47,282 bases of DNA from Zoogloea oleivorans. GTDB lineage: Bacteria > Pseudomonadota > Gammaproteobacteria > Burkholderiales > Rhodocyclaceae. Shown here piece after piece: positions 1 to 47,282 of the stretch; positions within the stretch are counted from its first letter, which is position 1; the number at the start of each line of letters is the position of its first letter. Under the pieces are notes generated by a model that had not been told where the DNA came from, searched no databases, and saw only the letters and a list, made by a program, of their open reading frames with translations. The stretch covers positions 1 through 47,282 of the forward strand of contig JAOAUC010000043.1 of NCBI GenBank assembly GCA_030157785.1, given 5' to 3'. The position numbers and the translations under genes were made by a program.

Positions 1-3000
1 TTGCTGCCGTGCAGCGTGTCACTGCCATCGCTCACCGACGTGGCGATCGTGAACGGTCTGTTGTAGTTCAGGCTTGGTGTGAAGCTCAGGCTGGCCAGCT
101 GTGTGTTGACGTCGGCGACCGCGCCGCTGGCCGTCCACACCCCGCTGGCGAAGGCCGAGGTGACGGCACCGGAGGTGGCGGTGTTGAGACTGCCGGCGGC
201 AAGGTCCGACAGGGTCAGGGTGACCGTGACATTGGGGCTGTCCACATCGCCCACGACGATCGCCGTCAGGGCGAGCGTGGTGTCTTCCGTATAGCTCTGC
301 GCCGTGTTCAGGTTGCTGGCTGTCGGCGCATCGTTAGTTGCCGTGATATTGACCGTCGAACTTCCGCTGGCGGCAAGCGCGCCTCCGGAACCTTGAGCGC
401 CGGTATTGCCGTCGTTGAAGGCCCAGTTGATCTGGACGCTGGACGGTGGGGTATCTGAGGCGTTCACGTAGGCAAGCGAGTTCATGAGCTCGTTGACACG
501 CACCTGCGTGGCATTGCCGTTGAACGTGAGACTCAGAGTGCCGGCCGAGTTGGTCGTTACGGTGCCCACATTGACCCCACCAAGCAGCAGGCTGCCGCCT
601 TCGGTCAGTGCGGCAAGATTGCCGCTTGCCGAGAAGCGATCCAGGGCGTTGGCGCCCCCATTACGCGTCAAGGTCAGCGTTGCGCCGTCGAAATTGTTGT
701 CGGCAGACAGATCGGGGTCAAAGATGCTTGCGTCGCTGTCGATCACAGCCGGTGTGCCGTCCTCGGTGTAGGTGACGGTTCCGCCCAGGGATGTGAAACC
801 GGGCGTTTCATTGACCTTACTGACCGTAACTGCAATGGCCTGGGTGTCTGCCACAAAGCCGTCGCTTACTTCGACGATGACGTTGTAGATGTTGTCACCG
901 CCCACATCGGACGGTGCTTCGTGGTCAGGCGCCAAGGTGAAGAGCAGGACGCCCGTAGTAGCGTCGATCGTGAACTTGGCCTGATCGTCGCCGCCGGTGA
1001 TCCGGTAACTGAGTTCGGCCGGGGCGCTGTCCGCATCGGTGGCCGTTACCGTTGTCACGGCCGTGGTGTTCTCGTTCACGACTACGCTCGCGCTCGCGCC
1101 ACCACCGTTGCTGGTGATGACCGGCACGGCGGGCGGCGTGTAATTGATGACCAGGTAGGGACGCAGACTGACCGTGCCGTACTCGGACGAGGCGAAAGCC
1201 CAGTTGTCGGCACCCGGGTTCTGGGTGATGAAGGCCCAGCCATGGTTGGCCGCACCATCTGCCCAGGCTTGTACGGTAGCGGTCAGCCCGCTGATGGTGT
1301 TCCACCCCGCGGTACCGGAACTGAAGGTTGTCTCGGCCGAGCTGGCCGCTTCGCTGCCATTGGTCTGGACGCCCGTGCCAAGGGTGTTCCAGGTGGCGCT
1401 CTCCGACCAGGTACTGAGCATCCGGTAGAGGGATATCGTGTCGGCCGCATCACGGTTGGTGACATAGAACGACAGCGACGCCGAGTTGATCGTGGCCCCG
1501 AAAGGGATTTGCCCGACGGCGCTACCGAACAGGTTGTCGAACTTCAGCAGGCCTTGCGCAAGCGGCGAGCCATCATCTGTAAGAACGGTGGTGGCGCTGC
1601 CGTAGGCGGTGGTCGGTGTGTTGTCCTCGACGTAGGTGTCTTGGGTGCCGGTGTAGCCATCCACCCCTTCCTGGTAACGGGTGGCGCCTACCTGGACGTG
1701 GACGAGACGGGAATCGGTCAGCGCGCCACCGCCGGTATTGCCCTGATCGCTGGCGTTGAGGGTAATGGTGGCGTCACCGTTGTAGGCAGTGGCTGGGGTA
1801 AAGGTCAGCCCTTCGAGCGCAGCATTGATGTCGGCGAGACTGCCGCTAAAAGTCAGCATGCTGTCCACCGTGCCGTCGCCAACAGAAAACGTCAGCCCCG
1901 CGATGCTGCCGAGGGTGAGCGTACCGTGGGTGGCAATCAGGCTGGCCTCGATGGCGGCGCCACCGGCATCCGGATCGGCGATGGAGAATGAATTGCCATT
2001 GGCGACGCTGAAAACCAGCGCCGTGCTTACGGCGGTAACCTGCGCCCCCGGCGTAGTGTTGTCCGGCGCGTCATTCACGGCAGTGATGTTGATCGTTACT
2101 GCCGCCGACCCACTGGCGGAGCTGCCACTACCGCTGCTGCCCAGATCGTCCACTGCCAGGGTCAAGGTGTCGCTGGCGGGCGGCGTGTCGGTATCGATCA
2201 GGTAGGCAAGGCTGCTGCCCAGATTGCCGGCCAGCAGATCGTTGATCTGAGCTTGCGTGCCCTCAAAGGTGAGACTGGCGGTGCCGGTGCCACTGATCGT
2301 CACGCCGGTGCTGCCGGCCGATGCGGCAAGCACGCCGGAGGCCACGTCAAGCGTAGCCCGGATCACGGCATTGCCGGCATCCACATCGGAAATCGACATG
2401 CCGGTGCCTGCCAAAGCCAGGGAAAGCTGCTCGGTGGCAGCGTAGCCGGGCTGGGTAATGGTGGCCAGCGGCGCTTCGTTGGTGTTGGTAACGGTAACGA
2501 ACAGAGTCTGCGTGTCGGCGGCGCTGTTGCTGTCGACGACCCGGACGATCACCTCATAGACGTTGTCGCCATTGGCGTCGATGGCGTTCTCGTAGTTTGG
2601 GGCAGACACGAAGCGCAACTCGCCGGTAACGCTGTCGATGCTGAAGGCGGTCTCGTCGGCACCGCCGCCAAGGCTGTAAACCAGCCCTGTGCTGTCCGGA
2701 TCAACGGCCGTCACCGTGCTGACGGCCGTCGTGTTTTCTGCAACAAAAATGATGGCAATGACATCGCCACCATCCGAAACAAGGGTTGGCGCGTCGTTGG
2801 ACGGGATGATCGTCAAGGTGCCGCCAACCACATTGCTGGTGCCGCCATCCCCATCCTCCACGTAGCCGATCATGGTCCGGACCGCGGTAGACGGGGCATC
2901 GGAGACATTTTCGTAGGTGATGTTGCGGGCGATGGCCTGCACGATGGCGGACGTGGCGTTGGAGTTGAAACTGATGATCAGCGGTGTGCTGCCATCGGTG

Positions 3001-6000
3001 CCTCCAGCCCAGTCACCGACCACCATGTTGTTGAAAACCACGCTACTGCTGCTTATGGCGATCTGCCCTGCCCCCGATCCTTCGTTGCGGATCGCAATGC
3101 GGTCTTCGGGCTGCCCGTTGCTGGAGAAATACACGACCATCCGGCCGCCGTCGAAATCAGCCGAATCCACGTCGCTGATGCTTGCGGTTGGCGCCACGAT
3201 GACCGGGCCTGCGCTTTCCGGATAGTTGGAGTTGCCGGAAATGAAGGAGACGGAAGGCGCGTCATTGACCGGCGTCACCGTAATCATGAGCGCCTCCGAA
3301 TCGCTCTGCGCACCCCCTGTCCCGCTGTTGCCCTGGTCGCTGAGGTCGATCTGCAGCCAGGCGGCACCGCTGAAGCCGGAGGATGGTGTGAAGACCATGC
3401 CGTCCAGGGCGGTATTGATGTCCGCCACCGTACCCGAGATATCGATCATTCCGTCAGCCGTGCCATCGCCGGCCTGGAAGGTGAGCCCGGCAGTGCCGGC
3501 CAGCGTGATGACACCATTGCCGGCAGAAAATGTCACCCGAACCGGCGCCAGCAGTGCGTCGGCATCGCCGATGGTGACCGGATTGCCTGTGCTGGTGCCG
3601 AACGTGATTGCAGCGTCCTCGGCTACTGACTGGGCGGTGGGCAGGTTGATGACTGGTGCATCGTTTACCGCCTCGACCAGCACCGATATATCGACGTTGT
3701 TGCTGGTCGTGCCGTCACCCTCTACAAGCACCAGGCGCACGGTACGGGTATTGTCGGAAATCGCGTCGCCGCTACTGCTGAAGCTCAGGTTGCGCGCCAG
3801 CGCCTGCACGGCGAGCAGATCAGCTGCAGCGTTGAAGCTCACCACCAGGGGGGTACCACCAGTCCCGCCCGAGACGGTGCCGATGACAACCCCTCCGTAG
3901 GTGAGGTTTGCGCCACTGAGTCCGATCTGCCCCACACCGGTGCCGTCATTGCGGATCGCCAGTACGTCGCTGCTGTTGCCCATAGCGGTCAGGCTGGCTG
4001 TCAGCGTGCCGCCGGCGAAGTTGGTGGAATCCACGTCGGTGACGAGGATTCCGCTATCCAACATCACGGCCGGCTGGTTCTCGACATACGCCACGCCCCC
4101 CCCCGATGGGCTCAGTACGGGCGGATCGTTGAAGTCGGTAACAGCCACCCCGGCCGAAAACTCGGAGGTGGTGGAATGGCTGGCGTAGCCCGCGACGCTT
4201 TGCGTGGCTGTTGCGCTCAGGTATTCGCCCTCTGCAACGCCGACCGCCAGGGTCGTACTGACCGAGGCGTTACCCGATGCGTCAGTGGCCACATTGAGAA
4301 AACCCAGGTAGCGCTGGCCTTCGCCGTAGCCGCTGGCATCGAGGCTGGCACTGGCAAAGAACTCGATGCGGTAGTAGCCATTCGCCACACTGTTCAGGCT
4401 GCCACTGATGAACAGTTGCCCGGCGCCATCAGCGAAGGCTGTTGCGATGACCGGGTAGTTCTGAAGGGCGTTGGCACCGGAATCGCCGTCACCGGCATCG
4501 TTGGCGGTAACGCCACTGGCATCCAGATCGATCCCCAGTCCGGTGTTGGCGTAAATGCTGTTGCCGAGCACGCGAGTGGCCGACGTCGTCGTGCTGACCA
4601 CCACGCCCGGCCCGATATTGCCGGCGATCACGTTGCCCTGGCCGGCCAGGGTGCCGCCGATCAACACATTGGTGGAGCCGCTATTGGACAGGATTCCCCC
4701 TGTCACGCCGGTGCCACCGCCATTACCCAGTACGGCGCCGGTGGCTCCCAGCCCGATGGTGTTGCCTTGAATCGTCACGCCGTCGGCGTACAGGTAAATG
4801 CCGCCGTGGGCGCTGCTCCAGCTGGCATTGGTGTTGCCGGAGATCAGGTTGTCGGCAATCGTGGTGTTTGCTGCCAGGGCATCGACCACCACGCCGAAAC
4901 CGCCGTTTGAACGTGCCGCAGTGCCGGCGGCGTCGACGCCGATGTAGTTGTTGCGAACAAGGTTGCCCGACGTGCTTGCGCCGGTAAGATAGACGCCGTA
5001 CTGCGTGTTTCCTGCAATGACGTTGCCCGCGGCAGCCGAAGCGCCGCCAATGGTATTGCCACTTGCACCGGCAGAAAGCATTACGCCGGCCTGACCGTTC
5101 CCTACTGCGTTGCTCCCACTGGCATCGAGGCCGATGTAGTTGCCCTGCACCACGTTACCGGAGGACGCACCGCCAAAGTAAAGCCCGTTGGACGCGTTTC
5201 CGGCAATCACGTTACGCTCGGCAGCCGAAGTGCCGCCGAACTGGTTGTTGTTTGAATCTATGAGGTAAACGCCATGCCATTGATTGGCGAGCGCCGCGGT
5301 GCCGGCTGCGTTCAGGCCAATCAGGTTGCCAAGGATGAGGTTGTTATTCGATCCGTTACCCAGGTAAAGACCGGGGCCGTAATTGCCCGACAGCAGGTTG
5401 CCATCGTTCGCACCTGTGCCGCCAATCTGGTTGCCGGACGACCCCCACAGGTTAATGGCGTTATTGGTTGGCGCAGCCGTGGTGCCATCCGCACTGGTGC
5501 CGATACGGTTGCCGACGATACGATGACCACCTGAGTCGGCCATGTCGATGCCGTCTTCGGTGAAATTCTGGATCACCAAGCCACGTATCGTGCTGCCGTC
5601 GGAGCCGGTGTAAAGCTGCAGGCCATCCTGCACGGTTCCACCGCCATTGATGACCACCACCGGCTTGCTGCCAGACGTGGTCCAGTCGGGCTCGGTGCTG
5701 CCGTCAATGGTGATTGTGCCGGTGATGGCCGGCAGAATTGAAGCAAGGTTGATGGTGTGCGCGCCGCCTACCAGTGCATCGGCGATATCGAAAGTGATGG
5801 TGTCCGCCCCGGCCGTATTGTTGGCCGCGATGATCGCTTCCCGCAGGGATATTTTGCCGTCCGCCCCCTTGTCGAGAATCAGGGCGCCAATGCTTGATGT
5901 GTCACCGCCAAGCTGATCCGCCGTCGTGGTGACGACCAGCTCGCTGGCCACGTTGGTGACTGTGACGGAAATGCTCTGCGTGTCGGTCAGGGAGCCATCG

Positions 6001-9000
6001 CTAACCTGGACGACGAGGTCGTAGACATTGTTACCGCCGCTGTCCGTCGGGTTTTCAAAGTCGGGCGCGGTAAGGAAGCGCAGGACGCCGGTGCTCGCGT
6101 CAATCGAAAACTTGTTCTTGTCCACACCAGCGGAGAGGCTGTAGGTCAGCGTGCCGGAAGGTATGTCGGCATCGGTGGCAGTCACAGAGGTCACTGCGAT
6201 GGTGTTCTCGGCCACCGAAATCGATGCAGGTGCACCGTTTCCGTTGCTGGTGATCACCGGGGCGTTGTCGTTGACGCCATTGATGGTGATGATGAAGCTG
6301 CCCGAGGAGGTGCTGCCGACGCCGTCGTTCACGCTGAAGGCGAAGCTGTCTCCGCTGCTCTCCGATCCGTTCTGGGTGTAGGTGACGAGCCCGGCGTTGA
6401 TATCGGCCTGTGTGAAGCTGCCCGAGCCGGCAAGGGCCACGCCGTTGCGGTACAGGGTTCCGTTGGTCGGTATGGCGGTCAGCGTGTAGGTCAGCTGGGC
6501 AGCGGTGTTATCCACGTCGCTGGTGGTCAGCATCGCCGCCGTAATCACGTTGCCTGCTGAGCCCTCGCTCAAACTGGCGCCGGCATTGACGGTGATGCTC
6601 TGCTCGTCGTTGACGGCATTGATCGTCAGCGAAACGGTGTCGGTTGCCGACGAGAAGGCGCTGGAACCGCCGCTCACCGTGGTGTCGGCGAGGCTGCCGT
6701 TACTGCCCGAGCTGCGGTCCCAGGCCCGGATGGTGACGGCATTCGCCTGGGTGCCGTTGTAGTTGCTGTTCGGGACGAAGTACACCCGGGTCAGGCTGTC
6801 GGCTGCGAGCAGGCGCGCGCTGGCGGCACCGACAGAACCGAGGGTGCTCCAGTTGGAGCCCCCGTTGACCGTGTAGTACCAGGTGCCCGATGTGCTGTTG
6901 GTGGCCACGACGGCCACGCCAAGACTGGCGCCGGCGTCTTCGTCGGTCACGTTGTTCCAGCCCGTGCCGTCTACATAATCGACCAGGGCGGAGATGAGGG
7001 TCCCGACGGCGCCCAACGGCGCACCCGAGTCTTCCTGTTGCGCGGTCAAGGCGACTGCCGGCGTGGTGTTGAGCAGTGGCGCTTCATTGACGTTAGCCAC
7101 CGTCACGGCGATTGCCTGGGTATCGCTGCCTCCTGCCCCGTCGCTCACCTGTACGGTCACGTCATAGACGTTGTTGAGCCCCGCATCGGTCGGCGCCTCA
7201 TAGTTTGGCGCAGAGATGAAGCTGAGAACACCGGAGGCATTGATGGAGAACTTCGCCGCGTCAGTACCCGAAAGCGAGTAAGTGGCCGTGCCACCATCCA
7301 CGTCGGACGAGGTGACAGTGGTCACCGCCGTGGTGTTTTCTGCCACGCTGACGCTGGCGGTCGCCCCACCGCCATTGCTGCCGATGACTGGGGCGTCATT
7401 CACCGCACTCACCGCCATCGCAACAATGGCCTCCGCACTGGCCTCTCCGCTGCCGTCGGAAACCCTCAGGCTGACGGTACGGGTCGCCGTACTCGGGTTC
7501 TCGCTGGCGTCACGGTAGGTAATGTTGCGCACCAGCGCCTGCACCGCCGCCACCGTTGCATTGCTGTTGAAGGTCACCGTCAGCGGTGTGCTGCCGTTGC
7601 CGAAGCTGCCGCTGTAGGTGCCGATGATCACGCCACCGTAAGTGACGTTACTTCCTGAAATCCCGATCTGGCCCGCACTGATGCCTTGGTTGCGAATGCC
7701 CAGTTCGTCGGTGGCCGTACCATTGGCGGTAATCTGGTAGAGCAGTTGCCCGCCGTTGAAAACGGCAGTGTCGTCATCCGTCACCGTTGCTGCCGCGTCG
7801 TAAATGGCTGCCGCGTTTTCCACATAAGTGGCACTGGAACCGCTGATGACCAACACGGGGGGGGACTTGCTGGCGTAGCGCTGCATGAACACGCCGTCAC
7901 TGTCGCCCGACCCGTTCCCGCCCCAGACCACCACGGCGTGGCCTTTCGTATCCACCGCCACCGAGGAATAGAACTGCTCCCCGCTGGTCGTCGTGTTCAC
8001 CCGCACCTCGCCCGTCAAGGCATCGCCGGACGAGTTATATTGCCGGACGTAGACGCCACGCAGACTGCCGTCCTGCTGATTGCTGTTCCATGTCACCAGG
8101 AATCCGCCAGCCCCGGACGACGCCACCATCACCCGCGTCTGTGCATCGGTTACCGTTGTATTGATGCGGAACTCGCCTCCCAGCGCAGTGCCTGCAGCGT
8201 TGTAGCGCTGACCATAGACCCCCAGGTTGCTGCCATCCTGCTGATTGCTCTGCCAGACGATGACGAAGCCGGTGGTGTCCATGGAGATTGACGGAAACGC
8301 CTGGGCATCCGCAGTCGTCGAATTGACGCGGAATTCGCTGCCCTGCTTGGTGCCGGCGGCATCGAAGCGCTGCGCGTAAATACCGAAGGTCGATCCGTCC
8401 TGCCCGTCGCTGGACCAGGCAATGACGAACTTTCCGGTCGAGTCCATCGCAATCGACGGCACCTCCTGGTTGGCGGCCGTATAGGTATTGACCAGAAATT
8501 CATTGGAGAGCGCCGTACCGTTGGCCGCAAAGCGGCGGGCATAGACTCCCCAACTGTTGGCAACGTCCTGATTCCAGCTCACCCAGGTGACGACGAAATT
8601 GCCCGAACCATCCACGGCAACGGCAGGCGCAGCCTGGTCATAGGTCGTTGTCTGCGCGACGCGGAACTCCGAGGCATCCAGTGCCGTCCCGGCAGCGTTG
8701 TAGCGCCGCGCATAGACACCCAGATTGCTGCCGTCCTGCCCAACGCTCTGCCAGACGACGACAAAATTGCCGGAGGAATCCATCGCCACCTCGGGCCACT
8801 CCTGGTCCCCCGAGGTGTAGGTATTGACGCGGAACTGCGCGCCCTGGGCCGTACCGGCGGCGTTGTAGCGCTGGGCGTAGATTCCGATGCCGCTGCCATC
8901 AACGCCGGAGCCGTCCTGCCAGACCACGACGTAGTTGCCGTTGGCGTCCATGGCCACGGTCTTCGTTCCCATCATGGGTTCCTGGGATCCGCTGGTCGTT

Positions 9001-9710
9001 GTGTTGACCAGCGTTTCGCCTCCCTGGGACGCAAGAGTGAGCACGCCACCCCAGCTTGCCTGCAGCATCGTCGACGCAAAAGGCATCGCCTCGATGCTGC
9101 CCGTGGTGTATTCCAGATTCCAGTCACCGCCCAGCAACGCGCTACCGGTCAGATCGTCGCTGGCCGCCACATCGGCGCCGGTCAGTTGAGCCAGGGCGTC
9201 GACAAATGATTGGCCGTTTTCGTCTGCCGCCACATCACATCCGTAAAGCAGCAAGTCCGCATCGTTGGCGAGTGCGTTGCCCCAGGCAGAAATCTCGCCA
9301 GCCCGCCGGAACAACACACCGGCATCCAGCCGGGCTACGCCCAATTCGACGACGCCGTCACTGCCGTGCCCGATCACATGCACCGCTGACACATCGCTGC
9401 GCCCGGCGAGAGTTGCAGAAATTACCGAGATGCCGTCTTCGTCAGGCGCAATCAGAACCACCTCGATCGCCTTGCCAGCCCGTTGCTGGGCCGCCAGGTC
9501 GTCGAGAAGAGCCTGCACGTCGGGAAGGCGGGCATCAATGAACGCGATCTCGACGCCACTGCCCTGCTCCGCGTCACCGCTGGAATCAAGATGCTGATGA
9601 ATCCCCGCCAGCGCCGCAGCGGCGAGCCCTGTCGGCGTCGGATCAGCCGAATAGAGGATGCGCGACTCGAAGGTCTCGATCAGCGCCCGACGGTGGTGAC
9701 GGGTCTTCAT
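1..9710 (-). CDS. Giant LEPR-XLL/DUF4347 surface repeat protein (partial, runs off left edge)
   Basis: One open minus-strand frame runs from an ATG at 9710 to the window edge without a stop, so at least 3,236 residues are encoded. Residues 12-24 (ETFESRILYSADP) resemble the LEPR-XLL motif of very large surface proteins. Residues about 54-205 match DUF4347, with HVIGHGSDG and LLLYGCDVA. Then come about seven 54-56-aa repeats (residues 227-613), cadherin-like and calcium-adhesin-like modules ending in NDAP or NEAP, a CSLREA segment (SLREAI) followed by an NVIAGN-type parallel beta-helix (about residues 1255-1740), and a DNRLRE-like domain (about residues 2670-2855). There is no hydrophobic signal peptide at the N-terminus. 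It is the last visible gene of the exporter operon, 4 nt after the adaptor stop. The likely role is an exported adhesin or surface filament; that is inference. The C-terminus is not visible. Confidence 0.93.
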   Translation of the reverse strand, partial: MKTRHHRRALIETFESRILYSADPTPTGLAAAALAGIHQHLDSSGDAEQGSGVEIAFIDARLPDVQALLDDLAAQQRAGKAIEVVLIAPDEDGISVISATLAGRSDVSAVHVIGHGSDGVVELGVARLDAGVLFRRAGEISAWGNALANDADLLLYGCDVAADENGQSFVDALAQLTGADVAASDDLTGSALLGGDWNLEYTTGSIEAMPFASTMLQASWGGVLTLASQGGETLVNTTTSGSQEPMMGTKTVAMDANGNYVVVWQDGSGVDGSGIGIYAQRYNAAGTAQGAQFRVNTYTSGDQEWPEVAMDSSGNFVVVWQSVGQDGSNLGVYARRYNAAGTALDASEFRVAQTTTYDQAAPAVAVDGSGNFVVTWVSWNQDVANSWGVYARRFAANGTALSNEFLVNTYTAANQEVPSIAMDSTGKFVIAWSSDGQDGSTFGIYAQRFDAAGTKQGSEFRVNSTTADAQAFPSISMDTTGFVIVWQSNQQDGSNLGVYGQRYNAAGTALGGEFRINTTVTDAQTRVMVASSGAGGFLVTWNSNQQDGSLRGVYVRQYNSSGDALTGEVRVNTTTSGEQFYSSVAVDTKGHAVVVWGGNGSGDSDGVFMQRYASKSPPVLVISGSSATYVENAAAIYDAAATVTDDDTAVFNGGQLLYQITANGTATDELGIRNQGISAGQIGISGSNVTYGGVIIGTYSGSFGNGSTPLTVTFNSNATVAAVQALVRNITYRDASENPSTATRTVSLRVSDGSGEASAEAIVAMAVSAVNDAPVIGSNGGGATASVSVAENTTAVTTVTSSDVDGGTATYSLSGTDAAKFSINASGVLSFISAPNYEAPTDAGLNNVYDVTVQVSDGAGGSDTQAIAVTVANVNEAPLLNTTPAVALTAQQEDSGAPLGAVGTLISALVDYVDGTGWNNVTDEDAGASLGVAVVATNSTSGTWYYTVNGGSNWSTLGSVGAASARLLAADSLTRVYFVPNSNYNGTQANAVTIRAWDRSSGSNGSLADTTVSGGSSAFSSATDTVSLTINAVNDEQSITVNAGASLSEGSAGNVITAAMLTTSDVDNTAAQLTYTLTAIPTNGTLYRNGVALAGSGSFTQADINAGLVTYTQNGSESSGDSFAFSVNDGVGSTSSGSFIITINGVNDNAPVITSNGNGAPASISVAENTIAVTSVTATDADIPSGTLTYSLSAGVDKNKFSIDASTGVLRFLTAPDFENPTDSGGNNVYDLVVQVSDGSLTDTQSISVTVTNVASELVVTTTADQLGGDTSSIGALILDKGADGKISLREAIIAANNTAGADTITFDIADALVGGAHTINLASILPAITGTITIDGSTEPDWTTSGSKPVVVINGGGTVQDGLQLYTGSDGSTIRGLVIQNFTEDGIDMADSGGHRIVGNRIGTSADGTTAAPTNNAINLWGSSGNQIGGTGANDGNLLSGNYGPGLYLGNGSNNNLILGNLIGLNAAGTAALANQWHGVYLIDSNNNQFGGTSAAERNVIAGNASNGLYFGGASSGNVVQGNYIGLDASGSNAVGNGQAGVMLSAGASGNTIGGASAAAGNVIAGNTQYGVYLTGASTSGNLVRNNYIGVDAAGTAARSNGGFGVVVDALAANTTIADNLISGNTNASWSSAHGGIYLYADGVTIQGNTIGLGATGAVLGNGGGTGVTGGILSNSGSTNVLIGGTLAGQGNVIAGNIGPGVVVSTTTSATRVLGNSIYANTGLGIDLDASGVTANDAGDGDSGANALQNYPVIATAFADGAGQLFISGSLNSVANGYYRIEFFASASLDASGYGEGQRYLGFLNVATDASGNASVSTTLAVGVAEGEYLSATATQSVAGYASHSTTSEFSAGVAVTDFNDPPVLSPSGGGVAYVENQPAVMLDSGILVTDVDSTNFAGGTLTASLTAMGNSSDVLAIRNDGTGVGQIGLSGANLTYGGVVIGTVSGGTGGTPLVVSFNAAADLLAVQALARNLSFSSSGDAISDNTRTVRLVLVEGDGTTSNNVDISVLVEAVNDAPVINLPTAQSVAEDAAITFGTSTGNPVTIGDADALLAPVRVTFSAGNGVITLAGTAGLTFQAGDGTADGMIDISGTVADINTALDGMVFTPSSGFSGAAWLQIDLSDQGNSGTGGAQSDSEALMITVTPVNDAPSVSFISGNSNYPESAGPVIVAPTASISDVDSADFDGGRMVVYFSSNGQPEDRIAIRNEGSGAGQIAISSSSVVFNNMVVGDWAGGTDGSTPLIISFNSNATSAIVQAIARNITYENVSDAPSTAVRTMIGYVEDGDGGTSNVVGGTLTIIPSNDAPTLVSDGGDVIAIIFVAENTTAVSTVTAVDPDSTGLVYSLGGGADETAFSIDSVTGELRFVSAPNYENAIDANGDNVYEVIVRVVDSNSAADTQTLFVTVTNTNEAPLATITQPGYAATEQLSLALAGTGMSISDVDAGNAVIRATLDVASGVLAASAGSTGVTISGTGTASLTFEGTQAQINDLLAGNLGSSLAYLIDTDTPPASDTLTLAVDDLGSSGSGSSASGSAAVTINITAVNDAPDNTTPGAQVTAVSTALVFSVANGNSFSIADPDAGGAAIEASLIATHGTLTLGSIAGLTFSVGDGTVDSMLTFSGSLADINAALEGLTFTPATAYNGDATITLNASDQGNTGGGALTDSRLVHVQVGATRYQEGVDGYTGTQDTYVEDNTPTTAYGSATTVLTDDGSPLAQGLLKFDNLFGSAVGQIPFGATINSASLSFYVTNRDAADTISLYRMLSTWSESATWNTLGTGVQTNGSEAASSAETTFSSGTAGWNTISGLTATVQAWADGAANHGWAFITQNPGADNWAFASSEYGTVSLRPYLVINYTPPAVPVITSNGGGASASVVVNENTTAVTTVTATDADSAPAELSYRITGGDDQAKFTIDATTGVLLFTLAPDHEAPSDVGGDNIYNVIVEVSDGFVADTQAIAVTVSKVNETPGFTSLGGTVTYTEDGTPAVIDSDASIFDPDLSADNNFDGATLTLTRNGGANALDRFSASGNLAALTEGGSLLLGGVNVGTVTTNSAGTLSLTFNGNATQVRVNELMNSLAYVNASDTPPSSVQINWAFNDGNTGAQGSGGALAASGSSTVNITATNDAPTASNLNTAQSYTEDTTLALTAIVVGDVDSPNVTVTLTLSDLAAGSLNTATSGAVTSAFASGVWTASGAVADVNTQLASLSFTPSLNYNRPFTIATSVSDGSDTLHGS
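820..7400 (-). repeat. Dispersed cadherin-like modules in the giant gene (four copies)
   Basis: A module of about 105 residues beginning with SNGGGA-like sequence, continuing AENTTAVTTVTATD, then APxYExPxDxGG, NVYDVxVQVSDG and DTQxIxVTVTNVNE, is encoded four times: about 7390-7090, 6260-5940, 2810-2480 and 1130-820. Between them sit four copies of another module of about 130 residues, starting Y-x-E-x with a YGGVIIGT and FNSNAT core: about 7840-7440, 4100-3700, 3240-2850 and 780-400. Coordinates are approximate. These resemble cadherin and VCBS-type adhesion repeats of large bacterial adhesins. Confidence 0.75.
4500..5945 (-). other. CSLREA segment and parallel beta-helix block inside the giant gene
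   Basis: The translation reads SLREAIIAANNTAGADTI, the hallmark of the CSLREA domain, followed by many short turns of the form GNxIGLDAAGT, NVIAGN and GVYLTGAS. Such turns are typical of right-handed parallel beta-helices that are often carbohydrate-active or adhesive. The block interrupts the cadherin-like modules and is flanked by them on both sides, which suggests modular insertion. No catalytic residues could be identified by reading. Confidence 0.7.
7865..9030 (-). repeat. Tandem array of about seven 54-56-aa coding repeats
   Basis: Within the giant gene a unit of about 165 nt recurs in tandem. Each unit encodes a hydrophobic strand ending in W (FVVVWQS or FVIAWSS), then QDGS-x-x-GVYxQR, then YNAAGTALGxEF, then a VNTxTxxxQ stretch leading to VAMDxxG. 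Unit lengths read from the translation are 56, 56, 54, 55 and 55 residues, with more diverged units at each end. The periodicity suggests a beta-propeller or beta-solenoid-like fold, which is inference. The repeats keep the reading frame, so this is protein repetition, not a CRISPR or satellite. Confidence 0.85.
9632..9710 (-). other. LEPR-XLL-like N-terminal motif of the giant protein
   Basis: The first 26 residues contain a basic start (MKTRHHRR) and then FESRILYSADP, which aligns with the L-E-P-R-x-L-L-S-A-D pattern known from the starts of very large repeat proteins. Nothing here resembles the hydrophobic core of a Sec or Tat signal. I infer that it marks the protein for the exporter encoded upstream. 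The motif is a variant (FESR rather than LEPR), so the name is by similarity only. Confidence 0.7.
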
Positions 9711-9714
9711 CCGC

Positions 9715-10638
9715 TCAGCGACGCTGTTTGTCTTTGCTCAGGCCGAGGCTAGACTCCATGCGCAGTCCACCCACGCTACGCGTGGCAAAACGCTCGGCAC
9801 TACCTGCAGCAGACGGCGCAGACTCGGCGAAAGTGATCCGGCAGCGCAAACCCGCCGGCAATTGATGGCTGGCATTGGGCAACGACAAACGCACCCGAAA
9901 GGTATTGCTGGCAGCATCCACGACCTTGTCCACCAGCGTCACCATTGCATCGACAGCCTGTACGTTAGGCAGATCCGGTTTGACGCTTGCTACATCGCCC
10001 ACCTGGATGGCGCCAAAACGGGCCGACGGCACGATCACCTCGACCCGCAAAGGGTCGATCTTCGCGACCCGGAAAACCGGTTTCTCCTCGACGCGCTCGC
10101 CGACCGATAAGTAACGCTCGACCACCACTCCGTCAAATGGGCTGCGGATCGTGCGCAATCCGACCTGGGCCTGCGCTACACCCAGCTCACGGCCCCACAC
10201 CCGCTGCTGCTCGCGTGCCTGGGCCAGCTTCTGATCGGCCATCTGAAGCTCCGTCCGGGCCTGATCCAGCGCCTGCTGGGCAATGAAGTTGCGGGCCAGG
10301 AGGTCTTCCGCCCGCCCCATTTTTTTCTGTGCAAAATCCCGGTTGGCCTCGGCAGAGCGCAAGTCGGCATCAGCCGTTGCGCGAGTCCGCGCCACCTCGG
10401 CCGTCGCGCGCTCCACATCGCTGCGCAGCACGCCCAGAACCTGCCCCTTGCGAACCAGGTCGCCCCGGTCGGCCTTGAGACCTTCCAATACGCCAATGAC
10501 CGGGCTGCCCAGATCCGCCACCTTATCTGGCTCGATCAGACAGCCCAGCGTCTGTGGCCCGGCGGGCGGCGCTGCGGCAAGGGCAAGGCCGACGCAAGAA
10601 GCGCAAAGCCAAGCCAGAATCCATCTGTGCATTCTCAT
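9715..10638 (-). CDS. Periplasmic adaptor (RND/HlyD-type membrane fusion protein)
   Basis: 307 residues from the ATG at 10638; a second ATG at 10632 is also possible. The start overlaps the SecA-like stop as TAATG and follows a GGAG, so a longer frame reaching 10959 is rejected. Residues 1-22 are a clear signal peptide (WILAWLCASCVGLALA). The mature part has a split lipoyl domain (VIGVLEGLKADRGDLVRKGQ and IRSPFDGVVVERY), a long coiled-coil hairpin rich in Ala, Arg, Glu and Gln, and a beta-barrel region (residues 200-275). This is the architecture of periplasmic adaptors of RND pumps. No RND pump is present; its neighbours are the SecA-like ATPase and the giant protein. I infer a link between the inner-membrane exporter and an outer-membrane channel. 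Confidence 0.88.
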   Translation of the reverse strand: MRMHRWILAWLCASCVGLALAAAPPAGPQTLGCLIEPDKVADLGSPVIGVLEGLKADRGDLVRKGQVLGVLRSDVERATAEVARTRATADADLRSAEANRDFAQKKMGRAEDLLARNFIAQQALDQARTELQMADQKLAQAREQQRVWGRELGVAQAQVGLRTIRSPFDGVVVERYLSVGERVEEKPVFRVAKIDPLRVEVIVPSARFGAIQVGDVASVKPDLPNVQAVDAMVTLVDKVVDAASNTFRVRLSLPNASHQLPAGLRCRITFAESAPSAAGSAERFATRSVGGLRMESSLGLSKDKQRR

Positions 10639-12593
10639 TATTCTCCGGGACCGCCAAAGGAAAGCCCCCGCTCCCACTCCCGATCCGCCAGCAACAGACC
10701 ACTGCGGGCGCGCCGTTCCTGGTGCGCCTGCCTCCATTGATGCCATGCCAGCATCGCCCTCAAACACGCAGGGCTTACCAGCAAGCGTTGCATTGCATCC
10801 CTTCCACACCACTTGGCCACAACGCCCAGCAAAGGCAATTCGGCCACCCGCGGCGTCTCCAGGCTGATCCACGTTTCCACGCTGCCCGGATCGCCCTGCC
10901 GGGCACAGCGCCCTTCGAGTTGCCGGTCGATCCGTCTTGACGCATTGACCTGACAGCACATCACGTGAAGTCCCCCTGCTGCTGCGACACCGGCAGCCAA
11001 CGGAATATCCGTTCCCCGCCCAGCCATGTTCGTTGCAACTGTCACCTGCCCGGCCTCGCCAGCGCAGGCCACAATCGCCGCCTCTTCAGCATCGAAACGG
11101 GCATTCAAAACCGTATGTGGAATGCCCGCTGCCACAAGACATGCCGAGAGTGACTCCGACTCGGCCACCGATGAGGTTCCCACCAGCACCGGTTGCCCCG
11201 CCTCACGGCACTCTGCGAGCCTGTCGGCGACAGCACCCCACAAGGCGCTTCTACTGTCATATATACGGCAGGCAAGGGTTTTCCTTGAGCTGACTTTGCG
11301 TGAAGAAACGCACACGACATCAAGTCCATACACCTCCCGCAGTTCACCCCGGGCCTCCTTGAGGGTGCCGCTCATGCCACCAAGGCGGTGATAGCGCGGA
11401 AAGAAACGCTGAAAAGTGATCTGCGCCAAGGTCTCGGTACCTGGGGACGGACGCAGCCCCTCCTTCAGTTCGACCAGCGTATGCAAGCCCCGTGACCACA
11501 CCCTCCCGGGGGCAGCCCGCCCGGTAATTTCATCGATGATTTCGATTGCCCCGTCCCGCACCAGATAGCTCACATCCCGCCGATAGACGTGGGCTGCCGC
11601 AAGGGCCATGCTCACCACCTCTTCTCGCAGACGGGCCGACCGCCAGCGCCCCCCCAGGGCTGCTGCCTTCTCGCTCAGTGCGCTGCGGCCTGCCGTGGTG
11701 AGCTCGACGCGCTGCCCGACGCCGTCGATCCGGAAATCCCGCGTTTCCTGCAGCCCCGTCGCCAAGGTCCAGGCCTGCCAGAAGAAGGCGCGCCCGGCAC
11801 TGTCACGAACCTGCCGCGACAGGATCAACGGCATCATTGCCTCATCAATCAAAAGGCTATCCGCTTCGTCCACAATGGCCATGCACAAGCCGCGCAGCAA
11901 GGACCGCTTGCCTTCGGTCTCCCGCAGGGCGGCTACCCGGCGTTGCAGATCACTGCGCGCAAAACGCCGCTGCAGCCCGTCGCGCAAGTAATCAAAAACC
12001 ACCTCGCGGGCCGTTACATAGCAAATGGAAGCCCCATACGCGACGCGACGTTGCCCCTCATCCATGGGTCCGGTAACAAAGCCCACTTGCAGGCCAAGAC
12101 GGTTAAACAACGGGGCCAGATTCCGGGCATCCCGCTCCACGAGATAGTCGTTGGCCGTGAGCACATGTACCGGCGTGCCGGCCAGGGCACCCACCGCTGC
12201 GGCCAGCGCTGCAGCCAGGGTCTTGCCCTCCCCCGTCGCCATCTCGGCCAGGCGGTTGTCCAGCATGATCAAGGCTGCGCGGATCTGGGTGTCGTAGGCG
12301 TCCATCCCCAAACTGCGACGCGCCGCATCGACGGTCGCGGCTAGCGCTTCCACGACCCGTTCCGCAGCAAGTCCGTCGCGCCCGATTCGGGCTTGTACGG
12401 CCTTTAGGCGCGCGGAAAACGCAGCGTCGTCCAGCTCCCGCCAGGCTATTAACGCATCCCGCACGGCATCGACTTGCTTTCCGTAAGGGGCCCGCTCCCA
12501 TGGCCAGCGGACCCGGGGGGGCTCGCGACGCTCCGGGTAAGCCCCCCAGACCATACCGGGCAGAGGCACACGGGCTTCGAGCAGGTGGATCAT
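10638..12593 (-). CDS. Shortened SecA-like ATPase of the exporter operon
   Basis: 651 residues from the ATG at 12593, which overlaps the upstream TGA as ATGA; a start at 12644 would add 17 residues. SecA signatures are in order: MDAYDTQ, Walker A EMATGEGKT (residues about 117-125), Walker B VDEADSLLIDEA (241-252), RDVSYLVRDG and IIDEITGR (340-359), GGMSGTL, NMAGRGTDI (522-530) and GRCARQGDPGS (561-571). Both motor halves are intact. Housekeeping SecA is usually about 850-900 residues. Here the stretch between LIDEA and RDVSY, where the preprotein-binding domain lies, is roughly half length, and only about 80 residues follow the GDPGS motif, so the scaffold/wing region is reduced and the C-terminal zinc-binding tail is absent. 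I infer a dedicated motor for exporting the giant protein. Confidence 0.9.
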   Translation of the reverse strand: MIHLLEARVPLPGMVWGAYPERREPPRVRWPWERAPYGKQVDAVRDALIAWRELDDAAFSARLKAVQARIGRDGLAAERVVEALAATVDAARRSLGMDAYDTQIRAALIMLDNRLAEMATGEGKTLAAALAAAVGALAGTPVHVLTANDYLVERDARNLAPLFNRLGLQVGFVTGPMDEGQRRVAYGASICYVTAREVVFDYLRDGLQRRFARSDLQRRVAALRETEGKRSLLRGLCMAIVDEADSLLIDEAMMPLILSRQVRDSAGRAFFWQAWTLATGLQETRDFRIDGVGQRVELTTAGRSALSEKAAALGGRWRSARLREEVVSMALAAAHVYRRDVSYLVRDGAIEIIDEITGRAAPGRVWSRGLHTLVELKEGLRPSPGTETLAQITFQRFFPRYHRLGGMSGTLKEARGELREVYGLDVVCVSSRKVSSRKTLACRIYDSRSALWGAVADRLAECREAGQPVLVGTSSVAESESLSACLVAAGIPHTVLNARFDAEEAAIVACAGEAGQVTVATNMAGRGTDIPLAAGVAAAGGLHVMCCQVNASRRIDRQLEGRCARQGDPGSVETWISLETPRVAELPLLGVVAKWCGRDAMQRLLVSPACLRAMLAWHQWRQAHQERRARSGLLLADREWERGLSFGGPGE

Positions 12594-14737
12594 GCCGTCG
12601 GGTCGAAACGGCGCAGGAAGAGCTGTTTCAGGCGACGCCCCCACTGGACAACAAGCGGCGTCCAGCCGTGGTCAAAGCGCACCCAGGCGCGGCCGCCGGC
12701 CCGCTCCTGGACGCGACCATCCAGTACCACGTCGAAGACAAATACCGGCGTTGGGGTCTGCAGATGATCCTTGTCCGCCGGATCCACCGGAAAGCTGCCG
12801 CCGGCATGCTCGCCGAGGGCCGCACTGGGCAGCTTCTCGGTGGCGGCCGGAACGGTTCGCAGCAGGCGTGCAGGTATCGACTCGCCAGGCTGCTCAGCCA
12901 GTTGTACCGTCACGCCCCGGGTATCGCCGCGCACCAGCGCCGCTACGTCCTGTTCGACCGCAACCCGCAAACTGGCTGGTTCACCGGTCAATATGTGCCC
13001 AAGCAGCGCTCCGCGGGGCACAAAAGCCCCTTCCGTGTCGGACTGTCGGGGCATCACCAGCATCCCCGTCACGCCGGCCCGCAGGACCAGCAAACCCTGA
13101 AGCTCCTGGACACGGGCCAGCTGAGCCTTGACCCGGCTGATCTCCTCGGCCACGTTGCCGGCCTTCACCGGGTCGCGCAGCATGGCTTGGTAAAGATCGG
13201 CATCGAGGGCATTGAGCTGACTGTTCAGCCTGGCAGAATCGGCAAGCAGCCGGCTATCCTCGAGTCGGACCAGCACCTGGCCGGCCTCTACCCGATCACC
13301 GTGACGGGCCTCAAGAGAGACAATGAAACCCTCGGCGCCCGTTCGCAACTGGGCCTGCTCGGGAATCCACACCACGCCTTGCGCCACGCTTGCAAAAGGA
13401 AAAGGCACGCCAGCCAACAACACCAGCAAACCAACACTGATTCCCGCCCCGGTACGCAGAACCCGGCGTCGCATGACTTCGGGCAGTGCCATTTGCAAAA
13501 GATTGCGCCAAACCAGGAAAGCCGGCTTGAGGACTATCGCAAACGCCACCCCCGCGCCCGCCAGCAGCCCCAGAACCATCGACCAGCTACCGATCCAGCT
13601 CACAATCGCCAGTGAAATGCCAACCCGGTACACACCGGAAAGCGGGGCGTAAAAGTACAACCAGGGTTTCTCCCCGCGGCCAGGCTCCGGCGAGGGCACA
13701 TTCGGAATTCCCACCACACGGTTAAGAAGCACGTAGCGCCACCAGGCCTTGCTGCGCGTCGCCAGGTTGGGCAAGTCAAGGGCATCGCAAAGAACGTAGT
13801 AACCATCAAAGCGCAGCAGCGGATTACCATTGAAGAGCACCGTCGACACTCCCCCAATCACGGCTACCACCAGCGCTGTGTCCCGCACCAGACCTGGCTC
13901 GACAAGCAACCACACGATCAGTGCCATAGCGGCAATGGCCATCTCGGTAATGATCCCGGCTGCGCTCACGACCATCCGCTGGGCCGAATACCGGAAGGCC
14001 GACGCCGCCGATGCATCGACAAAGGGGGCCGGCGTCAGGAGCATCAGGCTGATGCCAACCTGATGCACCTCGCCGCCAAACCGGCGCACGGCCAATGCGT
14101 GGGAAAGCTCGTGAATCGCCTTGATCGGCGGATACAGCAGCCAGGCGATCAACATGAACCGCGGCGTTCCCATCCAGGTTCGGGCGTGGGATTCGAGTTC
14201 GCTGAAATTCATTGCCGCAATCGACAGCCCGACCAGCAAAAGCGTTAGCCAAGCAAGCAGCAGGGGCCATGAAAACAGCACGCGAAGCCAGGGCTCGAAG
14301 CGATCCAGCAGCGCGCTCGGATCCCCCAGACGCACCCGGAACGCCAACGGATTGACGGCCAGACGGCGCTCCCGGCGCTGCTCCTGCTGCTCCCGGTGAA
14401 AGATTGCTTCCACATCGGGCGTGATTTCACACTGGACAAGGCCACGCTGGTTCAAATGGACGAGCAGACGCACGATCTCGTCCTGTGTCAGGGCCGCATC
14501 CGGGTCGTGGGCGTGCAGGGCCTCGCTGACGGCGTCAACCGTGTGGCGGCCATCGCAACGACCGACGAAGGCGTAGGCCGCCGCATTCATCCGGTGAAAA
14601 CGCCCGCTGACCGGATCGGCCAGTACGTACCAGACCTCATCCCGGTAGATCTGCCGCGTGACCCGCACCTGCGAACGGAGACGCGGATGCAGACCCGCTA
14701 CCCGGTACCACTGGTTGCTGAAGACGCTCACGTTCAT
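12590..14737 (-). CDS. PqqD-like / M50 zinc metalloprotease / HlyD fusion membrane protein
   Basis: 715 residues. Residues about 32-105 form a PqqD-like winged-helix domain (YVLADPVSGRFHRMN). A membrane region with several helices starts near residue 150 and carries HELSH at 209-213, the HExxH zinc site, plus NPLLRFDGYY with D311 as the likely third ligand. These are hallmarks of M50/site-2-protease-type proteins annotated as putative peptide zinc metalloproteases. After a helix at about 432-450, residues 455-610 form a periplasmic HlyD-like lipoyl and coiled-coil region. PqqD-like domains bind leader peptides in RiPP pathways, so this one may read the N-terminus of the giant protein; that is inference. 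Whether the protease acts in cleavage or only as a membrane scaffold is unknown. Its stop overlaps the SecA-like ATG. Confidence 0.9.
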   Translation of the reverse strand: MNVSVFSNQWYRVAGLHPRLRSQVRVTRQIYRDEVWYVLADPVSGRFHRMNAAAYAFVGRCDGRHTVDAVSEALHAHDPDAALTQDEIVRLLVHLNQRGLVQCEITPDVEAIFHREQQEQRRERRLAVNPLAFRVRLGDPSALLDRFEPWLRVLFSWPLLLAWLTLLLVGLSIAAMNFSELESHARTWMGTPRFMLIAWLLYPPIKAIHELSHALAVRRFGGEVHQVGISLMLLTPAPFVDASAASAFRYSAQRMVVSAAGIITEMAIAAMALIVWLLVEPGLVRDTALVVAVIGGVSTVLFNGNPLLRFDGYYVLCDALDLPNLATRSKAWWRYVLLNRVVGIPNVPSPEPGRGEKPWLYFYAPLSGVYRVGISLAIVSWIGSWSMVLGLLAGAGVAFAIVLKPAFLVWRNLLQMALPEVMRRRVLRTGAGISVGLLVLLAGVPFPFASVAQGVVWIPEQAQLRTGAEGFIVSLEARHGDRVEAGQVLVRLEDSRLLADSARLNSQLNALDADLYQAMLRDPVKAGNVAEEISRVKAQLARVQELQGLLVLRAGVTGMLVMPRQSDTEGAFVPRGALLGHILTGEPASLRVAVEQDVAALVRGDTRGVTVQLAEQPGESIPARLLRTVPAATEKLPSAALGEHAGGSFPVDPADKDHLQTPTPVFVFDVVLDGRVQERAGGRAWVRFDHGWTPLVVQWGRRLKQLFLRRFDPTA

Positions 14738-14750
14738 GGGAGGGGATTCA

Positions 14751-16241
14751 TCAGCTACCTGTCCAGCCCCACACCGCCAGGCGGAGCCAGTCGGTCAGAC
14801 GGTGGGTCCAAGCCCATAACAAAGGCTCCCTGCCGGCAGTGATACGCGCCATGCCACGGAGGCCGGGACGCAGGCTGTCGGGTATATCTGCCAGCGCCGC
14901 TTCCACCTCGAAAACGTTGTGCCCTTCCACCGCCGTCGCCATCGGGGTAATGCGCGTCACGGTCATGGGCAAGGAATCCCAGGGCAGCGCAGACAGGGCC
15001 AGGCTGCCCGGCTGACCTACCCGAACCCGGGCAATATCCCGCTCATCGACCTCGACGATAACCCTGAAGCGCTCCCGCGGCGCCACCGTGAGGAGCACGT
15101 CCCCCCGCTGTACCGGCGCCCCCAGCGACTGGGTCAAGTCACCGCGGATAAGCACGCCGTCGAAGGGAGCCACGATGTGGCTTCGCCCGATCTGCCCATC
15201 CACCAGCGCCAGCTGGGCGCGAGCCTCCTCGGCTTTCGCCTGGCTGATCACCAGTTGGGTTCGATCTGCGCGGGCCATCGCCGCCGCGTAAGCGTTTTCA
15301 TGCTGGGCGAGTTCGCTGGACCACTTGCTCCGCTCAAGCTGCAGATCCTGCTCGGCCAGCTCGGCAAGAACCTGACCAGCCTTGACCAGATCACCAGGCC
15401 TGACCAGGGTCTGCTTGAGAAAACCGTCCGCCGGCGCCACCAACACCCGCTGGATCTCACCTTCGACACGGGCATTGCCACCAACCCGGAACTCGAAGGG
15501 TACAGCCAGCAGTACCGTGACCACCGTCAACGCCATGCCGATCCCGATCCGCAAGCCCCCACTACCGGGGGCCCGCACATGTGCCCAGCCTCGCCGCAGA
15601 CGGTCGCGTACGCGCTTGCGCCAGGGCCGCTCGCCATGGCGCATGAAGTGCAGCACCGGCCCGACCAAAGCAACCGCGTGCTCCAGTTCGGCAATGCGCT
15701 CCGACGAAAGCGCTGCCGCCCGGCGGAACTGCAACAACACCGCGCCCACCAACTCATGCATAACAACAATCGGAATGGAACATACCTGGCCGGCCTCCCG
15801 ACGCAACAGTTCCTCATGAGCAAGCACAATCCGCGGCGGCTGATCGAGAGGCACCGGAGCAAGGACAGTCGCGGCCTGCTCAATGGCTTCATCCATGGCG
15901 GCACCGATGGCGCGCAGCATTTCCGTCCGCCCTTCGCCAATACTCCCGTGAGAGAGCGCGACGATACGGACAAAACGGTCTTCGACGAAGCCAACCGCCA
16001 CCCGCTCGCAGTCCAGACGAGTTGCCAGTTCCGAGGCAAAGGCCATCGCTGACTGCCCGAGGCGGTCATGGGATACCACTGCGGCCTGCAGCGCAAGCAC
16101 GTCGAGTGGCTGAGTCTGACCGGAAGGGGATGGGGAACGGGTATTCAGAGCGTCAGTCCTGAAAGTATGTCGTCCTCGTATTGACGACGCATCGACGCAA
16201 AACTTTAGCCCTTCAGCAACAGGCCCCGCGTCATCTGACAC
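14751..16241 (-). CDS. GAF-domain HlyD-family membrane fusion protein
   Basis: 496 residues from a GTG at 16241. The true start may be further in, since residues 1-45 look unstructured and the GTG lies close to a terminator hairpin. Residues about 60-195 resemble a GAF domain (CERVAVGFVEDR, SIPIVVMHELVGAVLLQFRR). One membrane helix lies at 230-250. Residues 255-470 are a HlyD-type adaptor: lipoyl halves VLVAPADGFLKQTLVRPGD and HIVAPFDGVLIRGD around a short coiled coil, then a beta-barrel. The topology places GAF in the cytoplasm and HlyD in the periplasm. It is first in the exporter operon, 13 nt before the M50 gene. The GAF domain could gate export in response to a small molecule or bind a partner; this is not shown by sequence. 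Confidence 0.87.
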   Translation of the reverse strand: MSDDAGPVAEGLKFCVDASSIRGRHTFRTDALNTRSPSPSGQTQPLDVLALQAAVVSHDRLGQSAMAFASELATRLDCERVAVGFVEDRFVRIVALSHGSIGEGRTEMLRAIGAAMDEAIEQAATVLAPVPLDQPPRIVLAHEELLRREAGQVCSIPIVVMHELVGAVLLQFRRAAALSSERIAELEHAVALVGPVLHFMRHGERPWRKRVRDRLRRGWAHVRAPGSGGLRIGIGMALTVVTVLLAVPFEFRVGGNARVEGEIQRVLVAPADGFLKQTLVRPGDLVKAGQVLAELAEQDLQLERSKWSSELAQHENAYAAAMARADRTQLVISQAKAEEARAQLALVDGQIGRSHIVAPFDGVLIRGDLTQSLGAPVQRGDVLLTVAPRERFRVIVEVDERDIARVRVGQPGSLALSALPWDSLPMTVTRITPMATAVEGHNVFEVEAALADIPDSLRPGLRGMARITAGREPLLWAWTHRLTDWLRLAVWGWTGS

Positions 16242-16255
16242 ACTTTCGAAAGACG

Positions 16256-16305
16256 AAAAAAAAGCACTCCCTTGCGCCGCGGGGCGAAGGTAAGTGCTTT
16301 TTACG
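16256..16305. terminator. Bidirectional Rho-independent terminator
   Basis: The arms AAAGCACT (16261-16268) and AGTGCTTT (16293-16300) pair perfectly. An A-run lies before them and a T-run after, so either strand gives a stem followed by U residues. Inner bases CCTTGCGCC and GGCGAAGG extend the pairing. It ends transcription of the 94-aa gene on the minus strand and sits just upstream of the exporter operon, insulating it. Confidence 0.8.
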
Positions 16306-16340
16306 GCCGGAGGAGTCGTCCGGCAGCAGGCACGTGAAGC

Positions 16341-16625
16341 TTAACGGTCGGCCGTCAGCTGGGCGATAAACGCGGCTTCCTTTTCAGCGGGAAAGGCATG
16401 CTCGGCCAAAACACGCTGCACGGCGCGGGGATCACTGCCCTTGCCTGCCACGGTAAACTCGATCCCGAGCGTACGGCCATTGGCAGCCAAGGTCATGAAG
16501 GCACTACGCCAGCGCTGCGATTCTGCCAGCCGTTCGCGCACTTCGCTTTCGTTGCGGATTACGACGCCCGCGGCTTTGAGGGAATCCAGAAACTCTGCGT
16601 AGGACTCGTTGCAATAACTGCCCAT
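16341..16625 (-). CDS. Conserved-looking hypothetical protein, 94 aa
   Basis: The ATG at 16625 follows AGGAGA with 6 nt spacing, which favours it over an in-frame start at 16658. The product is a small soluble alpha/beta-like protein, MGSYCNESYAEFLDSL at the start, with no signal peptide, membrane helix or motif that I recognise. It is a single-gene unit: a terminator follows it at 16256-16305 and the chemoreceptor gene ends 122 nt upstream. Function unknown. Confidence 0.75.
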   Translation of the reverse strand: MGSYCNESYAEFLDSLKAAGVVIRNESEVRERLAESQRWRSAFMTLAANGRTLGIEFTVAGKGSDPRAVQRVLAEHAFPAEKEAAFIAQLTADR

Positions 16626-16747
16626 CGACTTCTCCTGTGAAATCCGGTGATCGCTCACCTGTCTTCCCTTAACGCAAACGTTAGCCGGGCAGATGACACG
16701 ATTTCAAAAAAAACTTCAAATTGTTTTATCACCCCGGACCCAACGAC

Positions 16748-18256
16748 TCAAATATGGAATCGAGCCAGCGCACTGCGCAGGCTTTCCGCGTTGCCGGTGA
16801 GGGCCGTGGCTTCACTGGCGATATCGCTGGTTGCCACCGCAGACCGGTCGGCCATCTGGGAGATATGCTCCACATGGCGGGCGATCTCCCGAGCGGCCTG
16901 GCTCTGCTCCTCGAGCGCACTGGAAATGCTGGTCACAATGTCGCCCACACCATCGGCCCTGCCGGTGATCAGGTCGATGGAGTCACCTGCCGCCGCCGCA
17001 TGGGCGACACCGGTATTGACCAGCGACACGGCACTTTCGATACAGGCGAGCACCGACTCCTTGGCTCCGCGCATATCGTTCATCATGAGACCAATTTCAT
17101 TGGTCGCCGTCGTGGTTCGTTCGGCGAGCTTGCGTACTTCGTCTGCCACCACGGCAAAGCCGCGGCCCAGCTCCCCTGCCCGTGCCGCCTCGATGGCGGC
17201 ATTGAGGGCAAGCAAGTTGGTCTGATCGGCGATCCCCTTGATGATGGTGACGACTTCCGCCGCCCGTTCGGACTCACGTCCCAGCGCCTCGACCCGCTCG
17301 GCCGCGTTGCCGATTACGCCGGCGATACTGGCCATCTCGCCAGCAGCCGCCTTCACGACCTTGCTGCCCGCCATGGCGGCATCGCTCGAATCGGCCGACA
17401 AGCGGCGTGCGTCACCGGCATTGCCTGAAATCTGGCTGATGGATGCGGTCATCTCCTGCACTGCCGCAGCCATGGCAGTGGTGGAGTTGTTCTGGTCAGA
17501 AACACCGTCGGCAATGTCGATGGAGGTTTTCGTTAGGCGGCTGGCCAGCGATTGCAGGCTGTCAGCCGTGGTGCGGGCCTCGGTGAGCGTCCGACGCAGC
17601 TCATTCTGCATGCGTGCCACGGCCCCCAGAAGGGGCCGTTCCTCACACCGTTTGGCGTCGAAAGAATAGTCCAGGTAACCAGCGGTAACCCGACTGGAGA
17701 ATTCGGACACCGCTATACCATCCTCGACCATACCCTTGAGCAGACCGGCGATGAAACACAGCAAGCCCGTCTCCACCACCACATAGGCCGCGTGGACCAG
17801 CACCCGCACAATCCCGTCGACCTGCGGAAATATATATACGCCGGCCCCCGTCGCTTGCAGCCAGGCAAAACCGAGATGATGCACGGCGATCAGAGCCGCC
17901 GCCGCAAGCAGTGGACGCCAGTCGCAATACAACACCAGAAAGGCCAGCAACACGAAAATCCCGAAATGGGCTTCGATCGTTCCGCGGGTCTGCTGGATCA
18001 GCAGGGCGCAAAAGATCATGAAGGCACAGCCCACCGCTATCCGTGTCACCAACGCCCCCCGGGCACTGCGACTGAGCAGGAAGGGAACGAGGAATGCCGG
18101 CACCCCTACAGACAAGGCAGGCCCCCAGCTGTCGGTCATCCCGGCCACAACCAGGCACAGCAGGAGGTGCGCGCCAAGAGTCCAAATGAAGATAGTGTCG
18201 GCTCGCGCCCTGAAACTGCTCAGTCCATCCTCAGTTGCCATTGTTGCTGAACTCAT
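16748..18256 (-). CDS. Methyl-accepting chemotaxis protein with a multi-TM sensor region
   Basis: 502 residues from the ATG at 18256; a longer frame to 18508 is less likely. The N-terminal 200 residues hold about six hydrophobic segments (such as [20 protein letters not shown] and [19 protein letters not shown]) and no large periplasmic domain, so sensing probably occurs in the membrane. A short linker leads to the MCP signalling domain, with the hairpin tip [20 protein letters not shown] and then [18 protein letters not shown]. The product should form arrays with CheA/CheW, which are not in the window. The start codon overlaps the stop of a 74-aa ORF as ATGA, so the two may be coupled. The ligand is unknown. 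Confidence 0.93.
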
Positions 18257-18477
18257 CGCACACCCCAAAAAATAAACCTGCCTGACGTGGCACTGCATAC
18301 CTCGCCCGCCAATACCGACTCGACTTGCATCGACCACAGTTGTCCGGCAGAAATGGCAAGCCATGCTCCCAGTACAACCCAGGGCCATGCCAGCTTGACG
18401 CGCTGACGCGACGCGCGGAGCGTCCGTTTTTTGTTCTTGAACATGAATAACGGTTTTCCAATAAACCTGTGATTCAT
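18253..18477 (-). CDS. Small single-TM protein preceding the chemoreceptor (putative)
   Basis: 74 residues from an ATG at 18477 preceded by AAGGT. The product has a strongly basic N-terminus ([16 protein letters not shown]) and one hydrophobic helix ([17 protein letters not shown]). Its TGA overlaps the chemoreceptor ATG. The overlap and the membrane segment favour a real gene, possibly a partner of the receptor. No homologue is recognised, and it could instead be an upstream leader ORF. Confidence 0.45.
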
Positions 18478-18506
18478 AACGGACCTTTAGCCCCATCCTT
18501 GAGCGC

Positions 18507-18541
18507 AAAAAAAACCTGGACAGGAAAATCCGTCCGGGTTT
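18507..18541 (-). terminator. Rho-independent terminator of the relA-to-M14 operon
   Basis: Read on the minus strand, AACCCGGAC and GTCCAGGTT pair around a 10-nt loop, with one wobble, and are followed by a run of eight T. It lies 21 nt past the stop of the M14 carboxypeptidase gene and separates that operon from the chemoreceptor unit. Confidence 0.85.
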
Positions 18542-18561
18542 CTTCTTTGGGGTGATCCCGC

Positions 18562-19704
18562 TCAGTTCGACAGGTGGCCGAGTATCGGGTTAAGCATTGC
18601 GGCGCCGAGGCGCTTGCTGCGTTCGCCGTTCCAGCCGGTCAGGCCGTCGGGCAGATTGGCGTTGTCCTTGAAAGGCATCTCGAGGGTAATCGATACGCAC
18701 CCGAAGCGATGGGCGACCCACTTGGAGGCGAGGCTCAGGAGTTCGTCCTTGAAGCGCCCCCCGAGGTAACCATGCTCGGTCTGGAAATCCGGGCTGGCGG
18801 CCTGGAAGGCCTCGACGAAACGGGTCTGGCGCACGCGCTGTTCAATCGAAAAACCGGGAACTTCCTCGGCTGTAGAGAAGAACACATAGGGCAAGGCCTC
18901 GTCGCCATGGATGTCGAGGAAGAGTTCCACCCCACTCGCCTCCATGGCCTGCCGCACGAGCAGCACTTCCGGGCTGCGCTCCAGGCTCGGCGCGCGCCAT
19001 TCGCGGTTCAGATTGGCGCCGGCCGCGTTGGTGCGCAGATTGCCGCGGATCGCGCCGTCCGGATTCATGTTGGGCACGATGTAGAGCACGGCCTTTTCGC
19101 GGATGCGCCGAGCCACCGGATCAGCGGCGTCGAGCAGGCGCTCAAGCAGCCCTTCCACGAACCACTCGGCCATGCTTTCACCGGGGTGCTGGCGGGCAAC
19201 GATCCAGATCGGCAGCTTGCCCGTATCCGGGCGCCCGACGGTGATCAGATCGAGATCACGGCCATCTACGGTAGCGCCAAGATTGCTGACCGACGCAAAG
19301 GGCGACATCTCCACGCTACCCAGCAGGTCCAGGTGCCGCTCGTGGGAGTAAGGCTCGAAGTAGGCGTAGTAGATGCCGTTGCGCTCGGGCGTGTGCTCGA
19401 TGATCAGCTGGCCGCCCTCGTAGCGGGTGCCGGTGACGCGGAACCAGTGACGGCGGTCGTAGGATGCCACGCAGCGATAGCCCGGCCAGCCATCGGGATA
19501 GGCAGCCTCCGACGCGTTCTCGAAAACCATCCGCACCGGCTGACCCGCCGCGCCGTGCAGACGAAAGTGGAACCACTGGCGGAAAGCCCCGTCACCGGCG
19601 ACGCCCTGATCGGCGCGCAGGCGCAGGCGAATGTCGTCGGGCTTGTCGATGGACACCACTTCGATGGCGCCAGAGTCGAAATTGCTGCTGATGCGTAGAG
19701 TCAT
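18562..19704 (-). CDS. M14-family zinc carboxypeptidase, cytosolic carboxypeptidase-like
   Basis: 380 residues. The N-terminal 125 residues form the beta-sandwich domain typical of the CCP/AGBL group ([24 protein letters not shown]). The catalytic domain has HPGE at 173-176 and H266 in FLDIHGDE as zinc ligands, NMNPDG at 212-217, NLNREW for substrate binding, and a late LEMPFKDN with the likely catalytic Glu. There is no signal peptide, so it should act in the cytoplasm, removing C-terminal residues from peptides or proteins. Substrates of bacterial members are not well established. It is the last gene of the relA run, 15 nt after the DUF445 gene. Confidence 0.9.
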
Positions 19705-19719
19705 GAAACGGGATTCCGG

Positions 19720-20988
19720 TCAGGCAAAAAAGTGCGTGATGGCGTACAGGGCCAGGCCGATGAGACCACCGACAATGGTCCCGTTGAGACGGATGAACTG
19801 CAGGTCGCGGCCGACACTGACCTCGATCTCGCGCACCAGGTCTTCGTCGTTCCAGGCACGCACGGTACTGGCGATGTGCCCGCCAAGGCTGTCGCGCAAC
19901 TCCGGGGCGAGGCTCTCCACGATGTGCTCGATGTGTTCATTGAGGGAATCGCGCAAGGCCGGATTGGAGCCCAGGCTTGCTCCGAGGGCGCTCGCCGCCG
20001 AAGCCAGCCGGCGACGGATGTGCGAATCCGGGCTGGCCATGTCGCGAGCGAGCCAGTCCCGCAGTTCGTCCCACAGTTCCCGCAGGTAAGTGCCCACGGC
20101 AGGATGGGCAAGGAACTCGCGCTTGACCTGGTCCACCCGGTCGCGGAAGGACGGGTCGTGCTTGAAACGCTGGATGTAGCGGGCGATCACTTCGTCGAAG
20201 GCGGCCCGTCGGGGGTGCGCCGGATCACTGGCGATCTCGTCGAGCAGTCCGTTAACGCCCGCCACGATACCGGTTGCGACCTTGTCACCCAGTTCCGTCG
20301 GGCTGATGCCCACCAGCCCGAGCATGGAGACCACCTTCGGATACTCCTTGCCCGCCACGTCCACAATCATCCCGGCAAAACCCTGCTTGACGCCCGGCTC
20401 GTTGAGCCAGTGGGCCAGCCTGTTGAGGGCTTCGTCGAGGAGCGCCTGGTGGCGACTGTGCTCGGTCAGCGCATCGAGAATGCGCCCGACGCTGTCGCCC
20501 ATGTCGAGCGAACCGGCGCGCCGGCGCAGCGCGTGAAGGAACAGCCGGCGCACCCGCGGGTCGTCCATGAAGTCCACCGATTGAGCCAGGATCAGCCCCA
20601 ATCGGTCGGCCAGCAGCTTCGCGTTCTGTGGCGCCTGCAACCAGATGCCCAGGCGTGCTGCAAGGTTGGCGGCACGCAGGCGGGCCACCAGTGAGGCGGT
20701 ATCGAGAAACTTGTCGCGGATGAAGACCGCCAGGTTGTCGGCCAGCCGCGCCTTGTTGCGCGGCAGAATCGCCGTGTGCGGAATCGGCAGGCCGAGCGGG
20801 TGGCGGAACAAAGCCACCACCGCGAACCAGTCGGCCAGCGCACCGATCATCGCCGCCTCGGCAAACGCAGCTACCCACGGCCAGCCCTGCATCCTGGCGA
20901 TGATCAACATCACCACCACCGCCCCCAGCAAGGCAGTGGCCAGCGTTTTCATGCGGGCCAGCCTGGCCATTTTTTCAGGATTTGCCAT
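19720..20988 (-). CDS. DUF445 family membrane-anchored protein (YjiN-like)
   Basis: 422 residues. An N-terminal helix (ALLGAVVVMLIIARM) and the motif AAMIGALADWFAVVALFRHP are diagnostic of DUF445. A long helical middle region with repeated LREL- and DxVKxEF-type segments follows, and a second membrane segment (IVGGLIGLALYAITHFF) ends the protein. The two anchors leave a large helical domain on one side of the inner membrane. No function is established for the family. It lies 11 nt after yaaA. Confidence 0.9.
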   Translation of the reverse strand: MANPEKMARLARMKTLATALLGAVVVMLIIARMQGWPWVAAFAEAAMIGALADWFAVVALFRHPLGLPIPHTAILPRNKARLADNLAVFIRDKFLDTASLVARLRAANLAARLGIWLQAPQNAKLLADRLGLILAQSVDFMDDPRVRRLFLHALRRRAGSLDMGDSVGRILDALTEHSRHQALLDEALNRLAHWLNEPGVKQGFAGMIVDVAGKEYPKVVSMLGLVGISPTELGDKVATGIVAGVNGLLDEIASDPAHPRRAAFDEVIARYIQRFKHDPSFRDRVDQVKREFLAHPAVGTYLRELWDELRDWLARDMASPDSHIRRRLASAASALGASLGSNPALRDSLNEHIEHIVESLAPELRDSLGGHIASTVRAWNDEDLVREIEVSVGRDLQFIRLNGTIVGGLIGLALYAITHFFA

Positions 20989-20999
20989 TTGCCTGACCC

Positions 21000-21785
21000 T
21001 CAGTCTTCCCGCCGCCGAAAGACCCAGCGGCTATCGTCCGACGCTTCAGGGGCAAAGGCATAGCCGTCGCTGCCGAAGTCCTTCAGTTGCTCGACGTCTT
21101 CGATACCACGGGTGATCGCGTAACGGGCCATCAGGCCGCGGGCGCGCTTGGCGTAGAAACTGATGATCTTGTAGCGCCCGCCTTTCCAGTCTTCAAAACC
21201 AAGATTGAGCAGGCGCCCCTTGAGCTTGGCTGACTTTACCGACTTGAAATACTCCTCCGAAGCCAGGTTCACCAGCACCGGCGCCCTGCCCGCCTCATCC
21301 TCGGCGGCAAGAAGCTGATTGAGGGCGTCCGTCTGGGTCATGCCCCAGAACGTGTACAAATCCTTGCCACGGGCGTTCTTGAAGCGCGTGCCCATTTCCA
21401 GGCGGTAGGGCTGCATCAGGTCGAGGGGCTTGAGCAGGCCGTAAAGACCAGAGAGGATGCGCAGATGCCCCTGAGCGTAATCAAGCTGCGCTTCGCTGAG
21501 CGTCCTGGCGTCGAGACCGTCATACACGTCGCCATTGAAGGCCAGCACCGCCGGCTTGGCGTTGGTGGGTGAAAACGGCTGCGACCACTCGGCGTAGCGG
21601 GCCACGTTGAGAGCAGCGAGCTGATCGGACAAATCCATCAGCCCGGCGACTTCTGCATGTGACAGCTCGCGCAGGCCGGCAATCAGTTCGGCCGCGTGGT
21701 TCAGGTAATCGGGTTCGCTGAAGCGCGGCGTGGTCGGCGGCGTCTCGTAGTCGAGGGCCTTGGCGGGAGACAACACAAAAATCAT
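21000..21785 (-). CDS. yaaA: Peroxide stress protein YaaA (DUF328)
   Basis: 261 residues, full family length. It begins [14 protein letters not shown] and contains [32 protein letters not shown] and LEMGTRF, all characteristic of YaaA. In Escherichia coli the protein limits intracellular iron and so reduces Fenton damage during peroxide stress. It is cytoplasmic. It sits between a cation efflux gene and the DUF445 gene in the same direction, so a metal or oxidative stress link with the transporter is plausible but inferred. Confidence 0.95.
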
Positions 21786-21833
21786 GGGGGCAGACTGAAA
21801 AAACAGAAGTAGGCGAATCTTAACAAACAGGAA

Positions 21834-22697
21834 TCAGGGCAACGGCTCCAGGTGAGTGGTCACCTCGATGCCCGGCAGTGCTGCCGCGAGATCAGCCTCG
21901 ATCTGGTCGAGCACTTCATGCCCCCGACAGACGGTCCAGTCGCCAGGCACCAGCACGACGACCTGCAGGAAGGCCCCGGCGCCGGCCCGCCGCGTGCGCA
22001 AGCCGCGAAAGGCCACCCCAAGGGGATGAAAGGATTCCAGCACCGTGCGGGCCCGGGCCACCGACGCGCTGTCAAGGCTGCGGTCCATCAGGCCATCCAC
22101 CGATTCACGCAACAGATGCCAGGCTTCAAAGGTGATGTGCAGGCCAACGGCAATGGCAATCAGCGGATCAAGGCGCAGCCAGCCGGTCCACGCCACCAGG
22201 GCAACCGCGGCGATGACCCCCACCGAAGTCCACACGTCAGTCATCAGGTGACGGGAGTCGGCCCGCAGGGCGATGGAGTTGAAGCGCTCGCCTGCCCGCC
22301 CGAGCACGCGTGCGACGACAAAATTGATCAGCGTGGCTGCAGCCGACCAAACCAGCCCCCATCCGGGAGACTCGATGGGGCGGGGGTCGATCAGGCGCTC
22401 GGACGCAGCCCAGATGATGGCCACCGCGGCCCCAAAAATCAGGATGCCTTCGAAGCCGCTGGAGAAATATTCAGCCTTGCCGTGGCCGAAGGGATGCCGG
22501 CGATCGGGCGGATCGCGGGTAACGAGGATCATCCACAGGGCGAAGCAGGCCCCGGCCAGATTGACGAGGGACTCCAGCGCATCCGACAGCAGCCCGACCG
22601 AACCGGTGATCCACCAGGCCAGCGTCTTGAGGGCAATGGTGGACAGCGCGGCGGCGATGGACAGCCAAGCGAAATGGTGTTGTTCCATTCGCGGCAT
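21834..22697 (-). CDS. Cation diffusion facilitator (CDF) metal efflux transporter
   Basis: 287 residues with about six membrane helices and a cytoplasmic C-terminal domain. Helix 2 carries SDALESLVN and is followed by DPPDRRHPFGHGKAEYFSS, the conserved CDF loop; helix 5 has DSRHLMTDVWTSVGV with the metal-binding H-x-x-x-D. These features match the FieF/YiiP type, which exports Zn, Fe or Mn in exchange for protons. The metal cannot be told by reading. GGAG lies 7 nt before the ATG. It is 12 nt after relA. Confidence 0.93.
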   Translation of the reverse strand: MPRMEQHHFAWLSIAAALSTIALKTLAWWITGSVGLLSDALESLVNLAGACFALWMILVTRDPPDRRHPFGHGKAEYFSSGFEGILIFGAAVAIIWAASERLIDPRPIESPGWGLVWSAAATLINFVVARVLGRAGERFNSIALRADSRHLMTDVWTSVGVIAAVALVAWTGWLRLDPLIAIAVGLHITFEAWHLLRESVDGLMDRSLDSASVARARTVLESFHPLGVAFRGLRTRRAGAGAFLQVVVLVPGDWTVCRGHEVLDQIEADLAAALPGIEVTTHLEPLP

Positions 22698-22709
22698 GAT
22701 GAGCTCCGC

Positions 22710-24914
22710 TTAGCCGCGCTCCACGTCGGTGACGCCCTTCACATCGCGGATCAGGGTCTGCGCCCGCTGGATCTGGTGGCCATCGTGCACTTCGAGCGTG
22801 AAGCGCATGCGCGCCGCACCCTTGCGGCTAAGCGTATTGACGGCAATCACATTGAGCTTTTCCCGCGACAGCACTTCCGAAATGTCGCGCAGCAGCCCCT
22901 GGCGGTCCATGGCGTGCACCAGGATGTCCACCGGAAAGACCGCATCCTTAGGCGCCCCCACGCTGCCCCATTCGGCACTGATCAACCGCTCGGGGTGCGA
23001 ACGGACGAGCTCCTGGAAATCACGGCATTCAACCCGATGGATCGACACGCCCCGACCGCGGGTGACGTAGCCCTGGATCGCGTCCGGCGGCGCCGGCTTG
23101 CAGCAGCGCCCGAGGGAGGTCATCAGCTTGCCGACACCGACGATCAGGATCGTATCGCCGGCGTCGCCCGAATGGCTCTGGCCCAGGACGACTTCAGGCG
23201 TCTCCTGCACCGGCTCGGGCGAGTCGGCTCCGCGCAGGGCGATCTGGATTGCCCGCGGCCCGACTTCACTGCGCCCGGCGGCGATGAACAGGGCTTCCGC
23301 GCTCTTGAAACCGAGGCGCCCCGCCAGATCCTCAATGTTAACCTGACCGTGCCCCTCGCGCTGGAACTCCCGGGTCAACACGCTACGCCCACGCACCAGC
23401 AGCTCCTCTTCCTCGAGGGCGCTGAAATACTGCTTGATCTTCTGCCGTGCCCGCGGCGTGCACACGTAATTCTGGTGTGAATTCAGCCAGTCACGCGACG
23501 GCCCACCCTCTTTGGTGGACATGATCTCCACCGTCTGACCGCTTTCCAGTGGGGTGTTGAGCGTGACCAGCTGCCCGTTAACCTTGGCGCCCCGGCAATG
23601 GTGGCCGACGTCGGTGTGCACCCGGTAGGCGAAGTCGATGGGCGTTGCCCCGCGCGGCAAGTCGATGACCCGGCCCTGGGGCGTGAGCACATAAATGGTG
23701 TCGTCCAGCGACGCGCGCTTGAACTGCTCCAGCCAGTCGGCTGCGTCGGTGACCTCGTCGCGCCACGACAACAGGCTGCGCAGCAGGGCGATTTTTTCGT
23801 CGTAATCGGCGTTGGGCGCGCCCGTGCCTTCCTTGTAGCGCCAGTGGGCCGCCACGCCGAGTTCAGCATGGTTGTGCATGCCGTGGGTGCGGATCTGCAC
23901 CTCCAGCGAACGCCCGTCGGCGGCATAGACGGCGGTGTGCAGCGACTGGTAGTTGTTGCCCTTGGGCATCGAGATGTAGTCGTCGAACTCGTTGGGAATC
24001 GGCGTCCAGATCTGGTGCACGATCCCCAGCACGGCGTAGCAATCCTTCACTTCATCGACAAGCACGCGCAGCGCCCGCACGTCGAAGATCTGCGAGAAAT
24101 CCAGGCGCTTGGCGCGCATCTTGTTGTAGATGCTGTAGATGTGCTTGGGCCGGCCATACACGTCGGCTTTGACGCCGATCGCCGCCACCTCGCTTTTGAG
24201 GCGCTCGACCGCATCGACGATGAACTGCTCGCGCTCGACCCGCCGCTCGTCGAGCATGCGGGCGATGCGCTTGTAGGTTTCCGGCTCCAGGAAACGGAAG
24301 GACAGATCCTCCAGCTCCCACTTGAGCTGCCAGATACCCAACCGGTTGGCCAGCGGAGCGTAGATATCGAGACTCTCGCGGGCGATTGACTCGCGGATCG
24401 GGCCCGGATGATCGGTAAAGTAGCGCAGGGTCTGGGTGCGCGAGGAAACCCGTAGCAAAACCACGCGGATGTCCTCCACCATGGCAAGCAGCATCTTGCG
24501 CAGCACCTCGCTCTGGGCTCGGATTTCCGGGGCGCTGGCAGTGGCTGTCATGCGCGTAACCACGCGCAGGCCATTGAGGCGACGCAGACCGTCTACCAGT
24601 TGGGCCACCCCGTCGCCAAAGCGCGTCACGATCTCTTCGTTCGGATGATCGAGTACATCGCCCACCGCAAAGCACAGCGCGGCGACACGGGTATCGGCAT
24701 CAAGCCGGAGGGATGCGGCGATCAACGCCGTGCCGAGGGCGTGCTGCCAGACCGGCTCGTGCGTACCAAGCGTGCGGGCCTCATAAATGGGTTGCACCCA
24801 TTCCATCGCCACGCCAACCCGGCGGGCATCGTCGGGCGCGAGCCCTTCGCAGAGGAGTTCGGGCGCGGACAGCGCGGAGGCGGACTGGGATATCGAATGC
24901 GTAACGGCGACCAT
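22710..24914 (-). CDS. relA: GTP pyrophosphokinase RelA, (p)ppGpp synthetase
   Basis: 734 residues. The N-terminal HD hydrolase region is degenerate: the catalytic H-D of SpoT is replaced by FAVGDVLDH. The synthetase domain has YGRPKHIYSIYNKM, the acidic EFDD motif at 309-312 that marks RelA-type synthetases, and GNNYQSLHT. A TGS domain (about residues 400-460, VIDLPRGATPIDFAYRVH) and a C-terminal ACT domain follow. The enzyme makes (p)ppGpp from ATP and GTP/GDP at stalled ribosomes during amino acid starvation. It heads a five-gene run with CDF, yaaA, DUF445 and M14 genes, and is divergent from mtfA across 125 nt. Confidence 0.96.
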   Translation of the reverse strand: MVAVTHSISQSASALSAPELLCEGLAPDDARRVGVAMEWVQPIYEARTLGTHEPVWQHALGTALIAASLRLDADTRVAALCFAVGDVLDHPNEEIVTRFGDGVAQLVDGLRRLNGLRVVTRMTATASAPEIRAQSEVLRKMLLAMVEDIRVVLLRVSSRTQTLRYFTDHPGPIRESIARESLDIYAPLANRLGIWQLKWELEDLSFRFLEPETYKRIARMLDERRVEREQFIVDAVERLKSEVAAIGVKADVYGRPKHIYSIYNKMRAKRLDFSQIFDVRALRVLVDEVKDCYAVLGIVHQIWTPIPNEFDDYISMPKGNNYQSLHTAVYAADGRSLEVQIRTHGMHNHAELGVAAHWRYKEGTGAPNADYDEKIALLRSLLSWRDEVTDAADWLEQFKRASLDDTIYVLTPQGRVIDLPRGATPIDFAYRVHTDVGHHCRGAKVNGQLVTLNTPLESGQTVEIMSTKEGGPSRDWLNSHQNYVCTPRARQKIKQYFSALEEEELLVRGRSVLTREFQREGHGQVNIEDLAGRLGFKSAEALFIAAGRSEVGPRAIQIALRGADSPEPVQETPEVVLGQSHSGDAGDTILIVGVGKLMTSLGRCCKPAPPDAIQGYVTRGRGVSIHRVECRDFQELVRSHPERLISAEWGSVGAPKDAVFPVDILVHAMDRQGLLRDISEVLSREKLNVIAVNTLSRKGAARMRFTLEVHDGHQIQRAQTLIRDVKGVTDVERG

Positions 24915-25039
24915 GCGGGCATTATCCTATAGGCTGACTGCACAGGGTTTGATCTTCGTCGTGCCATTTGTGCGCGAAGACACATACCCAATACGGGTCC
25001 GCCCGAATTTCCCGCCCCTTCGATACAGATCGCACCTGC

Positions 25040-25831
25040 ATGTTCTCCGCCTTTCGCCGCTGGCGTCGCAAACGTACCGCCGACCGCACGCAGATTTCGC
25101 CCGAACAATGGGCAAGGGTCGAGGCCACCCTGCCCTTTCTCGACTTCCTGCCGCCCGACGAACGCCCCCGCCTGCGCCACATGGCTCTTGAGTTCCTCGC
25201 CGACAAGCAGGTACATGGGGCCGAAGGGCTCGTCGTGACCGACGACATGCTCCTGTCGATCGCCCTGCAGGCCTGCCTCCCGGTGCTCCACATCGGCATC
25301 GATGCCTACGCCGACTGGGTGGGCATCGTCGTCTACCCCGGCGACTTCGTCGTCCCCCGCAAAATCGCCGACGAAGACGGCGTGGTGCACGAATACGACG
25401 ACGAAGTCCTCGGCGAAGCCTGGGAAGGTGGCCCTGTGCTGCTCTCGTGGTTCGACGGGGAGAATCCCCTAGATGGCATCAACGTCGTCATCCACGAATT
25501 TGCCCACAAGCTGGACATGAGCAATGGCGAAGTGGACGGCTATCCCCGGCTTCCGGCCAGCATGTCGGCAACGGCTTGGGCCGCAGCCTTCCAGCATGCC
25601 TACGACGATTTTTGCGCCCGCTTCGACCGGGGCGAGGATCTGCTCCTCGACACCTACGGCACCGAGCACCCAGCAGAGTTTTTTGCGGTCATGAGCGAAG
25701 CTTTTTTCGAAACGCCAGGTCTCCTGAAAAGGGAGTATCCCGCTGTTTACAAACAGCTATCCCTTTACTATCAGCAAGATCCCGCCAATCGGGAAAGTGT
25801 GCCAAAGACCATACCGACAGCATTGCCGTAA
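25040..25831 (+). CDS. mtfA: MtfA zinc metallopeptidase (M90)
   Basis: 263 residues from the ATG at 25040 (MFSAFRRWRRK), equal to the family length; an in-frame start at 24968 adds a non-family extension. The motif VIHEFAHKLD is the HExxH zinc site of the M90 family, followed by the MSNG segment and a late AEFFAVMSEAFFE region. In E. coli MtfA binds the repressor Mlc and relieves repression of ptsG. Here it stands alone, divergent from relA. Confidence 0.93.
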   Translation: MFSAFRRWRRKRTADRTQISPEQWARVEATLPFLDFLPPDERPRLRHMALEFLADKQVHGAEGLVVTDDMLLSIALQACLPVLHIGIDAYADWVGIVVYPGDFVVPRKIADEDGVVHEYDDEVLGEAWEGGPVLLSWFDGENPLDGINVVIHEFAHKLDMSNGEVDGYPRLPASMSATAWAAAFQHAYDDFCARFDRGEDLLLDTYGTEHPAEFFAVMSEAFFETPGLLKREYPAVYKQLSLYYQQDPANRESVPKTIPTALP

Positions 25832-25838
25832 CAAAACT

Positions 25839-25867
25839 TTGCCATAGCCCGATCCGCTGACTAAAGT
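25839..25867 (+). promoter_or_regulatory. Candidate sigma-70 promoter for the host-attachment-family gene
   Basis: TTGCCA at 25839-25844 and TAAAGT at 25862-25867 are separated by 17 nt, a good match to the -35/-10 consensus. It lies 45 nt before the ATG at 25913, in the gap after mtfA. The call rests on sequence alone. Confidence 0.5.
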
Positions 25868-25912
25868 AGTTAAGCCACTCCGGCATTCCTTACAGAAAGT
25901 GGAGAGCACTAC

Positions 25913-26353
25913 ATGGCTATAACCTGGATTCTGGTTGCCAACGCGAGCCTTGCCCGCCTGTACGCCAACCTCGGGCCCAAGCAGGGCCTGCAACTCGTCA
26001 AGGAAATCGCCCACCCGGAGAGCCGCATGAAAAATGCCGAGCTGTCGTCCGACCGGGCCGGACAGATGCAGGCAGGTGGCAGCGGCCATGGCGCACGGGA
26101 GCAGCAAACCCCACCCAAGCTCAACGCTGCGCGCAGCTTTGCCCAGATGCTCGCCAAGGAGCTCTACCTGGGGCGCAGCCGCAACCTGTTTGCCCGCGCC
26201 ATCCTCGTCGCCCCGCCCGCTTTCATGGGCATGCTCAATGCCACCCTGGACGGCCCCACCTCCCAGATGGTGACCGACCGCCTTGAGAAGGACTACACCA
26301 AGTCCTCCGAGCCGACCCTCTGCGGTCGCCTCGAAAGCTGCATCCTCGTCTGA
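25913..26353 (+). CDS. Host attachment family protein (PF10116 type)
   Basis: 146 residues. It starts MAITWILVANASLARLY, the usual beginning of the family known as protein required for attachment to host cells, with the later NPESRMK-like and DRAGQ segments and RSFAQMLAKEL. No signal peptide is present, so it is a soluble cytoplasmic protein. The family name comes from a plant-attachment phenotype in an alphaproteobacterium; biochemical function is not established. GGAG lies 10 nt before the ATG. It is probably monocistronic. Confidence 0.88.
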   Translation: MAITWILVANASLARLYANLGPKQGLQLVKEIAHPESRMKNAELSSDRAGQMQAGGSGHGAREQQTPPKLNAARSFAQMLAKELYLGRSRNLFARAILVAPPAFMGMLNATLDGPTSQMVTDRLEKDYTKSSEPTLCGRLESCILV

Positions 26354-26578
26354 CCTCCCCGCGGGCCCCGGGTCTGCGCCCCCAGCCGTTTCCAAGCCAA
26401 ACCGGAAAACAGCGCAGTCCAGACCAGAGGGGTGCACCGCGCTTTCAGGCGGCTGTGACGGGGGTCGCATCCGCCTGTTCTTTCCCTGATACCCACCCGA
26501 CATTCGTGAGGAAATGCCGCAAGCTTGGTCAGCGCGGCCCCTATTCTTGCCACCACTCGATACCGACTGGTGTGCAGC

Positions 26579-27415
26579 ATGAAAAAGAATTTCCTCTCCG
26601 GCCTTGCCCTTGCCCTCGCAACCATCGCCGCCCCCCTGATGGCTCACGCCGGCAGCCTGGACGTCGACGGCAACTTCGCCGACTGGGGCGTCAGGAACAA
26701 CAGCAGCGTCGCCGGCTGGACGCCCAATGCGGAAGTGCTCTTCACCGTCGAAGACCAGAGCAACGCCAACGGCGGCTACCTGTCCCCCGGCTGGGGCGGC
26801 CAGGCCTACGACGCCGAAGCCATGTACCTGACCTGGTACACCAAGGCTGACGGCCAGACCTATCTGGCCATCGGCATGATCACCGGTCACGATCCCGCCA
26901 CCGCGACCACCGGCAACAGCTTCGGCCGTGGCGACTTCGCCATTGACTTCGGCCACGACGGCATCTGGGATTTCGGCGTTCTGACCGCCGACCGGAGCGC
27001 CACGCTCAAGCAGGGTGACGTCGTCAGCACCACCAACAGCAACTGGGCCACCGGCCTGTGGAGCGCCCCGGGCGTCTACGACCCGGAGAACTCGCCCTAC
27101 GTCACCCATGTGAGCTCCGGCAGCGATGTCGGCAACGCTGCAATGGCCATCTCGGGGCCCTTCGGCAACATGGGCATCCTCGGCGGCTCCCACTGGTTCT
27201 ACGAAGTCGAAATCCCGGTCGTGGCCTTCGGCACGCACTGGCAGGGCAACAATCCGTCGGAAAGCTTTGACGTGCAATGGACCATGCTGTGCGCCAACGA
27301 CATCCTCATCCTCGACCCGCCCGTCGCCAATGTTGCCGAACCGGCCTCGATGGCGCTGGTCCTTGGTGCGCTCGGCATGGGCGGTCTCGTTCGTCGCCGC
27401 AAGACAAAAACCTAA
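26579..27415 (+). CDS. PEP-CTERM sorting domain exoprotein
   Basis: 278 residues from the ATG at 26579 (MKKNFLSGLALALATIAAP), with a signal peptide cleaved near AHAG. The mature part begins GSLDVDGNFADWGV and is rich in Gly, Asn and Trp, with no recognised enzymatic motif. It ends in EPASMALVLGALGMGGL followed by RRRK, which is the PEP-CTERM signal: EP motif, membrane helix and basic tail. Such proteins are processed by exosortase (EpsH/XrtA) and associate with exopolysaccharide. No exosortase is in the window. A strong terminator follows. The 225-nt gap upstream shows no other gene. Confidence 0.9.
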   Translation: MKKNFLSGLALALATIAAPLMAHAGSLDVDGNFADWGVRNNSSVAGWTPNAEVLFTVEDQSNANGGYLSPGWGGQAYDAEAMYLTWYTKADGQTYLAIGMITGHDPATATTGNSFGRGDFAIDFGHDGIWDFGVLTADRSATLKQGDVVSTTNSNWATGLWSAPGVYDPENSPYVTHVSSGSDVGNAAMAISGPFGNMGILGGSHWFYEVEIPVVAFGTHWQGNNPSESFDVQWTMLCANDILILDPPVANVAEPASMALVLGALGMGGLVRRRKTKT

Positions 27416-27440
27416 AAAAACCGATCCCTCAGAGAGATCC

Positions 27441-27464
27441 AGGCCGGCGCAAGCCGGCCTTTTT
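27441..27464 (+). terminator. Rho-independent terminator after the PEP-CTERM gene
   Basis: AGGCCGGC and GCCGGCCT form an 8-bp perfect stem with a GCAA tetraloop, followed by five T. It lies 25 nt after the stop codon and 12 nt before the end of the convergent thpR. Confidence 0.9.
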
Positions 27465-27475
27465 ACGTTCTGCGC

Positions 27476-28003
27476 CTAACTCAGCGGCCACGCGGCAAGA
27501 CGCCGGTAGTCGGCCCCGGCAGCAGACTGGCAGGACTCCATCAAGACCCATTCGCACACCGGCCAGGCAAGAGTCGGCATTGGAGGCAATTCGCCAGCCG
27601 GGCGCGCCTTGCGCAACAGTGTGATATGGGGAGAAAAAGCGTCGGCTCCGCCCGGCAGCCCCAGCGCGACGAGCTGCCGACGGATATCACTGACAAGCTG
27701 AACCAGCGCTGCCGGCTGCTCACTGCAGCCGCCCCACACAATCCGGTTGTGTTTCCAGTAGCCGAGCCTGTTCACAGCCAGCTCAAATGGCCGCCCCTGA
27801 ATCCGGCCCATGGCCTCCCGCAGCGCCGGGATGCGTGATTCCGGCACATCACCAAGAAAGACCAGAGTCAGATGCAGCGTCTTGACCCGCATCTGCCGGC
27901 CACCACACACCTTGAATGCCTCGGCCGAAACCGCCTGCAAGCGTCCGGCCAGAGCCGGCTCCGGCCACAGGGCCAGAAAGAGGCGACGAGTAGGCTCAGC
28001 CAT
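27476..28003 (-). CDS. thpR: RNA 2',3'-cyclic phosphodiesterase (ThpR, LigT-like)
   Basis: 175 residues with the two HxT[LV] motifs of the 2H phosphoesterase fold: [11 protein letters not shown] near residue 44 and HITLLRKA near residue 125. The start [11 protein letters not shown] is typical. The enzyme hydrolyses 2',3'-cyclic phosphates on RNA and can ligate tRNA halves in vitro. The ATG overlaps the end of ispF by 8 nt, so it is co-transcribed with ispD-ispF. Confidence 0.94.
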
Positions 28004-28487
28004 CCACGCGCGCCATCAAAGCCACCGCCTGGGACGCAATGCCCTCGCCGCGACCAGTGAAACCAAGCTTTTCGGTCGTCTTGCCCTTCACGTTGACCAC
28101 CGCCGGATCGACCCCCAGATCGGCCGCAATGTTGCCGATCATCGCCGGCACGTAGGGCAGAATCTTCGGAGCCCGGGCGATCACGGTGGCGTCCACATTC
28201 ACCGTCTGCCAGCCGGCAGCCCGGGCCGCAGCGGCAGCTTCGCGCAGCAGCACGCGCGAATCCGCACCCTCGAAACGGGGGTCGGTATCGGGGAAGTGCC
28301 GGCCGATGTCGCCAAGGCCGGCGGCGCCGAGAATGGCGTCGGTGATGGTGTGCAGCAGCACATCGGCGTCGGAGTGGCCAAGGAGGCCCCTGGCAAACGG
28401 AATGGTCACGCCGCCGATGATCAGCGGGCGGCCGGGAACGAGGGCATGGACGTCAAAGCCCTGCCCGATGCGGAACGGAACGCTCAT
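27996..28487 (-). CDS. ispF: 2-C-methyl-D-erythritol 2,4-cyclodiphosphate synthase
   Basis: 163 residues from the ATG at 28487, which overlaps the ispD stop as ATGA. It has [11 protein letters not shown] with the zinc ligands D and [31 protein letters not shown], and the C-terminal [17 protein letters not shown]. It makes MEcPP from CDP-ME 2-phosphate in the MEP isoprenoid pathway and acts in the cytoplasm as a trimer. Confidence 0.97.
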
Positions 28488-29191
28488 GGGGCTTCCTCGC
28501 GGTGCTGGAGAATCCACTCGGCCAGGTGCAGGTCGAGGGGGTAAGTCACTTTCAGGTTGGTCGGATCGCCCCGCACCAGCCGCGGGCGCAGGCCCATGGC
28601 CTCGATGGCGCTGGCCTCGTCGGTGACATGGCGGGCCGTTTCAAGGGCGCGCTTGAGCATCACGTAACGGAACATCTGCGGTGTCTGGGCCTGCCACAGG
28701 TTATCGCGGGGCACAGTGGCGGCAATGTGCTGATGACCGTCGCCCTGCTTCAGGGTATCGGCCACCGGCACAGCAAGAATGCCGCCGACTTCGTCGTGAA
28801 GCAGCTCGCGCACCAGGTTCTCGATGTGCCAGGGCGCCAGGCACGGACGCGCTGCGTCGTGGACGAGAACCCAGTCGGATTCGGACGTATCATCGGCTAT
28901 GGCCCGCAAGCCGTTGAGTACGCTGTCTGCCCTCGATGCGCCGCCGCAAAACAGCGGCACCAGACGATCGCCGAACGGAGTCCAGTCGTAGCTGTCCCAC
29001 TCCTGGTCACCCACCGAAAGAACGACATACACCCGGTCGATCACTGGTGACGCGCAGAGCACCGCCAAGGTGTGCCGAATAAGGGGCTGACCGAGGAGGG
29101 AAAGATATTGTTTGGGTTGCTCGCTGCGCATCCGGCTGCCACTACCTGCAGCCGGAACCATCGCAAAACAACGGGTGGTCGGAATTCGCAT
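28484..29191 (-). CDS. ispD: 2-C-methyl-D-erythritol 4-phosphate cytidylyltransferase
   Basis: 235 residues. The nucleotide-binding start [30 protein letters not shown] and a late [14 protein letters not shown] are family hallmarks. It joins CTP and MEP to form CDP-ME, the third step of the MEP pathway. It is first in ispD-ispF-thpR and divergent from the MgtC/DUF4010 gene. Confidence 0.97.
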
Positions 29192-29262
29192 CGCGCAATT
29201 CTACTCAATGTCTCCCGCGGTTCTGCCGCTGATTGAGTCTCATCCACTTCGGGAACACCGCC

Positions 29263-30531
29263 ATGCTGTTCTCCCTGCCCTTTGAAACCCGCCAGCTGGA
29301 AGCCCTCTTTCTGGCCACCGCCATCGGCCTGCTGATGGGCCTGGAGCGCGAACGTCGCCCGGCCGCCCTGGCTGGCGTGCGGACTTTCGGGCTGACCGGA
29401 CTGCTCGGGGCCCTCGCCGGCCTGCTGGCTGAACAGCTCGCCACGCCGGGCCTCTTGATTGCCGGCTTCGTGCTGGTGGCAGCCATGATCATCGCCGCCA
29501 ACTTCCGCCAGCCGGAACCCAACGACCCGGGCACCACCTCGGTCGTCGCCCTCCTCGTCTGCTACTGCCTGGGGGCAATGGTGTGGGTGGGCCAGGGACG
29601 CCTTGCCGTAATGGCCGCGGTAGGCTCGACGATGCTGCTCTACTTCAAGTCGGAGCTGCGTGGCGTCGCGTCCCGGCTCACGCCCCAGGACTGGCGCTCG
29701 ATCCTGCAGTTCTCGGTGCTGTCGCTGATTGTCCTGCCTATCCTGCCCGACCACGGCTTCGGCCCTTACGAGGCGATCAACCCCCATCAAGTGTGGCTGA
29801 TGATCGTGCTGATCTCCGGCGTCAGCCTGGCCGGCTATGCGGCCCTGCGCCTGGTCGGCGCCCGTTACGGCGCACCGCTGCTGGGCGTGCTCGGCGGGCT
29901 GGTATCAAGCACCGCCACCACCATGGTCTTTGCCCGGCATGCCCGGGAAAACCCGGCGATGGCCCCCACGGCAACGCTGGTCATCCTGCTGGCCAACCTG
30001 GTCATGGTGGTACGCATCCTCGCCATTGCCGGAGCCCTTTCACCTGTCGTGCTGCCGCTGCTGGCGACCGGCTGCATGCTGGCAATCCTGATCGGTTCGG
30101 TCGTGATTGCCATGGACTGGCGCCTGCTCGCCGCCCAGGAAGGCCTGCCGGTACCCGAAACGCGCAACCCGACCGAGCTGCGTGCAGCCATGGGTTTCGG
30201 CCTGCTGTATGCCTTGGTCTTGCTGTGCGCAGCCTGGCTGTCGGAAATCGCCGGGCAGAGCGGACTGTATTTGCTGGCCTTCGCCTCCGGTCTCACCGAT
30301 GTGGACGCCATAGCCCTATCTACCCTGCGTCTGCTCAATCTAGGCAAGGTCGAGGCCATTCCGACGGCCATCGCCATCCTGCTCGCCATGCTTGCCAACC
30401 TGACCTTCAAGACCGGGCTGGCCTTCGGCCTCGGCGGCCGCGTCCTTGGCTGGCGGGTGGTGGGTGGCATGCTCGCAGTGGGCGCCGGGCTGGGCGGCGG
30501 AATCGCTTGGTTGCTGCGCCCGGTCCTATAA
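29263..30531 (+). CDS. MgtC/SapB-DUF4010 family membrane protein
   Basis: 422 residues from the ATG at 29263; a TTG at 29233 would add 10. The N-terminal part has the MgtC/SapB signature (ATAIGLLMGLERERRP, VRTFGLTGLLGAL), and the rest is a multi-helix DUF4010 region with GLVSSTATTMVFARHARE and ASGLTDVDAIALS. About 12 membrane segments are visible. Substrate and function are unknown; MgtC domains in other proteins affect Mg homeostasis and ATP synthase. It is divergent from ispD and followed 40 nt later by the Memo gene. Confidence 0.88.
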   Translation: MLFSLPFETRQLEALFLATAIGLLMGLERERRPAALAGVRTFGLTGLLGALAGLLAEQLATPGLLIAGFVLVAAMIIAANFRQPEPNDPGTTSVVALLVCYCLGAMVWVGQGRLAVMAAVGSTMLLYFKSELRGVASRLTPQDWRSILQFSVLSLIVLPILPDHGFGPYEAINPHQVWLMIVLISGVSLAGYAALRLVGARYGAPLLGVLGGLVSSTATTMVFARHARENPAMAPTATLVILLANLVMVVRILAIAGALSPVVLPLLATGCMLAILIGSVVIAMDWRLLAAQEGLPVPETRNPTELRAAMGFGLLYALVLLCAAWLSEIAGQSGLYLLAFASGLTDVDAIALSTLRLLNLGKVEAIPTAIAILLAMLANLTFKTGLAFGLGGRVLGWRVVGGMLAVGAGLGGGIAWLLRPVL

Positions 30532-30571
30532 TGGAATCAAGGATGTCCCCCGTTTTATAAAGAAGGAAATC

Positions 30572-31390
30572 ATGGCTCACGCGTCTCAACGCCTTCCGGC
30601 CGTTGCCGGGCTTTTTTATCCGGCCGACCCCCACAGCCTGCATGCCCAGGTAGCGGGCTTTCTGTCTGCGGCAATTCCTGCCGAAGTCGTGGAAGCGCCG
30701 AAGGCTTTGATCGTGCCCCATGCGGGCTATATCTACTCCGGCGCCGTAGCCGCCAGTGCCTACGCCGAACTCGTACGGCGGCGCGACGTCATCCGCCGGG
30801 TGTTGATCCTGTGCCCCACCCACCGGGTTGCCGTGCGCGGCATGGCCGTCCCTGCGGCGCAATCCTTCATCACGCCCCTTGGCGCGGTGGCGGTGGACCG
30901 GGAAGCCTGGCTGGCCGTACGGGAAATGCCCGGCGTCCTCGTCGATGACCGTCCCCACGCCGAAGAACACGCCATCGAAGTTCAGTTGCCCTTTTTGCAG
31001 ACGACCCTTGATCACTTCGAAATCCTGCCCATCGCCGTTGGCCAGGTTGACGCCCATCTGGTGGCTGGCGTGCTCGAAGCCCTGTGGGGCGGCCCGGAGA
31101 CCCTGATCGTCATCAGCTCCGACCTCTCCCATTACCACCCCTACCGCCAGGCCCAATGGCGCGACAAGGCCACCATCGCCCAGATTCGCCAGCTCGATGC
31201 AACCCTTGACGGCGAACAGGCCTGTGGTGCCGGCGCGATCAATGGGCTGCTGCTTGCCGCGCACCGCCACAATCTGAAACCCCATGTGCTCGACCTGCGC
31301 AATTCCGGCGACACAGCGGGCGACCGGGAACGGGTGGTTGGCTACACTTCAATTGTCTTTTCGGGGGATACCGACCGTGCCCACCACTGA
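30572..31390 (+). CDS. amrB: AmmeMemoRadiSam system protein B (Memo-like)
   Basis: 272 residues from the ATG at 30572, preceded by AGAAGGAA. It starts RLPAVAGLFYPADP and has VPHAGYIYSG, DDRPHAEEHAIEVQLPFLQ and ISSDLSHYHPY, conserved in Memo proteins, which resemble non-haem iron dioxygenases. Bacterial function is not settled. It overlaps the next gene by 14 nt and, with genes A and radical SAM, forms the full conserved trio. Confidence 0.95.
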   Translation: MAHASQRLPAVAGLFYPADPHSLHAQVAGFLSAAIPAEVVEAPKALIVPHAGYIYSGAVAASAYAELVRRRDVIRRVLILCPTHRVAVRGMAVPAAQSFITPLGAVAVDREAWLAVREMPGVLVDDRPHAEEHAIEVQLPFLQTTLDHFEILPIAVGQVDAHLVAGVLEALWGGPETLIVISSDLSHYHPYRQAQWRDKATIAQIRQLDATLDGEQACGAGAINGLLLAAHRHNLKPHVLDLRNSGDTAGDRERVVGYTSIVFSGDTDRAHH

Positions 31391-31940
31391 CGCCCTCGGC
31401 CAGGCTCTCCTGAGCCAGGCCCGCAAGGCCATTGCCGACGTCCTCGGCCAGAACGCCCCGGCCGCATTCGACCACCCCCGCCTTGCCGAAAATGGCGCCA
31501 GCTTCGTCACCCTGACCCTCAACGGCGAACTGCGCGGCTGCATCGGCAGCCTCAACGCCCACCGTCCGCTGGGCCACGACGTACGCGAAAACGCGGTCTC
31601 CGCTGCCCTGCGCGATCCACGCTTCCCACCGCTGTCAGCCGCCGAATTCCCCCGAGTGAAAGTCGAGGTTTCACTGCTTACCGAGCCGGACTTCATCGAG
31701 TTCCGGGACGAAGCCGACGCCCTTGCCCAACTGGTGCCGGGGAGGGACGGTGTGATTTTCTTCAATGGTTGCCAGAAGGCAACCTTCCTGCCCCAAGTCT
31801 GGGAACAGTTGCCGGACCGGCACGCCTTCATGGCGGCCCTCAAACAAAAGGCCCGCCTGCCCGTCGACTTCTGGGGCCCCAACGTCATGCTCGCCCGTTA
31901 CCAGGTGCAAAAGTGGCACGAGGGCGAAACCGGGGAATAA
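31377..31940 (+). CDS. amrA: AmmeMemoRadiSam system protein A (AMMECR1 domain)
   Basis: 187 residues from a GTG at 31377 inside the end of the Memo gene, with GGGGGA upstream. Signature segments are SFVTLTLNGELRGCIGSL, NAVSAALRDPRFPPLS and VEVSLLT, followed by QVWEQLPDRHAFMAALKQKA. The AMMECR1 fold is widespread, but its reaction is not established. Gap of 3 nt to the radical SAM gene indicates co-translation. Confidence 0.94.
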   Translation: MPTTDALGQALLSQARKAIADVLGQNAPAAFDHPRLAENGASFVTLTLNGELRGCIGSLNAHRPLGHDVRENAVSAALRDPRFPPLSAAEFPRVKVEVSLLTEPDFIEFRDEADALAQLVPGRDGVIFFNGCQKATFLPQVWEQLPDRHAFMAALKQKARLPVDFWGPNVMLARYQVQKWHEGETGE

Positions 31941-31943
31941 ACC

Positions 31944-33017
31944 ATGGACACGCATCCCGCCCGCTACTGGCATGCCCTCGACGATGGCCGCATCCAGTGC
32001 GACCTGTGCCCGCGGGATTGTCGTCTTCACGAAGGCCAGCGCGGCGCCTGCTTCGTGCGCCAGATGGTGGACAGCAAGATGGTGCTCACCACCTACGGGC
32101 GCAGCTCGGGCTTCTGCATTGATCCTATTGAAAAGAAACCGCTGAACCACTTTTATCCGGGCAGCAGCGTTTTCTCTTTTGGCACGGCCGGCTGCAATCT
32201 GGCATGCAAGTTCTGCCAGAACTGGGACATCTCCAAGAGCCGTGACATGGACCGGCTGATGGATGCGGCGTCCCCGGTTGAAATCGCCGAGACGGCTGTC
32301 CGGCATGGCTGCCGCAGCGTGGCCTTCACCTACAACGACCCGGTGATCTTCGCCGAGTACGCCATTGACACTGCCATTGCCTGCCATGAACGCGGCATCG
32401 CCACCGTGGCGGTCACGGCCGGCTACATCCACCCGGAACCGCGCCGCGAATTCTATGCGGTGATGGACGCCGCCAACGTGGACCTCAAAGCCTTCACCGA
32501 AGACTTCTACATCCACCAGACCGGCGCCCACCTCGCCCCGGTGCTCGATACCCTGCTCTACCTGCACCACGAAACCCGCGTCTGGGTAGAGATCACCACC
32601 CTGCTGATCCCCGGCCTCAACGACTCAGACTCCGAGCTCACTGCCCTGTCGAAGTGGGTGGCCGATGAACTGGGGCCAGACGTGCCGCTGCACTTCACCG
32701 CCTTTCACCCCGACTACAAGCTCAACCAGATTCCGCCAACCCCACCCGCCACGCTCACCCGCGCCCGGCAAATCGCCCGCGACGCCGGCCTGCACTACGT
32801 TTACACCGGCAACGTGCACGACACCGACGGCGGCGCCACCCATTGCCCATCCTGCGGGCAGGTTGTCATTGAACGGGACTGGTACAACATCCTGGCCTAT
32901 CGCCTGGATGCCATGGGAGCCTGCAAGGCCTGTGGACACACGGTAGCCGGGCGTTTCGGGGAGTTCCACGGCGCTTTCGGGCCACGCCGTGTTCCAGTGC
33001 ACATCCACGCCAACTAG
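31944..33017 (+). CDS. amrS: AmmeMemoRadiSam system radical SAM enzyme
   Basis: 357 residues. The radical SAM cluster motif is CNLACKFC (C84, C88, C91), preceded by a second Cys group CDLCPRDC (19-26) and followed by GSSVFSFGTAG-type and AFTYNDPVIFAEYAID segments characteristic of this subfamily, which is related to pyruvate formate-lyase activating enzymes. A C-terminal pair of CxxC motifs (CPSCGQ and CKACGH) could bind zinc. It uses SAM and a 4Fe-4S cluster; the substrate is unknown. Third gene of the trio. Confidence 0.95.
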   Translation: MDTHPARYWHALDDGRIQCDLCPRDCRLHEGQRGACFVRQMVDSKMVLTTYGRSSGFCIDPIEKKPLNHFYPGSSVFSFGTAGCNLACKFCQNWDISKSRDMDRLMDAASPVEIAETAVRHGCRSVAFTYNDPVIFAEYAIDTAIACHERGIATVAVTAGYIHPEPRREFYAVMDAANVDLKAFTEDFYIHQTGAHLAPVLDTLLYLHHETRVWVEITTLLIPGLNDSDSELTALSKWVADELGPDVPLHFTAFHPDYKLNQIPPTPPATLTRARQIARDAGLHYVYTGNVHDTDGGATHCPSCGQVVIERDWYNILAYRLDAMGACKACGHTVAGRFGEFHGAFGPRRVPVHIHAN

Positions 33018-33089
33018 GCCACGCCACACGCTTGCGGCCTGCCACGGGGCGTGCCATCGTCCGTCAAGTACAGGCTGCTCCGTTTGATC

Positions 33090-33779
33090 ATGATGAAATT
33101 GCGCCACACCCCCCTGAGCATCGCCGCCGGCCCGGTCTGGCTTGAGGCCCTGCTCGCCCACTCGCCCGACACCGCCGGGCTGGTCCTGATCGCCCAGAAC
33201 TCCGTCGGCAACCACCGGGATTCCCGCGAGGCCCACTTCGCCAAACGCCTGCAGGACGCCGGCTACGCCACCCTGATCTTCGATCTGCTGACCCACCACG
33301 AAGAAGCCCGCGATCCGGACGCCCGCTACAACACGCCGCTGCTGGGCCAGCGCATCAGCGCACTGTTCGAATGGCTGCGCCACCAGCCGCCGCTGGTCAG
33401 CCTTCCCCTCGGCCTCGTGGCCAGCAGCACCGGCAGTGCCGCCGCGATCCGGGCCATGGCCAAGGAACCGATGACGGTCAGCGCGCTGGTATGCCGTGGG
33501 GGACGGCCCGGCCTGGCCGGCATGTCGCCGCTACGCCAGATCGCCTGCCCCACCCGTATGCTTGTCGGCGAAAAGGACGACGGCCTCGCCCATGTCCGCC
33601 AAGCCTACGACCTCCTCACCTGCCAGAAGGACTGGCGAGTGATTCCAGGTACCGATGACTTTTTCCGCGAACCCGGCGCCCTGGATCTGGCCGCCACCCA
33701 GGCCGCCGAGTGGTTCCACCAACACCTGACCCCCATTCCGGCAGCAGTCGATGCCGGGGACGGAAACTCAGCCAGCTAA
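33090..33779 (+). CDS. Alpha/beta hydrolase (dienelactone hydrolase-like)
   Basis: About 229 residues if started at the ATG at 33090; a GTG at 33051 is an alternative. The sequence has AGLVLIAQNSVGNHRD, YATLIFDLLTHHEE, the nucleophile-elbow-like GLVASSTGSAAA, and a late VGEKDDGL and TDDFFREPG. This is the layout of small alpha/beta hydrolases of the phosphoribosyltransferase-linked type. The elbow reads S-S-T-G-S rather than the classical G-x-S-x-G, so activity is uncertain. Its last 12 bases overlap the convergent GNAT gene. Confidence 0.75.
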   Translation: MMKLRHTPLSIAAGPVWLEALLAHSPDTAGLVLIAQNSVGNHRDSREAHFAKRLQDAGYATLIFDLLTHHEEARDPDARYNTPLLGQRISALFEWLRHQPPLVSLPLGLVASSTGSAAAIRAMAKEPMTVSALVCRGGRPGLAGMSPLRQIACPTRMLVGEKDDGLAHVRQAYDLLTCQKDWRVIPGTDDFFREPGALDLAATQAAEWFHQHLTPIPAAVDAGDGNSAS

Positions 33780-34205
33780 GATCCTTCCCATGGCCTGATG
33801 CGGCAGGCCGGCCTCGTCGTACACCTCCCCGTCCGGCTCGAAACCAAAACGCGTGTAAAAACCCAGCGCATGGGTCTGCGCACTTAGCGCAAGCCGGGTC
33901 ATGCCCCGGTGCGAGGCTTCGACGATCAAGGCTTCCAGCAGTGCCGTACCCACGCCCCGGCCCCGCCATTCGGCCAGCACAGCCATCCGTCCGATGTGGC
34001 CATCCGGCAGCAGGCGCCCGGTTCCCACCGGCTCGTCGTCAGCCAGCGCCACCACATGGCACGACACCGCATCAAATTCGTCCAGCTCCATCTCCACAGG
34101 CACGCCCTGCTCGTCGACGAAGACCCGGAAGCGGATCGGGGTGACCACACCAGCCAGCGCTTCCCAGCTCCCAGCCCGGACAATCACCCCCGCGTCCGCG
34201 CTCAC
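33768..34205 (-). CDS. GNAT family N-acetyltransferase
   Basis: 145 residues from a GTG at 34205 that overlaps the upstream stop as GTGA; a longer frame to 34403 is antisense-type extension over the L,D-transpeptidase. It has IRFRVFVDEQGVPVEMELDE, HVVALADDEPVGTGRL, the acetyl-CoA loop RMAVLAEWRGRGVGTALL, and LALSAQTHALGFYTRFGFE. The family transfers acetyl groups to small amines or proteins; the substrate is unknown. Confidence 0.9.
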   Translation of the reverse strand: MSADAGVIVRAGSWEALAGVVTPIRFRVFVDEQGVPVEMELDEFDAVSCHVVALADDEPVGTGRLLPDGHIGRMAVLAEWRGRGVGTALLEALIVEASHRGMTRLALSAQTHALGFYTRFGFEPDGEVYDEAGLPHQAMGRILAG

Positions 34206-34681
34206 GCGCAGATCTCCACCGACGTGCCGGCCGGCACCAGATCGAAGAGCTCGGCCACGTCCCGGTTGCGCATCCGGACGCAGCCAATCGACAACGGCAC
34301 CCCCATCGGCTCCGTATCCGGCGTGCCATGGATGTAAATATAACGGCGCATCGAATCCACATCGCCAAGGCGATTTCGACCCGGTTCTGTACCTGACAGC
34401 CACAGGATGCGGGTCAGGATCCAGTCACGTGCCGGTTCGGCTGCCGCCACCTCCGGCGTCCACACCTCGCCAGTCGGGCGACGACCGCGAAAAGCCGTGC
34501 CAAGCGGGGCGCCGGCGCCAATCCGGGCGCGCACCAGGTGCTTGCCACGCGGGGTGCGATAGCTTCCCTTCTCCTCGCCCGGCCCGTTCTTTGCAGTGGA
34601 TACGCTGTAACGGCGAATGCACGCCCCATCGCTCCCAATCAGGGCCAGCGTCTGGGAAGGAATGTCGATACGAATCTGCAC
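34202..34681 (-). CDS. L,D-transpeptidase (YkuD domain) without a visible signal peptide
   Basis: 159 residues from a GTG at 34681, placed 9 nt after AGGAGG. A GTG at 34690 overlapping the tadA stop is an alternative. It begins VQIRIDIPSQTLALIG and carries the YkuD active site IHGTPDTEPMGVPLSIGCVRM (H118, C134). YkuD enzymes make L,D cross-links in peptidoglycan or attach lipoproteins, and normally act in the periplasm. No start in this frame gives a signal peptide, so the product may be cytoplasmic or exported otherwise. Confidence 0.9.
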   Translation of the reverse strand: MQIRIDIPSQTLALIGSDGACIRRYSVSTAKNGPGEEKGSYRTPRGKHLVRARIGAGAPLGTAFRGRRPTGEVWTPEVAAAEPARDWILTRILWLSGTEPGRNRLGDVDSMRRYIYIHGTPDTEPMGVPLSIGCVRMRNRDVAELFDLVPAGTSVEICA

Positions 34682-34686
34682 GGTGT

Positions 34687-35175
<489 letters not shown>

Positions 35176-35279
35176 TTAATTGGAATAGCGTTTCGAAACC
35201 AGGAAAACGGATTTTAAAGCAGCATTGTGGAAAGACCCGCCCCAACAGTGACAGCACACCCTACATCAGGACATGCGCC

Positions 35280-38200
35280 ATGATCTCGAAGCCCGGTCAT
35301 CAGCCGGCCCTGCCTGACCTCAGCATGCCCTCCACCCGTGCCTTTGCACCTACGGGGCGCGCCGCATTGCTTGCCGCGATCTACGCGGTAGCCGCAGTGC
35401 TCCTGATTACGGCCATCAATCCCCTGCTTTCGACGAGCGGCGAGAACGGCACGTTCAAGACACTGTTCCAGGGCCTGCCTGCCCTCATTTTCATTGCGGT
35501 CACCACCCTCATCCTGTTTCTGGTGATGCGCCGCGAACTGCTCGGCGTCGCCCACAGTGCCAAGGAACGTCAGGCAAGCGAGCAGGCCTGGAATGCGCTT
35601 TTCGAATCGAGCAGCGATCCGGTGTGGATCTACGAAATCGCCAGCGGCCGCATACTTGCCGCGAATGCCGCCACCGCCCGACTCTACGGCTACCCTGCCG
35701 ACACATTGATCGGCATGGACGCCGAAACCCTGCTGGCCCCGCTTCCTCTTCCCGACGCATCCAACGGCCCAGCACAGCGGCTGCACTGCCCGCTGAACAA
35801 GCAGCCCATCGAATTCGAAACCCGCATTCACAACCAGATCTTCGCCGGCCAGCCATGCCGCCTGGTGCTGGTGCATGACAGAAGCAGCCAGCTGAAAGCC
35901 GAATCCGCGCGTTGCGCGAGCGAAGCCCGCTTTACCGAAGCCCTGGAGAAAGTCCAGCACGTTCTTTACCGCTTCGACCCTGCCCACGAATGCTATGACT
36001 ACATCTCGGCCAAGGCCGCAGAGTGGCTTGCAACTCCCGTCGACGTACTGTGCGCACCGGGAGGCTGGCAGCATTTTGCCCATCGCACCCCGGCCGACGA
36101 CCTGGGCCGCGTCTGGGCCACCATTGAAGAAGCGCTCAGAACGCCCGGCCACGAACCCGTGGAAATCAATGTGGAGTACCGGCTCGACCCGGCCAACGGG
36201 GAGCGCATGTGGATCCACGACAGCATGACCCTCCTGCGCAACCCGGATGGCAGCCTGAATGCCATCATCGGTGCAGCTTCGGACCAGACCGCCCAGCGAG
36301 CAACCCGCGAATACCTGGGCGTCACCCTGCGCAGCATTGGCGATGCGGTCATCGCCACCGACCTGCACAGCCGCATTACCCTGATGAACCCGATCGCCGA
36401 AAAGCTCACCGGATGGGCCGAGGAAGACGCCATCGGTGAGCCCCTCGATACAGTCTTCCACGTTGTTAACGAAGAAACCGGAGAGCCTGTCGAAAGCCCG
36501 GCCGACAAGGTGATGCAGGGGAGTGGCATGGTCGGGCTCGGCAAGAACACCCTGCTGATCGACCGCCACGGAATCAAGCGCCCCATTGCCGACAGCGGTG
36601 CGCCCATCATGATGGCACCCCACGAAAGCCCCCTTGGCGTCGTGCTGGTGTTCCGCGACCAGTCAGAAGAACGACGCAGCCAACAGGCAATAATCGATCA
36701 GCAGGCGCGCTACCGGGCTCTGGTGGAAAACGCTCCGGTCGGCATCTTCCACTTCACCAACGACCTGCTGATCAGCTACTGCAACGACCGCCTGGCCGAA
36801 ATTCTCCATTCATCCGCCGAACAACTGACCGGCGTGGACCTGCACTCCCTCGGCGACGACGCCATCCTGGCCATGCTCCACGGTGCGCTCAACGGCCAGC
36901 GCGGCGCCTACGACGGCCCCTTTGTTTCGCCCTTGTCCACCAACGTGCAGATTCTCTCGATCCGCGTTGCACCCGAATACGACGCCGACGGCAAGGTGTA
37001 TGGGGGCGTCGGCATCGTCGAGGACCGTACCGCCTTCCTGGAGGCTGAGGAGCAACTCCGCGACACCAAGGAGCGCTACGTTCTGGCCCAACGCGGCACC
37101 AACGAAGGCCTGTGGGACTGGGACCCAAAAACCCGCCACCTGTATCTGTCGGCACGCCTGCTGTCGCTCCTCGGCCTGCACAGTGACACCCTGCGCACCA
37201 CGGGTGACGAGTGGCTGAAGCTCATTCATCCGGACGACCGTGCCCGCTACCGGGAAGACTTCGTTGCCCACCTGCGTGGCGAAACCGAGCATTTCGAATC
37301 TGAATACCGGATCGCCGACAAGGATGGCAAGTTCCACTGGGTACTTGCCCGTGGTCTGGCCCACCGCAACCAGCAGGGCCGCGCCGTGCGTATCGTCGGC
37401 TCGATCGGCGACATCACAGCCCGCAAGCTGGCCGAAGAACAACTCAAGGCCGAACGTGACTTTTCCCGCGGACTGATCGACAGCCTGCCGGCCCCCTTCT
37501 TCCTGTTCGACCAGAAGGCGCGCCTCGTCCTGTGGAACCGCTTCGTCAGCGAGCTCACCGGTCTCGACGACGCCGAGCTGCAAAACGCTGAAGCGGAAAG
37601 CCTGGTCATCCCCGAGCAGGAGCCGGTAATGGCCCATCGCATCGAGTCGGCACTGATCTCCGGCGAAGCCTCGGCCGAAGTGATGCTGCGCCGCAGCGGA
37701 AAGGACCCGGTACCCTTCCTCGTTGTCGGCCGGCGCGTCATCCTCGACGGCAAGCCGCATATCGTTGGCGTCGGCACCGACCTCACCGAACGCAAATTTG
37801 CCGAGCGCGCCATCAAGCGCCTCAACAGCGAACTCGAACGCCGGGTGGCCGAACGCACTTCGCAGCTCAGCGCCGCCCTCAACGAGCTGGAGTCCTTCAG
37901 CTACTCGGTGTCGCACGATTTGCGCGCCCCGCTGCGCGCCATCGAGGGCTACAGCTCCATCCTGGGCTCGGACTACGGCGACAAGCTGGACGACGAGGCC
38001 AAAGAGTTGCTGCGTCGGGTGCGTGCCGCCGTGCATCGCATGGGCCAGCTCATCGACGACCTTCTAACCCTGTCGCGGGTCAGCCGCAAGGAGCTCGAAC
38101 GCCGCCCTGTGGACCTGTCCCACCTGGCCCACGTCATCTGCGAGGAGCTGCGCCAGCAGGAGCCGGAGCGGGAAATGCGCGTGGATATTGCCGCCGACCT

Positions 38201-38570
38201 GCGCGTCGAAGGCGACCCGAGCCTGATGCGAACCGTACTGGAAAATCTGCTCGGCAACGCCTGGAAGTTCACCGGCCGCATGGCGCAGCCGGAAATCCAT
38301 TTCAGCGCCGCCCACCACCAGGGCGTGGATTCCTTCGTGATCCGCGACAACGGCGCGGGCTTCGACATGCGCTACCGGGAAAACCTGTTCCGCCCCTTCC
38401 AGCGCCTGCATTCCGACCGGGAGTTTCCGGGCACCGGCATCGGCCTGGCCACCGTCGCCCGCATCGTGCGCCGACATGGTGGCGAGGTGTGGGCTGAAGG
38501 AGAAGTCGGCAAGGGTGCCGCCCTCTACTTCAGCATCGGCCAGAGCCAGTCCCTGCAGAACGGCAACTGA
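35280..38570 (+). CDS. Membrane-bound multi-PAS sensor histidine kinase
   Basis: 1,096 residues from the ATG at 35280, with AGGA 9 nt upstream. Two membrane helices lie near residues 22-40 and 65-83. About six PAS domains follow, from about 100 to 870; one reads SIGDAVIATDLHSRITLMNP and another ALVENAPVGIFHF. The last PAS is followed by a coiled coil (LNSELERRVAERT), HisKA with SVSHDLRAPLRAIEGY (H879) and a HATPase domain with NLLGNAWKFT, DNGAGFDM and GTGIGLATV. The kinase part resembles phytochrome-like kinases. It should phosphorylate a response regulator, but none is adjacent, so the partner is elsewhere. Signals are unknown. Confidence 0.93.
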   Translation: MISKPGHQPALPDLSMPSTRAFAPTGRAALLAAIYAVAAVLLITAINPLLSTSGENGTFKTLFQGLPALIFIAVTTLILFLVMRRELLGVAHSAKERQASEQAWNALFESSSDPVWIYEIASGRILAANAATARLYGYPADTLIGMDAETLLAPLPLPDASNGPAQRLHCPLNKQPIEFETRIHNQIFAGQPCRLVLVHDRSSQLKAESARCASEARFTEALEKVQHVLYRFDPAHECYDYISAKAAEWLATPVDVLCAPGGWQHFAHRTPADDLGRVWATIEEALRTPGHEPVEINVEYRLDPANGERMWIHDSMTLLRNPDGSLNAIIGAASDQTAQRATREYLGVTLRSIGDAVIATDLHSRITLMNPIAEKLTGWAEEDAIGEPLDTVFHVVNEETGEPVESPADKVMQGSGMVGLGKNTLLIDRHGIKRPIADSGAPIMMAPHESPLGVVLVFRDQSEERRSQQAIIDQQARYRALVENAPVGIFHFTNDLLISYCNDRLAEILHSSAEQLTGVDLHSLGDDAILAMLHGALNGQRGAYDGPFVSPLSTNVQILSIRVAPEYDADGKVYGGVGIVEDRTAFLEAEEQLRDTKERYVLAQRGTNEGLWDWDPKTRHLYLSARLLSLLGLHSDTLRTTGDEWLKLIHPDDRARYREDFVAHLRGETEHFESEYRIADKDGKFHWVLARGLAHRNQQGRAVRIVGSIGDITARKLAEEQLKAERDFSRGLIDSLPAPFFLFDQKARLVLWNRFVSELTGLDDAELQNAEAESLVIPEQEPVMAHRIESALISGEASAEVMLRRSGKDPVPFLVVGRRVILDGKPHIVGVGTDLTERKFAERAIKRLNSELERRVAERTSQLSAALNELESFSYSVSHDLRAPLRAIEGYSSILGSDYGDKLDDEAKELLRRVRAAVHRMGQLIDDLLTLSRVSRKELERRPVDLSHLAHVICEELRQQEPEREMRVDIAADLRVEGDPSLMRTVLENLLGNAWKFTGRMAQPEIHFSAAHHQGVDSFVIRDNGAGFDMRYRENLFRPFQRLHSDREFPGTGIGLATVARIVRRHGGEVWAEGEVGKGAALYFSIGQSQSLQNGN

Positions 38571-38576
38571 GGAAAA

Positions 38577-39074
38577 TCAGAGAAGAACTGGCCGATCGGA
38601 CAGTTCATTAGAATTGTCGGCGTGTGCCGGAAAACGAGCAGCAAGCAGACGCCCTACCGCGCAAACTGCTGCAGCAGAACCCTCGCTGAAGCGTTTTTGA
38701 CCGAAGGCAGCTTCCATCTGGCGACAGATTTTCTCCCACTCCGCCTGCGGCACCTGCGCCGCAATGCCGCGGTCCGCCACGATTTCAACCCGCCGGTCAA
38801 GCCACTGGACGTAGATCAGCACACCGGTATTCTCGGCCGTGTCCCACACGCGCAACCGGGAGAAGACATCCACCGCCCGCTCCCGAATGCTTGTTCTGCG
38901 GCGCAGCTCGTCCAGGTCGAGCCCGGCCTCGACGGCAAAGCGGATCTCGCCCCGGTGCAGGGTTTCCGATTGTTTGACGGCCTCTTCGATGGCCGTCATG
39001 ACTGCCGGCGTAAATACCCGCCCGAGCACCCAGGACGGCGTCACCAGATGACGAAGCATGCGTCCGATCTGCAT
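38577..39074 (-). CDS. TPM domain protein, second copy
   Basis: 165 residues from the ATG at 39074, which overlaps the upstream stop as TGATG. It has HRGEIRFAVEAGLDL, RAVDVFSRLRVWDT, TGVLIYVQWLDRRVEIVADRGI and EWEKICRQMEAAF, the TPM fold core. No signal peptide or membrane helix is obvious. It pairs with the glycine-tailed TPM protein and LemA upstream. Its end is 6 nt from the convergent kinase stop. Role unknown, probably linked to membrane protein quality. Confidence 0.88.
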   Translation of the reverse strand: MQIGRMLRHLVTPSWVLGRVFTPAVMTAIEEAVKQSETLHRGEIRFAVEAGLDLDELRRRTSIRERAVDVFSRLRVWDTAENTGVLIYVQWLDRRVEIVADRGIAAQVPQAEWEKICRQMEAAFGQKRFSEGSAAAVCAVGRLLAARFPAHADNSNELSDRPVLL

Positions 39075-39949
39075 CACCAGCCTCCCGAGGCGCCGCCGCC
39101 ACCAAAACCACCACCACCACCGGACCAGCCGCCACCTCCGCCGCCGCGTCCAAAACCGCCACCCCCCATCCCGCCCCCCATCCACGGACCACCCGTATGG
39201 CGCGAACCGCCACCGGAGCCCATGGCCAGCACGAAGATGAAGGCCACCACACCCCCGGCCACCCCGACCAGCAGGGCGCTGGTCAGCAGCCAGGCACCCA
39301 CGCCGACAATTCCCGAAACCATCGTCGCCCCGAGCAGGCGGCCGAAGATGGCACGCAGCACGCTACCCACCACGATGGTCACGATGATGCCGAGCACCAG
39401 GATCTCTTCCAGCCCGAACTGGCTGTCGCTCCCCGCCTTGCGGAGCGTCGGCGCCGGCAGCGCCTCGCCCGATACCCGCGCCGCAATGGCCTCGACGCCC
39501 GCCTCGACGCCACCCGCAAAATCTCCCGCCCTGAATTGTGGCGTCACCACGTCGGCGATGATGCGTTTGGCGATGGCGTCCGGAATCGCACCCTCCAGCC
39601 CGCGTCCGACTTCGATGCGCATCCGGCGGTCGTCCCGGGCAACCAGAAACAGCAGGCCATCATCCACGCCCTTGCGCCCCAGGCGCCAGGCTTCGGCAGC
39701 CCGCAACGCGTACTCCTCGATGGCTTCGGGCTGCGTGGTAGCGACAACCAGAACTGCCACTTGCGCGCCCTTCTCCGCTTCCAGCGCAACCAGCCGGTTT
39801 TCGAGGGCCAGCCGACGTGCATCCGGCAGCAGGCCGACAGTGTCGGTCACATGGGCGGACAGTGCAGGAACAGGCTGCAGGTCGTCCGCCTGGACGAGCC
39901 CCGCTAGGCCGATCAGCAGGAAGAGGAAGCGAAAGATCGCGTGGCCCAC
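39074..39949 (-). CDS. TPM domain protein with glycine-rich C-terminal tail (YgcG-like)
   Basis: 291 residues from a GTG at 39949. A signal peptide (AIFRFLFLLIGLAGLVQA) is followed by a TPM domain (HVTDTVGLLPDA, VAVLVVATTQPEAIEEYA, GVDDGLLFLVARDDRRMRIE), then two membrane segments (residues about 178-245) and a tail of Gly, Ser and Trp ending in GGGGASGGW. TPM proteins were first named for phosphatase activity and are implicated in photosystem repair in plants; their bacterial role is unclear. LemA lies 20 nt upstream, the usual pairing. Confidence 0.92.
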   Translation of the reverse strand: MGHAIFRFLFLLIGLAGLVQADDLQPVPALSAHVTDTVGLLPDARRLALENRLVALEAEKGAQVAVLVVATTQPEAIEEYALRAAEAWRLGRKGVDDGLLFLVARDDRRMRIEVGRGLEGAIPDAIAKRIIADVVTPQFRAGDFAGGVEAGVEAIAARVSGEALPAPTLRKAGSDSQFGLEEILVLGIIVTIVVGSVLRAIFGRLLGATMVSGIVGVGAWLLTSALLVGVAGGVVAFIFVLAMGSGGGSRHTGGPWMGGGMGGGGFGRGGGGGGWSGGGGGFGGGGASGGW

Positions 39950-39969
39950 GTGATACGACTCGGCTCTGC

Positions 39970-40599
39970 TTACTGGGCCGCCGGTTTGGCGGGTGCAGGC
40001 GCAGCGGCCGGCGAACCGAAGTTCACCTTCGGCGGCTCGCTGATGGCCTGCTCGTTTTCGACCGTGAAGTTGGCCTTGGTCTTGGCGCCGATCACCATTG
40101 CGGTGAGGTTGTTCGGGAAGGTGCGCACCGACACGTTGTATTCCTGCACCGTCTTGATGTAACGGTTGCGCGCAACAGTGATGCGGTTTTCGGTGCCTTC
40201 GAGCTGGGCCTGCAGGTCACGGAAATTGGCGTCGGCCTTCAGGTTGGGGTAGTTCTCGGAAACCACCAGCAGGCGCGACAAGGCGCCGGAGAGTTCGCCC
40301 TGGGCCTTCTGGAACTTGGCCATGGCCTCGGGATCATTTACCAGCTCCGGCGTCACCTTCATGCCCGCCACGTTGGCGCGGGCTTCAGTCACACGGGTCA
40401 GCACTTCCTTTTCGTGGGAAGCGTAGCCCTGCACCACCTGGACAAGGTTGGGAATCAGGTCGGCACGGCGCTTGTACTGGTTGAGCACTTCGGACCAGGA
40501 CGCATTGACCTGTTCGTCGTTGATCTGGATCTGGTTATAGCCGCAGCCGGACAGTAGCAGCGCCGACAGGATCAGGGACAGGAAAAGCTTGATAGGCAT
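39970..40599 (-). CDS. lemA: LemA family lipoprotein
   Basis: 209 residues from the ATG at 40599, with GAGGA 7 nt upstream. A lipobox LLLSGCGY anchors it to a membrane. The helical body has QVNASWSEVLNQYKRRADL, VVQGYASHEKEVLTRVTEAR, VVSENYPNLKAD and RNRYIKTVQEYN, diagnostic of LemA. The C-terminus is Pro/Ala-rich. The family function is unknown. First gene of lemA-TPM-TPM. Confidence 0.94.
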   Translation of the reverse strand: MPIKLFLSLILSALLLSGCGYNQIQINDEQVNASWSEVLNQYKRRADLIPNLVQVVQGYASHEKEVLTRVTEARANVAGMKVTPELVNDPEAMAKFQKAQGELSGALSRLLVVSENYPNLKADANFRDLQAQLEGTENRITVARNRYIKTVQEYNVSVRTFPNNLTAMVIGAKTKANFTVENEQAISEPPKVNFGSPAAAPAPAKPAAQ

Positions 40600-40735
40600 G
40601 GATGTGTCCTCGAGAAAAGAAGATGGAGCCGGGCAACACGACCTTCGGTTACCACTGCAGATAACAGGCCATTCTAACGATGACAGTCGCAGAAGCCGTG
40701 ACAAGCCGCTTTCGACATGAAATCTTGCAATTCGC

Positions 40736-41557
40736 CTACTCGCCGTTCCGCAAGCCACGCATGGTGTTGCGGGCAAAGCACAGATCCTCCCAGGCCTTCG
40801 CCTTGTCGGCCATATTGCGCAGCAGATAGGCCGGGTGATAGGTGACCACCACCGGAATCGACGCGTGGGAGAACAGCTTGCCCCGCACAGCGCCGATCTT
40901 GATTTCCTGGTTCAGCAGGGCCTGGGCCGCCGGACGACCGAGCGCCACGATCAGGCGCGGCTTGATCAGCTCGATCTGGCGGCTGAGATAAGGGAAGCAG
41001 GCGGCCAGTTCGGCGGTCTCGGGTGTGCGGTTGTTGGGCGGGCGGCATTTTACGGCGTTGGCGATGTACACGTCCTCACCGCGTTTCAGGTCGATGGTGC
41101 CGAGCATGTTGTCGAGCAGGCGCCCGGCCTGACCGACGAAGGGCTCGCCACGTTCGTCCTCCTCGGCACCGGGGCCTTCACCCACGAACAGCCAGTCGGC
41201 CTGACGGTCGCCCACCCCCGGCACCGCCTGCTTGCGCCGCTTGCACAAGCCGCAGGCATCGCAGGCGCGAATGCGCTCTTCCAGTTCTTCCCAGCCAAGG
41301 TTTGCCAAATCAGTGGAAAACTCCCGGCGCGGTGCGGCGGCCTCAAGCACGGGCGCCAGCGGTGCCAAGGCCTCGCGCAAGGCGGAACGGGTTTCAACCG
41401 GTCTGGCCGGAGTCGGAACAGCCTCAATAGGCAGCGGAGCAATCGCCACGCTCACCGCCGGCGCTTCAACTTCAACTTCAACTTCCTCTGCGCCGCGCAA
41501 GCGCCACAAGGGCGCCAGCCCCATCTCGCGCAGGATGCCTTTTGTGCGCTGGCTCAC
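40736..41557 (-). CDS. Uracil-DNA glycosylase, family 4 (iron-sulfur)
   Basis: 273 residues from the GTG at 41557, which overlaps the rimI stop as GTGA; a GTG at 41566 is possible. The N-terminal 90 residues are a variable linker with EVEVEVE. The catalytic part has CDACGLCKRRKQAVPGVG, LFVGEGPGAEEDERGEPFVG, NAVKCRPPNNRTP, a Cys in ACFPYL, LIVALGRPAA and TYHPAYLLRN. The Cys set fits the 4Fe-4S cluster of family 4 enzymes, which remove uracil from DNA. Confidence 0.94.
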   Translation of the reverse strand: MSQRTKGILREMGLAPLWRLRGAEEVEVEVEAPAVSVAIAPLPIEAVPTPARPVETRSALREALAPLAPVLEAAAPRREFSTDLANLGWEELEERIRACDACGLCKRRKQAVPGVGDRQADWLFVGEGPGAEEDERGEPFVGQAGRLLDNMLGTIDLKRGEDVYIANAVKCRPPNNRTPETAELAACFPYLSRQIELIKPRLIVALGRPAAQALLNQEIKIGAVRGKLFSHASIPVVVTYHPAYLLRNMADKAKAWEDLCFARNTMRGLRNGE

Positions 41558-42018
41558 AGGGGCCACCGCATGACCAGCCCGTCTTCGCGCCCATCGGCGG
41601 CCGGGTAATAGCCCTTGCGCCGTCCGATGGTTTCAAAGCCGGCCCGCTGGTACAAGGCCAGAGCCGGTGTGTTGGAAGGGCGCACTTCGAGGAACATCTG
41701 CCGCGCACCGGCTTCCTTGGCCACAGCGGCCAGATGATCCAGCAGCCGACGCCCGAGGCCGCGGCCCTGGCGTTCCCCAACCACGCTGATGTTCAGGATA
41801 TGGACTTCGTCGAGGACCATCATCAGCACGGCATACCCCGCTCGCTCGCCCCCTTCGAACATTGTCCAGCAACCGTAGCCAGCACTCATCGAGTCAGCAA
41901 AGTTCACAGCCGCCCACGGAAACGGATACAGCAGCTTGTCCTGCTCCGCGACCCATTCCAGGTCGGCTTCCTGCATCGGAGCAAAGCCCAAGGCCCTGTC
42001 CAGCTCCGTGGCGTTCAT
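41554..42018 (-). CDS. rimI: Ribosomal protein S18 alanine N-acetyltransferase RimI
   Basis: 154 residues. The GNAT core is ILNISVVGERQGRGLGRRLL, followed by MFLEVRPSNTPALALYQRAG and FETIGRRKGYYP, the RimI pattern. It acetylates the N-terminal alanine of S18. Its ATG overlaps the tsaB stop as ATGA, the frequent tsaB-rimI arrangement. Confidence 0.95.
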   Translation of the reverse strand: MNATELDRALGFAPMQEADLEWVAEQDKLLYPFPWAAVNFADSMSAGYGCWTMFEGGERAGYAVLMMVLDEVHILNISVVGERQGRGLGRRLLDHLAAVAKEAGARQMFLEVRPSNTPALALYQRAGFETIGRRKGYYPAADGREDGLVMRWPL

Positions 42019-42707
42019 GCCTTGCCTCCCCGGGCAAGACGTTCGGCAGTGGTCAGGGCAACCTTGTCGCGCACATAAAGCGGCGCGGCCAGTGCCGGGT
42101 CGATCGCTTCGCCACGCCGGAAGCGCTCGGCAGCGAGACGTGCCACGCTGGAAGCCAGGGGGACGGGCGCGTCATCAAAGCCGGTCAGGCGACTGCCAAG
42201 ACCGGGAAGCAGGATATCCCGGTAAGCCCGAAAGGCCGACCCGAAACCAAACCAGTCTCCCTCGGGCGGCAGCAACACATTGGCCGGAGCAGCGCAGGCC
42301 GGCGGTGCAAACGCGCAAAGCGTACCTTCTTCGCGGCGATAGGCGGCGAAGTAGACTTCCGACATGCGGGCATCGGCAGCAACAAAAATGAAATCCTGGA
42401 CGCACTGGCTGGCCAGGGCCTCCAGCGTGCCAACGGGAATCACCGGCTTGCCGGCGCCCATTGCCAGACCCTGGGCTACGCCACAGGCGAGCCGGAGGCC
42501 GGTAAAGGCGCCGGGCCCCGCACCGAAGGCAATCGCATCCAGCTCACGCAAGTCGACGCCAGCCTCCCGCAGGAGGGCGAGAACTCCGGGGAGAATGGTT
42601 TCCGAGTGGCCGGGGCGCCCGGCCACCGGACGTTCGACAAGGCGGTCGCCATCCAGCAGCGCGACCGAACCGTATTCAGTAGAGGTTTCGAGAGCAAGAA
42701 TCTTCAT
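42015..42707 (-). CDS. tsaB: tRNA threonylcarbamoyladenosine biosynthesis protein TsaB
   Basis: 230 residues starting MKILALETSTEYGSVALL, with HSETILPGVLALL, IAFGAGPGAFTGLRLACGVA and FVAADARMSEVYFAAY. TsaB is the inactive partner of TsaD in the complex that makes t6A37 on ANN-decoding tRNAs. It starts the tsaB-rimI-udg run. Confidence 0.96.
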   Translation of the reverse strand: MKILALETSTEYGSVALLDGDRLVERPVAGRPGHSETILPGVLALLREAGVDLRELDAIAFGAGPGAFTGLRLACGVAQGLAMGAGKPVIPVGTLEALASQCVQDFIFVAADARMSEVYFAAYRREEGTLCAFAPPACAAPANVLLPPEGDWFGFGSAFRAYRDILLPGLGSRLTGFDDAPVPLASSVARLAAERFRRGEAIDPALAAPLYVRDKVALTTAERLARGGKA

Positions 42708-42762
42708 AGCGCGCGCATTCTACCGCCTCCAGCCCATGGGGCGGACCGGACTCACGCGCCCA

Positions 42763-43089
42763 TCAGTCCGAACGACGAGGGTGGCCGCCGTAAACGTCGC
42801 GGCCTGCCTCGTGCACATCGCGGCGCAATTGACGACGCTCCTCGGGAGACCAACGCCGCGGACTTCGGCTGTCGTCCGCCTCCTGGCGTCGCATCGGTTC
42901 AGCCGCGAAAGCCGGCATTTCCCGCACTTGACGATCCTGGGGGGCCGCGTACTGCCGCAGGAAGGGACCAAGACGCTCGTTACTCTGCGCAAGCGCATCG
43001 GTCGCAAGCAAAGGCCCGGCCAGCAGCAAACCAACGGCAAGGCAGACTCCGCGAAGAAACTTGTCCTGCAAGAATTTCTCATTGCACAT
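42763..43089 (-). CDS. Small secreted basic protein, hypothetical
   Basis: 108 residues from the ATG at 43089; a longer frame reaches 43137. An N-terminal hydrophobic segment (GVCLAVGLLLAGPLLATDALA) looks like a signal peptide. The mature part is highly charged and ends RRWSPEERRQLRRDVHEAG and then RDVYGGHPRR. Such charged tails occur in short betaproteobacterial hypothetical proteins. Function unknown; a periplasmic chaperone-like or anti-sigma role cannot be supported. It lies 55 nt upstream of tsaB. Confidence 0.75.
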   Translation of the reverse strand: MCNEKFLQDKFLRGVCLAVGLLLAGPLLATDALAQSNERLGPFLRQYAAPQDRQVREMPAFAAEPMRRQEADDSRSPRRWSPEERRQLRRDVHEAGRDVYGGHPRRSD

Positions 43090-43283
43090 GGCGCTTATCC
43101 TAACCCGGCCGCGTGTTTTCCGGGATACCCCGGTCACGGCACGTTTTGATTCTGGCAGCCCATGCCGACAATGAAATGCCGCTTTGTAAGGGAATGTTAG
43201 ACCCCCTCCCCGGCTTACGTTTGCTTACCCGCCTCCTGTCGTCCGGCTAGGCGGTTTGCGGGGGAGCAGCTAGGATTCGTCCT

Positions 43284-44009
43284 ATGGAAAAAGAAAGTTA
43301 TCGCGTCCTCGTCGTCGACGACGACCTCCGCCTGCGGGATCTGCTGAAACGCTACCTCAGCGAACAGGGCTTCAACGTCAAGACCGTCAGCGATGCGCCC
43401 CAGATGGATCGGGCCCTGCTGCGCGAACATTTTGACCTGATGGTGCTCGACCTGATGCTCCCGGGTGAGGATGGGCTGTCGATCTGCCGACGCCTGCGCG
43501 GCACCAACAACCTGATTCCCATCGTGATGCTCACCGCCAAGGGCGACGACGTGGACCGCATTGTCGGCCTCGAGATGGGCGCCGACGATTATCTGCCCAA
43601 GCCCTTCAACCCGCGCGAACTGGTCGCCCGCATTCACGCCGTGATGCGGCGCCAGCCCCAGACACCGCCGGGCGCACCGGCCACCGACGACGAGGAAGTG
43701 AGCTTCGGCCAGATCGTCGTCCAGCTCGGGACCCGCATCCTGGTCAGGAGCGGCGAGGAAACCGTGCTCACCACCGGCGAGTTCGCGCTGCTCAAGGTGC
43801 TCCTCCAGCACCCGCGCCAGCCGCTCTCCCGTGACCGTCTGATGGAACTGGCCCGGGGCCGCGAATACGATGTGTTCGACCGCTCCATCGATGTGCAGAT
43901 TTCCCGTCTGCGCAAACTGATCGAAGAAGACCCGGGCAAGCCCCGCTACATCCAGACTGTGTGGGGCTTCGGCTACGTCTTTGTACCGGACGGGAACAAG
44001 CACGCCTGA
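43284..44009 (+). CDS. ompR: Two-component response regulator OmpR
   Basis: 241 residues. The receiver has VLVVDDDLRLRDLLKRYL, the phospho-acceptor D56 in LMVLDLMLPGEDG, and K in DDYLPKPFNPREL. The C-terminal winged helix has LTTGEFALLKVLL and RSIDVQISRLRKLIE. The wording is close to E. coli OmpR. It regulates envelope genes such as porins in response to EnvZ. EnvZ follows after 12 nt. Confidence 0.95.
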   Translation: MEKESYRVLVVDDDLRLRDLLKRYLSEQGFNVKTVSDAPQMDRALLREHFDLMVLDLMLPGEDGLSICRRLRGTNNLIPIVMLTAKGDDVDRIVGLEMGADDYLPKPFNPRELVARIHAVMRRQPQTPPGAPATDDEEVSFGQIVVQLGTRILVRSGEETVLTTGEFALLKVLLQHPRQPLSRDRLMELARGREYDVFDRSIDVQISRLRKLIEEDPGKPRYIQTVWGFGYVFVPDGNKHA

Positions 44010-44021
44010 CAGGCCTGCCCC

Positions 44022-45374
44022 ATGGCATTGCCGCGCTATCGCTCCCTTCTGGTCAGAGCTCCACGCACCTTGCTGTGGCGCATCTTCCTGGTGGTGGCCG
44101 TTCTCATGCTCGCCTCGGTGGCAGCGTGGTCGGCCATCTTCAGCCATTTCGACCAGGCCAGCCGCGCACGCCAGACCGCCCAGACAGTGGTCAGCATCAT
44201 CAACCTTACCCGCACCGCCCTGCTCAACGCCGACCCGGCCCTGCGCAAGGATTTGCTCCTCGACCTGGCTACCCTCGAAGGTATCCGCATCTACCCGGCC
44301 GAAGCCCAGGACAAGCTCCAGCCCCTCGACAACACGGCCGTGCTGCGCATGGTTACCGAGGATGTGCGCCTCCAGCTCGGCGCCGACACCCGCTTTGCGT
44401 CCTCATGGGAAGGGTTGAACGGCTTCTGGATCAGCTTCCGGCTTGAAGGCGAGACGCCGGCAGAAAGCACAGACTTCTGGGTGATGCTGCCCATCGAGCG
44501 GGTCCTGCGTCCCCATGCCCTCGAATGGATGGGGTGGGGCGCTGCCGCCCTGTGCCTGGCCATGCTCGGCACCTACATGATCGTCTCGCGGCTCAACCGG
44601 CCACTCAAGGATCTTGCCGAGGCCGCCCGTACTGTCGGGCGTGGTGAAGTGCCGCCCCGCCTGAGTGAAAGCGGCCCGACCGAGCTGGCGGACCTCGCCC
44701 ACGCCTTCAACCAGATGTCCCACGACCTGCAACAACTCGACGCTGACCGGGCGCTGATCCTCGCCGGCGTATCCCACGACCTGCGCACACCCCTTGCCCG
44801 CCTGCGCCTGGGCATAGAGATGTGTGGCGCAGATCCGGTCGAGGTGGACGCGATGGTCTCGGACATCGAGGACATGGACCGGATCATTGGCCAGTTTCTG
44901 GAGTTCTCCAAGGAAGACGGAGGCGAGCAGCTCACAACGCTGGACCTGTCGGAGCTTGCCGAGGAGCTTTCAGCAATCTATGCGCGCCGGGGATTCCCGT
45001 TGAGCGTGCGGGCTGGCGGGCCGGCTCTGGTTGTGGCGAGACCCAATGCCCTGCGTCGGGCCGTCACCAATCTGATCGAAAATGCCCTTCACTATGCCGG
45101 CGCCGCCCCCGAGCTGGAAGTCGGCCTGGAAGGCAAGCGCCCATTCATCCAGGTGCTTGATCGGGGTCCAAGCATCCCTGAGTCGGAAATAGAGCGGGTC
45201 AAGCGCCCCTTTACTCGTCTCGAATCGGCCCGCAGCAACACCAAGGGATCCGGGCTCGGGCTAGCAATCGTCGATCGCATCGTACGCGGCCAACATGGAG
45301 AATTCAGCCTGTTGCAGCGGGACGGCGGCGGTCTGCGGGCCTGTATCCTGCTTAGACCCGCACCAAAAACCTGA
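44022..45374 (+). CDS. envZ: Osmolarity sensor histidine kinase EnvZ
   Basis: 450 residues. Membrane helices lie near 19-39 and 168-188, enclosing a periplasmic domain of about 125 residues. HAMP (NRPLKDLAEAARTVGRGE) leads to HisKA with GVSHDLRTPLARLRLGIEM (H252) and HATPase motifs NLIENALHY, DRGPSIP and GSGLGLAIVDRI. It phosphorylates and dephosphorylates OmpR. Co-transcribed with ompR. Confidence 0.95.
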   Translation: MALPRYRSLLVRAPRTLLWRIFLVVAVLMLASVAAWSAIFSHFDQASRARQTAQTVVSIINLTRTALLNADPALRKDLLLDLATLEGIRIYPAEAQDKLQPLDNTAVLRMVTEDVRLQLGADTRFASSWEGLNGFWISFRLEGETPAESTDFWVMLPIERVLRPHALEWMGWGAAALCLAMLGTYMIVSRLNRPLKDLAEAARTVGRGEVPPRLSESGPTELADLAHAFNQMSHDLQQLDADRALILAGVSHDLRTPLARLRLGIEMCGADPVEVDAMVSDIEDMDRIIGQFLEFSKEDGGEQLTTLDLSELAEELSAIYARRGFPLSVRAGGPALVVARPNALRRAVTNLIENALHYAGAAPELEVGLEGKRPFIQVLDRGPSIPESEIERVKRPFTRLESARSNTKGSGLGLAIVDRIVRGQHGEFSLLQRDGGGLRACILLRPAPKT

Positions 45375-45418
45375 GTTGAAGCTAGAATTGACCTCATTCC
45401 CTTTATGGCTGCGCCTCC

Positions 45419-46129
45419 ATGATTCTGTTCCGCCAGTTCTTCGACCCTACCAGTTGCACCCTGAGCTATCTGCTTGCCGATCCGGTCACCGGAGATGCCG
45501 TCATCATCGACTCGGTGAAGGAGCACGTGGGGGCTTACATCACCTTCCTGCAGGAGCAGGAACTACAACTCGCCTGGGTTCTGGAAACGCATGTGCATGC
45601 TGACCACATCACGGGTGCCGCCGGCCTGTGCGAGTTCACCGGTGCTCGCAGCGCAATTGGTGCAAGCGGTGGTGTGGGCTGTGCAGATCGCCTGCTCAAG
45701 GATGCCGACACCCTGGTCTTCGGCAACGAGGTGATCCGTGTGATCCAGACCCCTGGTCACACACCCGGCTGCGTTACCTATCACTGGCGCGACCGTATCT
45801 TCACCGGCGACTCGCTGATGATCGGCGGCTGCGGCCGTACCGACTTCCAGGGTGGTGACGCCGGAGCACTGTATGACAGCATCCACGAGCGCCTCTTCAC
45901 CCTCTCCGACGAAACCCTGGTCTACCCGGGTCATGATTACCGGGGGGCCCGTGTATCCTGTATTGGTCAGGAAAAGGAGAGCAATCCGCGTCTGGCCGGG
46001 CGCAGCCGTCAGGAGTTCATCGACTTGATGTCCAACCTCGGCCTGCCCCGCCCGAACATGATGGATGAAGCCCTGCCCGCCAACCTTCGCTGCGGCCGCG
46101 TCGGGGACATGGATGTCCACGGTGCCTGA
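45419..46129 (+). CDS. Persulfide dioxygenase (ETHE1-like metallo-beta-lactamase fold)
   Basis: 236 residues. The metal site is THVHADHITGA (H58, H60, D62, H63), H114 in TPGHTPGC and D131 in GDSLMIGGCGRTDFQGGD, with PGHDYRG near the end. These match single-iron ETHE1 enzymes, which oxidise glutathione persulfide to sulfite. Family knowledge gives the reaction; nothing adjacent (no rhodanese or SQR) confirms it. Its end overlaps the haemoglobin gene by 17 nt. Confidence 0.93.
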   Translation: MILFRQFFDPTSCTLSYLLADPVTGDAVIIDSVKEHVGAYITFLQEQELQLAWVLETHVHADHITGAAGLCEFTGARSAIGASGGVGCADRLLKDADTLVFGNEVIRVIQTPGHTPGCVTYHWRDRIFTGDSLMIGGCGRTDFQGGDAGALYDSIHERLFTLSDETLVYPGHDYRGARVSCIGQEKESNPRLAGRSRQEFIDLMSNLGLPRPNMMDEALPANLRCGRVGDMDVHGA

Positions 46130-46514
46130 GAACACGCCCTACGCCGAACTGGGTGGCGAAGCCGGCATCCGGCGCCTCGTTCATCGTTTCTACGAATTGA
46201 TGGATACCCTGCCGGAGGCCTGGGACGTGCGCCAGATGCACCCCGAAGACCTGTCGGGCTCCGAGGAGAAGTTGTTCAAGTACCTCACCGGCTGGCTTGG
46301 CGGCCCTCCACTCTACGAGCAGGAGTTTGGCCATCCCCGCCTGCGCGCCCGCCATCTGCCCTTTACCATCGCCAGCGTCGAGCGGGACCAGTGGCTGATG
46401 TGCATGAAGCAGGCCTTCGACGAATACATCCCCGAGAGCCCGCTGCGCACCAAGTTGTGGACTGCCATCGAAGGCCTCGCCGATCACATGCGCAACCGCG
46501 GCGACCCGGCCTGA
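46113..46514 (+). CDS. Group II truncated haemoglobin
   Basis: 133 residues from the ATG at 46113, preceded by GGGGACA. It has [20 protein letters not shown], then [36 protein letters not shown] and a C-terminal MRNRG. H81 is the likely proximal haem ligand and W94 the conserved G8 Trp of group II. Such proteins bind O2 or NO. Coupled to the persulfide dioxygenase gene by overlap. Confidence 0.9.
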
Positions 46515-46552
46515 ACTGCGCATCTACCGCCCAATTTGCCAAGCCTCTACCG

Positions 46553-47092
46553 ATGAAATTTCTCTTCGACCTCTTCCCCATCATTCTGTTTTTCGTTGCC
46601 TACAAGTTTGCCGGCATCTTCGCGGCAACGGCCGTGGCGATCGCCGCCACGGTGGCGCAGATCGGCTGGGTGTGGTTCAAGCACCGCAAGGTGGACACCA
46701 TGCTGTGGGTCAGCTTCGTGATCGTCACCGTGTTCGGCGGCGCCACGCTGTTCTTCCAGAACCCGACCTTCATCAAGTGGAAGCCCACCATGCTCTACTG
46801 GTTCTTCGCCGGCTCGCTGATCTTCGCGCCGCTGGTACTCAAGAAGAACCTCATCCGCAACCTGCTCGAAGCCCAGATGAAGCTGCCTGAAACCCTGTGG
46901 GGCAAGGTCAATTTGGCCTGGGCCGGCTTCTTTGCCGCGATGGGCATAATAAATCTTCTCGTGGCCTACAACTTTTCCGAAGAGACCTGGGTCAACTTCA
47001 AGCTTTTCGGCGGTATGGGCTTGATGCTCGTGTTCGTCCTGGCCCAGGGAATGCTCCTGTCCCGCTACATCGTTGAAGAGGAACCGAAATAA
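46553..47092 (+). CDS. yciB: Inner membrane septation protein YciB (IspZ family)
   Basis: 179 residues starting [20 protein letters not shown], full family length. About five membrane segments are visible; [20 protein letters not shown] and [17 protein letters not shown] are diagnostic. In E. coli it interacts with cell-division and elongation proteins. It ends TAATG into the next gene. Confidence 0.95.
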
Positions 47093-47282
47093 TGCTGTAT
47101 GCCCTGATTGGCGAAGACGCCCCCAACTCCCTTGAAAAGCGTCTCGCTGTCCGTGCCGAACACTTGGCCCGCCTGCAGGCCCTGCAAGCCGACGGCCGCC
47201 TGATCCTGGCCGGCCCCTGCCCGGCTGTCGATTCGCCCGACCCGGGCCCCGCGGGCTTCACCGGCAGCGTGATCATTGCCGA
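47092..47282 (+). CDS. yciI: YciI-like (YCII domain) protein, partial
   Basis: The first 63 codons are present; the gene leaves the window at the right. The start [18 protein letters not shown], with the next segments [20 protein letters not shown] and [14 protein letters not shown], matches the YCII ferredoxin-like fold. It starts 1 nt inside the yciB stop, the common yciB-yciI neighbourhood. Function unknown. Confidence 0.9.

What the first reader, a model, noticed from the sequence alone, without database searches (positions are those of the whole stretch)
1..16241. Five-gene operon that looks like a dedicated exporter for a giant surface protein, unlike known secretion systems
Seen: GAF-HlyD, PqqD-M50-HlyD, shortened SecA-like ATPase, periplasmic adaptor and a giant DUF4347 repeat protein run in one direction with junctions of 13 nt, ATGA, TAATG and 4 nt. 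Known: SecA drives export through SecYEG, and HlyD proteins serve type I or RND systems with an ABC or RND partner. Here no ABC ATPase, RND pump or SecY is present. Inference: the SecA-like motor, M50 membrane protein and two HlyD proteins form a hybrid inner-membrane/periplasm exporter for the giant protein.
Basis: partly seen in the sequence, partly recalled or inferred. Interest (0 to 1): 0.93.

Follow-up and report, generated by a model that had tools for sequence, protein, structure and literature searches.

The report
Likely exporter for LEPR-tagged giant proteins
Four genes that lie next to a giant repeat-protein gene in this Zoogloea-like bacterium recur together in many bacteria and travel with giant proteins that carry one short N-terminal tag (LEPR), so they likely form the machine that would carry such giants out of the cell; the gene set was described in 2015 without a known cargo.

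Summary
In detail: five minus-strand genes with the stated junctions; the giant is cut by the contig start. GAF-HlyD, PqqD-M50-HlyD, truncated SecA and adaptor form a conserved block: in 80 fetched loci GAF-HlyD stands near the M50 gene in 74 of 74 assessable, SecA in 66 of 71. The block is not new: Kamneva et al. 2015 (PMC4452313) described it, with SecA as possible motor and M50 as possible pore, and named no cargo. New here is the likely cargo: giants starting with the LEPR-XLL tag (NF012209), up to about 14,000 aa. In 369 genomes, 27 of 29 with a tag hit at E<=0.001 have the M50 gene, as do all 23 with a listed short SecA. Within the genus the tag is in 14 of 15 genomes with the short SecA and 0 of 8 without. 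The window's genome has two blocks, each beside a tagged giant; its third DUF4347 giant is untagged and lies beside type I genes. Transport itself is untested.

The parts
14751..16241 (-). GAF-HlyD: N-terminal GAF-like region, a hydrophobic segment, periplasmic-type HlyD adaptor (496 aa from the GTG at 16241; the true start may be further in, as several relatives give about 450 aa)
12590..14737 (-). PqqD-M50-HlyD fusion, 715 aa; predicted cytosolic PqqD-like domain, membrane metalloprotease, periplasmic adaptor domain
14435..14629 (-). PqqD-like domain (residues 37-101), predicted reader of the tag
   Evidence: 28.2 bits, cut-off 23.4; profile match to PqqD 3g2b, E 1.5e-5
14099..14113 (-). HExxH zinc-protease motif (HELSH, residues 209-213); third ligand motif NGNPLLRFD ends at residue 311
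   Evidence: invariant in 65 of 65; HExxH in 34 of 35 across subfamilies, the exception a fragment
10638..12593 (-). Truncated SecA-like ATPase, 651 aa: both nucleotide-binding domains and the preprotein cross-linking domain kept; ends opposite residue 671 of 908 of the housekeeping SecA
9715..10638 (-). Periplasmic adaptor (307 aa from the ATG at 10638, with a signal-peptide-like start)
3..9710 (-). Giant DUF4347/cadherin repeat protein, cut off by the contig start (3,236 aa seen)
9642..9683 (-). LEPR-XLL tag of the giant (LIETFESRILYSAD, residues 10-23)
   Evidence: NF012209 match 22.9 bits, cut-off 17, at 9630-9683
9039..9548 (-). DUF4347 domain, predicted caspase-like cysteine protease fold (H115, C158)

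Best explanation
The four genes travel with giant proteins that start with a LEPR-XLL tag and likely form a dedicated envelope-spanning exporter for them, in which the PqqD-like domain is predicted to read the tag in the cytosol, the truncated SecA would grip and push the unfolded chain, and the three HlyD-type proteins would guide it across the periplasm. Shown: the conserved block, its co-occurrence with the tag in two genome samples and at single loci, an intact SecA ATPase core that ends opposite residue 671 of the housekeeping SecA, and an invariant HExxH in the membrane protein. Inferred: the tag is an export address; the M50 protein cuts the tag and may also form the inner-membrane passage; an unlinked TolC-type channel completes the path; the DUF4347 domain acts later as a self-processing protease. 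Many relatives lack the short SecA, so there the housekeeping SecA or another energy source would have to serve.
For: Block: 80 loci kept of 584 confirmed: GAF-HlyD 74 of 74, short SecA 66 of 71, adaptor on the same strand 53 of 64 assessable. Class sample of 369 genomes (counted in 52): short SecA listed in 23, all 23 with the M50-HlyD gene (Fisher p 2.9e-22); tag hit at E<=0.001 in 29, 27 with that gene (p 4.8e-24). 100 relatives, tag at E<=0.02: 21 of 22 genomes with short SecA, 3 of 78 without (p 2.1e-17); counted from the same list at E<=0.001, 18 of 22 and 0 of 78. Within the genus 14 of 15 against 0 of 8. Upstream giants, a different protein type, carry the tag in 8 of 8 reached. Own genome: the two blocks adjoin tagged giants (C43; C46, 4,636-aa frame); the third DUF4347 giant (C78) has no tag and lies beside two ABC transporters, HlyD and OEP. 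Tag form follows the protease subfamily: 6 of 6 FDGA tags that have an M50 gene are with the distant subfamily, 43 of 46 SAD-type tags with the close one. ATPase motifs are invariant in 9 short SecAs.
Against: No transport experiment exists. Short SecA is missing from the listed matches in 30 of 53 genomes with the M50-HlyD gene; and one search show housekeeping-type SecA in nearly all of those examined. LEPR-type giants occur without a detected M50 gene in G195 and G332, and 26 of 53 M50 genomes have no tag hit at E<=0.001; at E<=0.05 only 36 of 52 tag genomes have the M50 gene. Of 12 DUF4347 loci in genomes without an M50 match, 2 carry a tag by my pattern (L274, L281) and one (L273) has a split, distant M50-HlyD-like gene. 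The type I pairing of an untagged DUF4347 giant is a single case; none of the 12 showed type I genes with my four queries (two of these loci are under 5 kb). No outer-membrane channel lies in the window's block; an OEP-type gene was found in 8 of 112 loci. Nine of the 42 loci with 6 kb on both sides showed no giant.
Confidence: 0.62

Rival explanations
1. The giants cross the inner membrane by SecYEG with the housekeeping SecA, and the block acts as an accessory: the PqqD-M50 protein cuts the tag or a membrane-held intermediate, and the truncated SecA is a helper, as in accessory Sec systems.
For: Relatives with tag, protease and adaptors in which only a full-length SecA was found; the protease motif is more widespread than the short SecA; an ordinary SecA is present in the own genome (C19).
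Against: The tag does not look like a Sec signal peptide: best 12-residue hydropathy has a median of 1.45 in 56 tagged starts against 2.22 for the adaptor's own start, though one of the 56 reaches 2.28; no signal-peptide program was run. The three HlyD-type proteins have no role in this model before the periplasm.
Confidence: 0.22
2. It is an ordinary type I secretion system whose ABC transporter lies elsewhere; the SecA and protease are regulatory.
For: Three HlyD-type proteins; an untagged DUF4347 giant in the same genome sits beside a type I set.
Against: A type I-like ABC match (to one of two own-genome queries, ABC1) was found in only 9 of 112 loci; no short SecA was listed without the M50-HlyD gene in 369 genomes; the giant with the type I neighbours has no tag.
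Confidence: 0.08
3. The block does not export the giant but modifies or senses it, like a peptide-maturation system with a PqqD-type recognition domain and an M50 protease.
For: Best NCBIfam match of the middle protein is a peptide-maturation intramembrane protease, daptide_HExxH, 155.8 bits but below its 300 cut-off; GAF domain in relatives suggests sensing.
Against: A SecA motor and three HlyD proteins point to transport; the partners are giants, not short peptides.
Confidence: 0.08

Closest known systems
Secondary SecA_DEAD / type I-related locus (Kamneva, Poudel and Ward 2015, PMC4452313)
   Same: GAF-HlyD, Peptidase_M50, SecA_DEAD protein without the wing-scaffold domain, HlyD/biotin-lipoyl protein, no ABC transporter; the authors suggested SecA as ATPase and M50 as possible pore.
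   Different: They named no cargo and called the broader role completely unknown; LEPR, PqqD, giant and DUF4347 do not occur in the held text. The window adds a DUF4347 giant in the operon.
Type I secretion system
   Same: HlyD-type adaptors; giant repeat proteins as cargo (recalled).
   Different: No ABC transporter in the block; the shared mark of the presumed cargo is N-terminal.
Accessory Sec systems (SecA2)
   Same: A second SecA linked to large surface proteins (recalled).
   Different: This SecA ends before the helical wing and two-helix finger (domain positions recalled); SecA2 models score far below their cut-offs; HlyD and M50 partners are present.
Peptide-maturation PqqD domains and M50 proteases (daptide, YydH/LiaK)
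   Same: PqqD-like domain and intramembrane-type HExxH protease.
   Different: Fused to a HlyD domain and next to giants; M50 models score below family cut-offs.
Tce1 of Pseudomonas aeruginosa (DUF4347, PDB 9qpe)
   Same: Fold and His-Cys pair of the DUF4347 domain.
   Different: Tce1 is a type VI effector; here the domain sits behind the tag in a giant repeat protein.

Membership tests
Secondary SecA_DEAD / type I-related locus (2015) | GAF plus HlyD protein | tested here: met
   HlyD above cut-off in the window protein; GAF only weak there (E 0.12), over a cut-off in relatives L036 and L058
Secondary SecA_DEAD / type I-related locus (2015) | Peptidase_M50 membrane protein | tested here: met
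   M50 21.1 bits, below the 27.2 cut-off, as the 2015 paper also found it weak; HExxH and the NxNPLxxxD aspartate invariant in 65; long helices predicted between residues 157 and 442
Secondary SecA_DEAD / type I-related locus (2015) | SecA_DEAD protein lacking the wing-scaffold domain | tested here: met
   No SecA_SW match; ends opposite residue 671 of 908
Secondary SecA_DEAD / type I-related locus (2015) | HlyD / biotin-lipoyl protein and no ABC transporter | tested here: met
   Adaptor above cut-off; none of the five operon proteins matches an ABC family
Type I secretion system | ABC transporter partner in the locus | tested here: not met
   a partner elsewhere in the genome is not excluded
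Type I secretion system | Outer-membrane factor | tested here: inconclusive
   Not among the five operon proteins; 47 OEP matches in the own genome; an OEP-type gene in 8 of 112 loci
Type I secretion system | C-terminal secretion signal of the cargo | not testable with these tools
   The giant's C terminus is beyond the contig
Accessory SecA2 | Match over an accessory SecA2 model's cut-off | tested here: not met
   Four SecA2 models at 333-419 bits against cut-offs of 725-1100
Accessory SecA2 | Partner SecY2 in the locus | not tested
   No SecY search was run; the operon's five proteins are not SecY
LEPR-XLL proteins (NF012209) | N-terminal LEPR-XLL domain over cut-off | tested here: met
   22.9 bits, cut-off 17
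Clan CD (caspase-like) cysteine peptidase | Fold | tested here: met
Clan CD (caspase-like) cysteine peptidase | His-Cys dyad | tested here: met
   H111, H115 and C158 invariant in 21 of 21; activity untested
PqqD / RiPP recognition element | PqqD domain over cut-off | tested here: met
   28.2 bits, cut-off 23.4
PqqD / RiPP recognition element | Binds an N-terminal leader | not testable with these tools
   Needs a binding assay or complex prediction

The most novel reading that the evidence does not exclude
LEPR-XLL is the address tag of a separate secretion route for giant proteins: a PqqD-type domain reads the tag, a SecA stripped of its SecY-contacting end drives the chain, and an M50 membrane protease fused to a HlyD adaptor is both the gate and the tag-cutter, serving several giants of up to about 14,000 residues per cell.
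Probability: 0.35. Interest if true: 0.9.

Novelty: new member of a known kind. Interest (0 to 1): 0.7.

Why it matters
The locus was described in 2015 with no known cargo, and I found no function for the LEPR-XLL mark in print: one search listed two papers with the term, of which I saw the passage of one (PMC10868602) and only the listing of the other. Linking the two makes both testable: one deletion and one tag swap in a harmless laboratory strain would decide it. If the SecA moves chains without the SecY-contacting end, it would also be a new use of the Sec motor.

Tried and rejected
Rejected: a system without precedent (the 2015 paper describes the locus). Rejected: SecA as the universal core. 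Rejected: DUF4347 as the mark of the cargo: tagged giants upstream of many blocks belong to another protein type, and the own genome's type I-linked giant has DUF4347 without the tag.

Led nowhere or weak: the fold search with the M50 model returned adaptor folds in its 50 listed rows, so the membrane protease fold rests on motifs and Pfam; no site-2 protease row was seen, which says nothing against it. The first ORF picker missed genes because antisense frames are long in this GC-rich DNA; searches replaced it. Frames of 637-763 aa in G312, G475 and G219 looked like possible short SecAs; one search shows housekeeping-type starts or tails (two run to the end of the fetched locus). Literature: all ten searches were used; only one search listed the 2015 paper. 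Of that paper I read parts 1-5 of 7 and ran a term search on it. Of PMC3482391, PMC10868602, PMC8262886, PMC13323088, PMC12288469, PMC11573180 and PMC8277102 I saw passages only. The statement that no cargo has been named rests on these searches; preprints and most subscription papers are not held.

Limits: at most 3 candidates per genome were scored, and the match list was cut, so genes may be missed. 'Short SecA' means frames up to 840 aa scoring 560 bits or more, chosen by me from the list. The 80 loci are the best of 584 by likeness to the M50 query and so favour the close subfamily. The two genome samples share G000 and G074. Shared ancestry was not corrected for in the Fisher tests. The roles of the SecA helical wing and two-helix finger, the leader-reading role of PqqD-type domains, and what type I and SecA2 systems usually carry are recalled and come from no call.
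Full report
What is there. The window is a whole contig (C43) of a 4.69-Mb draft genome; the closest named matches of its M50 gene are Zoogloea records. On the minus strand five genes follow each other with junctions of 13 nt, ATGA, TAATG and 4 nt: GAF-HlyD, a PqqD-M50-HlyD fusion, a 651-aa SecA-like protein, a periplasmic adaptor, and a DUF4347/cadherin giant that the contig end cuts after 3,236 aa.

The SecA. It keeps both nucleotide-binding domains and the preprotein cross-linking domain, with the ATPase motifs invariant in nine short SecAs. Its last residue aligns with residue 671 of the 908-aa housekeeping SecA of the same genome, so the part that in ordinary SecA holds the helical wing, two-helix finger and tail (recalled) is missing. 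Where sources name its listed relatives, they mostly say 'preprotein translocase subunit SecA', with some 'hypothetical protein', one helicase and one prepilin peptidase (best 120 of 7,441).

The middle protein. An AlphaFold2 model from 65 sequences has mean pLDDT 87.8. The N-terminal part matches PqqD (profile match to PqqD 3g2b). Long helices lie between residues 157 and 442. The C-terminal part resembles MexA-type adaptors. HExxH and the third-ligand aspartate are invariant in 65 of 65; across all subfamilies HExxH is kept in 34 of 35, the exception being a fragment.

The block is conserved. Of 31 loci around short-SecA matches (L036, L039-L068), 30 have an M50-HlyD match, all but the remnant L067; GAF-HlyD is seen in 28, the other two being cut by a contig end. 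Where the contig allows a look, GAF-HlyD is present in 74 of 74, short SecA in 66 of 71, the adaptor on the same strand in 53 of 64; in L087, for one, it is on the opposite strand. Of 42 loci with 6 kb on both sides, 33 hold a frame of 1500 aa or more or a DUF4347 match, against 0 of 20 control loci around housekeeping secA with such a frame, the longest being 1,303.

Prior description. Kamneva and colleagues (2015, PMC4452313; [quoted passage not shown] They suggested that SecA is the ATPase and M50 might form the pore, and wrote that the broader role is completely unknown. The words LEPR, PqqD, giant and DUF4347 do not occur in the held text. So the block is a member of a described kind; the cargo is the open point.

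The cargo. Two arrangements occur. In one, as here, a DUF4347 giant lies downstream. In the other, a much larger protein lies upstream. I fetched DNA further upstream in 11 genomes; the N terminus was reached in eight, in the same open frame (phase checked by hand from the coordinates), and all eight carry a tag, for example LEALEPRLLLSAD: six by the pattern, two (L162, L166) by eye with endings LLLSSD and LLAAD. In three genomes the frame ran on through the fetched DNA. Fifty-six distinct tagged starts give a mostly basic stretch followed by x-(F/L)-E-x-L-E-P-R-(L/I)-L-(Y/L/F)-S-A-D (the arginine and parts of the rest were required by my pattern). NCBIfam has this as LEPR-XLL, NF012209; the window's giant scores 22.9 bits, cut-off 17.

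Co-occurrence. In 369 genomes of the class (counted): the M50-HlyD gene in 53, short SecA listed in 23, tag hits at E<=0.001 in 29, DUF4347 in 45 (33 of them with the M50 gene). All 23 short-SecA genomes and 27 of 29 tag genomes have the M50-HlyD gene (p 2.9e-22 and 4.8e-24). The exceptions G195 and G332 carry tags ending LLSAS and LLSTS. At E<=0.05 the figure is 36 of 52, with many weak hits. Of the 53 M50 genomes, 26 have no tag hit at E<=0.001; many belong to a distant subfamily, in which most of the giants I could read carry an FDGA form of the tag. In 100 relatives, with tag hits at E<=0.02, 21 of 22 genomes with short SecA have the tag, against 3 of 78 without (p 2.1e-17); counted from the same list at E<=0.001 it is 18 of 22 and 0 of 78. 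The one miss, G012, has a giant starting LLETLDERILYSAD, and one of the three, G074, has the distant M50 gene. Within the genus the tag is in 14 of 15 genomes with and 0 of 8 without the short SecA (p 1.8e-5). These tests do not correct for shared ancestry.

A natural control. The window's genome has two blocks. One is in the window; the other, on C46, follows a tagged giant with a 4,636-aa frame. A third giant, on C78, has DUF4347 but no tag, and lies beside two ABC transporters, a HlyD and an outer-membrane efflux protein. This is one case: near 12 DUF4347 loci of genomes without an M50 match I found no type I set with four queries; two of the 12 carry a tag and one has a split, distant M50-HlyD-like gene.

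Pairing of tag and protease. Of seven FDGA-type tags, six have an M50 gene, always of the distant subfamily, beside them or in the same genome; the seventh (L274) has no M50 match. Of 46 SAD-type tags with an M50 gene, 43 are with the close subfamily (p 4e-6; L274 and three SAS/STS-type tags without an M50 gene left out). This fits, but does not prove, reading of the tag by the M50 protein.

What counts against SecA as the core. In 5 of 30 close-subfamily genomes (G171, G309, G325, G409, G468) no short SecA was found, although the tag is present; two more (G213, G484) are cut by contig ends. In 23 distant-subfamily genomes only G179 showed one, a divergent 571-aa form beside the M50 gene. The protease-adaptor protein is the constant part.

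Mechanism. My reading: tag read in the cytosol, unfolded chain driven by the truncated SecA where present, passage at or beside the M50 protein, tag cut there, guidance by three HlyD-type proteins to a TolC-type channel encoded elsewhere. Shown are the parts, their conservation and the co-occurrence. Binding, cutting, path and energy source are untested. The main rival is passage through SecYEG with the block as accessory.

Verdict. Real, conserved and meaningful; the machine was described in 2015, the tag and likely cargo are the addition. Transport remains to be shown.

Noticed in passing
L036 (own genome C46:46657-66000): Second block in the same genome (M50 gene 38%, SecA 43% identical), just downstream of a LEPR giant with a 4,636-aa frame.
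   Followed up: yes
L037 (own genome C78:1-20000), 2909-20000: Untagged DUF4347 giant (4,514-aa frame) beside two ABC transporters, HlyD and an outer-membrane efflux protein.
   Followed up: partly
L302:6599-8314: Divergent 571-aa SecA-like gene beside a distant-subfamily M50-HlyD gene; the other matches found with it in 34 genomes were 32% identical or less.
   Followed up: partly
L284 and L285: LEPR-type giants (tags ending LLSTS, LLSAS) in genomes where no M50-HlyD gene was found; perhaps another route.
   Followed up: no
L060:11870-19899; similar lengths in L064 and L065: A two-partner secretion pair (ShlB-type transporter and TPS-domain protein) directly behind the block in L060; similar-length neighbours in L064 and L065 were not tested.
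   Followed up: no
G087: Eight LEPR hits (one weak), frames up to 14,056 aa, in a genome with two short-SecA genes, so one block may serve several giants.
   Followed up: no
L099, L100, L117, L118, L142, L143 upstream giants, near their C termini: HExxHxxGxxH metzincin-like motif close to the C terminus, read by eye.
   Followed up: no
L067 (G040:C1): Short-SecA remnant with two stop codons in a genome without a LEPR hit: the block may decay together with its cargo.
   Followed up: no
L317 (G429:C60:66000-85999): A lone short SecA, with the other block genes on the same contig in L314 without a SecA between them.
   Followed up: no
window 16748-18508 (-): Chemoreceptor (MCP signalling domain) gene just upstream of the operon, same strand; a homologue was found in 5 of 14 loci of the genus.
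   Followed up: partly
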